Source: Massilia sp. 9096 (GTDB lineage Bacteria > Pseudomonadota > Gammaproteobacteria > Burkholderiales > Burkholderiaceae_D). From it: DNA of 64,000 nt. The first letter of the stretch is position 1; every line of letters begins with the position of its first letter. The DNA lies in NCBI RefSeq assembly GCF_000745265.1, contig NZ_JQNN01000002.1:91829-155828 (forward strand), in the 5' to 3' direction. The notes beneath the pieces are model-generated. The model had not been told where the DNA came from. It saw only the letters and a list, made by a program, of their open reading frames with translations, and did not search any database. Positions 1-64,000 of this stretch are shown here, piece by piece. The position numbers were made by a program, and so were the translations under genes.

Positions 1-52
1 TTTTGGCTTTTTAAGCCTTGATTAAACGTAATTTTACAGTTTAGAATTAAAG

Positions 53-61
53 TTATCCACA
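53..61 (+). promoter_or_regulatory. DnaA-box-like sequence
   Basis: The nonamer TTATCCACA is a perfect match to the consensus DnaA box. It lies in an AT-rich stretch just before the XRE regulator. Only one copy is visible at this edge, so an origin cannot be claimed. It may be chance, or one box of a cluster outside the window. Confidence 0.3.
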
Positions 62-77
62 GTCTGACGCAGTTTTT

Positions 78-89
78 TCACTGAAGTGA
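78..89. promoter_or_regulatory. Short palindrome upstream of XRE gene, possible autoregulatory operator
   Basis: TCACT-GA-AGTGA is a perfect 5-bp inverted repeat 17 bp before the XRE start codon. XRE-family repressors commonly bind short palindromes in their own promoters. The assignment rests on position and symmetry only. Confidence 0.25.
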
Positions 90-105
90 CAGCTTTGGCA
101 CTTTT

Positions 106-468
106 ATGACTACCCCCACGTTTAGCGATATTCTTGGCTCAGATGTAGGACGCTATCGGTCACTCTTGTCAGACCGTTTACGTCTAGAAAGAAAGCATCG
201 TGGCCTTACGCAAGAGCAGTTCGCAGGCTTACTTCAGGTATCAAGTCGGACATACAAACGGTTCGAGCTTGGGACGTGTGACTCACTAGAACTATTCTTA
301 AGTATTGTCATAGCAATCGGAAAGACATCAGCATTGGACCTTGTCTTCCCAAATCCGCCTACAGTAGCAAAACCAAGAACCCCGGCGGGTGCGATGGCAA
401 AGTTGAACGAAAAGCGGGCTCTGGAAATGAGAAAGTCAGAAAGAAAGCAAAAAGCCCAAGATGGTTGA
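106..468 (+). CDS. XRE-family helix-turn-helix regulator
   Basis: This is a 120-residue cytoplasmic DNA-binding protein. A Cro/C1-type helix-turn-helix spans about residues 25-80, with the typical pattern RGLTQEQFAGLL followed by SSRTYKRFELG. The C-terminal tail (about 95-120) is rich in Lys/Arg/Glu and probably helical. The size and layout resemble HipB-like antitoxins or prophage repressors. No toxin partner follows: the next 12 bp run into a fragment of an unrelated gene, so a former partner may have been lost. A palindrome at 78-89 could be its operator. The family call is secure and the target is unknown. Confidence 0.8.
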   Translation: MTTPTFSDILGSDVGRYRSLLSDRLRLERKHRGLTQEQFAGLLQVSSRTYKRFELGTCDSLELFLSIVIAIGKTSALDLVFPNPPTVAKPRTPAGAMAKLNEKRALEMRKSERKQKAQDG

Positions 469-479
469 TTATAGTAGAG

Positions 480-641
480 CTGCTTTGTCCCTTGCTTGAC
501 GATCAGCCTCGCCCCGCACCCTGGACGGCAGCACTGGCACTCTAGGCCGGCTGCGAGGGGATTGGTCGGCGCCAGCAGCCGATCGCCCTGGCGCCCGAAC
601 GGCACTTTCAACCCTTTGTCGGGCTTGTCGGTCGTGGCCAT
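480..641 (-). pseudogene. Fragment of a CoiA-like competence protein, N-terminal part
   Basis: An ATG at 641 opens a frame reading VPFGRQGDRLLAP, then GLECQCCRPGCGARLIVKQG. This resembles the N-terminal zinc-ribbon region of CoiA-like proteins, where Cys pairs precede a KQG-type motif. The similarity stops at about 480, where the frame runs antisense into the XRE gene. The body of the protein is missing, so this is a truncated remnant at a recombination boundary. The family resemblance is from memory and modest. Confidence 0.35.
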
Positions 642-662
642 TTTAGACGCGGTACCCGGGCA

Positions 663-2483
663 TCACACCGCCTTCTTGCGGCGCGCACCCGCCTCGCCGC
701 CCTGTTTGCCGTAGTACTGCTCTGCGGCCTCGGCGATCCGCTTTTCCTTCGCCTTGACGTAGATGGATGTTGTCGCCGCGCTGGCATGGCCGAGTACGTC
801 CTGCACGACGACGATCGGCATGTCATCTTCGACGGCCAGCGTGCCGAACGTATGCCGGAAGGCGTGCGGAGAAGTGTGCTCGAGCTGGACTAGGTCCTCC
901 GGCGTCAGCAGCGGCGCCTCTTGCGACGTGTACTCAACCACGTGCGCCTGCACGCGGCCCAGGGCGCCGGCGATCACGTCATACAGCGAATTTGCGCGAT
1001 AGCCGTTGGCACCGTTATCCCGGTGCCGTGCCCGGGCCGCAGGCGTGCCCGGTACCACAAGAGGCGCCAGCAGCGGCATGTCCGCTGGCGAGCCGTCGAA
1101 GTCGAGTCCGCGATCGCGCCAGTGCGCGCGCAGCGCATCGATGGTGCGCCTGCTGACCGGCACCTTGCGGATCTTGCTGCGCTTGCCGAGCACCGTGAGC
1201 ATCCACACGCCGCTGGCGTGCTGGCTCGCTCTGAGCTTGTTCTGATGCGCGCTGGCCACCTCGGCGCGGCGCAGGCCCGAGTCCCCCATCAGCAGGATCG
1301 CCGCCAGCGCCACCCGGTCCTGCTGGTTGTCGAATGCCGCCGCGCGCAGAGTCAACACCTCGACGACCGTATCCCAGGCATTTCTGCTGAGCGCGCGGTC
1401 GACCTGCATGTGCTCGGCCTGCACGATCACCACGGGGTCCTTCACGGCGGTCCACGGATTGCCAGCCAGGTAGCGCACCTTGACCAGCCAGTCGAACATA
1501 CCGCGCAGGATGAGCACGGCCTGCTTCTGCGATCCCGTGCTCATCGGCTCCTCGGCGAACGGCCGCCACCGCTTGCTGGTCTTGACGGTGCGTGGGCCGC
1601 GGAAATCCGGCGTCGGCGCCACCAGGAACTGCTTGTAGCGCTCGCAGTCGTCGACCAGCAGCGACGACATCGGCTTGCATGCCACCAGTGCACACCACAG
1701 GATGAATCGCTCCAGCTCCTTTCGGTAGGCCCGTTCCGTGTGGGCCTGGCCCTTGTAGCGCACCAGGTAGGCGTTGATCGCCTCGAGGTCGTTCCGGGCG
1801 GCGATGAAGCAGAACGCCGGCGAGCGGTTCGCGCCCTGCAGCCCGGACAGCCATACCGGCAGCTGGAAGGTGCCGAGGGGCGCCAGCGCGGCGCGGCGCG
1901 TCGGATCCAGTACCGGCAGCAGGTCGAAATCCTCCGCCGGCCCGGCGTGGGCGCCGTCCAGGTCGATATCCCCCAGCTGGTCCGGCCACTGGCGCAGCCA
2001 GCGCAGAATCGCGCCCGCCCGGCCGGCACCCACCCTCGGCACCGAGCGCCACCATCCGGGCCCGCGCCGCTTGATCAGGTCTACCAGCTCGCCGATCGTC
2101 AGCACATCCTCTTCCTTCAGCACGCGGGCGGTCTTCGGCCGGAACCATTGTGCAACCGGCTGCGCTCGGCTTGGCGCCGGGCGCGGCATGTCGGCCGCCT
2201 TGATCAGGATGTTGAGCGCCTTGTCGGTGATGGCGCCCCCCTGGCGTGCACCCTTCAGGATCTCGGCAAAGGCGGGATTGTGCTCGATCGAGCGCTCTAT
2301 CAGCGCGTTGCGCATGTCTATAAGCCAGCGTTCCAGGCCTTGCTCGACCTGCGGGCTGTCTTCGCTATAGTACAGGTCGGCGATGCGCTGGATTGGGATT
2401 TTAAGCACGTAGGCGCGCAGCGCCGTGTAGTCGGTGCGGTTATAGGCCAGTTCGGGCAGCGCGACGTCGGTATGCTGGGCCAT
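663..2483 (-). CDS. Tyrosine-type site-specific recombinase (integrase) with DUF3701-like N-terminus
   Basis: This 606-residue protein should catalyse DNA strand exchange through a tyrosine-DNA link. The first ~130 residues (IPIQRIADLYYSED...) resemble the DUF3701 domain found at the N-terminus of some Burkholderiales integrases. A SAM-like core-binding domain follows at about 240-360. The catalytic domain has the full residue set: R405 in GLRRAEV, H540 and R543 in HAFRHTF, H566 in LGHASA and Y575. The frame stays open far upstream, but that extension is antisense-like and overlaps the DUF4209 gene. The ATG at 2483 lies 2 nt after that gene's stop codon, so the two form one operon. The protein is too long and lacks the extra helix expected of an integron integrase. 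It probably moves a genomic island or transposon. Confidence 0.85.
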   Translation of the reverse strand: MAQHTDVALPELAYNRTDYTALRAYVLKIPIQRIADLYYSEDSPQVEQGLERWLIDMRNALIERSIEHNPAFAEILKGARQGGAITDKALNILIKAADMPRPAPSRAQPVAQWFRPKTARVLKEEDVLTIGELVDLIKRRGPGWWRSVPRVGAGRAGAILRWLRQWPDQLGDIDLDGAHAGPAEDFDLLPVLDPTRRAALAPLGTFQLPVWLSGLQGANRSPAFCFIAARNDLEAINAYLVRYKGQAHTERAYRKELERFILWCALVACKPMSSLLVDDCERYKQFLVAPTPDFRGPRTVKTSKRWRPFAEEPMSTGSQKQAVLILRGMFDWLVKVRYLAGNPWTAVKDPVVIVQAEHMQVDRALSRNAWDTVVEVLTLRAAAFDNQQDRVALAAILLMGDSGLRRAEVASAHQNKLRASQHASGVWMLTVLGKRSKIRKVPVSRRTIDALRAHWRDRGLDFDGSPADMPLLAPLVVPGTPAARARHRDNGANGYRANSLYDVIAGALGRVQAHVVEYTSQEAPLLTPEDLVQLEHTSPHAFRHTFGTLAVEDDMPIVVVQDVLGHASAATTSIYVKAKEKRIAEAAEQYYGKQGGEAGARRKKAV

Positions 2484-2485
2484 CC

Positions 2486-4345
2486 TTACGCTCCCCGTTC
2501 CCGTGTGGCGGGCGCGCGTTCCTGCTCCTCGGGAAGGTTGGTCACGAACGACGTCACCACCAGGCGCAGCACCAGCCACCAGGCGTAGACGCCATGCACA
2601 CTGTTGCACAGCGCGCTGTCGGCCATGCCGTGCGCGACGGCGTTGCGCAGGTTCGGCCCCTCCTGTTCGCACATGAGTGAGCGGACGGTGAACGTCAGGT
2701 CTTCGCCAAACACTTCGGTCATTTGCGGCCGCTCGACCAGGTTCGACAAGCCGATCTCCATATCCAGCCCGTTCGCGTCGTGCGTCGTCGTCTGAGCGCC
2801 GGCGTCCTGCAGCGCAACCCGAACCATGTGTTCGAACTGCGGCACCAGGATGTGGATCGACTGCACGTAGTCCCCGCAGTACCCGGCGTACAGACCCTTG
2901 GCGACGACGTCGGCGCGGTCGCGCGGTACGATGCCGGCGTTCCCGGCCAGGTGCTCGAAGTCGAGCGGGGTCAAATAGCACTCCAGCTGCATTGCCTCGA
3001 GTGCGGGGCGGATCATCCCATACGCTGTCATGGCCACCATGTCGCAGCAGCCCCTGATGGCCCGCGATTCGACCTGCGCGGCTTCCGCCTCCAGGCCGCT
3101 GTCGGCGCCGGCGCGGCGCGCGACGGCACGGCCGTCGCCGGCGAAGGTGACCCCGCCGAACAACCGGCCGACGAAGCTTTGCGCCAGCAGCGCTTGGGCG
3201 TCCTGAACCAGTTCGTCGCGTCGCGGGAACGGCTGCAGCGTGCAGAATGCAAGCAACGCCTTCAACAGCGTCTTTCCTTGCACGCGCCGCACGGCTTCGC
3301 GCACGGCGTCGGTGAGGTTGATCCGCGGTCCCTGCGCGACACGCATTTCGCCCAGCGCGAGGCGTCCGGCTGCCGCCAGCTTCGCGCGCAGATCGGCGAT
3401 GATGTCCTCGACCCCGTGCGCAGCGCGGTGCGGACCCGGCACGTCGCGATAGGCTTTGATGGCACGGGTAAGAAATTCTTGACGGGCGATCGCCGATGGG
3501 CTTGCGTCCGCCTGCGCCGCGAGGCTGGCGCCGATCAGGGCCTGCATCTCGGTCTGTTTCTCGGATAGGCGGGCCCGTTCGTACCATTTGCCAGCCTCGT
3601 CTAAAAAGCCTTCGGCATCCGCGCTGCAGCCGGCGGCGAGGCGTTCGCGCCCCACGCGTTCCAGCTCGCCCGCGATCCTGGGCGCTTGGGCCACGGCGCG
3701 CTTTTCCACATACAGGGGGCGCACGTAAAACAGCGGCTCGAAGGTGCCTGCCCCGGACGCCCGGTCGAACGCGGCAAGCAGCACCGCCTCGATGTCCGCG
3801 GTCCGGTCTCCGGCGCCGCCGCCGATCGACGCCGCCAGCTGCAGGGCGCGGTGCAGGACCGCCCGGCCGCTCAGGTGCCAGGTATCGAAATCGATGGCAT
3901 GTATGCGGTAGCCGTCGATGGCAGCATGGGCAAACTCGACCCCCTTGCGCCGGTCCTTGAGCCACACCAGATCGGCCAGCCGGGCGCGCAGCAGCGGATT
4001 GGACACGACGTCGACCAGTTGCACGAGCAGGTCGACCTGCGCCGTGCTCAGGTCTTCGGGAAGCATGGTGCGGGTGCCATCGGCCCAGCGCGCGAGCGGC
4101 TGGAACGGCGCCGCGCGGGTGTCCGGCTCCAGCATCATCGACGCGATGGCCGCCATGAAGCCTAGGGCGCGGGCGCGTAGCGCCTCGCCAGCGGCGTCCG
4201 CGTCGCGGGCGGCCCGGGACAGCAGGCTGTACATTTCACCAGCATCGTGCGTCGACGCCGCGCCCAGCAGATCATTGAGGCCGGCTGCCAGGATGTCGGC
4301 TACAGTGAGTTCGAGTGGCTGTGCCGGCGGCGGCGTATCGGGCAT
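2486..4345 (-). CDS. DUF4209-domain protein with HEPN-like motif, upstream of the integrase
   Basis: A soluble protein of 619 residues from the ATG at 4345 (MPDTPPPAQ). The first ~150 residues are helical, including LLRARLADLVWLKDRRK, typical of the region before DUF4209. The last ~100 residues carry NLRNAVAHG, a DUF4209 hallmark. It contains R567-x4-H572, which fits the RX4-6H pattern of HEPN ribonucleases. No signal peptide or clear membrane segment is seen in this reading. The gene is tightly coupled to the recombinase (2-nt gap). A role as RNase or defence module carried with the recombinase is inference. The frame stays open upstream to 4618, so the start is uncertain. Confidence 0.7.
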   Translation of the reverse strand: MPDTPPPAQPLELTVADILAAGLNDLLGAASTHDAGEMYSLLSRAARDADAAGEALRARALGFMAAIASMMLEPDTRAAPFQPLARWADGTRTMLPEDLSTAQVDLLVQLVDVVSNPLLRARLADLVWLKDRRKGVEFAHAAIDGYRIHAIDFDTWHLSGRAVLHRALQLAASIGGGAGDRTADIEAVLLAAFDRASGAGTFEPLFYVRPLYVEKRAVAQAPRIAGELERVGRERLAAGCSADAEGFLDEAGKWYERARLSEKQTEMQALIGASLAAQADASPSAIARQEFLTRAIKAYRDVPGPHRAAHGVEDIIADLRAKLAAAGRLALGEMRVAQGPRINLTDAVREAVRRVQGKTLLKALLAFCTLQPFPRRDELVQDAQALLAQSFVGRLFGGVTFAGDGRAVARRAGADSGLEAEAAQVESRAIRGCCDMVAMTAYGMIRPALEAMQLECYLTPLDFEHLAGNAGIVPRDRADVVAKGLYAGYCGDYVQSIHILVPQFEHMVRVALQDAGAQTTTHDANGLDMEIGLSNLVERPQMTEVFGEDLTFTVRSLMCEQEGPNLRNAVAHGMADSALCNSVHGVYAWWLVLRLVVTSFVTNLPEEQERAPATRERGA

Positions 4346-4518
4346 GGGGGATGGCCGGAGACGGATATCTCGGCTCCAAGTTAATGGCTGAAAGTACCAT
4401 CCTAACCCTGTTTCACGGCCAAAACAAGCATAAACGCAACGATGATAATACGCGTTATCATCGAAGATATCGAAGGTTGAAAGTGCAAAAGTTATATTGA
4501 ATCCGAGCCAAGCCAACA

Positions 4519-5358
4519 TCAAACTAGCCGATACACGCATAGCCCGGCGATGAGTACGCTTGCCCCAATGAGCAGCGTCCTGGCCAGGTTGTCCATGATT
4601 AGTCGCTTCCACATCCATGTGACTGGACGTCTGTAGGCGTCGTTTAGCGCTAGAGATACCGCGCGAAACTCCCGCTGGAAAAATCGGCGGTCAGCGCTTA
4701 GCATCTTAGCTTCGTTTGTAGAACGTCTGAGGTACGTCACTAGATTATGCTCAGTGATCGACTGTTTCCATGCTGTCACTTCCACCAAGTTGTCCGCCTT
4801 CATCGGTTGAGACGACCCGGCGCTCATGCTCGCATCGTCGAAATCGAATTTGATGCCAAATTGCTCATAGAACCGGTTTCGCCTGAGTCGGTTGTCGTTA
4901 CCGGCATCACCAGCCAACAAGCGGATTTCGCGGACGTCAGTCCCAGGCCATTGTTTTGCCCAGCTGACGACTAAGTTCATCAGGTAGGTGCCAAGGTGTG
5001 CTCCTCGCAGCCTCACAGGTTCGACCAGGACGTATCCACCCGTGTCGAGAGAGCCCGACGTGAGAGATAGCAGGTTCCATATCGCTTCGTAGCTTGCAGA
5101 AAAGTCACCACTCGGCGCGTCGCGCTGATCGGCACCACCGCTCAGATCCCAATAAAAAATGTTGAGTTTGGCGCGCTGTACCGTTCCCGTATTCAGATCT
5201 CGCTCCACTGCCTGGACTTTCTCGACCAATACCCAGTCGACTACTGGCTCGGCCGTGCCGGTTTGCTGGCGACGGACTTCGAGTACATAAATTTCGGGTG
5301 GCTGCTGCGTTAGGCCAAAGCCTTGGGATCGTAGTCTTGATGTCGGAGTCGAAAGCAT
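4519..5358 (-). CDS. GNAT-like acetyltransferase fold with C-terminal membrane anchor
   Basis: The 279-residue product starts at the first ATG (5358), with AGGGAA about 9 nt upstream; a TTG at 5409 is the alternative. The middle part reads VEPVRLRGAHLGTYLMNLVV followed by NRLRRNRFYEQFGI. This matches the acetyl-CoA loop and the final helix/strand of GNAT enzymes. The last ~20 residues form a hydrophobic segment (TLLIGASVLIAGLCVYRLV) that could anchor the protein in the inner membrane. Substrate and partners are unknown. It is 173 bp upstream of the DUF4209 gene on the same strand and could be part of the same island. Confidence 0.5.
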   Translation of the reverse strand: MLSTPTSRLRSQGFGLTQQPPEIYVLEVRRQQTGTAEPVVDWVLVEKVQAVERDLNTGTVQRAKLNIFYWDLSGGADQRDAPSGDFSASYEAIWNLLSLTSGSLDTGGYVLVEPVRLRGAHLGTYLMNLVVSWAKQWPGTDVREIRLLAGDAGNDNRLRRNRFYEQFGIKFDFDDASMSAGSSQPMKADNLVEVTAWKQSITEHNLVTYLRRSTNEAKMLSADRRFFQREFRAVSLALNDAYRRPVTWMWKRLIMDNLARTLLIGASVLIAGLCVYRLV

Positions 5359-5906
5359 TGGTGAACGTTCCCTTGCAAAACATGGTGGCCAAGTCGCGCG
5401 ATATATCAAATGCTAGACCGTACGTAAACGGCAACACTGAGCAACACGTGACTTTTGGTGACGCGTCACGCTTAATGTGCGCCCCGCTTGCATGATTACA
5501 GCAGTAATCACGTATCAAACGACTGCAGCCTTGGCCTTGGTCTCCTGCTTGATTTGAGCTCGAAAGTGAACTTTTTAGTGTTTGGAGTGAACTTGCGAGA
5601 TAGACCGGTCGCACTCAAGGCCTGCACATCGTAACACCCACAGCCCGGGAACAGACTCAGTCGTTTACGATCATCGTTCTGGATACATTTGTTTAAATTA
5701 GAGGTGGTTTTTTAGTCGTAGGCTTACCGGAGGGGAGTTACATGAAGCTTAAAGGTTTGTTAGTTGCATTTCGTATGGGTAAATGTAGATAATTCAAACT
5801 GCTTAAGCACTTCAAAAGGAGCATCGCAACCTACTTCAGATCGTCTGCTTTGCAATAACATGGAAAAACGGGTATAAAATGTTTTTCTACTATCGGTGGG
5901 GGATGT
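5359..5906. other. Intergenic region between divergent genes, no supported gene
   Basis: About 550 bp separate the GNAT-like gene (minus) from the nuclease-like gene (plus). The right part (about 5680-5900) is AT-rich and should hold the promoter of the plus-strand pair. Short open frames here have no recognisable product. Confidence 0.5.
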
Positions 5907-6887
5907 ATGCCAGATGTGGTATCCAAGGGCGAGTCTGCAGTTCAAGACGCAATTGTCGTAGCACTTGCAGAGTATTGTTATTCAGAGCGCTTGCGATTCA
6001 GACATACGCTGCCGTATGCAAATCAACAGGGATTTGAGCCAAATAAGATATGCGCGGACATGGTGGCAATTCTCGCCAATTCGGTTTTACTGGTCTTCGA
6101 AATAAAAGCGGCACTCAAATTCCCGCCGAACGCAGCTTTAGCCTCGTTTAAAAAAGACCAGCGTGAAGAATATCTATTTCTTGAAGAAGAATTGAACGTG
6201 CCAGTCCACTACGCGTTTAACACTGTTCAGACACTCGCGCATGCATTGCCCGGGCCATTTAGCGCAATGATGTGTGCACAAACACTTACCGAAATAGGCC
6301 TTGCTCTACCTTCTTTATTGACTGACGCTGGCAAAGTCAAACAAATCTCATACACTCTTTTTGAATACTTGCGTAAGTCGTTGCAGTTGCGAAACCAATC
6401 TGGTGTAACCACACCGACCGCACCAAATATGATAGAGAGGTTAGCGCTGATAATGAATACTTCGCTAACAAATTCGATCATGGTCTTAGCCATTGCTCCA
6501 GACTCCAGCATCCTTTCGCTCGATGCGACAGCACTGTCAGATCTCAAAAACGATCTGGACAATATCAGCGAAAATATCGATAAAAACAAGTATCCAGTCC
6601 TCGCGGAATATATATCTGCAGTAAAAAGGGTAAACAAGTTGAAGGCGGAGGCTAAAGCGAGGGCAGAGGCTAAAGCGATCGAAAATGCGGAAGCGGTTAA
6701 AAGAAAGCGATTAATTGACGAGTTAATAGATACCGAGTCTGAAAAATCGAGAGCAAGCGAGCCAAATGATTCAGTCTCAAAAAAATTGTCTAAACGTCGG
6801 GGAGAGCACGAAAGTTTTAAAAAGTTAGGATCAACTGCGCTCGCTGAGAAGGATTCTCAAAGTGCTACGCCAAAAAAGAAAAACTGA
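5907..6887 (+). CDS. Putative PD-(D/E)XK-fold nuclease with charged C-terminal helix
   Basis: The gene encodes 326 residues and is more AT-rich than its neighbours, which suggests transfer. An N-terminal helix (ESAVQDAIVVALAEYC) is followed by D51, then a hydrophobic strand ending E65-I-K67 (VLLVFEIKAAL). A helix and the strand VPVHYAFNTV come next. This order fits the core of PD-(D/E)XK nucleases, with D51, E65 and K67 as candidate catalytic residues. Residues 245-290 form a strongly charged coiled-coil-like stretch (KAEAKARAEAKAIENAEA). A GIY-YIG nuclease begins 18 nt downstream and is likely co-transcribed. The fold call is by eye. The alternative is an uncharacterised protein without nuclease activity. 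Confidence 0.55.
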   Translation: MPDVVSKGESAVQDAIVVALAEYCYSERLRFRHTLPYANQQGFEPNKICADMVAILANSVLLVFEIKAALKFPPNAALASFKKDQREEYLFLEEELNVPVHYAFNTVQTLAHALPGPFSAMMCAQTLTEIGLALPSLLTDAGKVKQISYTLFEYLRKSLQLRNQSGVTTPTAPNMIERLALIMNTSLTNSIMVLAIAPDSSILSLDATALSDLKNDLDNISENIDKNKYPVLAEYISAVKRVNKLKAEAKARAEAKAIENAEAVKRKRLIDELIDTESEKSRASEPNDSVSKKLSKRRGEHESFKKLGSTALAEKDSQSATPKKKN

Positions 6888-6905
6888 GATAAAGTAGCTG
6901 ATGCT

Positions 6906-7385
6906 ATGAATCCACACGAACAGGTGACGACTTCTCTTGACCAGATCGTTGCACTTGGATTCAGACGAGCTGGCCAATGGGCAAGCGGAGGGGGCATTCT
7001 TCAGCTGCACGTGTTACAACCGTACGTCGAGGCCTCCGAGCTGCTGTACGCTTTCGCGGTGAACGACGTCATCACGTACAGTGGCAAGACCAGCCAAGGC
7101 CTGGCCAGGCGCATGCAAGGATATCGAACGCCGGCAGCGGCCGCCGAACGTGGTGGATCGACGAACATCCGCAATAACCGGCTCATCAAGGAAGCATTGC
7201 TAGAGGGCGCCGCTGTCGAAGTCTACGTTATAGCCCCACCGGCCGGGCAGCACCACGGCGGCTTCCGTATCAACCTCGCGGCCGGCTTGGAAGACAGCTT
7301 GATTCGTGAACTGGCGCCGCCGTGGAACGCCGCACGTCTTGCTGATAGAGCGGCGTCAACCCGGTCGGCACAGTTTGCTCGATAG
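6906..7385 (+). CDS. GIY-YIG family endonuclease
   Basis: A 159-residue protein with a single GIY-YIG domain. The first motif is LLYAFAV (residues 47-53), the second YSGK (58-61), followed by RRM with the catalytic arginine (68-69). E129 in LEDSLI is the metal ligand, and PPWN (138-141) supplies the terminal asparagine. It therefore should cut DNA. The layout recalls stand-alone restriction-type GIY-YIG enzymes, but no methylase is next to it. The last ~15 residues may read into the adjacent IS30 remnant, so the native C-terminus is uncertain. It is paired with the PD-(D/E)XK-like gene upstream. Confidence 0.8.
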   Translation: MNPHEQVTTSLDQIVALGFRRAGQWASGGGILQLHVLQPYVEASELLYAFAVNDVITYSGKTSQGLARRMQGYRTPAAAAERGGSTNIRNNRLIKEALLEGAAVEVYVIAPPAGQHHGGFRINLAAGLEDSLIRELAPPWNAARLADRAASTRSAQFAR

Positions 7386-7705
7386 CTCGTCTGGCCGCCA
7401 TTCCGGCTGATCTCGCGGCTAATTGTAGAAGGTGCTCGTCCGAGAAGTTGGGCGATTCGCCGGATCGGATGACCAGCAGCTAACGAACGCGATATCTCTT
7501 CCCGCTCTGCCAGCGACAAGGCCAACCTTGACCGCTGCCTTTGCGCGGGGCGAATGCCGCCAGACTCGGCAAGAATTCGCTGTATCGATGAGTGATTTCG
7601 ATCGAACAGCGCGGCAATTTGATGCAGCGATTCGCCCGTCTTCCAACGCTCCCACATGAGCGCCTTCTGCGTTTCTGTATAGTAGATCCTAGGTCTCTGC
7701 TTCAT
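7340..7705 (-). pseudogene. IS30-family transposase remnant, N-terminal third
   Basis: From the ATG at 7705 the frame reads MKQRPRIYYTETQKALMWER, then two helix-turn-helix blocks (LHQIAALFDRNHSSIQRIL and IRRIAQLLGRAPSTISREI). These are typical of the DNA-binding N-terminus of IS30 transposases. Homology stops after about 120 residues, and the DDE catalytic domain is absent. Sequence around 7741-7762 (TTGCATTGACCAGTTGAATC) may be the surviving terminal repeat. The broken end abuts the 3' end of the GIY-YIG gene. Confidence 0.75.
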
Positions 7706-7788
7706 GCGCAACACTCCTTCTGCTCATGCAGAGTTTAGTGTGTTGCATTGACCAGTTGAATCCAAGGTCCACAGCGGACATTGCGCGC

Positions 7789-8241
7789 TTAAGTACGCGT
7801 AGAGACAGATTCGTAAAGTTTTCTTTCGGCTATCCACGCATCGAGAAGATTTCCCTCTACCTCTTCATATTCTTCCCACTCAGCGTCCCATCGCACTAAC
7901 CGGTCTCCCTCCTCCAGAAGCATGAACCACGTCGTTCCGGTACCGTTGTCGCCTACCGCAATTGCGTGCTGCAACCACTCGGGAAAGTAATCTTCGCCAC
8001 GGAAAAATTGCGTGTAGTTGAGCAGTGACTCGCTTCCTGGGGTTGCCCGTTCAAGAACCGGAAAGAGGAAGTTCGCGCCTGTCGGTCCTTGAAATCCGTC
8101 GAACTCAAGGTAAAGACTACGGAGCTGGTGCGGTAACTCGTGACCTAGAGCTTGCTCTACCTGGGCAATCACTGCTGCTGTAGCTGGCCCGCGAAAAATA
8201 CCATTCGCAAATGCCTGACGCACATCTTCTGGTTTAAACAT
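7789..8241 (-). CDS. SMI1/KNR4 (SUKH) family protein
   Basis: The gene makes a 150-residue soluble protein. The start chosen is ATG 8241 (MFKPEDVRQAF). The longer frame reads into the 103-bp intergenic repeat and gives a spurious N-terminus. The SUKH pattern is visible: VEQALGHELPHQLRSLYLEF, then DGF, a central acidic/aromatic stretch and TWFMLLEEGDRLV. SUKH proteins often serve as immunity proteins against polymorphic toxins. No toxin gene is adjacent, so it may be an orphan immunity gene. Specificity cannot be told. Confidence 0.7.
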   Translation of the reverse strand: MFKPEDVRQAFANGIFRGPATAAVIAQVEQALGHELPHQLRSLYLEFDGFQGPTGANFLFPVLERATPGSESLLNYTQFFRGEDYFPEWLQHAIAVGDNGTGTTWFMLLEEGDRLVRWDAEWEEYEEVEGNLLDAWIAERKLYESVSTRT

Positions 8242-8254
8242 AAGACCCTTTAGT

Positions 8255-8357
8255 GACCGCTTGTGGCCGGTTGCGGTCGGTCGAGCCAGCATAGCAGGTT
8301 GCCGAGCTGACAAACTCTCAGACTGTCACGACCGGCAGCTCTCGACCCAAAGCGGTC
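8255..8357 (-). repeat. 103-bp intergenic palindromic repeat, copy 1
   Basis: Full-length copy with ends GACCGCTT and AAGCGGTC and core GAGCCAGCATAGCAGGTTG. It fills the gap between two minus-strand genes: 6 bp below the stop of the upstream gene and 13 bp before the start of the next. Written here as minus because it shares the direction of the neighbouring genes. Confidence 0.85.
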
Positions 8358-8363
8358 GTCCGG

Positions 8364-8708
8364 TTATTCGCTTCCATAGCTGGCAGTCCAGCTATTCCAT
8401 GCATCTTCGTTTCGCGCATAGACAGCAATGGGCAGGAAAGTGCGCTGTTGCGGGAAAGGATTGGATGCAAAATCTTCCGAAAACGAAATAGTAGGGCTGA
8501 GCGTCGCAAGGACATTGGTCATAACAACGCTCGCACATTCGCGTTCTTCGTCCGTCGGATCGCCATCGAACTCAAAACGCCCGCGTAGCCGTCCATCGTC
8601 AGCTATATCGAACGACACAGACCTTAGGCGTGGGGGAACTTCATCGAGCAAGGCACGCTGCGCCGCGAGACGAATTTCGGGCTCCGTTGGAAAAGCTGTT
8701 GTTTGCAT
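8364..8708 (-). CDS. Hypothetical protein, 114 aa
   Basis: Starts at ATG 8708 (MQTTAFPTEPEIR). Longer frames begin inside repeat copy 2 and are artefacts. The protein is soluble and acidic, with a helical N-terminus (AAQRALLDEVPPRLRSV), then alternating strands (FDIADDGRLRGRFEFDG) and an Arg/Glu segment (PTDEERECASVVMTNVL). I do not recognise the family. Size and neighbourhood (beside a SUKH gene, between two repeat copies) resemble small immunity-like proteins, but this is only context. Confidence 0.6.
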   Translation of the reverse strand: MQTTAFPTEPEIRLAAQRALLDEVPPRLRSVSFDIADDGRLRGRFEFDGDPTDEERECASVVMTNVLATLSPTISFSEDFASNPFPQQRTFLPIAVYARNEDAWNSWTASYGSE

Positions 8709-8733
8709 GACCGATGGCTCGCTCAGGTGTGAT

Positions 8734-8836
8734 GTCCGCTTCTGGCCGGTAGCAGACGGTCGAGCCAGCATAGCAGGTTGCCGAGCTGGCATACTCTCAG
8801 ACTATCACAACGGGTAGTTTCCGCCCCGAAGCAGAC
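8734..8836 (-). repeat. 103-bp intergenic palindromic repeat, copy 2
   Basis: Full-length copy, ends GTCCGCTT and AAGCAGAC, same core as copy 1. It lies just upstream of the 114-aa gene. Confidence 0.85.
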
Positions 8837-9020
8837 CTTTACTTAACTCTGCTTGCTAGACCACTCCTTCATTACTCTCATTCATTCGCAATTTTTTCTG
8901 CCACCTGGTAGCAAATAAAATGCTTTTGCATTGAGATTCACGCTATATTTCCAATAATTTTTGAACGTTTTGATTGCTTACCGCCGCCTGCTTCATAGCC
9001 AAACCTTGAAGGGAGTTCCC

Positions 9021-10610
9021 ATGAAGAAACGTATCCGCTCGTTCAGCTGGAAACTGGCACGCATCGGTTGCGCTCTGCATCTGATAGCGTCGGGCGGGTA
9101 CACGGCAGCGGAGACCATAAAGGGCTCTCCCGATGTGCAGACCAAGGCCCGCATTACCCGCATTGAAAATGGCTTGCTTGAACCCGTCGTCGTGCAGGGT
9201 GCGCCAGCTCGCATGATGCGCTTGGCCGACCGCATGCGCGACCTTCACGTACCTGGCGTGAGCGTGGCTTTGATCGACGGTGGTCGTATCGCTTGGGCGC
9301 GCGCTTGGGGCGTAGCGGATGCAGCCAGTGGCCGTCCAGTAACTCCCGCCACTCTTTTTCAGGCAGCCTCGATCAGCAAACCCGTCGCGGCCGTCACCAC
9401 ACTCCAACTGGCGGCTCGGCGATTAGTCGACCTGGATGAAAATGTAAATCGCCGCCTGCACCAATGGCATCTGTCGGACAGCCGATTGACGGCGCAACGA
9501 CCAGTGACAGCGCGCGACCTGATAAGCCACACGGCTGGCCTGTCCGAATACGGCCTGTCTGGCTATGCTGCCGAAAGTTCTTGTCCGACCTTGCTGCAGG
9601 TTTTGCAGGGCACTCCTCCAGCGGATAATCCAGAGGTACGGGTCGAAATCGAGCCGGGCACCGGGTACGTCTATTCCAGCCTTGGTTACGCTGTACTCCA
9701 GCAATACCTCACCGATGCGACCGGCCGGCCCTTCAATGAACTGGCCCATAACATGGTTCTGGCGCCGCTCGGGATGCATGACTCGATGTTTGCCACAACG
9801 TTGCCGTTCAAACTGGCCACGCGAGCAGCTGTCGGACACGAAATGGACGGGACACCGCTGTTCGGCGGCTGGCATCGTTATCCCGAACAGGCGGCCGCCG
9901 GCCTATGGACCACTGCGTCCGATTTGGCGCGATTTGCGATCGCGCTGCAAGCGGCAGCCCAAGGCCGCAATGACGATTTCCTGACCCAGCAGCAGACGCG
10001 CGAACTATTGACGCCAGTTCGTGGCCAGTACGGGCTCGGGTTTGAGCTTGATCACCAGGGTCAGGAAGCCACGTTCCACCACAGCGGTTCAAATGCAGGA
10101 TACAAGGCGCTACTATTCGCCTATACTCGGACTGGGCAAGGCGCAGTAATCCTAACGAATGGGGACTATGGTTGGACCTTAATCGAGGAATTCATGCGCA
10201 GCATTGCGGCCGAATACGCGTGGCAGGATTGGCACCAGATCGGGCGCGTTGCGGCGCCCGCTAACCCTGCGCTGTACGACCGTTTCACCGGAGAGTATGT
10301 CGTGTCCAATACTATGCTGCGCATTACACGCCATGGCAGCCATCTGTATGCGTCCGGGCCGCCGTTCGGACCGGACACGGTCGAGCTGATCCCGGCCGGT
10401 GATTATGATTACTTTATTCGCGAAAAGGACGCCAAGCTGCATTTCGATTCAAACGGTGGTGCTCTGGTGCAAACCATCACGTTTGTTGACGGCCGGCCGC
10501 GGCCCGGTAAGCGTATCAGCGGCACCCGCACGTCTGCGGCTGGGGCGTCAGAGAATACTGCGTGGGCTCCAGCTCCCGACCAGAGCACGCAATCGCGTCG
10601 CCAAGATTAA
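9021..10610 (+). CDS. Secreted serine hydrolase, class C beta-lactamase fold
   Basis: A 529-residue protein with an N-terminal signal peptide (about residues 1-30), so probably periplasmic. The start at 9021 has an AAGGGAG ribosome site. The nucleophile motif is S117-I-S-K120. The second motif is Y218-S-S220, where most relatives have Y-S-N. A third, H-S-G in HHSGSNAGYK, lies near residue 355. A C-terminal beta-rich domain follows from about residue 420, as in DUF3471-type hydrolases. Activity is likely esterase, peptidase or beta-lactamase-like, and the substrate is unknown. It stands alone, with repeat copies on both sides. Confidence 0.8.
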   Translation: MKKRIRSFSWKLARIGCALHLIASGGYTAAETIKGSPDVQTKARITRIENGLLEPVVVQGAPARMMRLADRMRDLHVPGVSVALIDGGRIAWARAWGVADAASGRPVTPATLFQAASISKPVAAVTTLQLAARRLVDLDENVNRRLHQWHLSDSRLTAQRPVTARDLISHTAGLSEYGLSGYAAESSCPTLLQVLQGTPPADNPEVRVEIEPGTGYVYSSLGYAVLQQYLTDATGRPFNELAHNMVLAPLGMHDSMFATTLPFKLATRAAVGHEMDGTPLFGGWHRYPEQAAAGLWTTASDLARFAIALQAAAQGRNDDFLTQQQTRELLTPVRGQYGLGFELDHQGQEATFHHSGSNAGYKALLFAYTRTGQGAVILTNGDYGWTLIEEFMRSIAAEYAWQDWHQIGRVAAPANPALYDRFTGEYVVSNTMLRITRHGSHLYASGPPFGPDTVELIPAGDYDYFIREKDAKLHFDSNGGALVQTITFVDGRPRPGKRISGTRTSAAGASENTAWAPAPDQSTQSRRQD

Positions 10611-10650
10611 GTCATCAGAAGAACATTTCGCCACTGTCCCGATCTACAAC

Positions 10651-10752
10651 GGCTACTTGTGGCCGATAGCAGACGGTCGAGCCAGCATAGCATGTTGCCG
10701 GGTTGGAAATGTCTCGTACAGTTACGACAGGTGGCACTCGACCGATAGTACG
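10651..10752 (-). repeat. 103-bp intergenic repeat, copy 3 (diverged)
   Basis: Recognisable by the core GAGCCAGCATAGCATGTTG and the TGGCCGATAGCAGACGG end. It sits between two convergent genes. The 3' end is degraded. Confidence 0.7.
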
Positions 10753-10812
10753 TCATCAAGACCGAGCAGTAGCGTGCCAACAACAATCGCTCGGGTGCGT
10801 CCCGGTTGCCGG

Positions 10813-11202
10813 TTACTTGCTGGCGTCAGCGGCCGGGGGTAAGCCGAGCTGTTGGCGGCAGCTATTACGCATTGCAAGCTGCTCCGCATATGCCTCGGCC
10901 CGTTTCTTTTTCTTCGCGGCCTTATCCAGATTAGCCTGCGTGTCCGTATTGGCCTGCATGGCTTGCGCCGCTTTGATGCGTCGCGCCTCGAATTTGCTCA
11001 TATAGCAGTCGCAATAGGCCGGCAATTTGGCGTTGCCTTTCAAATCTGACTCTCCGAACGGTGCCGGAAAATTGGCGGATTGCAAACAGGCGTTCGAGCC
11101 GGTCATGTCTTGGATAGTCTCAGATTGCGCTTGTGCGTTCGGTAGCGAAATGCAAGCCAAAACAGCCGCGCTAAACAACGTGGTAACGATTTTGCTGTAC
11201 AT
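10813..11202 (-). CDS. Small secreted cysteine-containing protein, unknown function
   Basis: 129 residues with a clear signal peptide (IVTTLFSAAVLACISLPNA, cleaved after AQA). The mature part has four cysteines (ACLQ, YCDCYM, NSCRQ) and a charged helix in the middle (KAAKKKKRAEAYAEQLAMR). The pattern YCDCYMSKFE recalls periplasmic proteins stabilised by disulfides. No family is recognised. Confidence 0.65.
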   Translation of the reverse strand: MYSKIVTTLFSAAVLACISLPNAQAQSETIQDMTGSNACLQSANFPAPFGESDLKGNAKLPAYCDCYMSKFEARRIKAAQAMQANTDTQANLDKAAKKKKRAEAYAEQLAMRNSCRQQLGLPPAADASK

Positions 11203-11405
11203 CGTATGGGCTCCCGTTAGTTCGGAAAATCTAGTGTACGATTTTGTTGTCCACAGTACAAGTTTTAGACTATCGCCCGCTTTTTCCGGTTGTGTTCAGC
11301 CCGACCCAGCGACGCTAAGCGTTGTTTAACAGCGAAGAACATCGCGGCACAAGTATTCCTCATTGGCTTTAAAGCACTGATTGACGAAGTTAGGATAATC
11401 CTAAC

Positions 11406-11508
11406 GTCCGCCTCTGGCCGAACCCGGCCAGTCGAGCCAGCATAGCAGGTTGCTTCAGGGGAAAGTTCACGGAGTATCACAAACGACCGCAACCGACCCA
11501 TTCCGGAC
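11406..11508 (-). repeat. 103-bp intergenic palindromic repeat, copy 4
   Basis: Full length, ends GTCCGCCT and TTCCGGAC. It starts 14 bp below the stop of the minus-strand gene at 11523. Confidence 0.85.
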
Positions 11509-11522
11509 GTAGCTTTCTCTGA

Positions 11523-12041
11523 TTAACGTCGTGTAGGCAGATGTTCGATCAGAGCGTCGAGTGTCACAGTGTCCTCATCGCCCTGCGCCAGCGATCGTAA
11601 GTCGACACCGCTAACGATGCCGCCATGTCGGAACGCCTTGACTTGCGCTAGTTCCTTTCCATCCTTGACCTTGACAGGAGCCCACTCTACGAACCCTGGT
11701 TTCATGTGGACGAGGATGGGCTGATGCGTGATCGGAAAATGTGTACCACCCCATTCGCCGATTCGGGTGTCGAACGTGTGCGGCCCGGGTTGCATGTCGC
11801 CAAGCAGTACCCTATCGACCACGAATTCCGTCTTGTCACATCCGCCATCGTTTGAAATGCAGACGTATGTAGTTCCATCGGGATTATGACGACCGCTGGC
11901 CGCGCAAAGGTCTGCGCAGTACTGGCCACCGCGCGGTTCCAAAGTGACGCGCTCCACATGGGCGACGAAAAGTGATTCCTGCGCCTTTGCCGAAGTGCAT
12001 GCGACCCACGACAGAGCCATGCACAAGAATAGTGTTTTCAT
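11523..12041 (-). CDS. Secreted protein of unknown function, 172 aa
   Basis: Starts at ATG 12041 with a signal peptide (MKTLFLCMALSWVACTSAKA). The mature protein has several cysteines (QYCADLCAASG, VCISNDGGCDK) and a beta-rich body (FVVDRVLLGDMQPG, then GTHFPITHQPILVHM). The body recalls the inhibitor-like beta sandwiches of small periplasmic proteins. The longer upstream frame reads into repeat copy 5. The family is not recognised. Confidence 0.65.
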   Translation of the reverse strand: MKTLFLCMALSWVACTSAKAQESLFVAHVERVTLEPRGGQYCADLCAASGRHNPDGTTYVCISNDGGCDKTEFVVDRVLLGDMQPGPHTFDTRIGEWGGTHFPITHQPILVHMKPGFVEWAPVKVKDGKELAQVKAFRHGGIVSGVDLRSLAQGDEDTVTLDALIEHLPTRR

Positions 12042-12091
12042 AACTGCCGCCGATGAAGCACAACGAACATGGGTTTTCCTTTCGAGATTTA

Positions 12092-12195
12092 TGGCCGCTT
12101 TTGGCCGGTAGCGGACGGTCAGTTCAGCATAGCATGTTGCCGAGTCGAAAAAACAACCGACTGTCGCGAACTTCCGCTGCCGACCCGAAGCAGTC
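12092..12195 (-). repeat. 103-bp intergenic repeat, copy 5
   Basis: Near full length; core TTCAGCATAGCATGTTGCC, right end CGACCCGAAGCAGTC. Slightly diverged. Confidence 0.75.
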
Positions 12196-12308
12196 ATAGA
12201 GTACATATTAAAATCGCACCCATCACGTGTAGTCGTTCAGCCTTATTAGCCACGATACTCAGCAATTTCGCGGGCAAATTTCTGAAGAAAAACCTGAACA
12301 TGCGGCAG

Positions 12309-12671
12309 TTAGTTAGTCAACGCAGCCACGTCATAGTTTTTCGCCCAAGCATTTTTTTCGCCTAAGAAAATCTCTTTAATGAAGAAAAAACGGTCCCAAA
12401 AAGGGGTTTCTCGAAGTTTTTCGCAGAAGAGTTGGTAGCTCTCATGATCTTTAGCTTCGATCATCCAGATATCGGTAATTGTTGCCGTGTAAAACTCAGT
12501 GTCATACCAGTTCAATTTCACACCTGTAGAGAATTCTTCGAGAATAGGTTGAAACGTTCCTCGCGCGTGAGCGAGTCGCTCCTCAAACGAAAAGCCGAGC
12601 CACTCTGGAGAAGTCTTAACAAGAAAAAACGCAGTAAATTTTGCATTGAAGTTAACGCTTTGTTGAGTCAT
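12309..12671 (-). CDS. Darcynin-family protein
   Basis: A 120-residue cytoplasmic protein. FTAFFLVKTSPEWLGFSFEE at the N-terminus, the central WYDTEFYTATITDIWM and the end FFIKEIFLGEKNAWAKNYDV match the darcynin family. These are small ferredoxin-fold proteins known mainly from Acinetobacter and Burkholderiales, with no settled function. It is divergent from the TetR gene at 12751 and shares an 80-bp promoter region with it, so it is a plausible TetR target. Confidence 0.8.
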   Translation of the reverse strand: MTQQSVNFNAKFTAFFLVKTSPEWLGFSFEERLAHARGTFQPILEEFSTGVKLNWYDTEFYTATITDIWMIEAKDHESYQLFCEKLRETPFWDRFFFIKEIFLGEKNAWAKNYDVAALTN

Positions 12672-12698
12672 TTTTTAACCTAATGTGTCGGAAAAGAG

Positions 12699-12718
12699 GC
12701 TATAGTATGCGAGCTATA
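12699..12718. promoter_or_regulatory. Candidate TetR operator between darcynin and tetR genes
   Basis: TATAG and CTATA form an inverted pair with an 8-bp spacer, midway between the two divergent genes. GCTATA also occurs twice here as a direct repeat. Position favours an operator; the half sites are short. Confidence 0.3.
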
Positions 12719-12750
12719 ACTCACCTTAACAACTCGCTTTCTTGCTCACC

Positions 12751-13371
12751 ATGCCTTTGACTTCTAAGAATCGCCCTATACCCCGCAAGAGCCCCAGGCA
12801 GGATCGATCCGCTTACACAGTGAGCACCATCATCGAGGCAGCAGCTCGCATTTTGGAGACAGAAGCTCACAACGGCTTCTCTACCAATGCCGTGGCGCAT
12901 AAAGCAGGAGTCAGCATCGGCACCCTGTACCAATACTTTCCAAACAAAGAGGCAGTTTTGGGAGCCCTTCTTGCTCGCGAAACCGCTCAGCTTCTCTCAC
13001 ATGCTGAGTTAGCTCTTGAGCAGCCACTTGCCGAAGAGGCTTTTTCGATTCTGATCTCAGCAGCGATCGAGCATCAATTCAAAAGGCCAAGGCTTGCAAG
13101 GATTCTGGACTTTGAAGAAGCGCATCTACCCTTTGACGATGCCACACGAAAAATCAACGATGGTGTTACTGATGTTGTCTTGCAAATAATTGGACGCCTT
13201 GGCTCCCGCTTTCGGGACACAGACCAGACAGTTGCACAGGATGTGATTGCAATAATTAAGGGAATTGTCGATGCCGCCGGTTCCGCTGCCGAAACTGATT
13301 CGGTAGCAGTACAAAAGCGGGTTCGGCGCGCAGTATTTGGATATTTATCGCTTCACGATAAACGCGATTGA
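12751..13371 (+). CDS. TetR-family repressor
   Basis: 206 residues from ATG 12751; a TTG at 12742 is the alternative. The N-terminal helix-turn-helix (about residues 25-70) reads AHKAGVSIGTLYQYFPNKEA, the TetR signature. The C-terminal ligand domain is typical in length. The divergent darcynin gene is the likely target, and the regulator may repress itself through the same region. Ligand unknown. Confidence 0.85.
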   Translation: MPLTSKNRPIPRKSPRQDRSAYTVSTIIEAAARILETEAHNGFSTNAVAHKAGVSIGTLYQYFPNKEAVLGALLARETAQLLSHAELALEQPLAEEAFSILISAAIEHQFKRPRLARILDFEEAHLPFDDATRKINDGVTDVVLQIIGRLGSRFRDTDQTVAQDVIAIIKGIVDAAGSAAETDSVAVQKRVRRAVFGYLSLHDKRD

Positions 13372-13390
13372 TCAAGTAGCGATTCCGAAT

Positions 13391-13492
13391 GGCTGCTTAT
13401 GGCCGGTTGCAGACGGTCGAGCCAGCTTAGCATGTTGCTGGTCTGACAAACTCTCGAACTGTCTTCACAAGCTGCTTCCGACTAAAGCAAAC
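13391..13492 (-). repeat. 103-bp intergenic repeat, copy 6
   Basis: Core GAGCCAGCTTAGCATGTTGC and left end GGCTGCTTATGGCC. It lies between the convergent tetR and GFA genes, 13 bp from the GFA stop. Confidence 0.75.
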
Positions 13493-13505
13493 CTTGTCAC
13501 AGCCC

Positions 13506-13916
13506 CTATTGGGGCGACTGTGGGAAGTGAGGAATTGCCGGATCAAGGCATACCCATTGCTGCGCATTAGCGGTATAGATGTCGAGCATGGGTTTGAAAT
13601 CGGCAGTATCATCCAATGAGGGAAATCGGATCGACGTGAATTGTGGATTTGCTTCGCTGGTCGTGAACAAGGGAGTGCCACAGTCGGCGCAAAAGCTACG
13701 GGTGGCGAGCCCACCGCTGCTTGCAGTCACAGCGTAGGTTTTCGGTGTACCGCTAACCCGAAGATCTGCGGCCATGACAACGATACCGGACGCAAAAGGA
13801 GCGCCACTGGAGAGCTGGCAATCGCTGCAATGGCAATTGATCATGGCAATAGGCTCTCGCGCGCTCGTGTAGCGGATCGATCCGCATGCACATCTACCTG
13901 AAATAGGAATTTTCAT
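13506..13916 (-). CDS. GFA-family zinc protein (CENP-V/GFA fold)
   Basis: 136 residues. All zinc-binding cysteines of the GFA fold are present: C9 and C11 (CACG), C28, C30 and C33 (CHCSDC), and C76 and C79 (FCADCG). The founding member of the family was reported to help glutathione-formaldehyde adduct formation, but most relatives lack proof of activity. The gene is monocistronic, with repeat copies on both sides. Confidence 0.85.
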   Translation of the reverse strand: MKIPISGRCACGSIRYTSAREPIAMINCHCSDCQLSSGAPFASGIVVMAADLRVSGTPKTYAVTASSGGLATRSFCADCGTPLFTTSEANPQFTSIRFPSLDDTADFKPMLDIYTANAQQWVCLDPAIPHFPQSPQ

Positions 13917-13965
13917 TTTATGGGTTGTTATCGATAAAATTTAACTGCATCGGCTGACCAGGTAG

Positions 13966-14015
13966 CCGTCTGCTTCTGGCCGATAGCCGTCTCTGCTGAA
14001 CGACTTAAAGAGACG
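13966..14015 (-). repeat. Partial copy (7) of the intergenic repeat
   Basis: Only the outer end GTCTGCTTCTGGCCGATAG survives, upstream of the GFA gene. Next to it CGTCTC and GAGACG form a separate short inverted repeat (about 13988-14015). Confidence 0.5.
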
Positions 14016-14028
14016 TCTGCAGTCTAGG

Positions 14029-14073
14029 GCCCGCGAATGGCGGTCATTGCGATCGCCATTCGCGTTCGCGGGC
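14029..14073 (-). terminator. Stem-loop below the ferritin-like gene
   Basis: GCCCGCGAATGGCG pairs with CGCCATT...CGCGGGC with one 6-nt bulge. It begins 10 bp past the stop at 14083. There is no strong U-tract, so it may be a weak terminator or a 3'-end stabilising hairpin. Confidence 0.5.
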
Positions 14074-14082
14074 GTTCAATGA

Positions 14083-15060
14083 TCAGGCGTAAGCTGTGCT
14101 CATATTAAGCGAGCCGTTGGCACCCTTAGGGAAAAATCCGCCCATTGTGACCGACTCCTTGGTGAGATAGACGATGTTAAGAACGTCGCCGGGGGCACGA
14201 CTAAATGCGATACCGTTAGCATCGGTCGGTACGATGTTCGACATCGTTGCATCGCTAGCATTGACGATACCTTGATCGTCGTCGGTCGAGTTGTCCAGAC
14301 TGTCGCGCGCGTCTGATATCGCGCCGGCCCCGGCACGGAGAGCAGGTGTTGTCAGCCCTTTCGTGTACAGAACCGTGCGAATTAGCCCAGCGTGATAAGC
14401 CTCGACAGCTAGGATGCCTGCGGCGGCTTCCAAAAAGGTTTTGTTTGTGATCAGCGGTGAAGCGCCTTTGTAAGCGGTGACGCCCACGTCTTCAAAGATG
14501 AAGGCTCCGAGTAAAAAATTCTCATCGCTAGCGTATGGATTGAAAACTTGGCCTGCTCCGACTAGGCCAGCAGCTCGGGCTGCAGTCGAAAACGCACCGT
14601 TCGGGTCGGTGCCGCCAATGTCGATCGCAGGCATGGCGACGGCTGCTGACCCCAGCGCCGTGCGCAGGAAGCCGACGTGAGCCACCTCGTCCTGGGCGAT
14701 CTCCTTGGCATACTGTGCTACCACCGGATCGTTAAAAGGCACTTTCGTGCCGCCCGTAACTGTTCCCTGCGTCCCGGTGCCTGTGAGCATATTCGATGGC
14801 AAGCCAGTACCAAACACCGCATACGAGTAAAACTGCGCTTCGAGATATTCCAAGTTCAATGCAAAATTCAAAATGTCGGTATCAGTAGGTGCCGCAGCTT
14901 GCGCAATTGCATCGTGTACTGAGCCACCACAAGCGCTAAGAATTGTGCCACCTACCAAACCGACGCTGAGTCCACCCACGTTCTTAAAAAACGAGCGGCG
15001 CTTTTCAAGCTTTTGCTTACGGGATTCCAGCAGTGCAAGAGTTACATTAGTATCCGTCAT
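14083..15060 (-). CDS. Ferritin-like (Ferritin_2) protein with twin-arginine signal
   Basis: 325 residues. [11 protein letters not shown] near the N-terminus, followed by a hydrophobic stretch ([16 protein letters not shown]), looks like a Tat signal, possibly with a lipobox-like cysteine. The mature part carries two helix pairs with metal-ligand candidates: [14 protein letters not shown] and [13 protein letters not shown], then FIFEDVG and [10 protein letters not shown]. This matches the desiccation-related ferritin-like family. A role in oxidative or desiccation stress is family knowledge. A stem-loop follows the stop. Confidence 0.8.
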
Positions 15061-16070
15061 GGTATTTCTCCTTTGATTAAAAATGGGAAATCATCAGCAC
15101 ATGCAACAGTTTAACGCCGGAAATTGCCCGTTAAATTTGCACTGTGTATGTCGTATACGTAAAAAAACTCAAATCGGATTCAAAATTTTTCTTTTATTTT
15201 TTTCTATTAAGAGAAATAATGAAAGGAAACCACTTGCTTCGCTGCGCTTTGTCTACTTAGGGCCCAATCCACCTAAATCTTGTCCATTGGTAAATTTCCA
15301 GATTAGAGTGACGGAAGCATTCGATAGAATGCATGAGTTACCGAAAAATCAACGAACAGCAGAGATTGCGCTCCAGACCGTAACGCTCCTGTTTGAGAAA
15401 AGCGAGCATGAGAAATATGATGCAAGAGTTAACATCCGATCACGTTTTCAGAAGACGGCATCAATAACTTCTGAATTCGCGCCAAAACATTACGTTCACA
15501 GTACACTAAAACGGCAGCGCAACCGGAACGACAACCGGTTTCTTTACATAAAGTTGACGTGCACCGACTATTCGTTGTCGGATGCCGCGTTTAGGCAATA
15601 TAGGAATCCTTATCAACGCGTTTACCCACTCAACGTTTCAACTCGTCTTGACACCGTATGGGCCGGCATCGCGTTCGGCACAGTTCAAGACGAAGTTCAG
15701 GCATGACCCCGCGTCAAAACATTGCGCGATGGCTCGCTGTCACCCGTTCGCATGAACTGACCTGCACGCCGCAACGTGTGACGATGATCGAATCTCGGTC
15801 TAGCATCAGCGATGGCGGTGATTGACTGCACCACCGTATGCTGGCGTACCCGCCATACTAGAATTTGCTTCGCGGCGGTGGATGGCGAACCGCTTTCGAC
15901 AGTCGGCTGGGCATCCTGGCGCGCTCGCTAACCCATTTTGCGAGTACAGGCAATCCAAGCCCGGCTATTGCTCGGCATTGAGAGGCTCTTCACCGAGGCA
16001 TCGAGTTCACGCTTGCGAGTCTGGAAGAGAGCTGCCGATAGTAATTCGCTACCGCTGAAATTTGCCGAGC
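15061..16070. other. 1-kb region without a supported gene
   Basis: The first ~150 bp are AT-rich and upstream of the ferritin-like gene, so they likely hold its promoter. A 207-codon plus-strand frame at 15083-15706 has no recognisable domain, and its composition looks non-coding. The rest shows nothing I can assign. Confidence 0.45.
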
Positions 16071-16117
16071 GTCCGCTTCTGGCCGATAGCAGACGGTTGA
16101 GACAGCATAGAATGTTG
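16071..16117 (-). repeat. Partial copy (8) of the intergenic repeat
   Basis: The outer 47 bp (CGTCCGCTTCTGGCCGATAG and the core start) abut the stop codon of the GGDEF-EAL gene at 16118. The other half is missing. Confidence 0.65.
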
Positions 16118-18436
16118 CTATGCCGCCACCAATTTCCCTATGCGACCTAGCTGCGACACGAGATGCTCCAAAGGCACTGGTCGGGAGAATAGGTAGCCTT
16201 GCATAGCAGGAGCTCCATTTGCGGCGAGAAAGCGTGCTTGAGCAACAGTTTCTACCCCTTCGGCCACGACTTGCAGTCCTAAGTGACCGGCCATAGCGAT
16301 AATCGATTGAACGATGGCGCTGCCATTGGCCTTGCCATTCTGGCTATTTTCGTCTTCGTTAGCTATATCGTTTATGAAACTGCGGTCGATTTTTAATTCG
16401 AATAGAGGCATACGTCTGAGGTAAGCCAAGCTAGAATAACCAGTCCCAAAATCGTCTATCGACATGCGGATTCCAAGCGCAGCAAGTTCGTGCATGCGAT
16501 CGATAACATTGTCATGTGAATCGACGAACAGGCCTTCGGTTACTTCGAAAATGAGCTGGTCAGCCGGTGTCGCAGTATCGTGCAGCAGCGTCCGAACATC
16601 CTCAACAAAATTAGGATGACGAAATTGGGTCGGACTGACATTCACAGATAGTGGCATACTGTGACCTGCTTTGGTCAGTGCGTGCCAAGCAGCGCACGCA
16701 CTGCGCAGAGCAAATTGGCCCAGAACAATGATCAGACCATTTTCCTCAGCGAGCGGAATGAATAGGTCCGGCGGTACCGTGCTACCGTCGGCACGACGCC
16801 ACCGCATCAGCAATTCAGCTCCGACGGGACTGCCTTCAGGATTGACTTGCAATTGCAAGTGCATACTCAGTTCGCTATTGTGGAGGGCTGCAGCAAGGTC
16901 GTCCTGCAAGGTCAGCCGGAACTCCATTTCGGCACGCATAGTGGCCTCAAACAAGACTACCCGGTTCCGCCCACTGGTCTTGGCACGGTACATAGCTGTG
17001 TCGGCTTCCGACAAAAGGTCTTGAACGGTGTTCGTCCGCTTACCCATCAAAGTGACACCGATGCTGGCCGATGACTGGTACTCGTGGCCGTTGATTGCAA
17101 ACCCTTCGGCAACCGCGTAACGGATCTTTTCTGCCATTGCCAGCGCGGTGACGGTAGCAAGATGCTCATCGTAGCCTAGACCAGCTAGCATCACCACAAA
17201 TTCATCGCCACCTAACCGCGCCACGGTGTCCCGCGGCCCGACCAGGCCAGATAAGCGCGCACCTGCAGCGGCCAGTAGATTGTCACCAATGGCATGGCCG
17301 CGAGCATCGTTGAGCACCTTGAAGTTGTCCAGGTCGATGAACATTATCGCACTAATGCCAGCGCTCGCGTCAGCAACTAGGACTTCCAAGCGTTCCATTA
17401 GCAATCGGCGGTTGGGTAGTCCCGTTAGTACATCATAGAACGCTAGCTTATGGATGCTCGTTTCAGACTTTTTGCGCTCTGTGATGTCATGGGCAGTACC
17501 GACCCAATGAGTTCGCACCCCACTGGCGTCAGCAAAGGGCTTCAGCTCAAATTCGATCCAATATGAGATACCGTTTTTTGTGTAATATTCCAACTCGCTC
17601 GACACTGCAACACCGTTATTGATCGCATCGCGGATGCGAGCTATTTCAAGTGGACTGGAATTGGGGCCCAAGAGTATTCGCCAGCTACCACCTATCATCT
17701 CCTCGCGGCTGTATCCCGTGTGCCGTTCAAAAGCATCGTTGACATAAATTATCGGCTGAGCAGCGCCAGGGCTGTCGACAATGCGGGCAATTACTACCAT
17801 GTCGCTTAGGCCCGATAAAGCGGCAGCAGTCAGGCTCAATTCAGCATTGACTTCATGTAGCTCAAGTTTGCCCTCATGTAGAGAATGAGCGGTCGCGTGC
17901 AGTTCCACAAGGGAATCGGCAAGACGTTTCAACAAGAACGAACACGATAGGGTCATTCCTGTACCAAGAAAACTATAGGTAATCGTGATTAACATAGCAT
18001 AGCCGAAGCCACTCTGGTCAACCCCTGCCAGGTGAACGGTTCCGATCCCGCTATAGCTAATAACGAAAACCGCGACACTGCCAATAGCGGTCGTAAATAA
18101 GGCGACTTTTGTACCAAGCAGTAACGTTGCCATGATTGGTCCGGCCAGCAAATAGATCTGGCTGCTCGTGCCAACCGTCACCATCAAACCGCAACCGAAT
18201 ATCAGATTCATAGCTAGAAATTGCATGACTCTGAACCGAAATGAGATGTGCTGTGCCAAGCGTAAAGCGGCTACCCAGCTCAGCGCAATAACATCAAGCA
18301 CAATCACCGCTTGTAAATTATTACCTAATAAACTTAGGCTAGGAACAGCTGCCATTAGGCCTAGTACAAGCGTAATAGTTAGAATCGCATTAAATAACTG
18401 CGTCCGCCAACGTGCCAAATTTTCGAGGGAGTTCAA
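16118..18436 (-). CDS. Membrane-bound PAS-GGDEF-EAL cyclic-di-GMP signalling protein
   Basis: 772 residues. About six hydrophobic segments fill residues 15-170, then a PAS domain (about 205-325: YVNDAFERHTGYSREEMIGG). The GGDEF domain (about 330-495) has an intact GGDEF at 409-413. The inhibitory site is missing, with G at 400 where RxxD would need R. The EAL domain (about 505-765) has E542-L-L in place of EAL, with DDFGTGYSSL, KIDRSFI and VVAEGVET all present. Both cyclase and phosphodiesterase activity are possible. It sits alone on the minus strand and probably acts at the inner membrane as a sensor. Confidence 0.9.
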   Translation of the reverse strand: MNSLENLARWRTQLFNAILTITLVLGLMAAVPSLSLLGNNLQAVIVLDVIALSWVAALRLAQHISFRFRVMQFLAMNLIFGCGLMVTVGTSSQIYLLAGPIMATLLLGTKVALFTTAIGSVAVFVISYSGIGTVHLAGVDQSGFGYAMLITITYSFLGTGMTLSCSFLLKRLADSLVELHATAHSLHEGKLELHEVNAELSLTAAALSGLSDMVVIARIVDSPGAAQPIIYVNDAFERHTGYSREEMIGGSWRILLGPNSSPLEIARIRDAINNGVAVSSELEYYTKNGISYWIEFELKPFADASGVRTHWVGTAHDITERKKSETSIHKLAFYDVLTGLPNRRLLMERLEVLVADASAGISAIMFIDLDNFKVLNDARGHAIGDNLLAAAGARLSGLVGPRDTVARLGGDEFVVMLAGLGYDEHLATVTALAMAEKIRYAVAEGFAINGHEYQSSASIGVTLMGKRTNTVQDLLSEADTAMYRAKTSGRNRVVLFEATMRAEMEFRLTLQDDLAAALHNSELSMHLQLQVNPEGSPVGAELLMRWRRADGSTVPPDLFIPLAEENGLIIVLGQFALRSACAAWHALTKAGHSMPLSVNVSPTQFRHPNFVEDVRTLLHDTATPADQLIFEVTEGLFVDSHDNVIDRMHELAALGIRMSIDDFGTGYSSLAYLRRMPLFELKIDRSFINDIANEDENSQNGKANGSAIVQSIIAMAGHLGLQVVAEGVETVAQARFLAANGAPAMQGYLFSRPVPLEHLVSQLGRIGKLVAA

Positions 18437-18947
18437 GTAATAACCTTGTCTGTATCACCACACAATGATGGCGGGCAGATGTTGCTGATCATGTGAACAT
18501 GAAGTCGTGCAAGCGCAAATATTACAAGAAAAAAACCAATATTTCAATTTAGTAACTGTTTTCAAAAAAAATTTGTTGTTTTCTTCGTTGGGCTCTTTGC
18601 TAAATTGGCCATGTTATGTAAATGACGCTCGACCAGCGTAGGACGCATAGGTCTAGTATTTGAATGAAAAATGAACTCGATAGACTACCGCGCTGCTGCC
18701 TGGAAGTTGTATAGAAAAGCGTTGACGTTACGAGAACTGGAAGACCTCCGAAGCCGTTGAACTCATGCGGTTCGCTGTTCATATCACGTGACCCGACAAT
18801 CATGTGGTATGGGCAACTAGCTGTTAGTGCGGACGAAACCAGACGCTCTGTGCAAGGCGATTACAACGCGGTGAGTCAGCGAAAGAAGTCGCTTTAAGTG
18901 GTCATCGCCACCGTCCCGACCACGTCAGGGTGGCATATGCTGATCGA
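18437..18947. other. Intergenic region, no supported gene
   Basis: This 510-bp gap holds the presumed promoter of the GGDEF-EAL gene in an AT-rich stretch (about 18520-18600). Short open frames lack recognisable products. Confidence 0.45.
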
Positions 18948-19771
18948 GGCTCTGGTGCAAATTATGGACAAAGGCACTCGAACCTGCCGGTGCGCCGGCT
19001 GAGTTCACACAGCCAGAACAGCTACCCAGATTTCGGAGGGAGTTTGCCCCTGAGTTCCCATACCTCGTAGGTCGCACTGGCCTACGCGAATGCGATGCAT
19101 GAGCTCGATGCCTCGAATTGCTATGGCAGCGGAAATGAAGCTTTTTAGGCCCAGCATCGGTTCTAGCCTGGATTTGACATTGCGATGGTCCTGCTCAATC
19201 AAATTGTTCAGGTATTTCGACGAGCGGACCTTCGTCAAGTCAGGAAGACATCCCTGCTCTTGAAGTTCACGAACGGCCCTGTGAGAGGCTGCGTAACCGT
19301 CCAGCGTAATAGTCTCGGGTGATCAGCGTTGGGAGCGCACAGCCTTGCGAAAGAACGCGTTGGCGGAGGCGACGTTGCATCGCGGACTCAGCCGGAAGTC
19401 GACCGTCTTGCCTGATGCATCGACAGCCGGGTAGAGATAAGCCCATCGACCGCGGATCCGTACGTAGGTCGCATCCACTCTCCAGGAGGTGCCAGCCGAC
19501 GTCGAGAAGCGGCTCCAGCGTTTGTCGAACTCAGGTGCATACCGCTGAACCCAGCGCAGGATTGTCGTGTGAGCGATCGGTACGCCTCGCTCGGCCATCA
19601 TCTCGAGCAAGTCTGGGTACGAAAGCTTATAGCGCAGATACCAGCGCACGCAGAGGATGATGATCTCTTGTTCGAAGTGTCTACCCTTGAACAGGTCGCT
19701 TTTGCTCGGGTGACTACGCATCTTAGGCAAAGGCCGTCATTCTAGCTGAGCTGCAGGTTTGCACCAGAGCC
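18948..19771 (-). mobile_element. IS6-family insertion sequence, copy 1 (824 bp)
   Basis: Both ends are visible: GGCTCTGGTGCAAA on the left and its complement TTTGCACCAGAGCC on the right. The length matches IS6 elements and equals that of the second copy at 62247. The bases either side do not form an obvious 8-bp target duplication, so the flanks may have been rearranged. Confidence 0.85.
19005..19730 (-). pseudogene. IS6-family DDE transposase with in-frame stop
   Basis: The frame from ATG 19730 is continuous in one phase for 242 codons except for a TGA at 19325-19323. The related copy at 62364 has CAA at this codon. The N-terminal part has the zinc/HTH region (GRHFEQEIIILCVRWYLRYK) and the first Asp (SWRVDATYVRIRG). 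After the stop come LDGYAASH (second Asp) and LIEQDHRNVK (Glu). A single nonsense codon thus splits the catalytic core. The element could still be moved in trans by a related transposase. Confidence 0.85.
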
Positions 19772-19912
19772 ATCCCCAGCTCTCATGGGGGGCTAGTGGG
19801 GGCTCCTGCGCCGCAGCAGCTTGACTGTCGAGGTCATGCATGATGCAAAGATCAGCTTTTTCACTCCAAGCTTTTACGTCATGCACATGTCTGTGGAAGT
19901 CCTTGATTTCCA
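19772..19912 (-). pseudogene. Possible 5' fragment of a gene cut by IS6 copy 1
   Basis: From an ATG at 19912 the minus strand reads MEIKDFHRHVHDVKAWSEKA and continues open into the IS end. The composition looks coding (alternating charged and helical residues). No homologue is recognised, and the continuation across the IS is not evident, so support is weak. Confidence 0.25.
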
Positions 19913-20211
19913 TCTTCGCTCTTGGCGGCTCTTCGGCGGTTTAATCCACGATGCTAGGTGCAAAGACGAAAACATCACGGAAGCTCATGGATAGGAGAGG
20001 TCAACACCTGCAACACCGAGGTCGACGACAAACTATCGAGAATGGCCGTTACACGCCGCTGCAGACTTATTGAACAGGCAAACAACAGATTGACAGCACA
20101 ATATGCCGAAATTGCGCGCCGCTCAGCCATAGAACGTAACAACGTGGTAAATTATTGCAATAGTTCAATATTGATTATTTATTTATAACATTCTTGGCTC
20201 GAGCATCGTCC

Positions 20212-21831
20212 ATGCAACTTAGTTTTCGCGCAAAACTTTATCTACCACTGATCATCAGTTGGCTCTGTCTTTCGGGAATGACAATTTTCCACATCTTCGA
20301 AAGCAGGACGCAGCGCTTCGAAGAGCGGCAACTGGCACTCAAATTCGCTACCGATGTCGGTATGGCGACCGTGAAGGAATATGCTGCACTGGCCAAGTCG
20401 GGCGCGATCCCGCTGGAGCAAGCCAAGCAAGAGGCGTTAAAGCGTCTGAAGGCAATGCGCTATGGCAAAGATGGCTACTACTCGATTATTAATTCGCATC
20501 CAACAATGGTGATGCATCCGTTGAAAGCGTCTCTGATCGGTAAGGACTTGACCGACTTCCAGGATGCGCACGGAACTTATCTTTATCGTGATGCGGCCTT
20601 GATCGCAAAGGATACCGGTGAGGGCTGGATCGAGTATGTCTGGCCCAAGCCTGGCAATCCCGACCAGACCATGGTTTTCGACAAGGGCGCTTATGTGCTC
20701 ACCTATAAACCATGGGACTGGACATTCATCACCGGCCTATATATGGACGATCTGGAGGCCGTCTTCGTGCAAGACCTGTGGCGCGCGGCCATTGCCTTGC
20801 TGGTTGTCGGCGTTGCGCTTACTGCGCTCGTGATCGGGGTTATCCGTAGCCTGCGGCGGTCCATCGGCCAGGCAGTCGATGCAGCTAACGCGGTGGCAAA
20901 CGGCGACTTGACGCATCAAATCCATATCGAGGGCAGCGACGAGATTGCGCGGTTGCTTGCCTCACTCGCAGCCATGCAGGTCAGCTTGACAGGTGTCGTC
21001 AGCGAGGTGCGGGAGGGAACGCACATGATCGCTGCTGCTTCGTCGCAGATTGCGGGAGGTAATGAAGATCTGTCATCCCGTACCGAGCAGCAGGCGGGAT
21101 CGATCGAAATGACGGCACTGTCTCTGGAGGAGCTGGCGCGCAACGTGCGCCAGAACGGTGAGCATGCAGCGGTTGCTACGGCACTGGCGAAGTCCGCATC
21201 CGACGTCGCGACACATGGCAGCGTCGTTGTCGGGAATGTCGTGGAGACCATGGCTGCAATCAACGCTTCAGCACGCAAGATCGTCGACATCATCGGCGTC
21301 ATCGACGGCATTGCGTTCCAGACCAGCATCCTCGCACTGAACGCAGCCGTTGAAGCCGCGCGCGCCGGAGAACAGGGTAGGGGGTTTGCCGTCGTTGCTT
21401 CGGAAGTGCGTCACCTAGCGCAACGCTCGGCTGCCGCAGCGAAAGATGTAAAGCTGTTGATTGACGACTCGGTTGCCAAGGTCGATGTGGGGAGCGAACT
21501 CGTTAATCAAGCGGGTAGTACGATGAACGAGATTGTTGGCAGTGTAAAACGCGTGACGGAGACGATTGCCGAAATTGCCGAAACGGGCGTGAGCCAGCAG
21601 CTTGGCATCGGCAAGATCAATGACGCTGTATCTCACATGGACACGGCGCTGCAGCAAAATGCGGCGCTCGTGGAGGAGGCTGCCGCAACCTCGGCGTCGC
21701 TGCATGAGCAGGCCTCGAATCTTGCGCAGTTGGTGAGCGTATTCAAGTTGAACAAAACCGATGAGCGCCTGGCAGCCCTGCAGCAGAGAGGGACTATGCG
21801 ACTGACTGGCTCCCGGCTTGCTGTCGAGTGA
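20212..21831 (+). CDS. Methyl-accepting chemotaxis protein with single Cache sensor domain
   Basis: 539 residues from ATG 20212; a TTG at 20194 is an alternative. Transmembrane helix 1 (about residues 8-28) is followed by a periplasmic single-Cache-type domain (about 30-185: YGKDGYYSIINSHPTMVMHP and GWIEYVWPKPG). Helix 2 (about 192-215) leads into HAMP and the MCP signalling domain. The signalling tip reads DGIAFQTSILALNAAVEAAR, then GEQGRGFAVVASEVR. It relays ligand binding to CheA/CheW, and such Cache domains often bind small organic acids. No che genes are nearby. Confidence 0.9.
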   Translation: MQLSFRAKLYLPLIISWLCLSGMTIFHIFESRTQRFEERQLALKFATDVGMATVKEYAALAKSGAIPLEQAKQEALKRLKAMRYGKDGYYSIINSHPTMVMHPLKASLIGKDLTDFQDAHGTYLYRDAALIAKDTGEGWIEYVWPKPGNPDQTMVFDKGAYVLTYKPWDWTFITGLYMDDLEAVFVQDLWRAAIALLVVGVALTALVIGVIRSLRRSIGQAVDAANAVANGDLTHQIHIEGSDEIARLLASLAAMQVSLTGVVSEVREGTHMIAAASSQIAGGNEDLSSRTEQQAGSIEMTALSLEELARNVRQNGEHAAVATALAKSASDVATHGSVVVGNVVETMAAINASARKIVDIIGVIDGIAFQTSILALNAAVEAARAGEQGRGFAVVASEVRHLAQRSAAAAKDVKLLIDDSVAKVDVGSELVNQAGSTMNEIVGSVKRVTETIAEIAETGVSQQLGIGKINDAVSHMDTALQQNAALVEEAAATSASLHEQASNLAQLVSVFKLNKTDERLAALQQRGTMRLTGSRLAVE

Positions 21832-21920
21832 CCGATGTTGGACGGTTGCGATCAATCGACCCAGGATAGCAGGTTGCCCAAGCGGAAATGCGCTGACTAT
21901 CACGAATGTCCGCAACCGAC

Positions 21921-22060
21921 CCAGGCTGTGTAAAAACGCAAAAACTTAAAAGTTCTAGGGGTAGAGTGACCCCTCCCGAGCTCGAGAAAATCGCGTAGCG
22001 GCCGTTCTGAGAGGCCGATTTTTTTGTTCGACGATTTTTTCGTGTTTTTACACAGCCTGG
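21921..22060. mobile_element. 140-bp MITE-like element inserted in a repeat copy
   Basis: Perfect inverted ends CCAGGCTGTGTAAAAACG and CGTGTTTTTACACAGCCTGG (18-20 bp), extended by GAC/GTC in the flanks. It has no coding capacity and contains two internal hairpins. The GGCTGTGTAAAAAC type of end resembles terminal repeats of known transposon families, so this is probably a non-autonomous derivative mobilised in trans. Confidence 0.7.
21999..22025 (+). terminator. Intrinsic terminator inside the MITE-like element
   Basis: CGGCC-(9 nt)-GGCCG is followed by ATTTTTTTG, a stem plus T-run. It lies 170 bp after the chemoreceptor stop and could end that transcript. A second hairpin (AGGGGT/ACCCCT, 21956-21973) precedes it. 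Confidence 0.6.
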
Positions 22061-22404
22061 GTCGTTAGCGGAAGTACACGTCACGGGCCTAACCGCCCAT
22101 CTTTTCGCCAACGATGCACCGAAAGGTCACGCTCGCTTCCTTCGCCGATCTTCCAGCAGCGGACACACCATGGAAGCCAGCGAGTCGGTGTACCGACCAC
22201 AGCCATTTGCACGAAGTAGCGCCCTGGCATTCTCAGCATCGACTAGCTGGCACGACAGGGTGCTCAGCGCCAATGATGTATCAGTCGCACCACATTGTCG
22301 TTGCATGGCTAACTAACGCTGGGACTATTTGCTCCGGTTTTCAGCCTTCCACTATGCGACTCCTGTATTCTCGGTGACTTCCATGTCAGACGAGCGCGCC
22401 CATC

Positions 22405-22689
22405 ATGCAAATCCCGATTAACCTTCCAGGCAGCGTCACCGCGCTTATGACCTATGTTGACGATGCCGGATGGACTGAGCATGCTGAGCTTATCGTTCAA
22501 ATTATGATGTCGAGTGTCCATCCTGATCTCGAGTCGTCGGTTGCGATCGCTGCTTTTCTACCTCCTAACGTGCGTGCGAACGTCGCCAGTTTTCTAAGCG
22601 CGATCCTGTTGGAAGGTATCAGTAACGAGCAACGGTACACGATATTTTCTTGGACGCAGTGCTGGGCCTTAGCGAGCCTAGAACAGTAG
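22405..22689 (+). CDS. Hypothetical protein, 94 aa
   Basis: MQIPINLPGSVTALMTYVDD begins a small soluble protein, mostly helical by appearance. It has a Trp/Ala-rich middle (DDAGWTEHAELIVQIMMSS) and a helix LPPNVRANVASFLSAILLEG. No family is recognised. The composition is plausible for coding and the ATG is the first in frame. Confidence 0.45.
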   Translation: MQIPINLPGSVTALMTYVDDAGWTEHAELIVQIMMSSVHPDLESSVAIAAFLPPNVRANVASFLSAILLEGISNEQRYTIFSWTQCWALASLEQ

Positions 22690-22927
22690 ACGCTAAGGCC
22701 TTGTTGTAGAGCAAGTGGTCAATTCTTCACTAGAACATTTTACGTTGCGATCACTCGTCTGCTGCGACGGATTGGTCCCCCCAAGTTTGCTTCATAAACT
22801 GCACGCAAGGTGAATCGATAAGCGTCCTCTTGCGCGACTATCGAGTCCCTCTGACGAGCGCCATGCAGACTGTAGAGCCCGCCGACGTCGCCAAAGAAAA
22901 TTAGATATATAGCCCCTTAATACAGGA

Positions 22928-23242
22928 ATGATGATGATCGAAATTCAAGTGATTGATGACATCAGTGCGCCGATTTTGTTCTGCGATGTATGCGGCGGAC
23001 GCATCGCCGAGGCCGGTAAAGCAGCGATTGTTTTTAACAACTTCCGCATGAATGGTGAGCGCACAGAAATTCTGTATGTCCACAAAGGCAGCATTGATGG
23101 AAAGACTTGCCATCGCGATGCAGAGCAAATTATTAAGAGCGCCGGGGGCACGCCAGGTTGGCAGGGATTACAGGATGTTTTCGTTGACTTGGCCCATAAC
23201 ATAGCCTTTCCTCCTGCCCTCATGGCTGACTACGATGAGTAA
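22928..23242 (+). CDS. Hypothetical protein with CxxC motif, 104 aa
   Basis: The protein reads MMMIEIQVIDDISAPILFCD, then CDVCGGRIAEAGKAA, so one zinc-knuckle-like CxxC is present. A third cysteine lies at KTCHRDAEQ, which with its His could complete a metal site. The C-terminal half is WQGLQDVFVDLAHNI. No family is recognised. It is followed by IS6 remnant ends. Confidence 0.6.
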   Translation: MMMIEIQVIDDISAPILFCDVCGGRIAEAGKAAIVFNNFRMNGERTEILYVHKGSIDGKTCHRDAEQIIKSAGGTPGWQGLQDVFVDLAHNIAFPPALMADYDE

Positions 23243-23315
23243 TACAGGAAACCGTTTTGTCGCATTGACGAAGTGGCTAGTCATGTTGGGCAGACTATGA
23301 CACCTGAAGAATTAA

Positions 23316-23905
23316 GGTTCTGTCGCATTGCTAAGCGTTAAGCGAAGCGTTTCGGACCGAGCGTGGTCCAGCTTATACTGGACGGACTGTTCCCGCCAGC
23401 GCATAGAATTGATCGGCAATCGACGAGGCGACGACATCGATCGCAAACTGACCCTTACGGATCATATGCATGAGATCAATGCCTGCGAGCACATTGCTGG
23501 CGGCGCTAAACGACTTGAAGCCCAGCATCGGCTTGGTCACACGCTTAATCGCATGATGGTCTTGTTTGATAATGTTGTTGAGGTACTTGCCCTGGCGAAC
23601 TACGATCAGGACCGCCGTACTGCTGTTGATCTCATCGATCGCGGTCTTGTCGGCGCCGTTTTTATCCATTGCGATCTTTGTCGGAGCGCCGTGCTCACGC
23701 ATGGCTTTGTCGAAGAACCGCCGGGTAGCAATGTCACGATGCGCCGTCAAGAGGAAATCGACGGTCTTGCATTCCTTGTCGACAGCACGGTAGAGATACT
23801 TCCAGACACCCTTGACCTTCATGTACGTCTCGTCCATTCGCCAGCTGGCTCCAACCTTGCGTTTGTGCTTGCGCGACAGCTTTTCGATCAGCAAAGGCCC
23901 GGCAG
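23316..23905 (-). mobile_element. IS6-family remnant, type 2
   Basis: The left end GGTTCTGTCGCATTG is a typical IS6 terminal repeat. The element lacks its 5' third; homology ends near 23905, where a different gene starts. A second terminal-repeat-like string (GTTTTGTCGCATTG) occurs at about 23254. Confidence 0.75.
23373..23905 (-). pseudogene. IS6-family transposase, N-terminally truncated
   Basis: The catalytic domain is largely intact: SWRMDETYMKVKGVWKYLYR (first Asp), IAMDKNGADKTAIDEIN (second Asp) and IIKQDHHAIKRVTKPMLGFK (Glu). The zinc/HTH N-terminus is missing, so the protein should not bind its ends. The frame runs open to 23984, but those codons belong to unrelated DNA. Confidence 0.8.
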
Positions 23906-23914
23906 CTTGGCTTT

Positions 23915-24250
23915 TTGGTAGAAGGGTTAGATACGGAGACGATCGAAGACTGCCTTTTGCACGTTCAGCGGCTCGCACCCACAACTGATTCCTCGGCCGA
24001 ACTAGAGTCTTTTATCTACTATTGGCGTTTAGACGCCTTCCTGCCGTATCCGGGTGCTCCCAAACCACCGCCGCCGGGCGTTGCAATCAGCAATTTTTAC
24101 CGCCAGTTCTACGAAAGCCTTGGCCGGGAAAGAGCATCAAATCCGTGCCGCGTCCAGAACTGCAGGCGTGGCGCGATACAGTACAGTGTCTTGTGTCGAG
24201 TTAATCACTTCGAAAGCATTCAGAAAAAGCCATGTCAGTTTAACGACTAG
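23915..24250 (+). CDS. Hypothetical protein with conserved Cys/His tail, possibly 5'-truncated
   Basis: 111 residues. DTETIEDCLLHVQRL and FYRQFYESLGRERAS precede a Cys/His-rich end: PCRVQNCRRGAIQYSVLCRV, then NHFESIQKKPC. These cysteines could bind zinc. The start lies only 10 bp from the broken edge of the IS6 remnant, so upstream codons may have been lost. No function is recognised. Confidence 0.55.
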   Translation: MVEGLDTETIEDCLLHVQRLAPTTDSSAELESFIYYWRLDAFLPYPGAPKPPPPGVAISNFYRQFYESLGRERASNPCRVQNCRRGAIQYSVLCRVNHFESIQKKPCQFND

Positions 24251-24255
24251 CGAAA

Positions 24256-24358
24256 GGCCGCTGCGAGTCGGGTGCCGCCTATAGGGCCGGTGCGTTATCT
24301 TTTCGTCTCGGCAACATGCTATGCTGGCTCGACCGTCCGCAATCGGCCAGAAGCAGAC
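24256..24358 (+). repeat. 103-bp intergenic palindromic repeat, copy 10
   Basis: Full length in the opposite orientation to copies 1-9; core GGCAACATGCTATGCTGGCT, right end CCAGAAGCAGAC. It starts 5 bp after a plus-strand stop codon. Confidence 0.85.
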
Positions 24359-24476
24359 ATGCGACATGTCTTGTCAAATCTGGCAAACGCATCAACCGTG
24401 TACAGTTAAAATTAACTACTGATTTATTTCCACTGTCGAGCTCGTGTAGTCATCTATTCTCGAGTGTCAGGAATAT

Positions 24477-24499
24477 GCCCGCGCCGAGCGGGCTTTTTT
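24477..24499 (+). terminator. Intrinsic terminator
   Basis: GCCCGC-GCCGA-GCGGGC followed by six T is a textbook hairpin plus U-tract. It lies about 225 bp below the 111-aa gene and 140 bp above the tandem pair. Confidence 0.75.
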
Positions 24500-24641
24500 A
24501 CGGTTACCGCACTGGGCTGCGCAGCTATACGCCTGCTACAGCGTCGCGAACGGCTAATTCGCTCAGAGCGTGTACACTAGGTTTTCCACCAGCTAGTTAG
24601 ACAGGTTGGCAGTAACCCAACCTTTCACCTGCGGGCGGCCT

Positions 24642-24905
24642 ATGTTCCCTTTCTACAATTCAATCACATACCATCTTACGCCCCGCGGTTGGCGTGGTGG
24701 CAACGTACAGCGAGAAGGTCTTCCATTCCTATGCAGGCCTGCTCCATTGGACAAAGTACTCAGCTTTGTTTACACAACTGCCATAGATAGCGAAGGGTAC
24801 CGTGCTCAAAGCCGCGAAGAAATCTGGCGCAGTCGCGACGCACATCGGATCTACGTCCTACTGGTCAAGTATGGCCCTGCACCAGACCAGATGTCTTCTG
24901 GCTAA
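24642..24905 (+). CDS. Small hypothetical protein, first of a tandem duplicate
   Basis: 87 residues from ATG 24642 (MFPFYNSITYHLTPRGWRGG). It shares with its downstream neighbour the string YHLTP-GW near the N-terminus, RPAPLDKVLS in the middle and the pattern SREEIWRS near the end. No family is recognised. The conserved pattern shows that both copies are real genes. Confidence 0.65.
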   Translation: MFPFYNSITYHLTPRGWRGGNVQREGLPFLCRPAPLDKVLSFVYTTAIDSEGYRAQSREEIWRSRDAHRIYVLLVKYGPAPDQMSSG

Positions 24906-24911
24906 CCGCGG

Positions 24912-25166
24912 ATGTTTCCTTACTGCGAGCTGGTGTGCTATCACCTTACGCCCCAAGGTTGGTTTGTCGGCGACAAATACGTTCGTTTTGGAATTTGGCT
25001 TCGAAAGCCAGCACCTGCGGATCAAGTGCTCAGCGTCGTTAGCAGAACAATAACTGCCCGGAATGGTTTGACTCTACATACGTCACAAGAAATCTGGCGA
25101 AGCGGTGATCATGTTCTAGTTATAGGCCTCATGGCACGCTTCGGTGCCATACCCACAGTTTTTTGA
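24912..25166 (+). CDS. Small hypothetical protein, second of a tandem duplicate
   Basis: 84 residues, 6 nt after the previous stop, so probably one transcript. It starts MFPYCELVCYHLTPQGWFVG. KPAPADQVLSVV and TSQEIWRSGDHVLVIGLMAR align with the upstream copy over the full length at roughly 40 percent by eye. The pair has diverged well after duplication. Confidence 0.65.
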   Translation: MFPYCELVCYHLTPQGWFVGDKYVRFGIWLRKPAPADQVLSVVSRTITARNGLTLHTSQEIWRSGDHVLVIGLMARFGAIPTVF

Positions 25167-25234
25167 TTTGCATTTTCGACTACTCATCACCTTTGAGCCT
25201 GTACTCATCAAGACACGGTACTGGCGATAGAGGA

Positions 25235-25465
25235 TTACTTCTCAACGATGTTGGCCGTTCCACCCTGTCCAGCGGCGGCAAGCGCCCCTAAGATCATCAT
25301 CCGGGACTCGTGTGTTTCTGCTAATCCGGACTGGGTGAGGTCGAGCAGTGCTCGAGTAATCGATAGCACTTGTGTAGGGTCAAGCGCATCCGTAAAGATG
25401 TCCGTTATTTTCTTTCCGGTAATTTGCATGATCACAAGATTGCTCTTCGGCGGCCCCCCGTTCAT
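25235..25465 (-). CDS. Hypothetical protein, 76 aa
   Basis: A small protein with a helical core (VLSITRALLDLTQSGLAETH, then MMILGALAAAGQGG). The composition suggests a true gene with a start at 25465. No family or partner is recognised. Confidence 0.4.
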   Translation of the reverse strand: MNGGPPKSNLVIMQITGKKITDIFTDALDPTQVLSITRALLDLTQSGLAETHESRMMILGALAAAGQGGTANIVEK

Positions 25466-25631
25466 AACATCCCTCTTATGTAAATATAATGGTCAGTGAG
25501 GGAACGTTTAGCTCAAGCTCCTTATATTCGATAGTACTCTAGGTCGCTAGCAACTGTATTTATAAAGACTCAAGTTGCTTCGGTTTGATGCATGTCAAGC
25601 TCCTGTCATGAACTAAGCGCATCGTTAGCTG

Positions 25632-25832
25632 ATGAACCGCAGATCAGACCGCTACAATGCCTTGCTCATCAATGCCGCTATCCATGCTGCTGCTTCGCAT
25701 GGGGTTGTAGGCGCAGCAAAGGAGCTCCTTAACCTTGGCATCCCTTGGCACGTCGTTATGCGGGTGCTGAGCCGGCCTGGAGAGAGGCGTACCTACTCAC
25801 GTACCGGCCTAGCCGAGCTCAGCAGCAATTAG
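25632..25832 (+). CDS. Hypothetical protein, 66 aa
   Basis: MNRRSDRYNALLINAAIHAA is followed by GVVGAAKELLNLGIPWHVVM and an Arg-rich tail. It is helical and possibly DNA- or RNA-binding, given the basic ends. The family is unknown; the reading is plausible but unproven. Confidence 0.4.
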   Translation: MNRRSDRYNALLINAAIHAAASHGVVGAAKELLNLGIPWHVVMRVLSRPGERRTYSRTGLAELSSN

Positions 25833-25965
25833 CATCACTGCGCCGAGCTGTGTGATTGGCAGCGACGAGCCTGCTGAGGTGTTTGTACTACTTTGATTGC
25901 GTTTATCGGTTGAAAAAAAGCTAAGAGCAGCCGTTCGGTAAGCAACGGGCAAAGAGTTGAAAACA

Positions 25966-26330
25966 TTAGTTGCTAGTTTTGAACCATGCGTTTATTTTTA
26001 GGCCGTCATCGAAGGTTTCGCTGACCGACTGATACTGTCCGGTGTCGGAAGTACGGGCGATTAGCTTATTGTCTACGTAGAAACGGATCGGACGCTGTGG
26101 CTAGTAAATGCCTGGGCACCACGCTGCAAACTGCTTCATCAATGCCACTCTGGCTGACACCGGCATATTTCGTGTTTGCGCACGCCAGTGAAGTCGATGA
26201 CCGGTTTGACGTCGCTCCAAGTGCCGAAACCTTTCATGCTTGTCCGCTCAGATTTAACGGCTTCAGGATCGCAGGTCGCACATACGTTGGCTGACAACAG
26301 GCAACACCGTAGAAGAATTACGTTGCGCAC
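25966..26330 (-). pseudogene. Broken gene for a small secreted protein
   Basis: The first 63 codons (from ATG 26330: MRNVILLRCCLLSANVCATC) give a signal-like start and VKPVIDFTGVRKHEI. After a frame change, the continuation reads ALMKQFAAW, hits a TAG, then PIRFYVDNKLIARTSD and SETFDDGLKINAWFKTSN with a stop at 25966. The two halves look like one protein split by a frameshift and a nonsense codon. The family is unknown. Confidence 0.5.
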
Positions 26331-26519
26331 GTTCGTTCCATCCGGTCAAGATGCGTAAGCTTCACAGGCGTCTGTGCGCAAAAACGCGTCCTTTGTCACC
26401 GCCGTGGTACTTAGCACAAATGCTATAGTGCTTCGATCTCGCTAAACACACGTCGACCATCGTTACTAGTACGAGCCATCCCAAAGTTAGCTCAATGATC
26501 GGGTAACTGTCACTAGCTA

Positions 26520-26580
26520 CGTCTGCTTTGGGTCGGAAGCGGACGGCTGTGTTAGTCTGCAACCGGCCAACAGCGGACGT
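26520..26580 (+). repeat. Copy 11 of the intergenic repeat, centre deleted
   Basis: Both outer arms (GTCTGCTTTGGGTCGGAAGC and CAACCGGCCAACAGCGGAC) are kept, but the core is missing, leaving a 61-bp near-palindrome. Confidence 0.65.
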
Positions 26581-26750
26581 TCCTTTACATGCTTTACAGA
26601 TTGGTGAGCAGCTTGAGGTAGCTTCAGGCGGTACCACCGCGCCTGTGTGTTGCGACTTCACAGCTAGCAAGTCGAGCATCGGATTACCACGCCATAATAA
26701 TCAGCGACGATTTCAATTAGAAAGCAAACATGAATACGTATAGTAGAGAA

Positions 26751-27140
26751 ATGAAAAAGTTCTTTGCGAGGTTTTTAACCTTAGCGGCGCTGCCATTAAT
26801 CTCTCATGCTCAATATATGAGAGCTGAGGGTAATTTCGTATCGAAATCGGCCGAGTTAAAAACAATTGTCCTTGACTCTCAGAAAGGCGTAGTCGCTGCG
26901 TCTGCGGTAGTCACAGCAGGAGCCTGCTCAGGAACTATTGCCGGTATAGGAAAAATGAATGGAACGACGCTTTTGATTGAGCCTTATGAAAAGGTCGAGG
27001 GTGGAGAACGATGCGTATTGCGAGTTAATTTCGATTCCGAATGGAAAAAAGCCAAGATGATAGAGGGTGAGAACTGTGCTCCATATCATGGGGATGCTTG
27101 CTCTTGGGAAGGCGAGGAGGTAAAGCGAAAAGGGCATTAG
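26751..27140 (+). CDS. Small secreted protein of unknown function
   Basis: 129 residues from ATG 26751; an ATG at 26730 is also in frame. Signal peptide MKKFFARFLTLAALPLISHA. The mature part is beta-rich (GTIAGIGKMNGTTLLIEPYE), with four cysteines (GACSG, ERCVLR, ENCAPY, DACSWEG) that could form two disulfides. The family is not recognised. A periplasmic location is likely. Confidence 0.65.
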   Translation: MKKFFARFLTLAALPLISHAQYMRAEGNFVSKSAELKTIVLDSQKGVVAASAVVTAGACSGTIAGIGKMNGTTLLIEPYEKVEGGERCVLRVNFDSEWKKAKMIEGENCAPYHGDACSWEGEEVKRKGH

Positions 27141-27203
27141 CTTACGTATTGATAAGGATAATTGAGGTCGGCAGTTACATATGCGAACATTTACGAACGT
27201 CCG

Positions 27204-27301
27204 GTATGGGTCGATTTCAGCCGGCCGTGAAACTTCGTGAAGTTTTCTTCGCGTCAACCTGCTATGCCGACCTGAACGGCTTCAATCGGCCAATAGCAGT
27301 G
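27204..27301 (+). repeat. Copy 12 of the intergenic repeat (diverged)
   Basis: Core TCAACCTGCTATGCCGACCT and right end CGGCCAATAGCAG; 60 bp after a plus-strand stop. Confidence 0.65.
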
Positions 27302-27436
27302 GTAAATACTCGCTATTTTTGGCGACGTTACTCTACCAGATGAGTGTAGCGGCTTACGGTATGTAGTGTTATGTGATCGTGGTCTAATACAATTATTATC
27401 ATTTAAAGAAGCCTACCTTCAGCTACCTATCACACG

Positions 27437-27910
27437 TCAACACCCGCTATCAAGTACGGCTACTTTCGAAGGCGTAATTGTTGTGCTAACAGCCGTTGCC
27501 TCCGAATAGATTGCCGTACACGTTGCAGCGGTAGCGGCACCCTTCGGTGACACGATTAGATCTCGGCCATTAACCGTAATCGTCCAATCATCGGTAGTCA
27601 GACCCGCCGCTGTCGCGGTTGTCGCAGCTGACGACGGATATCCGATCACTATCGCAACAGCAACGCCTTCCATGTTGACGGAGTTTGTTCCGGAACCATT
27701 TATCAACCACTTCCCATGCGTCATGGCACTGACTGTAGCCAAGGAGCCTCCCGCGGCGTGAACGTTGGCCCTTCGGGCATCGCTGCTGAGGTCCGCAAAC
27801 TTCGGTAGGGCGGTAGCAGCTAAGATTCCTAAGATGACGATAACAGTGATCAGCTCTACTAAGGTAAAACCACTTTGGGCCGTTGAGACAGGAAATTGCC
27901 TTGGCTTCAC
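27437..27910 (-). CDS. Type IV pilin-like protein, MSHA-type
   Basis: 157 residues. The prepilin leader ends at G14, with F15 and E19 of the mature N-terminal helix (GFTLVELITVIVILGILAAT). This is the class III signal cut and methylated by a prepilin peptidase. The following ALPKFADLSSDARRANV matches MSHA-like major pilins. Cysteines near residue 133 and at the last position (VLDSGC) could form the D-loop disulfide. No assembly genes are nearby, so it must rely on machinery elsewhere. Confidence 0.85.
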   Translation of the reverse strand: MKPRQFPVSTAQSGFTLVELITVIVILGILAATALPKFADLSSDARRANVHAAGGSLATVSAMTHGKWLINGSGTNSVNMEGVAVAIVIGYPSSAATTATAAGLTTDDWTITVNGRDLIVSPKGAATAATCTAIYSEATAVSTTITPSKVAVLDSGC

Positions 27911-28240
27911 TAAAGCTCCAAGTAAAAAGTTGATCGGGATACATCAGTTTGAGTGCATAGGCGTATCGAAGATAGGCCTAGTACTTACATAGTTCTATGA
28001 TAGCATTACTAGTTGAATATAATCAACAATGTTGGAACTGAATCTGTTTGAATGCTATATATCGATATGGCACTTCTGTTCTGATGGTCGCTTGAGTGCC
28101 TTCGATCAACCGATCGTGATATCTGCGGAATTTCCTTTATTGCAACCTAATGTCCTGCGCCAAAGATCCGTGCCCGCCAGCTACTAGCGTTCAAATGTCG
28201 AACGAGCAAGTATGAACAAAAGAAAAGCTGAAAACTCGAC
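27911..28240. other. AT-rich intergenic region, no supported gene
   Basis: 330 bp upstream of the pilin gene and before the 43-aa open frame. The AT-rich part near 27980-28060 is a likely pilin promoter region. Nothing else is assignable. Confidence 0.45.
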
Positions 28241-28372
28241 ATGAGTTCACAAAATTCCGAGTATAAGAAAAGTGATACCGGCTCTGGTACCCAAAGCGAT
28301 CAAACGCCAGTACTCGCCATCATCTTCGTTGTGTTGATCGCACTCTGCGTTGGTGTACGTCTGTTAATTTGA
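28241..28372 (+). CDS. Putative small tail-anchored membrane protein, 43 aa
   Basis: Short open frame from ATG 28241: a polar, Ser/Gln-rich N-terminus (MSSQNSEYKKSDTGSGTQSD) and one hydrophobic helix to the end (VLAIIFVVLIALCVGVRLLI). The design fits a single-pass small membrane protein. The ribosome site is weak and no homologue is recognised, so this is tentative. Confidence 0.4.
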   Translation: MSSQNSEYKKSDTGSGTQSDQTPVLAIIFVVLIALCVGVRLLI

Positions 28373-28398
28373 GTGCGTCTAAATAGTCGAGAACGAAC

Positions 28399-28501
28399 GT
28401 CTGCAAGGGGGCGGAAGCGGCCTGTGGCGACAGTCCGAGAGTTTGTCGACGCGGCAACATGCTATGCTGGCTCGGCCGGCCGCAAACGGCCAGGAGCAGA
28501 C
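28399..28501 (+). repeat. 103-bp intergenic palindromic repeat, copy 13
   Basis: Full length with ends GTCTGC and GCAGAC; core GGCAACATGCTATGCTGGCT. It lies upstream of the 119-aa gene. Confidence 0.85.
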
Positions 28502-28556
28502 GTACCCGGGCGGAGTGGTTAACTCAACGGGTCTTCAACTAACTGACGCAAAGCAT

Positions 28557-28916
28557 ATGAAAATCGTTACTACAAGAGATAGCGTGGCGATGGGCGATGA
28601 CGTCGATGCCCCGCATGAACAGCAATTCTCATTCCCAGATTCGACGTCCGTTGAACAGGCCATCGATCAGATAGTAAAGTCCGGATACCTAGCAAGCGTG
28701 CAAGGTGGAGCAACGTGGTCCGCGGTATCTCGCGTACCCGTAGCTGTCGTGGCACAAGCATGGGGGCAAAGTCGGCCTGTTAGCTGGCGACCACAGGAAC
28801 TCGGTTCACTCAAATTCGAAGGCGGCTCTATCAGGCTGCATTTCAACTACCATGCCCAGCTAGACCCCGAGATTGTTCTCGAGGTATTGAAGCGGTTGAA
28901 ATTGGATTTGTCGTAG
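28557..28916 (+). CDS. Hypothetical protein, 119 aa
   Basis: Start chosen at ATG 28557 (MKIVTTRDSVAMGDDVDAPH). Earlier codons in this frame are inside repeat copy 13. The protein contains VEQAIDQIVKSGYLASVQGG and SWRPQELGSLKFEGGSIRLH, a mixed alpha/beta pattern. The family is not recognised. It is flanked by repeat copies on both sides like a cassette. Confidence 0.6.
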   Translation: MKIVTTRDSVAMGDDVDAPHEQQFSFPDSTSVEQAIDQIVKSGYLASVQGGATWSAVSRVPVAVVAQAWGQSRPVSWRPQELGSLKFEGGSIRLHFNYHAQLDPEIVLEVLKRLKLDLS

Positions 28917-28971
28917 AGTTGCCGACGTGCGCATTTCGAAAACACCGATCGGCCCTGCTGTCTCCATCAAC

Positions 28972-29074
28972 GTCTGCTCTGGGTCGGGACAGGCCTGTCG
29001 TGACAGTCTGAGAGTTTGTCGACTCGGCAACATGCTATGCTGACTCGACCGTCTGCAACCGGCCAGAAGCGGCC
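28972..29074 (+). repeat. 103-bp intergenic palindromic repeat, copy 14
   Basis: Full length, left arm GTCTGCTCTGGGTCGGGAC, right arm CAACCGGCCAGAAGCGGCC; 55 bp after a stop codon. Confidence 0.85.
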
Positions 29075-29280
29075 CTTGACAGAACTGCCTTGCCTAGGAC
29101 AAACTTCAGTTTCGAACACCGCGAAAAACGATGGTTTACTTTGCGTGACTGTCATAGTCATACAGCTAGCCCATCGCATACACGCCGCTTAGCACTTCTG
29201 TGAGGTAGGCCAGCGTTTCCCCCGACTCCGTCGGAATTTTTTGAGCTTGCGCGCTTTTTGCCGCATACGCTCAGATCGGA

Positions 29281-30444
29281 ATGCGCCAAATGGCTTACCC
29301 TGCACGCCCACTTCATTCAACACCCCCATGTATCGCTATTATCGGCGCTGGCTTAGCCGGTTTGACGCTTGCGCGTGTTTTGCACCTCAACGGCATACCA
29401 TCCGTCATTTACGAGGGCGAAGCTTCGCCTACGGCACGAGCTCAAAGGGGATTACTCGATATCCACGAGTACAACGGACAGCTGGGGCTGAAAGCGGCCG
29501 GCCTGCATGAGGCGTTTCTTGCCCTTGCACTACCTGGTGAAAATGCCAAGCGCGTCGTCGACAAGCATGGCACCGTGTTGTTTGACAAGCCCGGCTCGAA
29601 CTCTAGTGCAAGGCCCGAGGTTGAGCGAGGTGCGTTGCGAGACCTTTTAATCGCTTCGTTGCCGGCCCGTACCATCCAATGGGGAAGCAAGCTCGCACAG
29701 GCCATTCCACTTGCTAACGGGCGGCATCAATTAATGTTCGCAAACGGCGCCACGGTCGAAACGGACCTGCTCGTTGGGGCCGACGGTGCATGGTCGAGAG
29801 TACGGCCCTTGGTCTCGTCCGCCACGCCACAATATAGTGGCACGTCCTTTATCGAAAACCGCCTATTTAACGGCTCAGCCCAACATCCCGCAAGCGCGAT
29901 GGCCATTGGCTCAGGTACTTTAATGGCGGTGGCGCCAGGCAGAGCGATCCTGGCGCATCACCATGCGAATGGCATGCTGCATACCTATATTGCTGTGAAT
30001 AAACCAGAATCATGGATCGCTGCCCTTGATTTCAGCCGGACAACAGACGCGCTTAACAGCATCGCTATAGAATTCGCTGGGTGGAATGCACAGCTTCTAG
30101 CGCTGGCAACCGCGAGCGATACCGTGCCAGTCGTGTGGCCCATATATGCGTTGCCAGTGGACCATCGATGGAAACGAATCCCTGGAGTCACGCTGGTTGG
30201 TGATGCTGCACATTTGATGTCGCCGTTTGCAGGCGAAGGCGCAAACCTTGCACTGTTTGACGGTGCTGAACTCGCGACCGCGCTTTGCACTTATCCCGAT
30301 GACATTGAGGCAGCGTTGGCAACCTATGAACTGAAGCTATTTGCACGCAGTTCCGCTGTGGCCCTGGAGAGTGCACAAAATCATCTACGCTTCTTCGGTG
30401 ACGAAGCGCCCCGAAGCGTGGTTGCGATGTTCACGACGCGTTGA
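29281..30444 (+). CDS. FAD-dependent monooxygenase, TetX-like
   Basis: 387 residues, class A flavoprotein monooxygenase. The FAD-binding GxGxxG is G22-A-G-L-A-G27, and E45 ends the second strand. [15 protein letters not shown] (about 56-70) aligns with the substrate-side segment of Tet(X)-type enzymes. [10 protein letters not shown] and [19 protein letters not shown] complete the FAD site. It uses NAD(P)H and O2 to hydroxylate an aromatic or polyketide substrate. Tetracycline inactivation is possible by family but unproven; many relatives act on other substrates. Monocistronic, with an ATG at 29293 as alternative start. Confidence 0.85.
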
Positions 30445-30477
30445 AAGAAAAGCTCAGCGGATAAGTCCGGCACATGT

Positions 30478-30576
30478 ACGCTTCGGGTCGGTTGCGTGCT
30501 GCCGCGGGATCTCTGAATTTTCAAAATAGCGACCTGCTATGCTGGGCCGAGAGGGATTCGGCTAAAACCGGTTCTT
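30478..30576 (+). repeat. Copy 15 of the intergenic repeat (diverged)
   Basis: Left arm CGCTTCGGGTCGGTTGC and core GCGACCTGCTATGCTGGG are clear; the right arm is degraded. It starts 33 bp after the monooxygenase stop. Confidence 0.65.
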
Positions 30577-30688
30577 CAAGGATCACACTCCGTCCTGGCT
30601 GACGGGCAGCGATAGTTCCAGTGATTGTGCCGGTTATCTCAGCATTCGTCGTGATATCCTCAAGCGGTCCACATAGCAATGCACGTCG

Positions 30689-31366
30689 TTAAATTTCCTC
30701 TTTTATCAGCGGTGTTGCAATACCCAAAGCCGGCAAGACCACACCGTCGATGATTTCGGCCAGAAAAGCGTAATCAAATGGGCGGCGTTGTATCAGCGCC
30801 CGGTACGCGGCCAGCGATGGAATGATCTGGGCAACAGTATCTATTTGCGCGTTAGCGTTCGCCTCGCCGCGTGCGCATGCCCGTTCAATCAAGATGCGGT
30901 TCGCAGCGACCCAAGGCGCCACGATCGCATCATGGCCCGCCTCAGCAAGTGCCGGATGTTGCGCTAGCATTGCGGCAACGCCCGCCATCGCCCTCATCTT
31001 TTGCTCTGCCTGCTCGACTGACTGTGGCCGGAATAACGCCAGCAGGTCTCCACGCAACGTGCCGGTATCTGGCAACTGGTCCAGGTCGATAAGGCTACGC
31101 TTCATCCGGCCCACCGCCTCGACCACCATCTCGCCCTTCGAAGGCCATCTGCGATAAACCGTCGCCTTGCCCGCCTTGGCGCGTACAGCAACCATATCCA
31201 TGGTCATGCGCTCATACCCAACTTCGGAAAGGATCGCGATCGCCGCCTCGAGAATTGCCTCGTCGCGTGTAGCGTCGCGTGGCCTACCGCCCCCCTCTCG
31301 CTGCTGAACTGACAGAGATTGCGTCTCGATATGCACGGGTTCGTGCTGCACTTGTTTCAATTTCAT
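30689..31366 (-). CDS. TetR-family repressor, divergent from aldo/keto reductase
   Basis: 225 residues from ATG 31366. The frame is open upstream but would cross the operator. Helix-turn-helix: VAVRAKAGKATVYRRWPSKG (about residues 50-85). The C-terminal part (FRPQSVEQAEQKMRAMAG and later FDYAFLAEIIDGVVLPALG) fits the TetR_C_11-like ligand domain. It should repress the gene set starting at 31453 and itself, through the palindrome at 31388-31405. Inducer unknown. Confidence 0.85.
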   Translation of the reverse strand: MKLKQVQHEPVHIETQSLSVQQREGGGRPRDATRDEAILEAAIAILSEVGYERMTMDMVAVRAKAGKATVYRRWPSKGEMVVEAVGRMKRSLIDLDQLPDTGTLRGDLLALFRPQSVEQAEQKMRAMAGVAAMLAQHPALAEAGHDAIVAPWVAANRILIERACARGEANANAQIDTVAQIIPSLAAYRALIQRRPFDYAFLAEIIDGVVLPALGIATPLIKEEI

Positions 31367-31387
31367 AATTTCGATACTATTCGGTTC

Positions 31388-31405
31388 CGGAACTATAAAG
31401 TTCCG
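31388..31405. promoter_or_regulatory. Palindromic TetR operator
   Basis: CGGAACT-ATAA-AGTTCCG is a perfect 7-bp inverted repeat with a 4-bp spacer. It is centred 30 bp from the tetR start and 56 bp from the reductase start. Size and place are as expected for a TetR dimer site. Confidence 0.75.
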
Positions 31406-31452
31406 TATAGTGACGGTTGGCTTTTTATTTTGCAACAACAAAGGACAAGATT

Positions 31453-32508
31453 ATGCGTTACAACCTGTTAGGACGGACCGGCTTGTTTGTCTCAGAACTG
31501 TGCCTCGGTACCATGACCTTTGGCCAAGCCGGCGGCCGGTATGCAGCCGCGAGTGGCGTTGGACAGCAAGACGTCGACGCAATCGTACATAGGGCATTTG
31601 ATGCGGGCGTCAACTTCATCGACATGGCCAATGTGTATGCCAACGGCCAGGCCGAAGAAATGGTGGGGAGTGCGCTGAAAACGCTTGGCATTGCCCGCAA
31701 GGACGTGGTTTTGGCCACGAAGTTTGAGCATGCGACGGGAGCTGGACCGAACGACGGCGGCGCCTCACGACTCCACATCATGGAAGCCGTCAAGGCCAGC
31801 CTGAAGCGCATCGGAACCGACCATATCGACCTATACCAGATGCACGGGTTCGATCCCGCTACGCCGGTCGAGGAAACGCTGCGCGCTCTGGATGACCTGG
31901 TGCGTCAAGGGCATGTGCGCTACATCGGCGTGTCTAATTGGGCAGCTTGGCAGGTTAGCCAGGCGTTAGGCGCGGCGGACCGGCTGCAGTTGGCGCGGTT
32001 CCAGTCCTATCAATCGTATTATTCGCTGGTTGGCCGAGACGCCGAACGCGACGTCGTTCCTATGCTGCAAGCCGAAGGCCTGGGCATGCTGGTATATAGC
32101 CCGCTCGCGGGCGGCTACCTGACCGGCAAATACCGGGATGGCAAGACCACTGGCCGACGCGCTACGGTGCAGTTCCCGCCTGTCGATGAAGCACGAGGCG
32201 AACGCCTGCTGCCGGTGATCGACGCCATCGCGACTGCGCATGGTGTGTCGATGGAAGCCGTTGCGCTGGCGTGGCTGCGTCATCAAAGCGTGGTTACCAG
32301 CATTACGCTTGGCGTCAAAACGCTGGCCCAGCTTGAAGCGAACCTCGTGGCTGTGAGCGTGTCGTTGACCGACAACGAATTACGTCAACTGGGCGAAGCC
32401 TGCGCCCCCGCGCCTGAATATCCGGGCTGGATGCTGGCCAACAGCAGCGCTGCACGCTTGTACCTGCGTGACACGGGCCAGCTCCCGAAGGCAGAAGAGT
32501 CGGCCTGA
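31453..32508 (+). CDS. Aldo/keto reductase
   Basis: 351 residues from ATG 31453, with AAGGAC upstream. This is an (alpha/beta)8 NADPH-dependent oxidoreductase. The catalytic tetrad is visible as D57, Y62, K90 and H131 (FIDMANVYANG, LATKFEH, LYQMHGFD). GRTGLFVSELCLGTMTFG is the family N-terminus. The closest type by look is the AKR11/YajO-like group acting on aldehydes. First gene of a likely three-gene unit (TGATG overlap with the next), controlled by the divergent TetR. Confidence 0.9.
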   Translation: MRYNLLGRTGLFVSELCLGTMTFGQAGGRYAAASGVGQQDVDAIVHRAFDAGVNFIDMANVYANGQAEEMVGSALKTLGIARKDVVLATKFEHATGAGPNDGGASRLHIMEAVKASLKRIGTDHIDLYQMHGFDPATPVEETLRALDDLVRQGHVRYIGVSNWAAWQVSQALGAADRLQLARFQSYQSYYSLVGRDAERDVVPMLQAEGLGMLVYSPLAGGYLTGKYRDGKTTGRRATVQFPPVDEARGERLLPVIDAIATAHGVSMEAVALAWLRHQSVVTSITLGVKTLAQLEANLVAVSVSLTDNELRQLGEACAPAPEYPGWMLANSSAARLYLRDTGQLPKAEESA

Positions 32509-33677
32509 TGTTTCATTTCGCATTTGCCATTCCGGCGCTGTACGTCATCGGCCGCACCGTCTGGCCGATGCCGTGGGCGCTCGGCATCAAACTGGCGGTC
32601 GCGCTCCTAGTACTGCTCGCATCACAGTACCATTTGTACAGCCGCTGGTCCTCGGGCAGCGTGTTCTCGGCGGAAATGCCGCGCGCAGTGGTCATCGTCT
32701 TCAACTGGGCCTTCAGCGCGATCCTGCTACTGGCCGTGTTCCAGATCCTGTTCGATTTGGCCGGGCTGGCGCGCATGCTAGCCACTGGAGACAGCCCGGG
32801 TTTTGCATCTACCATGCGCTACGCGATGATAGCTGGCGCGATGCTGCTATCAGCAATTGGCGTGCATGCCGCAATACGGGTGCCGTCTCTAAACGACGTA
32901 GAGATCGAGATCGCGAACCTGCCTGCCGAGTTCGAAGGCTACGCAATGCTGCAGCTGACAGATCTGCACATTAGCCGCCTGTTTCCTGAAGCGTGGACAA
33001 AGGCGGTTGTCGCTGCGGCGAATGCGCTGCGCGCAGACCTGGTTGTCATCACCGGCGACCTGATTGACGGCACTGTCGCGGACCGGGTGCGCGACGTGGC
33101 GCCCCTGCGTGGCCTGCACGCCCCAGACGGCGTGTTTGTCATCCCCGGCAACCATGAATATTTTTTCGATCCGACAGCATGGATGCAGCAGTTCGCGCAG
33201 CTCGGCATGACGCCGCTGGAAAACAGTCATGCCATAGTCACGCGGCAAGGCGCGCAGCTGGTACTGGCTGGCGTGACCGACCTGTCGGCCGACGAAACCG
33301 GCTTCCCGATGCCCGACCTTGGCAAGGCTCTAGCTGGAGCGCCGAGCACAGCGCCTGTCATCCTGCTGGACCACCAGCCGAAAAACGCCCGGACCGCTGC
33401 CGCACGCGGCGTGGCGCTGCAGCTATCGGGACACACGCACGGCGGCCTGGTCGTCGGACTGGAACGCATCTTTGCCTTGGCCAATGGCGGTTATGTGTCA
33501 GGACGCTACAACGTGCAAGGCATGACGCTATACGTCAACAACGGGACTGGATTGTGGGGAGGACTGGCGCTTCGCCTCGGTAAGCCATCCGAGTTGACGC
33601 GCATCACGCTCAGACGTAGAGCGGGCTGGAACCAGAATGAAGGCAGGGCTATTCAGCTTAGTGGCTTAAATGATTGA
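32508..33677 (+). CDS. Membrane-anchored metallophosphoesterase, YaeI-like
   Basis: 389 residues; the ATG overlaps the stop of the reductase (TGATG). Four hydrophobic helices occupy about residues 1-130. The calcineurin-like domain has all metal motifs: QLTDLHISRLF (DxH), VVITGDLIDG (GD), VIPGNHEYF (GNH) and LSGHTHGG (GHTHG). Known YaeI-like enzymes hydrolyse phosphodiesters or UDP-lipids. The substrate here is unknown. Translation is probably coupled to the reductase. Confidence 0.85.
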   Translation: MFHFAFAIPALYVIGRTVWPMPWALGIKLAVALLVLLASQYHLYSRWSSGSVFSAEMPRAVVIVFNWAFSAILLLAVFQILFDLAGLARMLATGDSPGFASTMRYAMIAGAMLLSAIGVHAAIRVPSLNDVEIEIANLPAEFEGYAMLQLTDLHISRLFPEAWTKAVVAAANALRADLVVITGDLIDGTVADRVRDVAPLRGLHAPDGVFVIPGNHEYFFDPTAWMQQFAQLGMTPLENSHAIVTRQGAQLVLAGVTDLSADETGFPMPDLGKALAGAPSTAPVILLDHQPKNARTAAARGVALQLSGHTHGGLVVGLERIFALANGGYVSGRYNVQGMTLYVNNGTGLWGGLALRLGKPSELTRITLRRRAGWNQNEGRAIQLSGLND

Positions 33678-33702
33678 ATACAATAGCAGCAAAGGAAACA
33701 AC

Positions 33703-34662
33703 ATGTCCGCTACATATGACGCCGCGTCGCAATACCGTGTCACGGCGTCCCCTGTCCTATCACTCGACCAAATCAAATATGCGTTTGAGAAACGTCTGGC
33801 AGAGCTTTTACCGAGCAGCGGCAATCCAGGCGATTTGCTCACTGAAGCGATGCAGTATGCTGTCTTGGGAGGTGGCAAGCGGCTGCGGCCGATGCTATTT
33901 TTGTCCATCGTCCGCGACCTTGGCCATAATGCGCCTGCACTGTTCGATCTGGCGGGCGCCATCGAGATCATGCATGCCGCATCGTTGATCTTGGACGATC
34001 TTCCATGTATGGACGACGCAAAGCTCCGCCGTGCCCAAGCCACGGTTCATATCAAGTACGGCGAGGATATTGCAATGCTGGCCGCGGTAGCATTACTCAG
34101 CCATGCTTTCCATATCGTCGCATGCGCGAAAGACGTTTCGGCTAATGCAAGGATATGTTTTACAAGCATCCTTGCCCAGGCGATTGGTGCGCAAGGTTTA
34201 GCCAAAGGCCAGTATCAAGACTTGCATCATGTTCCACAAAGACCTGTAGCCGACGTTGCCCGAACCTATGCACTGAAGACCGGTGCGCTGCTCGGCGTGG
34301 CTATCGAGATGGCCACAACCGTCGCGCAAACGAGCGCCGAGACAACGCAATCTCTGCGTCAGTTTGCGGCCGCTGCGGGACAGGCATTTCAGATCAGGGA
34401 CGATTTGCTTGATGTCGGTGTGGGACCTGCGGCCGCTGAAGGCGAGATCAATAGCAAGGACATTGGGCAGGACGCAAGGAAAGCTACTTTGCCTTCTACA
34501 TTGGGCATTGTGGCGGCCCACCTCAGAATGGTAAGCGAAGCGACACAGGCATACTTTCACTTGGATGTCGCCCTTGGCCCTCACAATCAGACTCGCTCAT
34601 TACTTGCAGCGTTGTTTCCGCAGTGCGATGCGCGAAATATACCCGCGCCAGTCAACGATTGA
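33703..34662 (+). CDS. Polyprenyl (farnesyl/geranylgeranyl) diphosphate synthase
   Basis: 319 residues from ATG 33703 with AAAGGA upstream; an ATG at 33670 overlaps the previous gene. GGGKRLRPML (57-66) binds IPP. The first Asp-rich motif is D98-D99-LPCM-D104, of the IspA type with two residues inserted, and the second is FQIRDDLLDV near residue 230. It makes a short-chain prenyl diphosphate from IPP and an allylic primer. Two small residues upstream of motif 1 (A93, S94) leave product length open. It is third in the unit after the phosphoesterase. Confidence 0.85.
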   Translation: MSATYDAASQYRVTASPVLSLDQIKYAFEKRLAELLPSSGNPGDLLTEAMQYAVLGGGKRLRPMLFLSIVRDLGHNAPALFDLAGAIEIMHAASLILDDLPCMDDAKLRRAQATVHIKYGEDIAMLAAVALLSHAFHIVACAKDVSANARICFTSILAQAIGAQGLAKGQYQDLHHVPQRPVADVARTYALKTGALLGVAIEMATTVAQTSAETTQSLRQFAAAAGQAFQIRDDLLDVGVGPAAAEGEINSKDIGQDARKATLPSTLGIVAAHLRMVSEATQAYFHLDVALGPHNQTRSLLAALFPQCDARNIPAPVND

Positions 34663-34877
34663 CCATGACCTCAGCCACAGGTGGGCGACAAGTTCCTTAG
34701 CCTTGCGCCCCTGCGTGCACGCTTTTCTTGGTGACGATCTAAGCAGCAGTATGTAACGCTGCGACTTCGACAAAGATTAGTACCGTGTGGCTGACCGATG
34801 CGAGCTTCCAGTCGCGCTTGCCCGCACTACTACGCAAATATCTCGCTAAGCTTCGCTAAGCCATTCCTGTTTTAAAC

Positions 34878-34980
34878 GGCTGCTTTGGGTCGACAGCAGC
34901 CGGTCGTGACAGTCCGCGACTTTCCCAGTTCGGCAACCTGCTATGCTGAGCCGAACGGCCGGGTTCGGCCAAAAGCGGTC
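34878..34980 (+). repeat. 103-bp intergenic palindromic repeat, copy 16
   Basis: Full length; core GGCAACCTGCTATGCTGAGC, right arm GGGTTCGGCCAAAAGCGGTC. Confidence 0.85.
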
Positions 34981-35055
34981 GCTCGGCTGGAGAACTCGAC
35001 ACTTGACGAAACCGTATCTGCGTTTCCCGTAACGATCTGCGCTCGCGCACGAAGA

Positions 35056-35913
35056 ATGACATATGAAATTTTGAAAATACGCTGCGCTGCCACGGCAATT
35101 GTGCTTGCATTAGCTGCCGCCATGACGGCAAACGCGGCAACGCTGATGGAGGCCCGTAAAGCCTACTCAACCCATCTAGTCGTAAGCGTCAAAGCCCCTC
35201 AGGAGTACGCATATTCGAGCGTTCCAAACGGGGCACAGGAAGTCACATACGCGTCGGGCGCCTTGCGACTCAAAGGTTGGTTATCGACTGCACGGCCCGG
35301 CAAGGTTTCGCCTGCTATCGTCTTCCTGCATGGCGGTTTCGCCATGGACGCCGGCGATTGGGCAGTTGGGCAGCAACTCGTCAAGGAGGGCTACATTGTC
35401 TTTATGCCGCAGTTGCGAGCTGAAAATGGCAACGCTGGCAGTTTCGAAATGTTTGGCGGCGAAGTCGATGACGCCATTGCTGCCGGCGTCTATCTACAAG
35501 GAGTTCCAGGTGTCGATCCGAAACGGGTCTATGTCGTGGGCCACAGCGTTGGCGGCAGTTTGGCGATCCTAGCGGCACAGATGCCGTCTCCCTATAAAGC
35601 CAGCGCATCGCTCAGTGGTTTCGCGCGTCTCACAGAGTGGATCGACCATTTTCCACGAATCGTGCCATTTGATTTAAAGAATGCTAACGAGCGTGCGATT
35701 CGAGATCCGTATCTGTACGTGACTTCGGTACAAGTGCCACTGTTCATGTTTACGGAAGTGGCAAATTCATATGCCGTTGAGGCTAACGAGACTTTCTGTC
35801 AGACGGTGAACGAGACTTCAAGTTGTCGCCACACCGTCATCAAAGGTGATCATCAAACGATGATCGAGCCAGCGATCCGCGCAACTGTTGCACAGTTTCG
35901 CAGCTTGCCGTAA
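35056..35913 (+). CDS. Secreted alpha/beta hydrolase
   Basis: 285 residues from ATG 35056. The longer frame starts in repeat copy 16 and is an artefact. Signal peptide about 1-28 (ATAIVLALAAAMTANAATL). IVFLHGGF is the oxyanion strand, GHSVGGS carries the nucleophile serine (about residue 168) and KGDHQTM the catalytic histidine. It belongs to the dienelactone-hydrolase/peptidase-like group. The protein is periplasmic, its substrate unknown and the gene monocistronic. Confidence 0.8.
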   Translation: MTYEILKIRCAATAIVLALAAAMTANAATLMEARKAYSTHLVVSVKAPQEYAYSSVPNGAQEVTYASGALRLKGWLSTARPGKVSPAIVFLHGGFAMDAGDWAVGQQLVKEGYIVFMPQLRAENGNAGSFEMFGGEVDDAIAAGVYLQGVPGVDPKRVYVVGHSVGGSLAILAAQMPSPYKASASLSGFARLTEWIDHFPRIVPFDLKNANERAIRDPYLYVTSVQVPLFMFTEVANSYAVEANETFCQTVNETSSCRHTVIKGDHQTMIEPAIRATVAQFRSLP

Positions 35914-35936
35914 AAGCGCATGGTGAGTTTCGGAAT

Positions 35937-36039
35937 GGCAGCAATGGGCCGGTTGCTGCCTGTCGTGACCGTTCGTGACTTTTTCGCATTGGCGACCTGC
36001 TATCCGAAACTGAACGGCCGAGATCGGCCAGAAGCAGAC
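35937..36039 (+). repeat. 103-bp intergenic repeat, copy 17
   Basis: Full length; core GCGACCTGCTATCCGAAACT is diverged, right arm GATCGGCCAGAAGCAGAC kept. It starts 23 bp after the hydrolase stop. Confidence 0.8.
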
Positions 36040-36212
36040 CTTTGATGCTGAGTACTCACATTTGTACCCGACTCTGCAAATTGCCCTTTTTGTATCGATG
36101 TTCGAAGCGCCGAAATGCCGAAATGCTCGCGGCAACGACGCTCGTATGGATCCGTCCGCAAATACTCCGGCCTGCTTACCATAAAATGGCACCTTAAAAG
36201 AAGAAGGAATAC

Positions 36213-37127
36213 ATGAAAAAAGCTATTTTTATTTCATATGCTTGGACATCCGGCACACACCGCGAATGGGTCAGGCTGTTAGCGATTCAGTTGCGATTGT
36301 TAGGTTATACGGTACAGATAGATAGCACTGTAGAGTACGGGGCTAGCTTAAGTAATTTCATGCGAGAGGTTACAGAAGCCGATCGGGTGCTGATGATCGT
36401 TGACGAAAATTATGTTGAGCGTGCTGACCGGCTTCCCGAGTCAGGGGTAGGTATTGAGAATCGATGGATTAGAAGCGTATTTAAAGAAAAGTCAGCCTCT
36501 TGGCTTTCAGTTCTCTTCGTAAACAATCCTAGCTACCTTTTGCCAGCCTGGTTAATTGACCAGCAACCCAAAGGCTTCAACTTCAATTCAAATGCGGATT
36601 TGAACAAATTCCCAGGGATTGAACAGATGGACGATCTCTGGCGATGGATAGAGGGACTGCCAGCTGACAAGGCGCACGCGCTTTCGGCAGCACGGCTTCT
36701 GGAACGTACGGCGCGGATTGAGAAAATCGACGCCATGCGCGATCCAGCAAACTACGCAAGCCCGGCGTTAGAAGGTCGGGTCACTTTTCAATACAAGGAC
36801 TACGCGCATTACACATTGGGTCATGGAGAGTATGAGTTCAAAGTGAACTTCAGCGATCGCGGTTTTGGTTCGGTCTACGTGTACATCGATAGTGGCCTTA
36901 AAGCTATTGGGCTCGTTACCGCTTCCGATTTTGACCGGCAGACAGTTGAGACTTTCCTGCGGCCAGGGCGAACTGCAGAGCCAAACGTGGGGCAAAGTAT
37001 CGTAATGATGAACGCGCTAGGGGCGTTGTGCATCATGAAGATCGAAGGGGGGCAGGCAGAGATTAATACGGATGTACACGTTCCTGCAGCGGTAACTTTC
37101 AGCTATCAAATCCTCGTCGGAAGATAG
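36213..37127 (+). CDS. TIR/SEFIR-domain protein with C-terminal beta domain
   Basis: 304 residues, good ribosome site (AGAAGGA). The N-terminal ~150 residues match a TIR/SEFIR domain: IFISYAWTSGTHREWVRLLA, QLRLLGYTVQID, and FMREVTEADRVLMIVDENYV. SGVGIENRW supplies a candidate catalytic glutamate for NAD cleavage. The remaining ~110 residues form a separate beta-rich domain (FQYKDYAHYTLGHGEYEFKV) of no known family. TIR proteins often act in antiviral NAD depletion or nucleotide signalling. Here no sensor gene (Argonaute, ThsA or CBASS) is adjacent, so a solo role is likely. Confidence 0.75.
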   Translation: MKKAIFISYAWTSGTHREWVRLLAIQLRLLGYTVQIDSTVEYGASLSNFMREVTEADRVLMIVDENYVERADRLPESGVGIENRWIRSVFKEKSASWLSVLFVNNPSYLLPAWLIDQQPKGFNFNSNADLNKFPGIEQMDDLWRWIEGLPADKAHALSAARLLERTARIEKIDAMRDPANYASPALEGRVTFQYKDYAHYTLGHGEYEFKVNFSDRGFGSVYVYIDSGLKAIGLVTASDFDRQTVETFLRPGRTAEPNVGQSIVMMNALGALCIMKIEGGQAEINTDVHVPAAVTFSYQILVGR

Positions 37128-37193
37128 AAGATCGTTTCTTCGATGACTTGCTTATAATTTGTAGGCGCAACCAGCTGACAAGTGGCGGTACGA

Positions 37194-37252
37194 GGTCCGC
37201 AAAAGTTCGGTTGCGGTCATTCAGAAGAGACCGCAACCGGCCAGAAGCAGAC
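37194..37252 (+). repeat. Copy 18 of the intergenic repeat, centre deleted
   Basis: Arms GGTCCGCAAAAGTTCGGTTG and CGCAACCGGCCAGAAGCAGAC-like right end remain, as in copy 11. Both internal deletions leave a compact palindrome. Confidence 0.6.
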
Positions 37253-37299
37253 GTTGGCTGGTACTTGGTTCTGATTCACGAGTAAACTTGAAATCGACG

Positions 37300-37746
37300 A
37301 TGGCCCGCATACCAAAAGACCATGTGATAGCAACAGTGCTGGTTGTTGCGCTTTGCTTATTAACGGCAACCGGTTTCTATCTTTATCGACGTGGTGTCGA
37401 CAGTGAGGGTGAGGCCAACTCAAGCTGTGAACAGTGGCCGCTGCCTTCAGTGGTAAGCCAATCTGGCTGGGCAATATCTGGACATATCACTGGCTGTTCT
37501 CCGCCTGCAGCAAGCGTAGTCAACTATGTCTACATCCATCCGCAAGACCAGAAGGAAAGTATCGAATTTATGGTCTTTCGTTATGAAGATGGTTATAAAG
37601 GCGACGAAATAACCTACAAGTGGATCGACGCGAGAACTGTTTTAATTTCGTTACGCCGGGCAGGACAAATCACCCGAATGCATAAGTCTGTCGGACCGAT
37701 CCAAATTCGTTACGACATCGGTGAGGACTACTCGGGTTCGAAGTAA
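37300..37746 (+). CDS. Membrane-anchored hypothetical protein, 148 aa
   Basis: Start at ATG 37300 (MARIPKDHVI); a TTG at 37288 is in frame. One N-terminal transmembrane helix (VIATVLVVALCLLTATGFYL), then a periplasmic part with two cysteines (SSCEQW, ITGCSPP) and a beta-rich end (IQIRYDIGEDYSG). The family is not recognised. It is flanked by repeat copies. Confidence 0.65.
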   Translation: MARIPKDHVIATVLVVALCLLTATGFYLYRRGVDSEGEANSSCEQWPLPSVVSQSGWAISGHITGCSPPAASVVNYVYIHPQDQKESIEFMVFRYEDGYKGDEITYKWIDARTVLISLRRAGQITRMHKSVGPIQIRYDIGEDYSGSK

Positions 37747-37828
37747 CGTTGCTCGCATCAGGACATAAGCATTTTAAGAATTGGCGATTCCGGGTCCATG
37801 GCAGCCGAGATAACTCAGGCATCAGAAG

Positions 37829-37931
37829 GGCCGCTTTGGGTCGAGAGCTGCCTGTCGTGACAGTCTGAGAGTTTGTCAGCTCGGCAACCTGCTATGCTGG
37901 CCTGAACGGCCGGGTTCGGCCAAGAGCGGAC
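37829..37931 (+). repeat. 103-bp intergenic palindromic repeat, copy 19
   Basis: Full length; left arm GGCCGCTTTGGGTCGAGAGC, core GGCAACCTGCTATGCTGGCC, right end CAAGAGCGGAC. Confidence 0.85.
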
Positions 37932-37951
37932 CATCGCAAGAAGGGCAAGGT

Positions 37952-38383
37952 ATGCGATCGCTGAGCATTTTGTTCGATGAGAAGTACGAGGACGCTACAT
38001 TTCATGACTCAGAACTTCTGTCATGTGTCGTCGACTTTGCGTGCGCAACTGCAACCTTGGAGTTCAATATCCAGTGTCGTGCGACCGCGCCAGACCAGCA
38101 GTTTTCGCTCAGATGCGGGACCCTTGAGTTTTCTGGGCTGTGTTTTTGCTCAGTCGAGCCAACCGTCTTCCAAAAACGGCCGGGAGGCGGCTCGTCATTG
38201 TGGATCACGGCGGAGGGCCCATTGCCAGATGACCGCTTGCAGGTAAGCGAGGCTGTATCTGGGAATTTGCCGCCGGAGGCCTTCACGCATTACCTGTATT
38301 CGAGTTCAACGAACAGCTTTATTGTCATCGCTGCTACAGGCGTGCAGTTCCGTTGGCGGCACACTGAGACTGAAATTCGTTGA
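37952..38383 (+). CDS. Hypothetical protein, possibly immunity-like, 143 aa
   Basis: MRSLSILFDEKYEDATFHDS is followed by ELLSCVVDFACATATLEFN. The pattern F-HD-x-L, then a strand with V-D, is common in small beta-sandwich immunity-type proteins. The C-terminal half ends in FIVIAATGVQFRWRH. No exact family is recognised. The next repeat copy starts 7 bp after the stop. Confidence 0.6.
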   Translation: MRSLSILFDEKYEDATFHDSELLSCVVDFACATATLEFNIQCRATAPDQQFSLRCGTLEFSGLCFCSVEPTVFQKRPGGGSSLWITAEGPLPDDRLQVSEAVSGNLPPEAFTHYLYSSSTNSFIVIAATGVQFRWRHTETEIR

Positions 38384-38390
38384 ATTGCGA

Positions 38391-38480
38391 GGTCTGCTTC
38401 GGGTCGGTTGCAGTCAGTCGTGAGAGTGAGGTAGCTTTTCACGTGTCAACTTGCCATGCTAGGCCGAGTTTAGACTCGCG
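38391..38480 (+). repeat. Copy 20 of the intergenic repeat, right arm lost
   Basis: Left arm GTCTGCTTCGGGTCGGTTGC is perfect; core TCAACTTGCCATGCTAGGCC is diverged, then similarity ends. Confidence 0.65.
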
Positions 38481-38546
38481 TGTTGGACAACGAGCACAGC
38501 GCCAGCGTGTAGTATGTCTGCTATTCCTTTTCTCCCTGCCCGCTGT

Positions 38547-39710
38547 TCAAAATGCCGCTGTCGCTCGGCGGCGCAACCACTCAGCGAATGCCTCGTCTTC
38601 TACGCGGTACTCACCAATAGACAGGCGAGTAACCATGTTCTCGGTCTGGAGTCGGCGCAGCGCGTGCGATGCGGTGTTCTTTGTCGCCGCAATACCGAGA
38701 ATCGACGAAAGTCGTTTGAGACCGGCTGCGCCGTGCAAGTCGGCCTCGCCGCGGGCAATGAGAGTGACAACCGCTTGGTCGGCTGGGCTCATTGCGCTCC
38801 ACTGCTTCAAGAAATGCTCGTCGGAAAACACGGACGACCTTGTGTGTTCGAGCGCAGCGTCCGCGCCTTCGGTTTGGTACAGCATGTAGCGCTCAACGAA
38901 ACGTTTGAAAAACTCCGGGGTGTGATGAAGTTCGGTGAAGGCGTGCTTACCCTGCTCACGCGTTAGCTGATGCCTGGCAAGAGTATTCATGAGCGCGATC
39001 GTGAAGTCGACGAACTCGTCGCCTAGGAGAGGAAATGGCTCGAGGGGCGCCCAATTGTAAAACGGCTCGGACGCGCGAGCGAACATGGCGCGTAGCGTCG
39101 TTTCCGAGCTGCCAGCGAATATCACTTTGATGTGTGCCTTACGCACGTCGAGCGCGGCACGCAGTGCGTGGGCGAAGTTGCTGTGGTTGGCACCGGCTAG
39201 CACCTGAGCCTCATCGATGACCAGCAAAAGCGACTTCTTCTGGCCATCCAGCTGCTTGAGCACTTCGCCCAGCTGCGACGCTTTGTTTTCGGCAGAACCG
39301 AGCTCGGCTTCAATGGAACCTTCGACCCCGCCAGGAATCTTCGCGCCGGCCTTGAGCTTACGCACTGGGCGGCGCAAGCCAGCGAAAAGCGCTTTCACCC
39401 CGTGCGGCTCAAGTGCGTCAGCCAAGGCGGAAACCAGCGCGGCATCTGGCGCCGCCCGGTTATCCCAAAGGTTCGTATAGGCTACAAGATATCCTCGCTC
39501 ACGCGCCGCTGGAAGAAGATCCTGCTGTAGAAACTCTGTCTTGCCCATACGACGCCTGGCAAACAGGCCGCGCGCTGATGAGAGCTTAAGGTCGAATGCG
39601 TCCAGATAGGCCGCAGCCAATACCGGCCTCGGGAAATGCCATGGATCCGGCTTGGCGGCATCGTTCTGTATCATCGGATGTGAGAAGTATCGGAATATGT
39701 GATACTGCAT
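38547..39710 (-). CDS. AAA+ ATPase with C-terminal winged helix
   Basis: 387 residues. Walker A at 51-58 (ARRRMGKT, with A in place of the first G), Walker B LLLVIDEAQVL near residue 173, and sensor-like FAGSSETTLR. The C-terminal ~80 residues form a winged helix (LSSILGIAATKNTASHALRR). The design resembles STAND/ORC-Cdc6-like ATPases such as the ATPase-of-transposition type or MNS-clade proteins. No partner gene is adjacent, as both neighbours are unrelated. Role unknown; candidates are DNA loading or a defence sensor. Confidence 0.75.
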   Translation of the reverse strand: MQYHIFRYFSHPMIQNDAAKPDPWHFPRPVLAAAYLDAFDLKLSSARGLFARRRMGKTEFLQQDLLPAARERGYLVAYTNLWDNRAAPDAALVSALADALEPHGVKALFAGLRRPVRKLKAGAKIPGGVEGSIEAELGSAENKASQLGEVLKQLDGQKKSLLLVIDEAQVLAGANHSNFAHALRAALDVRKAHIKVIFAGSSETTLRAMFARASEPFYNWAPLEPFPLLGDEFVDFTIALMNTLARHQLTREQGKHAFTELHHTPEFFKRFVERYMLYQTEGADAALEHTRSSVFSDEHFLKQWSAMSPADQAVVTLIARGEADLHGAAGLKRLSSILGIAATKNTASHALRRLQTENMVTRLSIGEYRVEDEAFAEWLRRRATAAF

Positions 39711-39799
39711 GATACCATGTTATGTGCTCTCTTCTTCTGCTATGTCGAACCAGATGCGCGACGAGCACAATCACTTAACCGAACCCTCTCGTTGCTCTA

Positions 39800-39859
39800 C
39801 AGGTAACAAGCCAGTACACTGAGCTGAGTTAAACGGCCGAGTTTGGCCAGAAGCAGACA
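39800..39859 (+). repeat. Partial copy (21) of the intergenic repeat
   Basis: Only the right half is left (AAACGGCCGAGTTTGGCCAG ending AAGCAGAC), 19 bp before the DUF4279 gene. Confidence 0.6.
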
Positions 39860-39878
39860 GCGACTGAACAGGAGGAAC

Positions 39879-40121
39879 ATGGCAAGTATCGGTGAAGTGT
39901 ATTTCGTTATGGATGGCGATGACTTCGACCCTGCAGACGTAAGCATCTATGTCGGCTGCGCTGCAACTGACCTGCGCCGTAAGGGACAGCGTCGGACTGA
40001 TGTTCCCGTTCCTCGATACTTTTCGTGGGCGGTTTCAAAAGGTAGGATCGAAGATGTCTTAAAGGTGTCGAAGCTAATCGCGCAGCGTCCGCATGCTTTC
40101 GATGATTTCGGCCGGCCGTAG
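39879..40121 (+). CDS. DUF4279-like protein, short form
   Basis: 80 residues from ATG 39879. VYFVMDGDDFDPADVSIYVG, then RRKGQRR and VPRYFSWAVSKG, match the N-terminal half of DUF4279 proteins. These usually run to about 130-140 residues, so this one is probably truncated at the C-terminus. The breakpoint lies close to the dgoD fragment. DUF4279 proteins have no firm function and some are immunity-like. Confidence 0.6.
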   Translation: MASIGEVYFVMDGDDFDPADVSIYVGCAATDLRRKGQRRTDVPVPRYFSWAVSKGRIEDVLKVSKLIAQRPHAFDDFGRP

Positions 40122-40170
40122 GCCGACAACCCAGCTTTAGGCCTTTATGCGGTGCGCACTTGGCCACTCA

Positions 40171-40477
40171 CAATTCATGCACCGGCACGCCCAGCACCTT
40201 GCCCTTGATGTCCCACAGCGCCTAATCAATGCCGGCGATGGCGCTCATCAGGATGGCGCATCCGCGGTAGAAGCCACCGCAGTACATCATCATTCACAGG
40301 TCGTCGATGCGCGCTGGGCCCGGGCCGACCAGCATGTCGGCGAATTCTTGGACAGCCGCCTCCACCGTGCGTGCATCGCTTTCGATAACGAGTTCGTCCC
40401 AGCCGAGCATGCCTTCGTCGGTCTCGACTTCAAGAACATCTAGCACGGACACGCGGTAGGTCGTGAATTTAGTGATC
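40171..40477 (-). pseudogene. dgoD: D-galactonate dehydratase fragment
   Basis: Reading from about 40477 on the minus strand gives ITKFTTYRVSVLDVLEVETD, EGMLGWDELVIES, RTVEAAVQEFADMLVG, and GGFYRGCAILMSAIAGID. This is the N-terminal capping part of a DgoD-type enolase-superfamily enzyme. Two nonsense codons occur at normally coding positions (after PARIDDL, and in GID-x-ALWDIKGK), and the barrel domain is absent. The fragment is clearly dead. Its plus-strand shadow frame is not a gene. Confidence 0.75.
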
Positions 40478-40578
40478 TTTATTGAGGAATTCTAGCTCTG
40501 GCTGAGGATCGGGGGCTCACACACCGGTTGGCACTCAGTTCAATGAAGCCACATCGCTTCAGACTGAATGACTCAGGG

Positions 40579-41229
40579 CTATAGGGAATGAAAACCCTCG
40601 TCCGGCGGCGCGATCAGGCGGGCCGGATTGCCGATAGCGCGATAGCGATCGTCGACGTTGCGAAAACAGACCGAGCCGGAGGCGAGCTCAACATCCGCCC
40701 CGATCGACACGCTGCGAGCGACGACCGCATTCGCACCCAGGACACTGCGTTCGCCAACCCGGGCGTGGCCGCTGATTTTCGCTCCCTGGCCGCAGAACAC
40801 GTCGGCGCCGACTAGGCTGTCATGGGCGATCGACGCCGTATGCATGACCAGCGTATCGCTGCCGATCCGCGTGCGCGGACCAACGCAAACGAAGTGCCCG
40901 ATCATCGCGCCGGGCGCCAGTTGCGCGGACGGTGACACCTGGGCGTGCGGCGAGACGAGCGGCGCAGCTCGTTGCAAACCCAGCGCCAGCAGATGGTTGC
41001 GCAGGCGTGCGCGTGCGGCATGCCCGGAAAACGCGAGCACGAAATGGGTAGCGACCTGCGCAAGGCGCTCGATGTCGGTCAGCACGGGCAGATCGACCCT
41101 GACCTGGGCGGCGTAGGCAGGATCGGTAAAGCAACCGACGAAGCGCTCGTTGCCGAAAATTTCGACCACCTCTTCGGCGACCGCGCCGGTACCGATCAGC
41201 ACGATCTTTTGCGCCGATGGCCGCGTCAC
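40579..41229 (-). CDS. PglD-like sugar O/N-acetyltransferase (left-handed beta helix)
   Basis: 216 residues. An N-terminal Rossmann-like domain (IVLIGTGAVAEEVVEIFGNE) is followed by hexapeptide repeats of a left-handed beta helix (about 90-205: HAQVSPSAQLAPGAMIGHFV, then GARV/ARVGERSVLGANAVVA). H135 in MHTASIAHDSLV is the likely catalytic base. This is the PglD/NeuD architecture, which transfers an acetyl or acyl group to a nucleotide sugar. The start overlaps the stop of the glycosyltransferase (ATGA), so it belongs to the adhesin operon. It may modify the donor sugar used by that enzyme. Confidence 0.8.
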   Translation of the reverse strand: MTRPSAQKIVLIGTGAVAEEVVEIFGNERFVGCFTDPAYAAQVRVDLPVLTDIERLAQVATHFVLAFSGHAARARLRNHLLALGLQRAAPLVSPHAQVSPSAQLAPGAMIGHFVCVGPRTRIGSDTLVMHTASIAHDSLVGADVFCGQGAKISGHARVGERSVLGANAVVARSVSIGADVELASGSVCFRNVDDRYRAIGNPARLIAPPDEGFHSL

Positions 41230-42992
41230 GGCCGCTCCCCAGCCGCACCGGCGCGCGCGTGCCAGTAGGCATGCAGCACCGCGCCCGGCGACGTATCGAC
41301 GCCGATGGCCGTGATGGCACGCGTCTCAACCGGCGCATGCCCTGCCGGTCGGCGGCGCGCGGCGTCCGGATCGCGCAGGATGCCGATCGCGGTCCTGGCA
41401 TAGGCGTGCAAGTCGTCGACGCACCACTGCCCAACGCCGTAATGCGCAAGCAGCATCGGATCGATCCGCCCCGACAAGCTGTCGCCGCGCAGGCACACTA
41501 CTGGGATCCCCAGCTCGAGGCCATCGATGGTGGTGTTGGCGCCGCCAAACGGAAAGCTTTGCAGGATCACGTCGGCTTGAGCCAGCCGTTCGATATAAGC
41601 GGCATGGCCGCTGCTGGGCACGACTTCGACGTCGCCGAGCAAGGCCGTCAGGCGTGCCTGCAGGCCCTGATGTTCGACCCCATGGACGTTGGGGAACATC
41701 AGCAGGCGCGTCGACACGCCGCAGCTCGCGCGGATCGCTTGCACCAAGTCCAGGAAATCCGCATTCAGCTTGGCCGCCATGGCGTTGATGCAGATGGTGC
41801 GCATGTTGGTGCGCACTTCGGCATGCGCCGGGGCGCGCGGCGCCACGGCCGCGCCGGCCGGCAGGAAGCGGTGCTGGTGATAGTAGATCGGATCGGGAAA
41901 CTCGCCCGGCGCGGGCTTGGGCAAGCCATCGAACAGCAGCGTGGCGTCGATCTCACGGCTGCCGCTCGGCGACGGATGCCCGCTGGAGGCAACTTGCAGC
42001 GGCGCCAGCCGCAACAGCGACAACGCGAACGTCAGCATCGACATGCCGATACTGGGATAGAAAATCAGGTCGGGCTGGAGCGCCTGAATGTCCCGGCACC
42101 AGCCGGCGACCGGCGCCGCGTCCGGCGCGAAGTAATACTGGCGGTCCGACAGCGCGGCATGGGCGGCGCATTTCGTGTCCTCGTCGGTGTAGAGCACCAC
42201 TTCGAAATGACTGCGCAATTGCCCGATCAAGTCGGCGAAGAAGCGGTACAGAGCATGGTTCGGCACCAGCTTTTCGGCAATGACGAGCAGGCGTGGACGC
42301 GTGCGCGCAGGATGCGGCGCAGCGCTTGCCATGGCGGGCGGCTTGAGTAGCGCGAGCAGCCGCGAGGCCTGTTGCGCCAGCTGCGCCTTGGCCTGATAGC
42401 GCAGCGCCGACGGCTGGTAACCCAGCATGAAACAGGCGCGATGCAGCAGGTTGAGCGCGACCGGCGGCAAGGATACCGGCGGCAGCGCCGGTACGTCGCT
42501 GATCAGGCGCCGCATGGCATCGGCGTGTGAGTGGTCGAGCGCGCTGTCGTCGACCGCCGCCGCGGCAAACAGCAACGCCAGGCGCGGTTCGCGCGCGGCC
42601 CACTGGCCCAGCGTGAAGCCGCGATAGAAAGTGGCGTCGCCAAGCAAGGCCAGCTTGCGGCGCTGCTCGCCCGAGAGCGAGAACAAATCGAATGCCTCGT
42701 CCATGCCCAGGGCGTAGCCGAGCAGGTTCGACGGCAGCACGCCGCAGGCCGTCGCCAGTCGCCGCAACGGCAGGCGCGCCTGCATCAGGCGCGCTTCGCC
42801 GTCGCCTTCGCCGGCGTCGGCCTGGGCGATCCAGCGCGCCAGCACACCCAGCACCCGCTGTCGCTGCACTGTGTCCAGCGGGTCGCTCTCCCACTGGCCC
42901 TTGACAAGGCGTTCGAACACGGCGTTCTGGAACGATACCGGATCCGCCAGCATTGCCGGCGTATCTAGGTGGAGCAGATCGGAATCAATCAA
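41226..42992 (-). CDS. HMW1C-like glycosyltransferase (GT41 family)
   Basis: 588 residues. The N-terminal ~230 residues are helical (ARWIAQADAGEGDGEARLMQ), as in the AAD of HMW1C-type enzymes. The C-terminal part has two Rossmann-like halves: RLLVIAEKLVPNHALYRFF and, for sugar-nucleotide binding, VILQSFPFGGANTTIDGLEL then IPVVCLRGDSLSGRID. The FPFG-NT-DG pattern is the HMW1C hallmark. These cytoplasmic enzymes add glucose or galactose to Asn in NX(S/T) sites of adhesins. It lies 43 nt after the TpsA gene, the expected substrate. Confidence 0.85.
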   Translation of the reverse strand: MIDSDLLHLDTPAMLADPVSFQNAVFERLVKGQWESDPLDTVQRQRVLGVLARWIAQADAGEGDGEARLMQARLPLRRLATACGVLPSNLLGYALGMDEAFDLFSLSGEQRRKLALLGDATFYRGFTLGQWAAREPRLALLFAAAAVDDSALDHSHADAMRRLISDVPALPPVSLPPVALNLLHRACFMLGYQPSALRYQAKAQLAQQASRLLALLKPPAMASAAPHPARTRPRLLVIAEKLVPNHALYRFFADLIGQLRSHFEVVLYTDEDTKCAAHAALSDRQYYFAPDAAPVAGWCRDIQALQPDLIFYPSIGMSMLTFALSLLRLAPLQVASSGHPSPSGSREIDATLLFDGLPKPAPGEFPDPIYYHQHRFLPAGAAVAPRAPAHAEVRTNMRTICINAMAAKLNADFLDLVQAIRASCGVSTRLLMFPNVHGVEHQGLQARLTALLGDVEVVPSSGHAAYIERLAQADVILQSFPFGGANTTIDGLELGIPVVCLRGDSLSGRIDPMLLAHYGVGQWCVDDLHAYARTAIGILRDPDAARRRPAGHAPVETRAITAIGVDTSPGAVLHAYWHARAGAAGERP

Positions 42993-43035
42993 AACCGGAT
43001 CCTTTTATTTCTCTGGCTTGTGGGCCGACGCGCTC

Positions 43036-46000
43036 TCATGGCGTCGCCGAAAAATTCATGCTGACGATCTTCGGCGTTCCATCCGATTGCGGAATGCTCA
43101 CCTGCACGCCCAGGGAGCCGGAAAAATCCGCCGGGGGAGTGCCGCTGAACTTGCCGGTCGCCGCATTGAAGGATAACCAATTCGGCAAAGGCTTGCCGTC
43201 CGCTGTCTGCGCCGCCACGCTGGTTCCGGGTGGCAAGGCGGCAGGAATCGCCACGCTCGCGCTGAAGTTACGGGCCGGTCCGGCCTGGATCAGCGTACCG
43301 GCGCCGCCCTTGAGCGATACCGTCTGGGTGTCGACCGATGCCCCGGCCTGGGTCAGGCCGATCTGTCCGCTAGCGCTGGTCGCATTCTGGGTGGTCACGC
43401 CTTTGGCGGCATTGACAGCGATGCTGCCGGCGCTGGTGGCCTGGGTGCCGGCGAAGCTGGCGCTGCCGCCCGCATTGACGGTGACGTTGCCGCCGGCCTG
43501 GATCTCGGCCGCCTGCTTGGTGGTGGCGCCGCTCAACGATGCATTGTTGATGACGGTGTTGGTGGCGCCGATCGAGCCACCGTGCGCGCTGCCGTCGGCG
43601 GTGCCGAACGCGACGTTGCCGCCAGCGTTGACGGCGACGTCGCCGGTCCCGCCATCGATCTTGGTCCCGCTGAAGCCGGCGTTGCCGCCCGCCGTGATGT
43701 TAAAGCCGTTGCCGGCGCTGATGGTACCCGCCGCCGCAGTGGTCTCGTTCTGTCCTGCCAGGCTGAAGCCGGTCTTGCCTTTGGTCTCCGGCCCCTCCTC
43801 GGCTTCGGGCTTCGCCTCGGCCGCGCCGGCCTTGGCGCCCTGGCCTCCCTTGGCGGCCGCCATCGCTGCGCCCGCTCCCGCCGCCGGTTTGGCGGCGCCG
43901 CCCGCCGCCGGTTTGGCGGCGCCGCCCGCTGCCGGTTTGGTGGTGCTTTCGTGGCTCGCCTCGAGCGACGCCGAGAAACCGGTGCTGCTGGAGGTGCTCA
44001 CCGCGGCGGTCACGTTGACGTTGCCGCCAGCGGCGATCGAGGCTTGCCCGCCCACGGCGACGGTGGTGCCTTCCAGCGTGGTGTTGGCCCCCGACGACAG
44101 GTTCAGGTTACCGCCCGACGTGATGCTGCCTGCCGTCGCGGTGTTGCTGTTGGACTTCGCATATTCGCCACCCAGGCCGATCTCGCCGGACTTGGTCGTG
44201 CCCTCCTTGGCCGAGCTTTCCTTGGACGCCCCGATCGACGCGTCGACGCCAAACGACTGGCTGCTCGCCGTGCTGTGCGCGGCCTGGAACGCCAGGTCGC
44301 CCTTGGCGGCGATCGAGGTGTCGCCCTGCGCCGCAATGGTAGTGCCCACGAAGGTGGCGTTGCCGCCCGAGTTGATGGACAAGCCGCCGCCGCTGGTGAT
44401 GCTGGCGGCTACCGCGTCGCTGCTCTGCGAACTTTCGTTGGTATAGCCGGCGCTCGCATTGAAGCCGCCGCTCTTGCCGCCGCCTTCGCCCTTGCCCACC
44501 GTGACGTCAGCCGCCACGCTCAAGCCGTTGCTGGTGTCGCTGCTGGTGTTGGCAGCAGCAGCGAAAGTGACGTTGCCGCCGCTGTTGAGCGTGGTCTTGT
44601 CGGTGGAAGCCAGGGTAGTACCGGTGAAATTGGCGTCGCCGGTCGTCGTGATGTCCAGTTTGCCGCCCGAATTAATCGAGCCCACGACCGCCGTGGTCGA
44701 CGTGCTGGTCGCGTTCGAATTGTCGAAGCTCGCGGCCAGGCCTACGCTCTTCTGCACCAGGTCGACTTTCACTTCGCCCTTGCCGTCGACGCTCTTGTCG
44801 CTGCTGCTGGCGGTGTTCTGCGCCGCAGTGTAGTCGAGCGATGCGGCCTTCAGCGAGGCGTCGCCGCCGGAGGTGATGTTGGTGCCTTCGAGCACGGTCT
44901 TGCCGGTCGAGGTGCTGTTGAACTTGCCGCCCACGTTGACGGTCGAGACCACGGCGTCGCTGCTCGCGCTGGTCGACTTGGCCTGGCTGTTCTCGTAGGT
45001 GGCGTTGATGCCGGCCCCGGCACTGGCCTCGGCCTTGGCATCGGCGTCCGCGGTGTGGCCGCCAATGCCGGCCGAGCCGCTGGCATTCGCCTCGGCCTTG
45101 GCGCTGGCTTCCGCATACACGCCGATCTTGGCCGTGTTGGTCACCGAGCTGTCCGAATCGTACGTCGTATTACGGGCGGCCTGGCTGACGATGGTCGTGG
45201 CCGATTGGTTGAGGTCGCCGCCTGCGCTGATCGAGGTGCCGACGTCGGTGATCGTGCCGCCCGCGTTGCGCGTCATGTTGCCACCGGCCGACAGCGACGA
45301 CACTTGGGCAGTGGTGCTGCCGTGCGTCGAGCTGGTGGTCGTATTACTGGCATACACCCCGACACCGACCTTGGCATTCGCCTCGGCCGACGCGTCGGCG
45401 CTGGCCGTCATGTTGGCGCCGCCGACCCCGGCGTTGGCCTTGGCAGAGGCGTCGGCGCTGGCGTCGGCGTACAGGCCGACCGAGGTGGTGCTGCTGGTGG
45501 TCGAGATCTGGTGCACGTCCTGTGCGGCGTTGAAACTCATGTCTTTCGCCTGCAGGTTCAAATCCTGTCCCGCGCCCAGCGACGAACCGGTGGTGGTCAA
45601 GCTCTTGCTCGCGTTGATGCCGAGGTTGCCGCCTGCGCTGATCGATGCGCCCTGGTGCGTGACGTCGAGCGTGTCGGTGGTGCTGGTCGAGGTTTTCATC
45701 AGCGCCAGGCGGTTTTCCGACGAGGCGCTGGCGCCGGCTTCCGCGCCAGCCTGCGCGCTCGCCTTGGTCGGATCGAGCCCGGCCGCGCCACTGACGCCGT
45801 TCGCACCCGCGTGGCCGCTGGCATACGCGCCCGAGTCCGCGCTGGCGCCCGCGTTGGCATGGGCATTGGCCTGGTTGTCGCTGCTACCCATCAAGCCAAT
45901 GCTGGTGGTGCTGGTGCTGGTGTGCGAGGTCGACACGTCCTCGGCCGCCAGCGCGTTGACGTTGGTGGCGTTGACGTTGGCGTTGCCGCCGGCCGCCACG

Positions 46001-49000
46001 CTGCTGCCGACGACGTTGACGTCGTTCTTGGCGTTGATGTTCAGATCGCCGCCCACGTTCAGGCTCGAGCCGACGTGGGTGGTGTTGAGCGTGTCGGTGC
46101 GGGTGGTGGAGGTCGACGCCAGCACCAGGCCGCCGCTGCCCTGCGCCGCAGCGCTGGCTTCGGCGTTGGCCTGGGCCGAGGCCTTGGCGCCCTGACCGCC
46201 GCTCGAGCTCGCGCTCTTGCCCGCGCTTGCGTCCGCGCTGGCGCTGCCGCTACCGCTGTCCACTTTCAGGAAAGTCGTGGTCTTGGTGGTGGTGTGGGTC
46301 TCGTTCGAATCGAGGCCGGCCAACACGTTGACGTTGGTGGCGTTGATGTCGCCGTTGCCCTTGATGTCCGTGGTCGAACCCAGCAGCGTGATGTCCTTCC
46401 CGGCCGTCATGCTGGCATTGCCGCCGATGCTCAGGGTCGAGGCCACGTTGCGGTTCGAGACGCTGTCGGTGGTCGTCGTCGAATTGCCGGCCAGGCCGCC
46501 GCCCACGCCCAGGCCAGACGTGCTGCTTTCGCTGTGCGTGGTACGCGAGTTGGCGCGCGCCAGCAGGTTGATGTCGCCGCCGGCGTCCAGCTTCGCATTG
46601 CCGCCCGCCACGGTGTCGGTGCCGGCCAGGGTGATGTCCTTGCCCGCGCTGATGTTCAGGTCGCCGCCGGCGGTCAGGCCGGACTTGATTTGATCGACCG
46701 TGGTCGTGCTGGTGGAGCTGACCGTGGACTTCATGAAGCCAGACTCGGCGCTCGAACTGCTGACGGTCGTCTTCCTGGCAATCGTGTCGAAGGTGACGTT
46801 GTTGCCGGCCACCAGGCTGGCGTTGCCGCCCGCAGCCATCTGCGCGCCGATGTTCTTGACGTCCTGTCCGGCATTCAGGCTCAGGTTGCCGGTCGCGACG
46901 ATACCGGCGGTCTTGCCGACATCGGTCACGTACTGCAGCGCATTACCCGAACCGCTGACGGCAGTCTGGTTGACGATGCTGCCGGCGGTCGACTTGAGGG
47001 CGACGTTGCCACCCGTGATCGTGCCGGACCGGTTGGTGATGTCACCCGTCGACGTGATGTTCAGGTTGTTGGTACCGGCGATGACGCCGCCGGTATTGGT
47101 CATCGACGTCAGGTTCATGTTGACCTCGCCGCCCGAGATGACCGCCGAGCCGGCGTTCAGGCTGGCCGCGGTGGACGCGGCGAGGTACACCTGCGGCGCC
47201 AGCACGGTCTTGCCGTCGACGACGGTACTGACCATCCAGACGATGTCGTGGCCCAGCTTGGCAAGCTGGTCGCTGCTTGGCGGCTGGCCGAACACCAATC
47301 CCAGCGACTTACTTTCCGTCACGGCCTGGTTGAGCATGCCCTGCATTTGCGCGGCCAGATTGCTGTAGCCGTCGATCAGATTGTGGCCGGTCTGGGCGAT
47401 CAGCTGCTGCTGCACCAGGTAGGCTTCGTAATTCGAGTCGCCCAGGCGCAGGCCGATCTGGTCCGGGTTGTAGCCCAGCTGCGTGGCCAGGTAGGACGAG
47501 CCGGTCGGGTTCGACGTGACGCCGAACAGCGGGTTGGTCACGACCAGGTAGGAAGCGTTGGGCGCCTTCGAGGTCACGTAATAGCCGTTCGGGTTGGCCG
47601 GCAGCGCCAGGTTCAGGCCGCCGTAGGTGATCGCGGTGCTGCTCGCGACCGCCGCCACGCCCGATTGCAGCTGGCCGCCGCCAGCGGTGCCCAGCGTGCT
47701 TGTGGACGTGCCGGCGAAGGTCGTGCTGCCGCCGCCGACCAGGTTGCCTGCGGCCGTGCTGGACAGGCCGTGATTCGCGGTCGAGGTCTGGCTGGCACCC
47801 GATGCCGGCATCAGGCTGGCTGATTGTGCGCCGGCAGGCCCGCCCTTCGGCGTCGCGGCCTTGTTGAACTGGGCACCGTCGTTCTGCATGCCGTTGGCCA
47901 GCGCGAACCCGCTCGCGTTCAGGGCGTCGTGCGCGAAGATGCCGGCGCCGATGCTCGGCAGTGCGACCGTCGTGTGCGTCAGCGAATCGTTATGGTGCGA
48001 GTCATCGGTGTACTTGGCCGGACCTTGCGCGATATAGTCGATGTAGTGCTCGTAGGTCTCGGTGTAATCCGTGCGCGTCAGCGTCATCGGATTGTTGGTG
48101 AAGTTGGCGCCGCCGCCGTTGCCGGTCAGTTGCACCTGATAGCCCGAAACGATCCCGCCGACGTTGGTGCCGGTGTCGAAGCCCTTGAGCGTGACCGTGC
48201 CGCCGCCGATAATGCTCGGCTTGGTCGCCGTCGCCGTGGCGCCGGTGTAGGCCAGGCTTTGCGAGTACGTCGAAGTGTAATACCAGGTCTCTGTGCGGTT
48301 CGCGCCATCGCAGTCCGTGCAATCGATGTGGTTGGTCTGGACCGTGACCGGCGTGGTCGCGCTCTGCAGCGTGCGGGTGTCGCCGCCGTAGATATCGTTG
48401 TGGATCTTGGATGCGCTGAGTGTCACGTCGCCGCCCGCCGTGATCGTGCTGCTGTTGACGATCGTGCCGGCGGTGAGCGCGATGCCATGCTGGGCATCGA
48501 TGGTGCCCTGCGGCCCGCTGCCACTGCCCAGGTTCGTGATCGTGCCGGACGCACTCGCGCCCAGGTTGCCGCCGGCGTACAGGGCGCCGGCGTTGCTGAT
48601 ATCGCCGTTCGTCGCGTTCAGGGTCAGGTCGCCTTTGGTGGAAATGCCGCCGGTGCTGGTGTTGGTCAGCGCCGGCGCGGTCAACGCCAGACCCGTCTCG
48701 GAATGGATCGCGCCGGGGTTGCTGAATGCGTTGTCGACCCGGATGGTGGCGTTGCCGTTGCCGTTCACGGCCGCCAGGATGACCGACGACGAACCGCCCA
48801 TCGTCAGCCGGTTGAGCGTCAGGTTCATGTCGTCGAACGACTCGACCTTCGCGCCGTCGTCGATCTGCAGCGTCTGGCCCGACACCGTCAGCTTGTTGCC
48901 CAGCAGCGTGCCGCTGCCGTTCAGGTGCACGTTCGCATTGCTGACCGTGACCAGCCCCCCGCCCTGCACGGTCCCGCCGACGCCCAGGGTGTACGGCTGG

Positions 49001-52000
49001 CTGCCCGACAGCGTCAGGTCGCCGCCGGCCAGCAGCATGCCGCCATTGGTGGCGCCGCCCACGCCCATGGTGGCGACCAGGTTGCCGGAGGCTTCGACGG
49101 TGCCGCTGTTGGTCAGGGCGCCCAGGTGCAGGTCCATGTCGCGGTCGGCGTTGACCAGGCCGCTGCCGTCGACGTTGAGCGCAGCCCCGCTGACGCTCAG
49201 CACGTTGCCCAGCAATTTGGCGCCGTTTGCAACGCCGATCGTGGCGTTGCCAACGGTCACGTGGCCGCCGCCCTGGAGCGTGCCGCCGATCGCGGCGGCG
49301 TACGGATTGGCGCCTGACACGGTCAGGTCGCCGGCCGCCAGCAGCGTGCCGCCGACGCTCAAGCCGCCGCTGCCGATCGTGGCCGTCAGGTTGCCGTTGA
49401 CCTGCAGGATGCCGGCGTCGTCAAGGCGCGCCACGGCCACAGTGGCGCTGCCGCCGCTGGCGGTGGCCAGCGACATCACGCCGCTGGCCTCGTTCTTGAG
49501 CGTCGACGCCGTGCTGACGTTGCTGCTGCGCGTTGCCTGCACCAAGCCGGCATTGTCGACGCTCGCCACGTTGATGGCGAGCGTGTCGCCCACCATCGCC
49601 GCGTTCGCGCCGTTGCTCAGGGCGGCATTGCCACTCACGGCCAGCGTTTTTCCGGCGAACAGCACGGCGTTGTTGGACAGGGCCGCGCTGGCGCGGATGG
49701 CCAGGTCGTTCTGCGCCTGGAGGATGCCGCTGTTGGTGAGTGTGTCGACGGACAGGTTCATCGCATCGGCGGCGCTGAGCACCGCGCCGGCGTTGACGGT
49801 CGCGGCCTGCGCGCCCAGCGTCACTTGCGTGCCGACCAGCTGGCCATGGTTGTTCACGCTGACGGTGGCTGCGTTCCGGATCGCGGCAGTGCCGCCGATC
49901 GAATCGAGGACGCCATCGATGACAACGTCATACGGCGCGTTCTGCGCGGCCACGGTCAGGTTGCCGGCACTGACCATCACGCCGCTGTCGTTCAAACCGC
50001 CCGCGCCGATGTTGGCCGCTAGCGTGCCGCTGGATTGCAGCTGGCCGGCATTGACCAGCGTGCCTGCCGTCACCGTCGCCGTGCCGGTGTTCAGGCTTGT
50101 AAGCGACAGCAGGCCGCTGGCCGCGTTGTTCAGGCGGCCAGTGGTCGTGATGGCGCCGGCCGTGTCCGCCCGCACCGTGCCGGCATTGTCGAGACTGGCG
50201 CCAGTGACGGCGAGCGTGTCGCCGAGGATGGCGGCGCCGGCCGCGTTGGTGATCGCCGCGCTGCCGCCGATAGCCAGTGCCTGCCCTGCGTGCAGGGTGC
50301 CCGCACCGTTGTTGTCCAGGGTCGAGGCCACGTTGGCGTTCAGGTTGGCGCTGGCTTGCACCGTGCCGCTGTTGGCTAGCGTGCCCAGCGCCATGTCGAT
50401 GCCGGTGGCGGAACTTACCAGTGCGCCGCCGTCCACGCTCAGCGCAGGACCGTTGACGCTGAGCTGGTTGGCCAGCAGCTGGCCGCTGCCGCTCACGTGG
50501 AGATTGGCGTTGTTGATCGTTGCATGGCCGTTGCTCTGCAACATGCCGCCGACCGTCAGGGCATAAGGGGCAGCGCCGGACAGGTCGATATCGCCGACCG
50601 CCAGCATCGTGCCGCTGTCGTTCAGGCCGCCGACGCTAACGGTGGCAGCCAGGTTGCCGCCGGCCTGCACGGTGCCGCTGTTGTTCAGGCCGTCCATGGC
50701 CAGGCGCATGCCGTGGTTGGCGCTGACCAGGGCGCCAGCATTGACCGTCATCGCATGCGCGCCGACCGCCACCGTATCGCCGACCAGCTGGCCGTGGTTG
50801 TTGACGGTCACCGTCGCAGCATTCCGGATCGTAGCCGCACCACCGATCGATTCGAGCACGCCGTCGATGACGACGTTGCCGGGCGCTGCATTCTGCGCCG
50901 TGACGCTCAGGTCGCCGACGCTCAGCATCGTGCCGCTGTCGTTCAGGCCGCCGGCACCCACGTTCACGGCCAGCGTGCCCTTCGACTGCAGTTGCCCGGC
51001 ATTGGTCAAGCTGGCCGCGCTCACCGCCGCACCCGCGCCGTCGGCAGTGGCCAGCGCCATCACGCCGCTAGCTGCATTGTGCAGTTGGCCCGACGTCGTG
51101 ACGCTACCGCTGGTGGCTTGCAGTACGCCGGCGTTATCCAGGCTGCCCGCCCCGATCGCCATCGTATTGCCGAGCACTTTACCGTCGACGCCGTTCGTCA
51201 GCGCCGCATTGCCGGTCACGGTGAGCGCCTGGCCGGCTTGCACGGTCGCCGTGTTGTTCAGGGCCGTGCCCAAGTTGGCCGTCAGGTTGCCGCCGGCGAG
51301 CAGCGTGCCCTGGTTGGCAACCGTGTTGGCGGTCAAGGCGAGGTCGCGGTCCGATTGCAGGACACCCTGGTTAGTGAGCGCGCCGCTCACGCCGACCGTG
51401 TCGAGCGCACCATGGGTCGACAGCAGCCAGGTGCCTTGGTTGTTCAGGCTGGCGCCCTGGACCGTGCTGCCCGTGTTCGCCTGGATCACGGCGCCGGCCG
51501 CGTTGGCAAGCGCCGCGCCGCCAATGCGCATCGATCCGTCTGCCAGCAGTGTACCGGTGTTGCTCAGGTTTTGCGTGGCGCCGCCGTTGCGGTCGGCGAT
51601 GTCAAGCGTACCGGCCGCGTGGACCGTCCCGCTGTTGCTGACGGTGCCGTTCGCGCGCACGCGCACGCCGCCCGCGTCGGCACTGATCTGGCCGGCGTTG
51701 ACCAGGCCGCTGGTAGCCGCCAGCGACACGTTGCCATTCGTCGATTCGATGCCCTGGCCGGCGCCGCCGGTCGTGGACAGCTGGCCGACGGCGCTCAGGC
51801 TCAGGTCGTTCGTGCTCTTGAGCAGGGCGTTGCCGAGCGCCATGTCGCCCGCATTGGTCGAGAGCGACTCGCTGGTGCCGGCATACACGTGAGTGCTATT
51901 GGCGCCCAGCGCCAGGGCGCCGAACTGGCCGTCTAGGGCCTGCACGCTGCTCCAGCTAGTGCCGTCCAGCGTGGCTGCGCCGGCTGACGACAGGTGCATG

Positions 52001-53208
52001 TTGCGCCCGGCATAGCGCCGGTTGTTGTCGGCCAGGTTGCCTGCGGCGGCCGTGTCGGCCAATGCGCCGACATTGATCGCCACGTCGCGCGACGCGACCA
52101 TGGCGCCGCCCAGGAGCGCGGCGTTGCCGCTGACGCTGACGTTGATGTCCTGGGAGGCGCTCAGGGACGTGCCGTTCAACTGCAGCGCTTGGGCATCGCC
52201 GCTGGTGACGGCTAGGTTCAGGTCGGTCTGCGCCGAAACATGATTTTGCAGAATCACCTTGCCGGCGGACGTGAGCGAGAATTCCGCTGCTGACGCGGCC
52301 GCATCGCCTAGCATGCGCACCCCGACGCCCGCCTCGGTGGCGATCAGGCGGATGCGGTTGGCGTAGATGCCGCCCAGTAGCGTGCTGTCAATGGCGCGCG
52401 TCGGTGCCAAGCCGGTGGCGTCCGCCGGACCGCTCACGGCGCGGGTCGCGTAGTTCCACTGGTTGGCGCCGGCCACGATGCCGACGTCCTGCGCATTGAT
52501 CTGGCCATCCAGTACCACCGAGCGCGCCACTAGGTCCAGGACCTGCTGGTTGGTCGCATTCAACCCGCTGCCGGTGATCAGGATGTCGCCGGTGCCGACT
52601 TTCAGCAGTCCCATGCTACCGTCGCTGTTCAGTTGCGCCACACCCGTGGTGAGCGTGACGCGCGGGCTGTTAATGAAGCCGCAGCCGGAGCAGGTGATGC
52701 CGTACTGGTTGGCGACGATCACGTCGGCCTTGGTGCCCAGCACTTCGGTATAGCCGGCCAGCGTCGTGCGGTTGTTCGACACGACTTCGTTCAGGATGAC
52801 CGACGCCGGATTGACCAGGTTCAGGTTGGCGGAAACCTGACCGGCCAGTTGCGAGACACGGCTCATCTGGCTGGAGTCGCCATTGTTGAGCACCATGCCG
52901 TTCGACTGCACGTTGTACTGGGTAAAGTAGTTGTGCGACAGGCCGGCGCCGTTGGCCGTTGCGATGTTGACGACGGTGACACCGTTCGGCGCGACGTACG
53001 ACGTCGTGTTGCCGCCGGTTGGTAGCGCCGTAGGCGTGGGCGGTGCGCTGGCGAAGCTGTAAAGCGGCACGCTTAAGGTCAGCGCCACCGCCGCGGTTGC
53101 GGTGGCGACGCTCGAGGCGCCGCCGCCGCCGGCGGTCTTGCCGAATTCGGAAACAGCGGTCCAGCAAGCGGTCCTGGCATTCCAGATGACGCGAAAAATC
53201 TTGTTCAT
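43036..53208 (-). CDS. Large filamentous-haemagglutinin-like TpsA exoprotein
   Basis: 3390 residues, the exported partner of a two-partner secretion system. The extended signal (MNKIFRVIWNARTACWTAVS) is followed by the TPS domain (about 60-300: HNYFTQYNVQSNGMVLNN, ASVILNEVVS, ANQYGITCSGCGFINS). About eight FHA-type repeats of ~130 residues follow (DSGTMLAVGDIDLSG type). The next ~1000 residues alternate fil_hemag_2 repeats with Ala/Ser-rich inserts such as ASADASAKANAGVGGAN. Near residue 3100 an octapeptide KPAAGGAA is repeated, and the last ~100 residues form an Ig-like He_PIG-type domain (FSGTPPADFSGSLGVQVSI). No pretoxin or toxin domain and no immunity gene are seen. It is likely an adhesin. 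Confidence 0.9.
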   Translation of the reverse strand: MNKIFRVIWNARTACWTAVSEFGKTAGGGGASSVATATAAVALTLSVPLYSFASAPPTPTALPTGGNTTSYVAPNGVTVVNIATANGAGLSHNYFTQYNVQSNGMVLNNGDSSQMSRVSQLAGQVSANLNLVNPASVILNEVVSNNRTTLAGYTEVLGTKADVIVANQYGITCSGCGFINSPRVTLTTGVAQLNSDGSMGLLKVGTGDILITGSGLNATNQQVLDLVARSVVLDGQINAQDVGIVAGANQWNYATRAVSGPADATGLAPTRAIDSTLLGGIYANRIRLIATEAGVGVRMLGDAAASAAEFSLTSAGKVILQNHVSAQTDLNLAVTSGDAQALQLNGTSLSASQDINVSVSGNAALLGGAMVASRDVAINVGALADTAAAGNLADNNRRYAGRNMHLSSAGAATLDGTSWSSVQALDGQFGALALGANSTHVYAGTSESLSTNAGDMALGNALLKSTNDLSLSAVGQLSTTGGAGQGIESTNGNVSLAATSGLVNAGQISADAGGVRVRANGTVSNSGTVHAAGTLDIADRNGGATQNLSNTGTLLADGSMRIGGAALANAAGAVIQANTGSTVQGASLNNQGTWLLSTHGALDTVGVSGALTNQGVLQSDRDLALTANTVANQGTLLAGGNLTANLGTALNNTATVQAGQALTVTGNAALTNGVDGKVLGNTMAIGAGSLDNAGVLQATSGSVTTSGQLHNAASGVMALATADGAGAAVSAASLTNAGQLQSKGTLAVNVGAGGLNDSGTMLSVGDLSVTAQNAAPGNVVIDGVLESIGGAATIRNAATVTVNNHGQLVGDTVAVGAHAMTVNAGALVSANHGMRLAMDGLNNSGTVQAGGNLAATVSVGGLNDSGTMLAVGDIDLSGAAPYALTVGGMLQSNGHATINNANLHVSGSGQLLANQLSVNGPALSVDGGALVSSATGIDMALGTLANSGTVQASANLNANVASTLDNNGAGTLHAGQALAIGGSAAITNAAGAAILGDTLAVTGASLDNAGTVRADTAGAITTTGRLNNAASGLLSLTSLNTGTATVTAGTLVNAGQLQSSGTLAANIGAGGLNDSGVMVSAGNLTVAAQNAPYDVVIDGVLDSIGGTAAIRNAATVSVNNHGQLVGTQVTLGAQAATVNAGAVLSAADAMNLSVDTLTNSGILQAQNDLAIRASAALSNNAVLFAGKTLAVSGNAALSNGANAAMVGDTLAINVASVDNAGLVQATRSSNVSTASTLKNEASGVMSLATASGGSATVAVARLDDAGILQVNGNLTATIGSGGLSVGGTLLAAGDLTVSGANPYAAAIGGTLQGGGHVTVGNATIGVANGAKLLGNVLSVSGAALNVDGSGLVNADRDMDLHLGALTNSGTVEASGNLVATMGVGGATNGGMLLAGGDLTLSGSQPYTLGVGGTVQGGGLVTVSNANVHLNGSGTLLGNKLTVSGQTLQIDDGAKVESFDDMNLTLNRLTMGGSSSVILAAVNGNGNATIRVDNAFSNPGAIHSETGLALTAPALTNTSTGGISTKGDLTLNATNGDISNAGALYAGGNLGASASGTITNLGSGSGPQGTIDAQHGIALTAGTIVNSSTITAGGDVTLSASKIHNDIYGGDTRTLQSATTPVTVQTNHIDCTDCDGANRTETWYYTSTYSQSLAYTGATATATKPSIIGGGTVTLKGFDTGTNVGGIVSGYQVQLTGNGGGANFTNNPMTLTRTDYTETYEHYIDYIAQGPAKYTDDSHHNDSLTHTTVALPSIGAGIFAHDALNASGFALANGMQNDGAQFNKAATPKGGPAGAQSASLMPASGASQTSTANHGLSSTAAGNLVGGGSTTFAGTSTSTLGTAGGGQLQSGVAAVASSTAITYGGLNLALPANPNGYYVTSKAPNASYLVVTNPLFGVTSNPTGSSYLATQLGYNPDQIGLRLGDSNYEAYLVQQQLIAQTGHNLIDGYSNLAAQMQGMLNQAVTESKSLGLVFGQPPSSDQLAKLGHDIVWMVSTVVDGKTVLAPQVYLAASTAASLNAGSAVISGGEVNMNLTSMTNTGGVIAGTNNLNITSTGDITNRSGTITGGNVALKSTAGSIVNQTAVSGSGNALQYVTDVGKTAGIVATGNLSLNAGQDVKNIGAQMAAGGNASLVAGNNVTFDTIARKTTVSSSSAESGFMKSTVSSTSTTTVDQIKSGLTAGGDLNISAGKDITLAGTDTVAGGNAKLDAGGDINLLARANSRTTHSESSTSGLGVGGGLAGNSTTTTDSVSNRNVASTLSIGGNASMTAGKDITLLGSTTDIKGNGDINATNVNVLAGLDSNETHTTTKTTTFLKVDSGSGSASADASAGKSASSSGGQGAKASAQANAEASAAAQGSGGLVLASTSTTRTDTLNTTHVGSSLNVGGDLNINAKNDVNVVGSSVAAGGNANVNATNVNALAAEDVSTSHTSTSTTSIGLMGSSDNQANAHANAGASADSGAYASGHAGANGVSGAAGLDPTKASAQAGAEAGASASSENRLALMKTSTSTTDTLDVTHQGASISAGGNLGINASKSLTTTGSSLGAGQDLNLQAKDMSFNAAQDVHQISTTSSTTSVGLYADASADASAKANAGVGGANMTASADASAEANAKVGVGVYASNTTTSSTHGSTTAQVSSLSAGGNMTRNAGGTITDVGTSISAGGDLNQSATTIVSQAARNTTYDSDSSVTNTAKIGVYAEASAKAEANASGSAGIGGHTADADAKAEASAGAGINATYENSQAKSTSASSDAVVSTVNVGGKFNSTSTGKTVLEGTNITSGGDASLKAASLDYTAAQNTASSSDKSVDGKGEVKVDLVQKSVGLAASFDNSNATSTSTTAVVGSINSGGKLDITTTGDANFTGTTLASTDKTTLNSGGNVTFAAAANTSSDTSNGLSVAADVTVGKGEGGGKSGGFNASAGYTNESSQSSDAVAASITSGGGLSINSGGNATFVGTTIAAQGDTSIAAKGDLAFQAAHSTASSQSFGVDASIGASKESSAKEGTTKSGEIGLGGEYAKSNSNTATAGSITSGGNLNLSSGANTTLEGTTVAVGGQASIAAGGNVNVTAAVSTSSSTGFSASLEASHESTTKPAAGGAAKPAAGGAAKPAAGAGAAMAAAKGGQGAKAGAAEAKPEAEEGPETKGKTGFSLAGQNETTAAAGTISAGNGFNITAGGNAGFSGTKIDGGTGDVAVNAGGNVAFGTADGSAHGGSIGATNTVINNASLSGATTKQAAEIQAGGNVTVNAGGSASFAGTQATSAGSIAVNAAKGVTTQNATSASGQIGLTQAGASVDTQTVSLKGGAGTLIQAGPARNFSASVAIPAALPPGTSVAAQTADGKPLPNWLSFNAATGKFSGTPPADFSGSLGVQVSIPQSDGTPKIVSMNFSATP
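43880..43945 (-). repeat. 24-bp tandem repeat in tpsA
   Basis: Two complete 24-bp units (GCCGCCGGTTTGGCGGCG...) and a partial third encode KPAAGGAA repeats. The in-frame unit length would let slippage vary the linker without breaking the gene. Confidence 0.75.
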
Positions 53209-53229
53209 TCTTGTTCTCTTTATTCGTTA

Positions 53230-54951
53230 TCAGATGCCGTAGGTCAAGCGGAACCAAGTCTGGGCCGACTCGCGTTTCAATTCGTGGGGCAAGGTCAGCG
53301 GTGATGATTCGAACAGCTCGACCGTGAAGCGGCGGATCGTCATGGACAGGCCGAAGGTCAAGCCGCTTAGCGTGCCTTCCTGCACGCCATTGGCGGTGCT
53401 GATCACGTGACCGTAATCGAAACCGGCACGCAGGCGTCCGGTGGCGGGCTCGCCTCCGATCGTGAACGACTTAGGCATCGATAATTCGTTGCGCAGGTAG
53501 TAGCCCTTGTCGCCAAGGATGACGAGGTTATTGAAGCCACGCACCGAATAAATTCCGCCGATGGCGATCTGTTCCGAACCGAACAAGGCTTGGGGCGCAT
53601 ACTGACCATTGAAATGTGTGTTGAACACGAAGTCCTGGCCCAGCGCCGCAAAGCTGCGCGTGAAGTCGAGGTCGAGCGTCCATTTATTGAATTGCGCATG
53701 CGGCGATTGTCGCTCCAGGCCGGGCATGTCCTGCAGCGCCTTATCGGCCTTCAGGCCGCGCTGATAGTCGAGCTGCCCGACCATATAGCCGCCACCCAGC
53801 GTGACCGAATAATTGGTGCCCAGGTCGAGCACGCTCAGATTGCGGCTGTTCACGCCCAGCAACTGGTCGGCCAGATAATTGTTGGCGCTTTTGGCCGTGA
53901 AGGTTTCGGACGTGGACCAGCGGCTGTTCTGGTCACGGTAATTGACCTGGTTGAGGGACACGGAGCGGTTATGGCTGGTGCCGCTGGACAGCAGCTGTTG
54001 GCCGCTGGGCGTGACCAGCACGCTCTCGTAGCGCGACGCGCTGGCGTCCAGCGTCAGCAAGTTGTACCCGAAAGGAATGGAAAAGTTAACGTCGTCGGTG
54101 GACGACTTGTGCGCGCCGCTCGATGGCACCGAGGTGCGGCGCGTCATGCTGAGGTACTCATCAAAGCCCAGGATGTTGTCGACACCCACGGTGGCCGCAG
54201 CCTGGTTGGCGCCAGTCGACACGCTGCCTTGGTTATCGTAGGTTGCCAGACCATGCACTGGAAACGACGGCGCGTTGCGCACGACGACGATGCTTTCGCC
54301 GACACCGCTCCCCGGAACAACGTCCATCTGCGCGTTATTCGATGCGAGGCGATTGATCTGATCGATACCCTGCTCGAAATCGCGCAGATTCAGAGGTTTT
54401 CCAATCGCACCTGGAAAAATAGTTGGCACCGACACGCTGTGCTTGCCGCCATCTTCGACACTGATCTTTTGCACCTGGCCGATCACGACCTTGATCACTA
54501 GGCGATGTGTGCTCAAATCCTGTTCAGGCAAATAAGCGCGGGTGGTGATATAGCCTTTTTCGATATAAAACCGCGTCACGCTGGCCAATATCGCCTCAAT
54601 GTCTTTTACCGCCAAGCATTTACCGGCGTAATCCTGATTGAGTTGCACGAGTGCCTTCTCGGGAAAGAAAGGCGCATCGATCACTAGGATCTTGCTGATG
54701 TTCTGGCAGGTGAGGCTAGCTGTGGGCGCTGCCTTTGGCGGGGCAAGCTGGTTCAGATCGATGCCGTTCGGCGCGAGCGCACGGCGCGCCGCCTGCTGGT
54801 CGCGCAGGAGCTGCAGCTGCTGCTGATTTTGAATCGCATCACCCTGTCGCCCCGCCGCATTGATGTCGGACTGGGTCTGGGCACTCACCAGCGCGGGAGA
54901 AGATGCCAAAGAGACTACGATAAGAGTGAAAAACCTGACCGGAACACGCAT
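53230..54951 (-). CDS. TpsB outer-membrane transporter (FhaC/ShlB family)
   Basis: 573 residues with a signal peptide (1-24). A Gln/Ala-rich helix (about 30-70) precedes two POTRA domains (about 80-235: FFPEKALVQLNQDYAGKCLA and YIEKGYITTRAYLPEQDL). A 16-strand beta-barrel follows, with the channel-loop motif SVRGF (in IYSVRGFNN, near 445). The C-terminal residues end in an aromatic-type strand (WFRLTYGI). It should recognise the TPS domain of the downstream protein and export it across the outer membrane. First gene of the operon, 21 bp before tpsA. Confidence 0.9.
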   Translation of the reverse strand: MRVPVRFFTLIVVSLASSPALVSAQTQSDINAAGRQGDAIQNQQQLQLLRDQQAARRALAPNGIDLNQLAPPKAAPTASLTCQNISKILVIDAPFFPEKALVQLNQDYAGKCLAVKDIEAILASVTRFYIEKGYITTRAYLPEQDLSTHRLVIKVVIGQVQKISVEDGGKHSVSVPTIFPGAIGKPLNLRDFEQGIDQINRLASNNAQMDVVPGSGVGESIVVVRNAPSFPVHGLATYDNQGSVSTGANQAAATVGVDNILGFDEYLSMTRRTSVPSSGAHKSSTDDVNFSIPFGYNLLTLDASASRYESVLVTPSGQQLLSSGTSHNRSVSLNQVNYRDQNSRWSTSETFTAKSANNYLADQLLGVNSRNLSVLDLGTNYSVTLGGGYMVGQLDYQRGLKADKALQDMPGLERQSPHAQFNKWTLDLDFTRSFAALGQDFVFNTHFNGQYAPQALFGSEQIAIGGIYSVRGFNNLVILGDKGYYLRNELSMPKSFTIGGEPATGRLRAGFDYGHVISTANGVQEGTLSGLTFGLSMTIRRFTVELFESSPLTLPHELKRESAQTWFRLTYGI

Positions 54952-55346
54952 GAAATTTTTTTTCGAAGGCTTGAATTGTTAACTTAAGGCGATGAATGCT
55001 GACCCAAGTTTATTGACAGCAACTTTTTTGAAATGGCGCAGTGATTTTACTGACCTTGTTGCTGCTGATCATCAAAAAAAACAAAAATCGGCATTGCCGT
55101 TGCGGCGAGGAGACGCAGATGCGAGTACATACGGTGAAAATGTCCTTTTTGCCGTTAAAAGCAAAACAATTCAATTTCCCAAAAAATAACTTTGCAAAAT
55201 ATCGAAGCGTTAAACTTCAATATCTGGAAGCGGACTGTCAATACGATCTATATGTGAGTTAGGATTCGTTGTAATTGGCAAGCCCGCAACTTACATGCAA
55301 GCCGGGAGAGACAAGGGTATGTTTATCGACACTCGCTTTCGTAAGC
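54952..55346. other. AT-rich region upstream of the adhesin operon, no supported gene
   Basis: 395 bp, distinctly AT-rich (about 54955-55210), presumably holding the tpsB promoter. Short plus-strand frames here (around 54992) have no recognisable product. The region ends at the IS3 left end. Confidence 0.5.
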
Positions 55347-55405
55347 TGGACTTCCCCTACTCTGGTAGACATTTCTGACCTATGATTTGAGCATAGGAGA
55401 AATAA

Positions 55406-55690
55406 ATGAGCACGCAGCGTTACACACCGGAATTCAAGGAAGAAGCAGTCAGGCAAGTGGTCGAGCGGGGCTACCCTGTCCCGGAGGTTGCAGCCCGATT
55501 GAGGGTATCGGCCCATAGTTTGTACAAGTGGGTCAAAGCAGTGATGCCAACAAAGGACGAGAAGCAAAGTGCCGAGTTGGTCGAAGCAAAAAGCGAGATC
55601 CTGCGGCTGCGGTCCCAGATGCGCCGTCTGGAAGAGGAGCGCGATCTGCTAAAAAAAGCCGCACGGTACTTTGCCAGGGAGCCCGAGTAA
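55406..55690 (+). CDS. IS3 transposase orfA
   Basis: 94 residues. A helix-turn-helix (FKEEAVRQVVERGYPVPEVA, then LRVSAHSLYKWV) and a leucine zipper (LRLRSQMRRLEEERDLLKKA) are present. A slippery A7G at 55651-55658 near the end fits the programmed frameshift to orfB. Intact, but its partner is not. Confidence 0.85.
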   Translation: MSTQRYTPEFKEEAVRQVVERGYPVPEVAARLRVSAHSLYKWVKAVMPTKDEKQSAELVEAKSEILRLRSQMRRLEEERDLLKKAARYFAREPE

Positions 55691-56250
55691 AGTACCGTTC
55701 ATGAACGAGCATCGGCACGAGTTTTCGCTTGTGCTTATGTGCCGCATTTTGAAAGTGGCCAGAGCCGGGTTTTATCAATGGCTGCACCAGCCGATATCGG
55801 AACGAGCGAAGGAAGATGCTCGCTTGGTCGAGGCAATCCGGCATTCGTATTCGGCAAGCGGCGGTGTCTACGGCGCCAACCGCGTCTTTGGCGATCTGCG
55901 AGAAGCCGGCGAGACTTGCGGACGTAATCGTGTAGCGCGGCTCATGCAGGTCAATAAGATCAAGGCTGTACGCGGCTACAAAGCACCCAGAAGGATTGCT
56001 GGCCGGCCTTCAATCATTGCTCCAAATCGACTGAATCGAGAATTTACCGTCGATGCGCCTGATCAGGCTTGACCTTGTCGCGCGAGCTGGCGATCGATGC
56101 TTTGCTGATGGCAGTCTGGCGACGCAAGCCAAAGAAGCCGGTACTGGTACATTCCGATCAAGGCAGCCAATATGGAAGCGACGACTGGCGCCGCTTCTGC
56201 GAGGCCAACAACCTCGAGCCGAGCATGAGCCGACGCGGCAACTGCTGGGA

Positions 56251-56464
56251 TACTCAGTCTATTATGGTCGAGAACGCCTGCCAAATCTGACCCGTGCTGG
56301 GATTGGCCTGTTGCCTTTGCGTTGACCTGTCGGTTTGGTCAGAGCGTTCCCCGAGCGTTACCGGGCCAGATGCCTGTGACCTAATAGGAGCTTTGTTCTG
56401 CACCGTGAGTGTCCTGTCCAGCAAATGGGATTGGTAATGCGCCTACCTTGAACAAGGAGACGAT
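56251..56464 (+). ncRNA. Candidate bridge RNA of the IS110 element
   Basis: The 214-nt non-coding left end precedes the recombinase gene, where IS110-group elements encode the bridge RNA. Four segments fit guide roles in the known order. 56295-56303 (TGCTGGGAT) is identical to the left target flank at 56243-56251, and 56319-56324 (GCGTTG) pairs with the right target CAATGC allowing one wobble. 56353-56361 (GAGCGTTAC) is identical to the joined ends of the excised circle (GAGCGT from the right end plus TAC from the left). 56407-56411 (GAGTG) pairs with the left-end TACTC with one wobble. Matches were found by eye. Confidence 0.5.
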
Positions 56465-57526
56465 TTGGATAACCAATCAATGCAAAACGAGGTGATTCTC
56501 GGCGTCGATACACACTTGGATACGCATGTTGGCGCGGTAATAAATGATGCAGGAAAGTTGATCGGAACTTTAGTGACGCCGACGACTGCAAGCGGTTACC
56601 AGAAATTGTTAGCTTGGGCACGCTCCCTGGGCCGCGTTACACGCGCTGGAGTCGAAGGTACTGGAACTTATGGTGCAGGCCTTGCCCGCGTTTTACGCGA
56701 GCAAGGTATCGAAGTTTTAGAGGTCAATCGCCCGGACCGCAGCAAGCGACGGTTGAAAGGAAAATCTGATCCGGCCGATGCAGAAAGTGCTGCACGATCC
56801 GTGCTTTCTGGGGACGCCACTGCTATCCCCAAGTCGCATTGCGGAGCTGCTGAAGCGATGCGCATCGTTTCTGTTGCGAGACGAAGCGCAGTCAAGGCCA
56901 AGACCCAGGCCATCAATCAGTTGAGGGCAATCCTAGTCAGCGCTCCGCAGGAAATTCGTGAACGACTTTGGAAAGCAAAGGCAGAACAATGCGTTGCGGC
57001 ATGCGCACATTTGCGGAACTTGGGGACGAGCACACAACTGGAGACATTGACCACGACACTGCGTCTGCTAGCGAAGCGCTGGTTAGCGCTCGCGGCCGAA
57101 CTAAAGGAGCTTGACAGCTCTCTAGAGAAACTGACAAGCCAGGCGGCGCCACGGCTGCGTGAGCAGTTTGGTATCGGACCACAGACCGCAGCCACACTCA
57201 TCGCAGTCGCTGGCGACAATCCTGAACGCTTGCATAGCGAGGCAGCACTCGCCGCACTGTGTGGCGTGAATCCGCTACCAGCATCCTCTGGCAAAACAAT
57301 ACGTCACCGACTGAACCGTGGCGGCGACAGACAGGCAAACAATGCACTGTGGACTATCGCCATGGTGCGAATGCGAAGCGAACCTCGAACCCGCGCATAC
57401 GTCGAACGTCGCACTGCCGAAGGCATGTCGAGCAAGGAAATCCATCGGTGCCTGAAGCGATATATTGTGCGAGAGCTCTACCCACTGATTCTTGTAGATT
57501 TGGCATCGGCAGCGAAGACTTCTTGA
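56465..57526 (+). CDS. IS110-family DEDD recombinase
   Basis: 353 residues from a TTG at 56465 with AAGGAG just upstream; ATG 56480 is an alternative. The N-terminal RuvC-like domain shows GVDTHLDTH (first Asp), EGTGTYGAGL (Glu) and KGKSDPADAESAARS (two Asp). The C-terminal Tnp_20 domain has FGIGPQTAATLIAVAGDNPE and NPLPASSGKTIRHRLNRGGD, with the conserved serine. It catalyses RNA-guided insertion and excision. It appears intact and is the only clearly intact transposase gene in the window. Confidence 0.9.
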   Translation: MDNQSMQNEVILGVDTHLDTHVGAVINDAGKLIGTLVTPTTASGYQKLLAWARSLGRVTRAGVEGTGTYGAGLARVLREQGIEVLEVNRPDRSKRRLKGKSDPADAESAARSVLSGDATAIPKSHCGAAEAMRIVSVARRSAVKAKTQAINQLRAILVSAPQEIRERLWKAKAEQCVAACAHLRNLGTSTQLETLTTTLRLLAKRWLALAAELKELDSSLEKLTSQAAPRLREQFGIGPQTAATLIAVAGDNPERLHSEAALAALCGVNPLPASSGKTIRHRLNRGGDRQANNALWTIAMVRMRSEPRTRAYVERRTAEGMSSKEIHRCLKRYIVRELYPLILVDLASAAKTS

Positions 57527-57760
57527 CATAGGAGCGTCAATGCTGTCGCGGAATCGTTCTTCAGCAGTTTGAAAAAGGAGCGCATCCGCAAGCGCATCTA
57601 CAAAACCCGGGACTTGGCCCGGGCCGATATCTTCGACTACATCGAAGTCTTTTACAATCGAACCAAGCGCCACAGCCATCTGGGCGGTATCAGCCCTGAG
57701 GCTTTCGAGCGCGCCTCAGCGTGAGGTCGAGATTTTTCTACTGAACCGGGGGAAGTCCAC

Positions 57761-57865
57761 TTCTGCTCGAAGTGTCGGCCTTGAACAGATTAGTCTTGCT
57801 GGGACGGTTGGGCATGCTGGGCAAAGCTCGTCATTCTAGCCGAGCTAAAAGTTTGCACCACAGCC
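57761..57865 (-). mobile_element. IS6-family end fragment
   Basis: 105 bp match the 5' end of the IS6 element (CTCGAAGTGTC, TTGAACAG, GGCAAAG, CGTCATTCTAGC) and finish in TTTGCACCACAGCC, a terminal repeat with one change. The rest is gone, replaced by the IS3 end. Confidence 0.75.
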
Positions 57866-57937
57866 ATTGGGAGCACGACTTGCCGCATCCTTGAGAGGAT
57901 TCGCGATCTGCGGTCCGCTACACTCAAGGACATGGCG

Positions 57938-57971
57938 CTCCATTTGGTATATCATAACAATTCAAATGGAG
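57938..57971 (+). promoter_or_regulatory. Inverted repeat over the antitoxin ribosome-binding site
   Basis: CTCCATTTG (57938-57946) and CAAATGGAG (57963-57971) are a perfect 9-bp inverted repeat with a 16-nt loop. The right arm contains the start of the GGAGG ribosome site of the antitoxin. It could be a DNA operator for the Xre protein, or a mRNA hairpin that hides the ribosome site. The AT-rich loop (TATATCATAAC) may also hold the -10 box. Confidence 0.65.
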
Positions 57972-57976
57972 GTTTT

Positions 57977-58444
57977 ATGACAAACTCGGCTCAGCAGGAA
58001 AAAATGCCACGTAAGCGGACGACCGCGAAGTCAACACTAAACACGTTCGCGGCGCTCCGCCACGACTTGAAGGCAGGTCGCGATCCGGTCGCAGCAATTC
58101 GTACCGGCTTCGACGCCGATCTGCTAACCGCCGCCGGCGACTATTTCGAGGTGCCAGCAGCCCGCATACGGGCAATCACACGGGTACCCGATACCACGGC
58201 ACACAGGCTGATCAAACTCCATGCACTGTTAGACTCGGCAGCTTCCGAACGGCTGTGGCGCCTGGCTGATGTCGCTGCGATGGCAGAAGACGTTTTTGAA
58301 GACGAGACCGCGGCCAAACAATGGCTACGTTCGCCCAACCAAGCTTTCCTGGGCGGGGCCCCGCTTGACTATCTGGATACGGAACCTGGAGCGAAAGCCG
58401 TACGGCAAGTTCTTAATGCGATCGCCACTGGCGGCGCCGTATGA
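57977..58444 (+). CDS. Xre/MbcA/ParS-type antitoxin (DUF2384)
   Basis: 155 residues from ATG 57977, with GGAGG 5 nt upstream. The C-terminal DUF2384 domain is clear (VFEDETAAKQWLRSPNQAFL then GGAPLDYLDTEPGAKAVRQV). The N-terminal half is an Xre-like helical domain (FEVPAARIRAITRVPDTTAH). It neutralises the RES toxin by blocking its NAD-binding site, and with the toxin represses the operon. The stop overlaps the toxin start (ATGA). Confidence 0.9.
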   Translation: MTNSAQQEKMPRKRTTAKSTLNTFAALRHDLKAGRDPVAAIRTGFDADLLTAAGDYFEVPAARIRAITRVPDTTAHRLIKLHALLDSAASERLWRLADVAAMAEDVFEDETAAKQWLRSPNQAFLGGAPLDYLDTEPGAKAVRQVLNAIATGGAV

Positions 58445-58899
58445 GGTTGTGGCGCATCGCTCAACGCAAGTATGCGCTTGACCGCTTGTGTGCTGGCTCG
58501 GCACTGTACGGCGGGCGTTGGAATCCGGTCGGGATGCCAGCGCTGTACTGTGGCGCATCTATCGCTATCTGCGCACTGGAGAAGTTCGTGCATGTAGGTC
58601 AGGCGCCGCTGCCTCCGCTGGTTCTGGTCGCGGTCGACTTTCCGGATGAGTGCGATATCTTCACGCCTGCCGCAAGCGAACTTCCCACCGGATGGGACGA
58701 ACTGCCAACTTCAACCAGCGTACAGGGCCTTGGGCGAGCCTGGCTCGAGCGCAGTGAAACCTTGGCGATGCGAGTCCCGTCAGTCGTCTTGCCGGAGGAG
58801 AGCAATGTCATCGTCAATCCGCTGCACCCGGATTACGTCCGTGTAAAGTTGACGATGCTGCGGCCCTTCACGTTTGATCGGCGCATGTACAAGCAGTAG
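58441..58899 (+). CDS. RES-domain toxin
   Basis: 152 residues. The RES domain motifs are visible: RLWRIAQRKYA, ALYGGRWNPVGMPALYCGAS and IAICALEKFVH. The R, Y and E of these motifs are the active-site set of the family. Known RES toxins (MbcT, ParT) degrade NAD or ADP-ribosylate enzymes. It overlaps the antitoxin by 4 nt, so translation is coupled. Both genes look intact. Confidence 0.9.
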   Translation: MRLWRIAQRKYALDRLCAGSALYGGRWNPVGMPALYCGASIAICALEKFVHVGQAPLPPLVLVAVDFPDECDIFTPAASELPTGWDELPTSTSVQGLGRAWLERSETLAMRVPSVVLPEESNVIVNPLHPDYVRVKLTMLRPFTFDRRMYKQ

Positions 58900-59126
58900 A
58901 CGCCGCGAGGCTAGCATGAAAGCGCAGGCTGCGATGACACAACCGCATCGAAATCAGTCGACAATACATTTTCTAATGTCGAGTAAGAATTGTCGGCTGA
59001 CTAGGTGTGCAAAGCCCGGTATTTTGAGATCAAACTGCCCCACTGCTACCGATAGGTACGACAGCAGCACCGCAACATGCGCCGATAATTTATTGCAGTA
59101 AGTCAAGTAACGCGCTAAGGTAAAGC

Positions 59127-61167
59127 ATGATGACAGAACCTGCGATCCCCGACCTCCCCGGTGTCATCCAAGTGCCTCCAGCTGAAGAATCCAACCGATA
59201 TGCCCTCACCCGAATGGTTCTCATCGACTCCCTGAGCAGCGGGAGAATCGTTGACATGCGGGTCGACGATGGCGCAGTGCTGACCGGCCGGAATGGCGCC
59301 GGCAAGACTTTAATGCTGCGGCTGCTACCAGTGTTCTACGGGGAGAGCCCGAATCGGATCGTCACACAAGAGGCCGGGCGCCAATCGTTCGTCGGGTATT
59401 ACCTGCCCCGAGACACATCCTACATCGTTTTCGAATACGAGCGCCACGGCGAGAAGCGCCAGGTCGCCGTTCATTCGGACCGCAACGGCGAGAAGGTGAT
59501 CTACCGCTTCATCCGCCACGGCTTCGAGCCGCGCCAATTCGTCCTTCCGGATAGTGAACTGGTGCGCACGCAAGGCGTCGTCAAGCACCTGAAGATGCAG
59601 GGCTTCCAGTGCTGCGAGCAGCAGATCGAATCGCTGTCCGAATACCGGCGATCATCCAGGCCATTCCATCGGCCACGCGCGATCGGCAGCGGCAGCGATA
59701 CTTGCGCGAACTCACGGCGGACTATTCCGTCACGCCGACAAACCGCCCTCTCCCTCAGATCGAGAAGATCGTCGCCGGCATGTTCCGCCGCAAGACCAAC
59801 TTCGACGACCTGCAGGGGATCGTCGTCGAGTGTGTTGCCGACCACGGAAGCACACTGTCGGTCTCAGGCGATCGCAGGAAGATCGAGGACTGGCCACGGC
59901 ACTACCACGCCTACACCGATGTGATGACTCTGGCGCCGACTATGGCCGCGGTCGAACAGGCTGATAGCCGCCTGTCTGCGGCGGAGGTGGCCATGGGCGA
60001 AGTGAAAGCCAAGTGCATGAGCCTGCTCACGCACCTCGACCTGCGCATCCATGCGACCAGTGCCGAGCTACGGTACTACCAGGCCGCCTTGGTCCAAGAG
60101 ACCGAAGGATTCACCGTGCAGGCCGGCGAGCTGCGCGGCAAGCAGCAGGCGGCCACAAACGACGCCGGCTTTGCAGAAGCCAGGGCGGGCGACCTCGAGC
60201 AGCAGCACGCCGACTTCGAGCGCCACGAACTGAAGAAGAAGGAAGCCTTGGTGGCGCGCTCCCAGCAGCTGCGCGACGAACTTGTACAGCTGGAGGAAAG
60301 GCGCCGTGCCCTGCTTGGGGAACAGTCGGAGATCTCCAACAGCTATGAAAGGATGAAGCAGGTCGAAAAGGACAACTTCCGCATTCACAAGGACGCGGCC
60401 CAACACCGGCTACGACAGCTGGGCGACCAGTATGATCTGGCATTCGACCAGATCGGTAAAGCCCACCAGGAGGAAGAGGAGCGCGCCGCCGCAGTGCATG
60501 ACGCCCGCCGGCCGCAGCTCGATAAAGAGCTCCAAGACGCAAGTGCGAACCAGGGCCGCTGGCAGCATGCAGCAAGCCACCCTGCTCCGGACCCGGCCGC
60601 GGGTCACGCTCTGCAGGACAAGCAAGACGCTCTCGACAAGCTGCGGGGCAAGCGCGATGCCCTTGACCGACAGCGCCGTGCGCACGAAACGGCGTATTAC
60701 AAGGTCCAGGGCGCATTCCACAGCCAGGAGACACTTAAAGCCGCCGCTGCGCGCCAGGTGACGGTCGCGCATGAAAAGCTCGAAAACGCCAAGCGCTTGT
60801 ACATGCCAGAGGATGGCACCCTCCTCTACTTCCTGCGCAGCGAGCATCCAGGCTGGGTGTTCGACATCGCCAAGGTCGTGCGCGAGGACATCCTGACACC
60901 CCCCGACCTCTCTATCGATGCTACATCGCCGCCGTGCACGCCCAGGTGGAGCCGTTGTCAGCCCTTGAGTGGAAGCGCCAGCAGTTGGTCTATGCAGACC
61001 TGGATGACCGCGCATGGCTTCTGTATGTGATGCACTCGCTCCGAGTCGGCACCGTGCGCGCCGGCGCCACGCGGGGCTTCGAATTCTCCTGGCAAGAGCG
61101 CGCGCCGACGCATGCCAGGTCCGGAAACATTGTTGTAGGCGACGTTTTGGCATGGAAAAGAACCTGA
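59127..61167 (+). pseudogene. SMC-like (JetC/MukB-like) ATPase, broken
   Basis: The start (MMTEPAIPDLPGVIQVPPAE) leads to a Walker A at 54-61 (GRNGAGKT). The first frame stops being homologous at about 59647, where a single-base loss shifts the frame; the continuation is the frame from about 59647 to 60920 (AIIQAIPSATRDRQRQRYLR). A long coiled coil follows (HELKKKEALVARSQQLRDEL). Near 60920 a second frame change leads into a different end (VHAQVEPLSALEWKRQQLVY). No ABC signature or Walker B is seen, so a C-terminal part seems deleted. It probably functioned with the following Toprim protein in a Wadjet-like unit. Confidence 0.65.
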
Positions 61168-61997
61168 TCATCAGCTTACTGCGCGTGTATCACAGCGAGA
61201 AGTCGCGCTTCACTGCGAGCGCAGTGCTAACCCGTTTTGTCAAGACCTACAGCATTGGCCATGCAAAAGGTGCTTCTATCATGTTCACGGACCGTGACAA
61301 GCAGGAAGTAGCCGCGCTGCTGCGCGCGGCCGAGGGGATCGACGCCGCCACGACCACGAGCGCCTCGTGGGACGCCCTATCTCGGGCTGAAAGCCTGGAT
61401 CTTGGGGGAAACGAGAAGCTCACCCCGGCCGCGGTTAGGCAGGATCGCGTCGCCGTCCGAGCATTGCCTAGCCGGCCCCTGCTCCTCGGCGGCAGGGAGA
61501 TGCACATGCCAGACGGAGCGAACCTCGACATTGAGTGGCAGCTCGTCAGCCGCGAGAACGGCCACGATGCCGTGCTGGTGGTCGAAAACTGGGAAGCATT
61601 CGCGGGCATCGAGCACACGACGTTTGACCTATCTGGGGCCGGTGCTAATCCGCTCGTCCTGTTTCGCGGGAGCCCGGTGTACCGACAGGACCATGTGGTG
61701 GCACTGCTCGACCAGCTGGGCCTGCCCGTCCACGCGTTCGTGGACTTTGACCCAGCCGGCCTGGTCATTGCCCTCAGCCTGCCCGGCTTCGTCGACCTGG
61801 TGTCGCCAGCCGCCAGCGAACTCCAGCGCGTTTTCACCGCCAGCATGAATACCGAGCGCTACCTCAGCCAACTCCCAGAGGCGCAACGCATCTTGGACGC
61901 CACGAGCCATCCGTCGATCGCCACGCACTGGCGTATGCAGAGAGCGCACGGCAAAGCGCTGCCTCAAGAGTACTTCTTGGCAGCGCGGGCCAGGTAG
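61152..61997 (+). CDS. Toprim-domain (JetD-like/DUF7281) protein
   Basis: 281 residues from ATG 61152, overlapping the end of the ATPase frame. A winged-helix-like N-terminus (ISLLRVYHSEKSRFTASAVL) precedes the Toprim core. Here E145 in VLVVENWEAF and the D198-x-D200 pair in HAFVDFDPAGLVI are the metal ligands. This pattern is that of JetD, the nuclease of Wadjet plasmid-defence systems, and of TopoVI A-type proteins. The gene itself looks intact, but the ATPase it depends on is broken. DUF7281 as a name is from memory. Confidence 0.65.
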   Translation: MEKNLIISLLRVYHSEKSRFTASAVLTRFVKTYSIGHAKGASIMFTDRDKQEVAALLRAAEGIDAATTTSASWDALSRAESLDLGGNEKLTPAAVRQDRVAVRALPSRPLLLGGREMHMPDGANLDIEWQLVSRENGHDAVLVVENWEAFAGIEHTTFDLSGAGANPLVLFRGSPVYRQDHVVALLDQLGLPVHAFVDFDPAGLVIALSLPGFVDLVSPAASELQRVFTASMNTERYLSQLPEAQRILDATSHPSIATHWRMQRAHGKALPQEYFLAARAR

Positions 61998-62189
61998 GCG
62001 TTATAGTCGCACGCGAACGCGGCCTGTGTCGAGGGCTCACGAGCGCACAAGCAGTGCGCTGGGCGCTTACACGCAACCGACTACTTGGCGAAGCGTCCTC
62101 GTGCACTATAGCTGGGCTGGAAAGATTACTGGCGACCAGTAACACAAGTCCTTGACCGTTGGCGGCAGTTCTGCGAGCGCAACTCGTAT

Positions 62190-62246
62190 GATTCTGTCGC
62201 ATTGTTGAACACGCAGCAGATTTTCCGGGCCGAATATGCCGCGACT
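62190..62246 (+). mobile_element. Terminal fragment of an IS6-type element
   Basis: GATTCTGTCGCATTG at 62190-62204 is an IS6 type-2 left end, as at 23316. It is followed after 40 bp by IS6 copy 2. With the type-2 remnant on the other side, it marks the site where copy 2 landed. Confidence 0.6.
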
Positions 62247-63070
62247 GGCTTTAGTGGAAATTTTGGATAAGGGACGCGTCAAGTGGCTATATGTGCAGGC
62301 AGCTCATGCAGCGAGCACAGCTGCCCAGATTTCAGGCGTAGTTTGCCCCTGAGTTACCAGATCTTATAGGTCGAACTGGCCTTTGCGGATGCGATGCATG
62401 AGCTCGATGCCTCGAATTGTCGTGGCGGCGGAAGTAAAACCTTTCAGGCCCAGCGTCGGTCCTAGTTTGGATTTGACGTTGCGATGGTCCTGCTCGATCA
62501 GATTGTTCAGGTATTTCGACGAGCCAAGCTTCGTCAAGTCAGGTAGCTGCCCTTGCTCTTTAAGTTCACGAACACCCTGGTGCGAGGCTGCGTAACCATC
62601 CAGCGTAATCGTCTCGGGTGGTTGGCGCTGGTAGCGCAGTGCCTTGCGGAAGAACGCTTTCGCTGAGGCGACGTTGCGCCGCGGACTCAGCCGGAAGTCG
62701 ACCGTCTTGCCTGACGCGTCCACTGCACGGTAGAGATATGCCCACCGGCCACGGATTCTTACGTAGGTCTCGTCTACCCGCCACGAGGTTCCAGCTGATG
62801 CCGCGAAGCGGCTCCAGCGTTTGTCGAACTCCGGTACATACCGCTGAACCCAGGGAAGGATTGTCGTGTGAGCGATCGGCAGTCCTCGCTCGGCGATCAT
62901 CTCGACAACGTCACGATACGACAGCTTGTAGCGCAGGTACCAGCGCACGCACTGGATGATGATCTCTTGTTCGAAGTGTCGACCCTTGAACAGGTCGCTC
63001 TTGCTGGTGTAGTTGCGAATGCCGGGGCAAAGGCCGTCATTCTAGCGCAGCTTCAGTTTGCACCAGAGCC
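62247..63070 (-). mobile_element. IS6-family insertion sequence, copy 2 (824 bp)
   Basis: The right end TTTGCACCAGAGCC is perfect; the left end GGCTTTAGTGGAAA is degraded. The length equals copy 1. It lies within remains of an IS6 type-2 element. Confidence 0.85.
62364..63020 (-). CDS. IS6-family transposase with lost ATG
   Basis: DDE domain complete: SWRVDETYVRIRGRWAYLYR, LDGYAASHQGVREL, LIEQDHRNVKSKLGPTLGLK. The normal start region, ATG-CGT in copy 1, reads ATT-CGC here (63020-63018), followed by NYTSKSDLFKG. Translation would need the ATT or an internal GTG at 62948, which removes part of the HTH. So it is probably weakly active or dead, unlike copy 1 which fails by a stop codon. Confidence 0.75.
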   Translation of the reverse strand: MRNYTSKSDLFKGRHFEQEIIIQCVRWYLRYKLSYRDVVEMIAERGLPIAHTTILPWVQRYVPEFDKRWSRFAASAGTSWRVDETYVRIRGRWAYLYRAVDASGKTVDFRLSPRRNVASAKAFFRKALRYQRQPPETITLDGYAASHQGVRELKEQGQLPDLTKLGSSKYLNNLIEQDHRNVKSKLGPTLGLKGFTSAATTIRGIELMHRIRKGQFDL

Positions 63071-63668
63071 ACTGGAAGTATCTACCGTGCCGTTGACAAA
63101 GAAAGGCAAGCCCGTCGATTTCGTTCTGACAGCGCAGCGCACCGCAATATGACTGCTGCCAAGCAATTCTTCGAAAAAGCCGTGCGCGAGAACGGTGTGC
63201 CCGAAAGAATCGTGATGGATAAAAGCGGCGCCAAGAAGGCCGCCATCGACGAGATCAACGCCGTCATGGCTCCCCGGATCCACCGTGCACTGGCCAAGTA
63301 CCTCAAAACATCGTCGAGCAGGATCATCGTGCGGTCAAGCGCGTAACCAGGCCGATGCTTGGCTTCAAGTCGTTTCGCGCTGACGCCAATGTATTCGCTG
63401 GCACCCAGCTCATGCACATGATTCGCAAAGGTCAGTTCGTGATCGATGGCGTCGCCGCGATATCGTTCGCCGACCAATTTCATGCGCTGGCACGACAGTT
63501 CCGTCCGGCATAAGCCAAGGTCATGCGCACCAAGGGAAGAACCGCCCTCGCTCGACAATGCGACAAAGCCCCGATCAATTCTATGCGCCGGCCGGACTAG
63601 ACCGTCCCGGCTAAGGAAAACGCCCCGTTAGGAAAATCGCGACCTCGGACTTTTAATGCGACACAACC
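63071..63668 (+). pseudogene. IS6 type-2 transposase remnant
   Basis: Plus-strand remains from WKYL to the stop at 63511 with several frame changes: TAAKQFFEKAVRENGVPERI, VMDKSGAKKAAIDEINAVM, then QDHRAVKRVTRPMLGFKSF and LMHMIRKGQFVIDGV. The end TAATGCGACACAACC (63654-63668) is the right terminal repeat. The 5' third is missing where copy 2 abuts. Confidence 0.8.
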
Positions 63669-64000
63669 GTTGCACGAGGTTTCCGCATCGGCTCTCGACA
63701 CGGTAGTCCCGACGGCTTGCCATCACCAGGTCCACCTTCATTGAGCAGTCTTGCTCTATCCCCTTGTCGCGCAGGAAACAGCGTTTGGCTCGGCAGAAGC
63801 GGGGTACATGAGCTGTTATAAGAGCTAATAACCGGTCGATGAAGCCCAGCCGTCCAACTTCTTGTTGAGAATGGCCGTTATAAGCTGCTTATATTCTTAC
63901 GATAAAAACGGGAGGCGGTTCGGCGCTGGCTGCGAGACGCATGTGGCGTTGGCGAGCGGGGGAAAAGCGTCACCCAAGTGTATAGACGGCTTGTGAACGG
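63669..64000. other. Right edge, no supported gene
   Basis: 332 bp with no recognised product. A frame at the very end (starting after a TAA at about 63901: REAVRRWLRDACGVGERGKS) looks protein-like and may be the start of a gene that continues outside the window. Confidence 0.4.

Follow-up and report, generated by a model that had tools for sequence, protein, structure and literature searches.

Integrons and the XerCD dif modules are the described mobile gene-cassette platforms closest to the arrays analysed here. In the parts of the sources available to us, integrons have sites with an R''-L''...L'-R' layout, polar arrays with mostly one gene per cassette, and orphan arrays without the enzyme, named CALINs (PMC9024848, PMC2727003); attC is stated there to recombine only at L'-R' (PMC2727003). 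The dif layout consists of two boxes around a 6-bp centre, and the dif modules of Acinetobacter, which are moved by XerC/XerD, place genes between inverted cores under an alternation rule similar to the one described below (PMC13141974, in the part available to us). The locus followed up in this work belongs to Massilia sp. 9096, whose genome comprises two contigs (C1 and C2; 5.71 Mb); by the window we mean the whole 64,000-nucleotide stretch of C2 that was analysed, from 91829 to 155828. It carries a palindromic intergenic repeat which, as the evidence below leads us to think likely, is the joint of an integron-like and dif-module-like cassette array run by a dedicated tyrosine recombinase of about 207 amino acids. 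With integrons the system shares polar arrays of small cassettes, inverted double-core sites between the genes, a tyrosine recombinase gene with a core next to it and orphan arrays without the enzyme. With the pdif modules it shares genes lying between inverted cores with 6-bp centres and an alternation of modules, as read from the core order and the sequence logos.

The repeat occupies 21 places in the window between 8.2 and 39.9 kb, when long, short, halved and decayed copies are taken together (Table 1), which agrees with the original prediction of about 21 copies, some of them diverged or halved. All nine of the copies that it listed as exactly 103 bp long were present at the predicted starts, but the same length is also found at 10651, 12093, 13391 and 27199. 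Likewise, the claim that no copy lies at 0-8 kb or 40-64 kb held inside the window, where the only candidate was a weak A-like match (51405, 13.2 bits) that was not counted, but the gap proved to be local. To the left of the window C2 carries the repeat again, with closely packed copies at about 74-88 kb, and C1 has clusters at about 2.58-2.61, 2.95, 3.02-3.03 and 3.10 Mb. Another weak match, at 17491 (14.0 bits), lies inside the array and within a coding frame and was not counted either. The background of the core matrices was taken from 124 kb shuffled in two-base blocks, in which a threshold of at least 10 bits gave no match to core B and seven to core A. The named records that matched the repeat were Massilia and Janthinobacterium plasmids and two Oxalobacteraceae/Massilia contigs. 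Orientation, on which the earlier reading was silent, changes once along the window: the counted copies stand on the minus strand at 8.2-21.9 kb and on the plus strand at 24.2-39.9 kb. A tblastn search for an integrase remnant at this switch found none, and an IS6 transposase lies there instead.

Table 1. Repeat sites and associated features in the window (positions are those of the window unless a contig is named).
Feature	Position	Strand	Remarks
103-bp double site	8255..8357	-	B core 8255-8278, A core 8334-8357
103-bp double site	8734..8836	-	
103-bp double site, decayed A core	10651..10753	-	
103-bp double site	11406..11508	-	Upstream flank and outer A half common with the copy at C2 75951; centre differs
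103-bp double site	12093..12195	-	Upstream flank common with C2 77522, downstream flank with C2 76638
103-bp double site	13391..13493	-	Shifted A end, under the A matrix threshold
Short site	13968..14025	-	Good B core 13968-13991, diverged A core
B core and partial centre, A half gone	16071..16126	-	B core 16071-16094
Long site, decayed	21830..21926	-	
IS6-family transposase (PF13610)	23373..23984	-	At the orientation switch of the array
103-bp double site	24256..24358	+	A core 24256-24279, B core 24335-24358
58-bp double site	26521..26578	+	A core 26521-26544, B core 26555-26578
103-bp double site	27199..27301	+	
103-bp double site	28399..28501	+	Downstream flank recurs at C1 ~3.0956 Mb
103-bp double site	28972..29074	+	Upstream flank recurs at C1 ~3.0961 Mb, with a short-form site there
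Long site, decayed	30476..30573	+	
103-bp double site	34878..34980	+	
103-bp double site	35937..36039	+	
58-bp double site	37195..37252	+	
103-bp double site	37829..37931	+	
A core and partial centre, B half gone	38392..38467	+	A core 38392-38415
Lone B core, right end of the array	39835..39858	+	
Gene cassette region between sites	8358..39834	.	One or a few genes per cassette

The description of a unit that keeps its length, has inverted ends and fits no family known by name was right, and the anatomy of the unit can now be given. Each site is made of two inverted cores around a centre piece, with core A on the 5' side and core B on the 3' side. Weak matches to nothing but the 3' end revealed a second form of 58 bp, unmentioned in the original prediction, which has both ends in common with the 103-bp form and does without the long centre. 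A set of 117 paired sites was gathered from 35 stretches of this genome and of related ones, with spans of up to about 150 bp admitted; 69 of them span 102-103 bp, 39 span 58-59 bp and nine have another length. Every site holds four similar boxes, for which the consensus read by eye is R'' GTCYGCTT, L'' TTGCRGAC, L' GTCYGCAA and R' AAGCRGAC, and the inverted look of the site would follow if one enzyme binds all four. The two boxes of each core are separated by an 8-bp spacer in which the central 6 bp are nearly fixed: they read GGGTCG in the A core of 23 out of 31 long sites, and CGGCCA in the B core of 28 of these 31 and of all 18 short sites. In the 119 A and 126 B cores collected from this genome and its relatives, the highest information falls on these central 6 bp, and conservation fades about 3-4 nt past the 24-nt core on the gene side. 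The motif TGnTATnnT occurs within the long centre in 24 of the 31 copies; a promoter in the long centre is only an idea, because the copies that carry the motif are homologous.

The arrays are polar. Neighbouring sites less than 3 kb apart had the same orientation in 197 pairs and the opposite one in 18, and the 196 cassettes delimited by them (cassettes shared between stretches kept in) had a median length of 560 bp. The longest open reading frame of at least 70 amino acids ran in the same direction as the site in 155 of these cassettes and against it in 28, the remaining 13 having none. In the window, the cassette genes matched Pfam families as diverse as that of a serine hydrolase (Beta-lactamase family), Darcynin, GFA and ferritin-like proteins, with further matches to GGDEF/EAL, a chemotaxis receptor, bSEFIR/TIR, an alpha/beta hydrolase and an aldo-keto reductase, and several had no Pfam match; this set looks like a cassette store rather than an operon. 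Several cassettes are present more than once in the genome, and the same genes recur next to different neighbours.

The exchange of genes at the sites left traces at both cores. Twelve pairs of sites, picked by hand for one common flank and compared by eye, all lost their identity inside a core, either A or B, and in three of the twelve the centre remained with one neighbour and the break fell at the opposite core. In an example pair, GTCCGGAATGGGTCGG is kept alongside the common upstream gene and the sequences diverge after it; in other pairs the agreement starts at CGGCCA and runs into the common downstream gene. Where the gene-side box has atypical letters, these go along with the gene. A systematic comparison of blocks of at least 120 bp and at least 90% identity over 22 stretches of this genome and its relatives found 36 of 67 block ends at most 20 nt from a core centre, a distance reached by 5.2% of random positions; we attach no probability to this clustering because the blocks are not independent events. 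The core-near ends were distributed over 31 distinct cores (16 at A, 20 at B), and 27 of the 36 lay at most 5.5 nt from the core centre. The other 31 block ends were away from cores, two of them belonging to a duplication that holds an IS6 transposase. Homologous recombination between repeats could contribute to the exchange.

A candidate enzyme was present in this genome as a broken tyrosine recombinase gene on C1 at about 2.583 Mb, between oppositely oriented cores; it has an internal stop codon, is the only copy found and does not lie on the contig of the window. Intact relatives have about 207 residues, with the Pfam Phage_integrase domain at residues 40-191 of 207. Given the usual size of a core-binding domain, this leaves no room for one. 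NCBIfam models ranked Xer best for this protein, all of them far below cut-off, and the closest solved structures are those of a XerC-like recombinase, XerD and XerH. About half of the integrase loci carry a B core: 27 of 56, the broken copy included and three further loci without an integrase match excluded, against 0.9 expected from shuffles. Cores at these loci pointed outward in 51 cases and inward in 12; when four places entered twice are removed, the counts become 25 of 52 loci, with 47 outward and nine inward cores. The 29 loci without a B core belong mostly to other families, and the matrix was built from this genome. B cores frequently stand 129-141 nt before the integrase gene or 33-109 nt after it. 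Of 47 distinct loci, 28 have the hexamer CGGCCA within 160 nt past the integrase stop codon, where the rate measured further downstream, 0.12 per 160 nt, serves as background; the count is one of hexamers, not each of them verified as a core.

Strong inverted brackets enclose the gene at eight of 55 integrase loci (a few entered twice) and were never seen in shuffles. TGGCCG stands on both sides in seven of these eight and on one side in the eighth, and one of the loci bracketed by TGGCCG lies on a plasmid of Pseudomonas aeruginosa. The integrase gene in effect occupies the position of a centre piece. A locus on a viral contig, inspected by eye, has the enzyme flanked on one side by a site with two B-type cores and on the other by a site with two A-type cores, an arrangement that fits a system with two codes; the AlphaFold model of a viral-contig relative of the small integrase was poor (mean pLDDT 55, five sequences). 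The integrase module of one relative from the genus of the window includes a divergent H-NS-like gene (PF00816). Sequence resembling it can also be seen upstream in several others, as judged by eye on untranslated sequence.

Enzyme and sites overlap partially in their distribution. Within the order, a search that counted fragments detected the enzyme in 38 of 399 genomes, which represent 32 of 158 genera. It also occurs on plasmids of alpha-, beta- and gammaproteobacteria; of 1503 plasmid records with a match, 531 span 80% or more of its length, a number that is an upper bound because other recombinases are included. Copies of the 103-bp form (E <= 1e-5) were detected in 17 of 61 genomes, namely this one and 16 relatives, all of the genus of the window. 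Among the matches listed, 13 of the 16 site-bearing relatives have no integrase match (G026, G031, G032 and G036 of these 13 are not listed by name), and one of the three that do have a match shows just a 34-residue fragment. That most carriers of the sites lack the integrase counts against the enzyme proposed here and suggests orphan arrays, as with integrons, or the action of another enzyme. Thirteen stretches from nine relatives without an enzyme match hold arrays mostly of a single orientation, which may be orphans comparable to integron CALINs. In the first six plasmid loci with the enzyme, the short site was present in two at E <= 0.01 and in none of the other four. An exact short-site pattern had matches in nine of the 399 genomes and its reversed control in four, the pattern being too strict, and its count too near the control, to show distribution. 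Some of its matches look like chance coding sequence.

From these data we infer that the small integrase carries out the exchange. Genes would fill the intervals that run from a B core to the A core following it, and centre pieces those from an A core to a B core. The recombinase of about 207 amino acids, with little beyond its catalytic domain, would recombine A with A or B with B at the 6-bp centre, and recombination of A with B would be hindered by the unequal central 6 bp, so that the polarity of the array would be kept. Two B cores in direct orientation, or two such A cores, would allow a gene and one centre to be excised as a circle. Insertion by B x B recombination at the core beside the integrase would yield the order integrase, B, gene, A-centre-B, gene, A-centre-B. 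The outward B cores that bracket the integrase gene may act like attI sites, and their presence on both sides would explain why arrays could lie on both sides, the cassettes accumulating to the left and right of the integrase and pointing away from it. The arrays of the genome studied here are probably silent or served in trans, because it yielded a single integrase copy, which is interrupted by a stop codon and is located on C1.

The system could instead be a true integron, with the repeat as a divergent form of the attC sites that an IntI-type integrase recombines as a folded single strand. The site layout, the polar arrays of mostly single-gene cassettes and the CALIN-like orphan arrays resemble those described for integrons, yet we regard this reading as highly improbable. 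The ends of attC carry the motifs RYYYAAC ... GTTRRRY, and neither was found within 12 nt of either end in any of 49 sites, which thus lack the R boxes. Breaks fall at both cores, whereas attC recombines at L'-R' only, as noted above. As an indirect indication, the arms show no sign of selection for a folded strand: in RNAalifold the consensus of the long form folded weakly (-5.4 kcal/mol) and that of the short form gave a simple hairpin (-16.8 kcal/mol), with a covariation term near zero in both, and the arm pairs of the long form did not covary above shuffles. The small integrase, too short to accommodate a core-binding domain, scores 23 bits with the integron integrase model TIGR02249, whose cut-off is 265. 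This model has no match over cut-off in the genome, where the best score, 84 bits, belongs to a 498-aa recombinase frame at C1 3.506 Mb with no repeat copy nearby among the matches listed. Moreover, the cores here point away from the enzyme on both sides. Somewhat less improbable, though still unlikely, are dif modules moved by the host XerC/XerD, as on Acinetobacter plasmids, with the small integrase as a bystander. The two boxes around a 6-bp centre and the genes between alternating inverted cores are as described for dif modules (PMC13141974, in part), and the scarcity of the small integrase among site-bearing relatives and of sites in the first plasmid loci points the same way. Against this reading, cores of that kind bracket the integrase gene in several families and also on a plasmid from Pseudomonas. 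In addition, both boxes of a core are alike here, in contrast to the distinct XerC and XerD boxes, and that source, in the part on which we draw, makes no mention of a paired 58- or 103-bp spacing for pdif (PMC13141974). Our arrays also differ from pdif modules in their two fixed centres (GGGTCG and CGGCCA), in joints that consist of a pair with a standard span of 58 or 103 bp, in being long and polar and, in some relatives, in containing a recombinase gene.

Other recombinases and other kinds of repeat fit less well. A DUF3701 tyrosine recombinase encoded at 663-~2486 (minus strand) of the window lies on the same contig, among the arrays, but as the enzyme of the system it is extremely unlikely and was rejected on its distribution: it occurs in three of 37 genomes of the genus and the 103-bp copies in 17 of the 37, with only two genomes having both. 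The NCBIfam models named 'tyrosine-type DNA invertase', which we take to represent FimB/FimE-type DNA invertases, also describe small tyrosine recombinases (198 and 200 positions) and match the small integrase weakly, at 21.8-22.5 bits against cut-offs of 221-222. FimB/FimE-type invertases flip one promoter segment and are not known to serve arrays. The original prediction had considered a MITE, a REP-like unit or an RNA element, and with any of these the exchange of genes would fall to homologous recombination between dispersed copies. A palindromic intergenic repeat of constant length, as seen in the 31 long copies aligned, is what such elements would look like; nevertheless this explanation has little probability, since the breaks cluster at two 6-bp centres. 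The MITE reading was rejected because the 31 long copies show no target-site duplication above shuffles at lengths of 2-9, and the breaks left by the exchange of flanking genes fall within the repeat. The REP reading fell with the RAYT search, as PF01797 had no match in the genome and was positive in five of 14 control genomes. The search for an enzyme with matching ends, which the earlier reading had proposed, led to the small tyrosine recombinase, whose gene frequently stands between half-sites of this repeat. An RNA element finds no support in Rfam (no match in the window at gathering thresholds), and the covariation that had been suggested as a check for the arms did not rise above shuffles; selection on an RNA or on a single strand was among the readings rejected.

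Searches of open-access literature brought up no description of this system, and an earlier description elsewhere is possible; two surveys of tyrosine recombinases, in the parts available to us, contain no such group that we could find (PMC8138268, PMC3414803). By a modest margin we favour the view that it forms a class of its own, the third mobile platform for gene cassettes after integrons and the XerCD dif modules. Such a class would be marked by a recombinase reduced to its catalytic domain, by two incompatible 6-bp exchange codes from which the polarity of the arrays results, by array growth to either side of the enzyme and, in some relatives, by a gene for an H-NS-like silencer within the integrase module. 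If this is true, integron-finding programs would be expected to miss such arrays, because the integrase and the sites both fail their defining features, and the arrays would open up a reservoir of mobile genes, some of them with unknown functions. Polarity arising from two incompatible exchange sequences alone, without the folding of a single-stranded attC, would become directly testable. Bacteria would then own a second, independently built integron-like system.

In 24 of the 31 long sites aligned, the centre between the two inverted cores carries TGnTATnnT, a motif like an extended -10 promoter (alignment columns 62-70), which points toward the next cassette. The array changes orientation at the window copy of a 2-kb segment bearing an IS6 transposase, and the second copy of this segment, on the same contig, is 96.7% identical.

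Several features were observed at loci of the small integrase, the tyrosine recombinase proposed to act on the array. At L079 an H-NS-like gene (PF00816) is divergent from the integrase gene and is enclosed by the bracketing B cores; by eye, the region upstream of the small integrase in several relatives contains sequence resembling this gene. A Roseomonas plasmid (locus L177) bears two related small integrase genes, each adjoined by a divergent gene pair: an annotated RelE/ParE-family toxin and a hypothetical protein, the latter having one and the same accession in both pairs. In L198, from a viral-contig collection, a symmetric site lies on each side of the small integrase, one comprising two B-type cores and the other two A-type cores.

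The top match of the Massilia genome to the integron integrase model (TIGR02249) was a tyrosine recombinase in a 498-aa frame, scoring 84 bits against a cut-off of 265, and its vicinity contained none of the repeat copies listed for the genome.

Upstream of the DUF3701 tyrosine recombinase gene of the window lies the gene for a DUF7380/DUF4209 protein of 710 aa; its match to PDC-S39, a candidate defence family, is very strong (E 1e-188). One cassette gene encodes a candidate defence protein of bSEFIR/TIR type. The window also holds a large two-partner secretion system, whose 3390-aa protein has a TPS domain and haemagglutinin repeats and is adjoined by a ShlB/FhaC-type transporter.

Coordinates of the features described
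Feature	Location	Position	Strand
DUF7380/DUF4209 gene	window	2486-4618	-
IS6-bearing segment	window	21916-23906	
IS6-bearing segment	contig C2	53009-55000	
bSEFIR/TIR-type gene	window	36213-37127	+
Two-partner secretion system	window	43036-54951	-
498-aa recombinase frame	G000:C1 (other contig)	3505533-3506336	-
H-NS-like gene	L079	1029-1358	-
Small integrase genes with adjoining divergent pairs	L177	4195-5621; 6979-8410	
Symmetric sites	L198	2414-2472; 5862-5919
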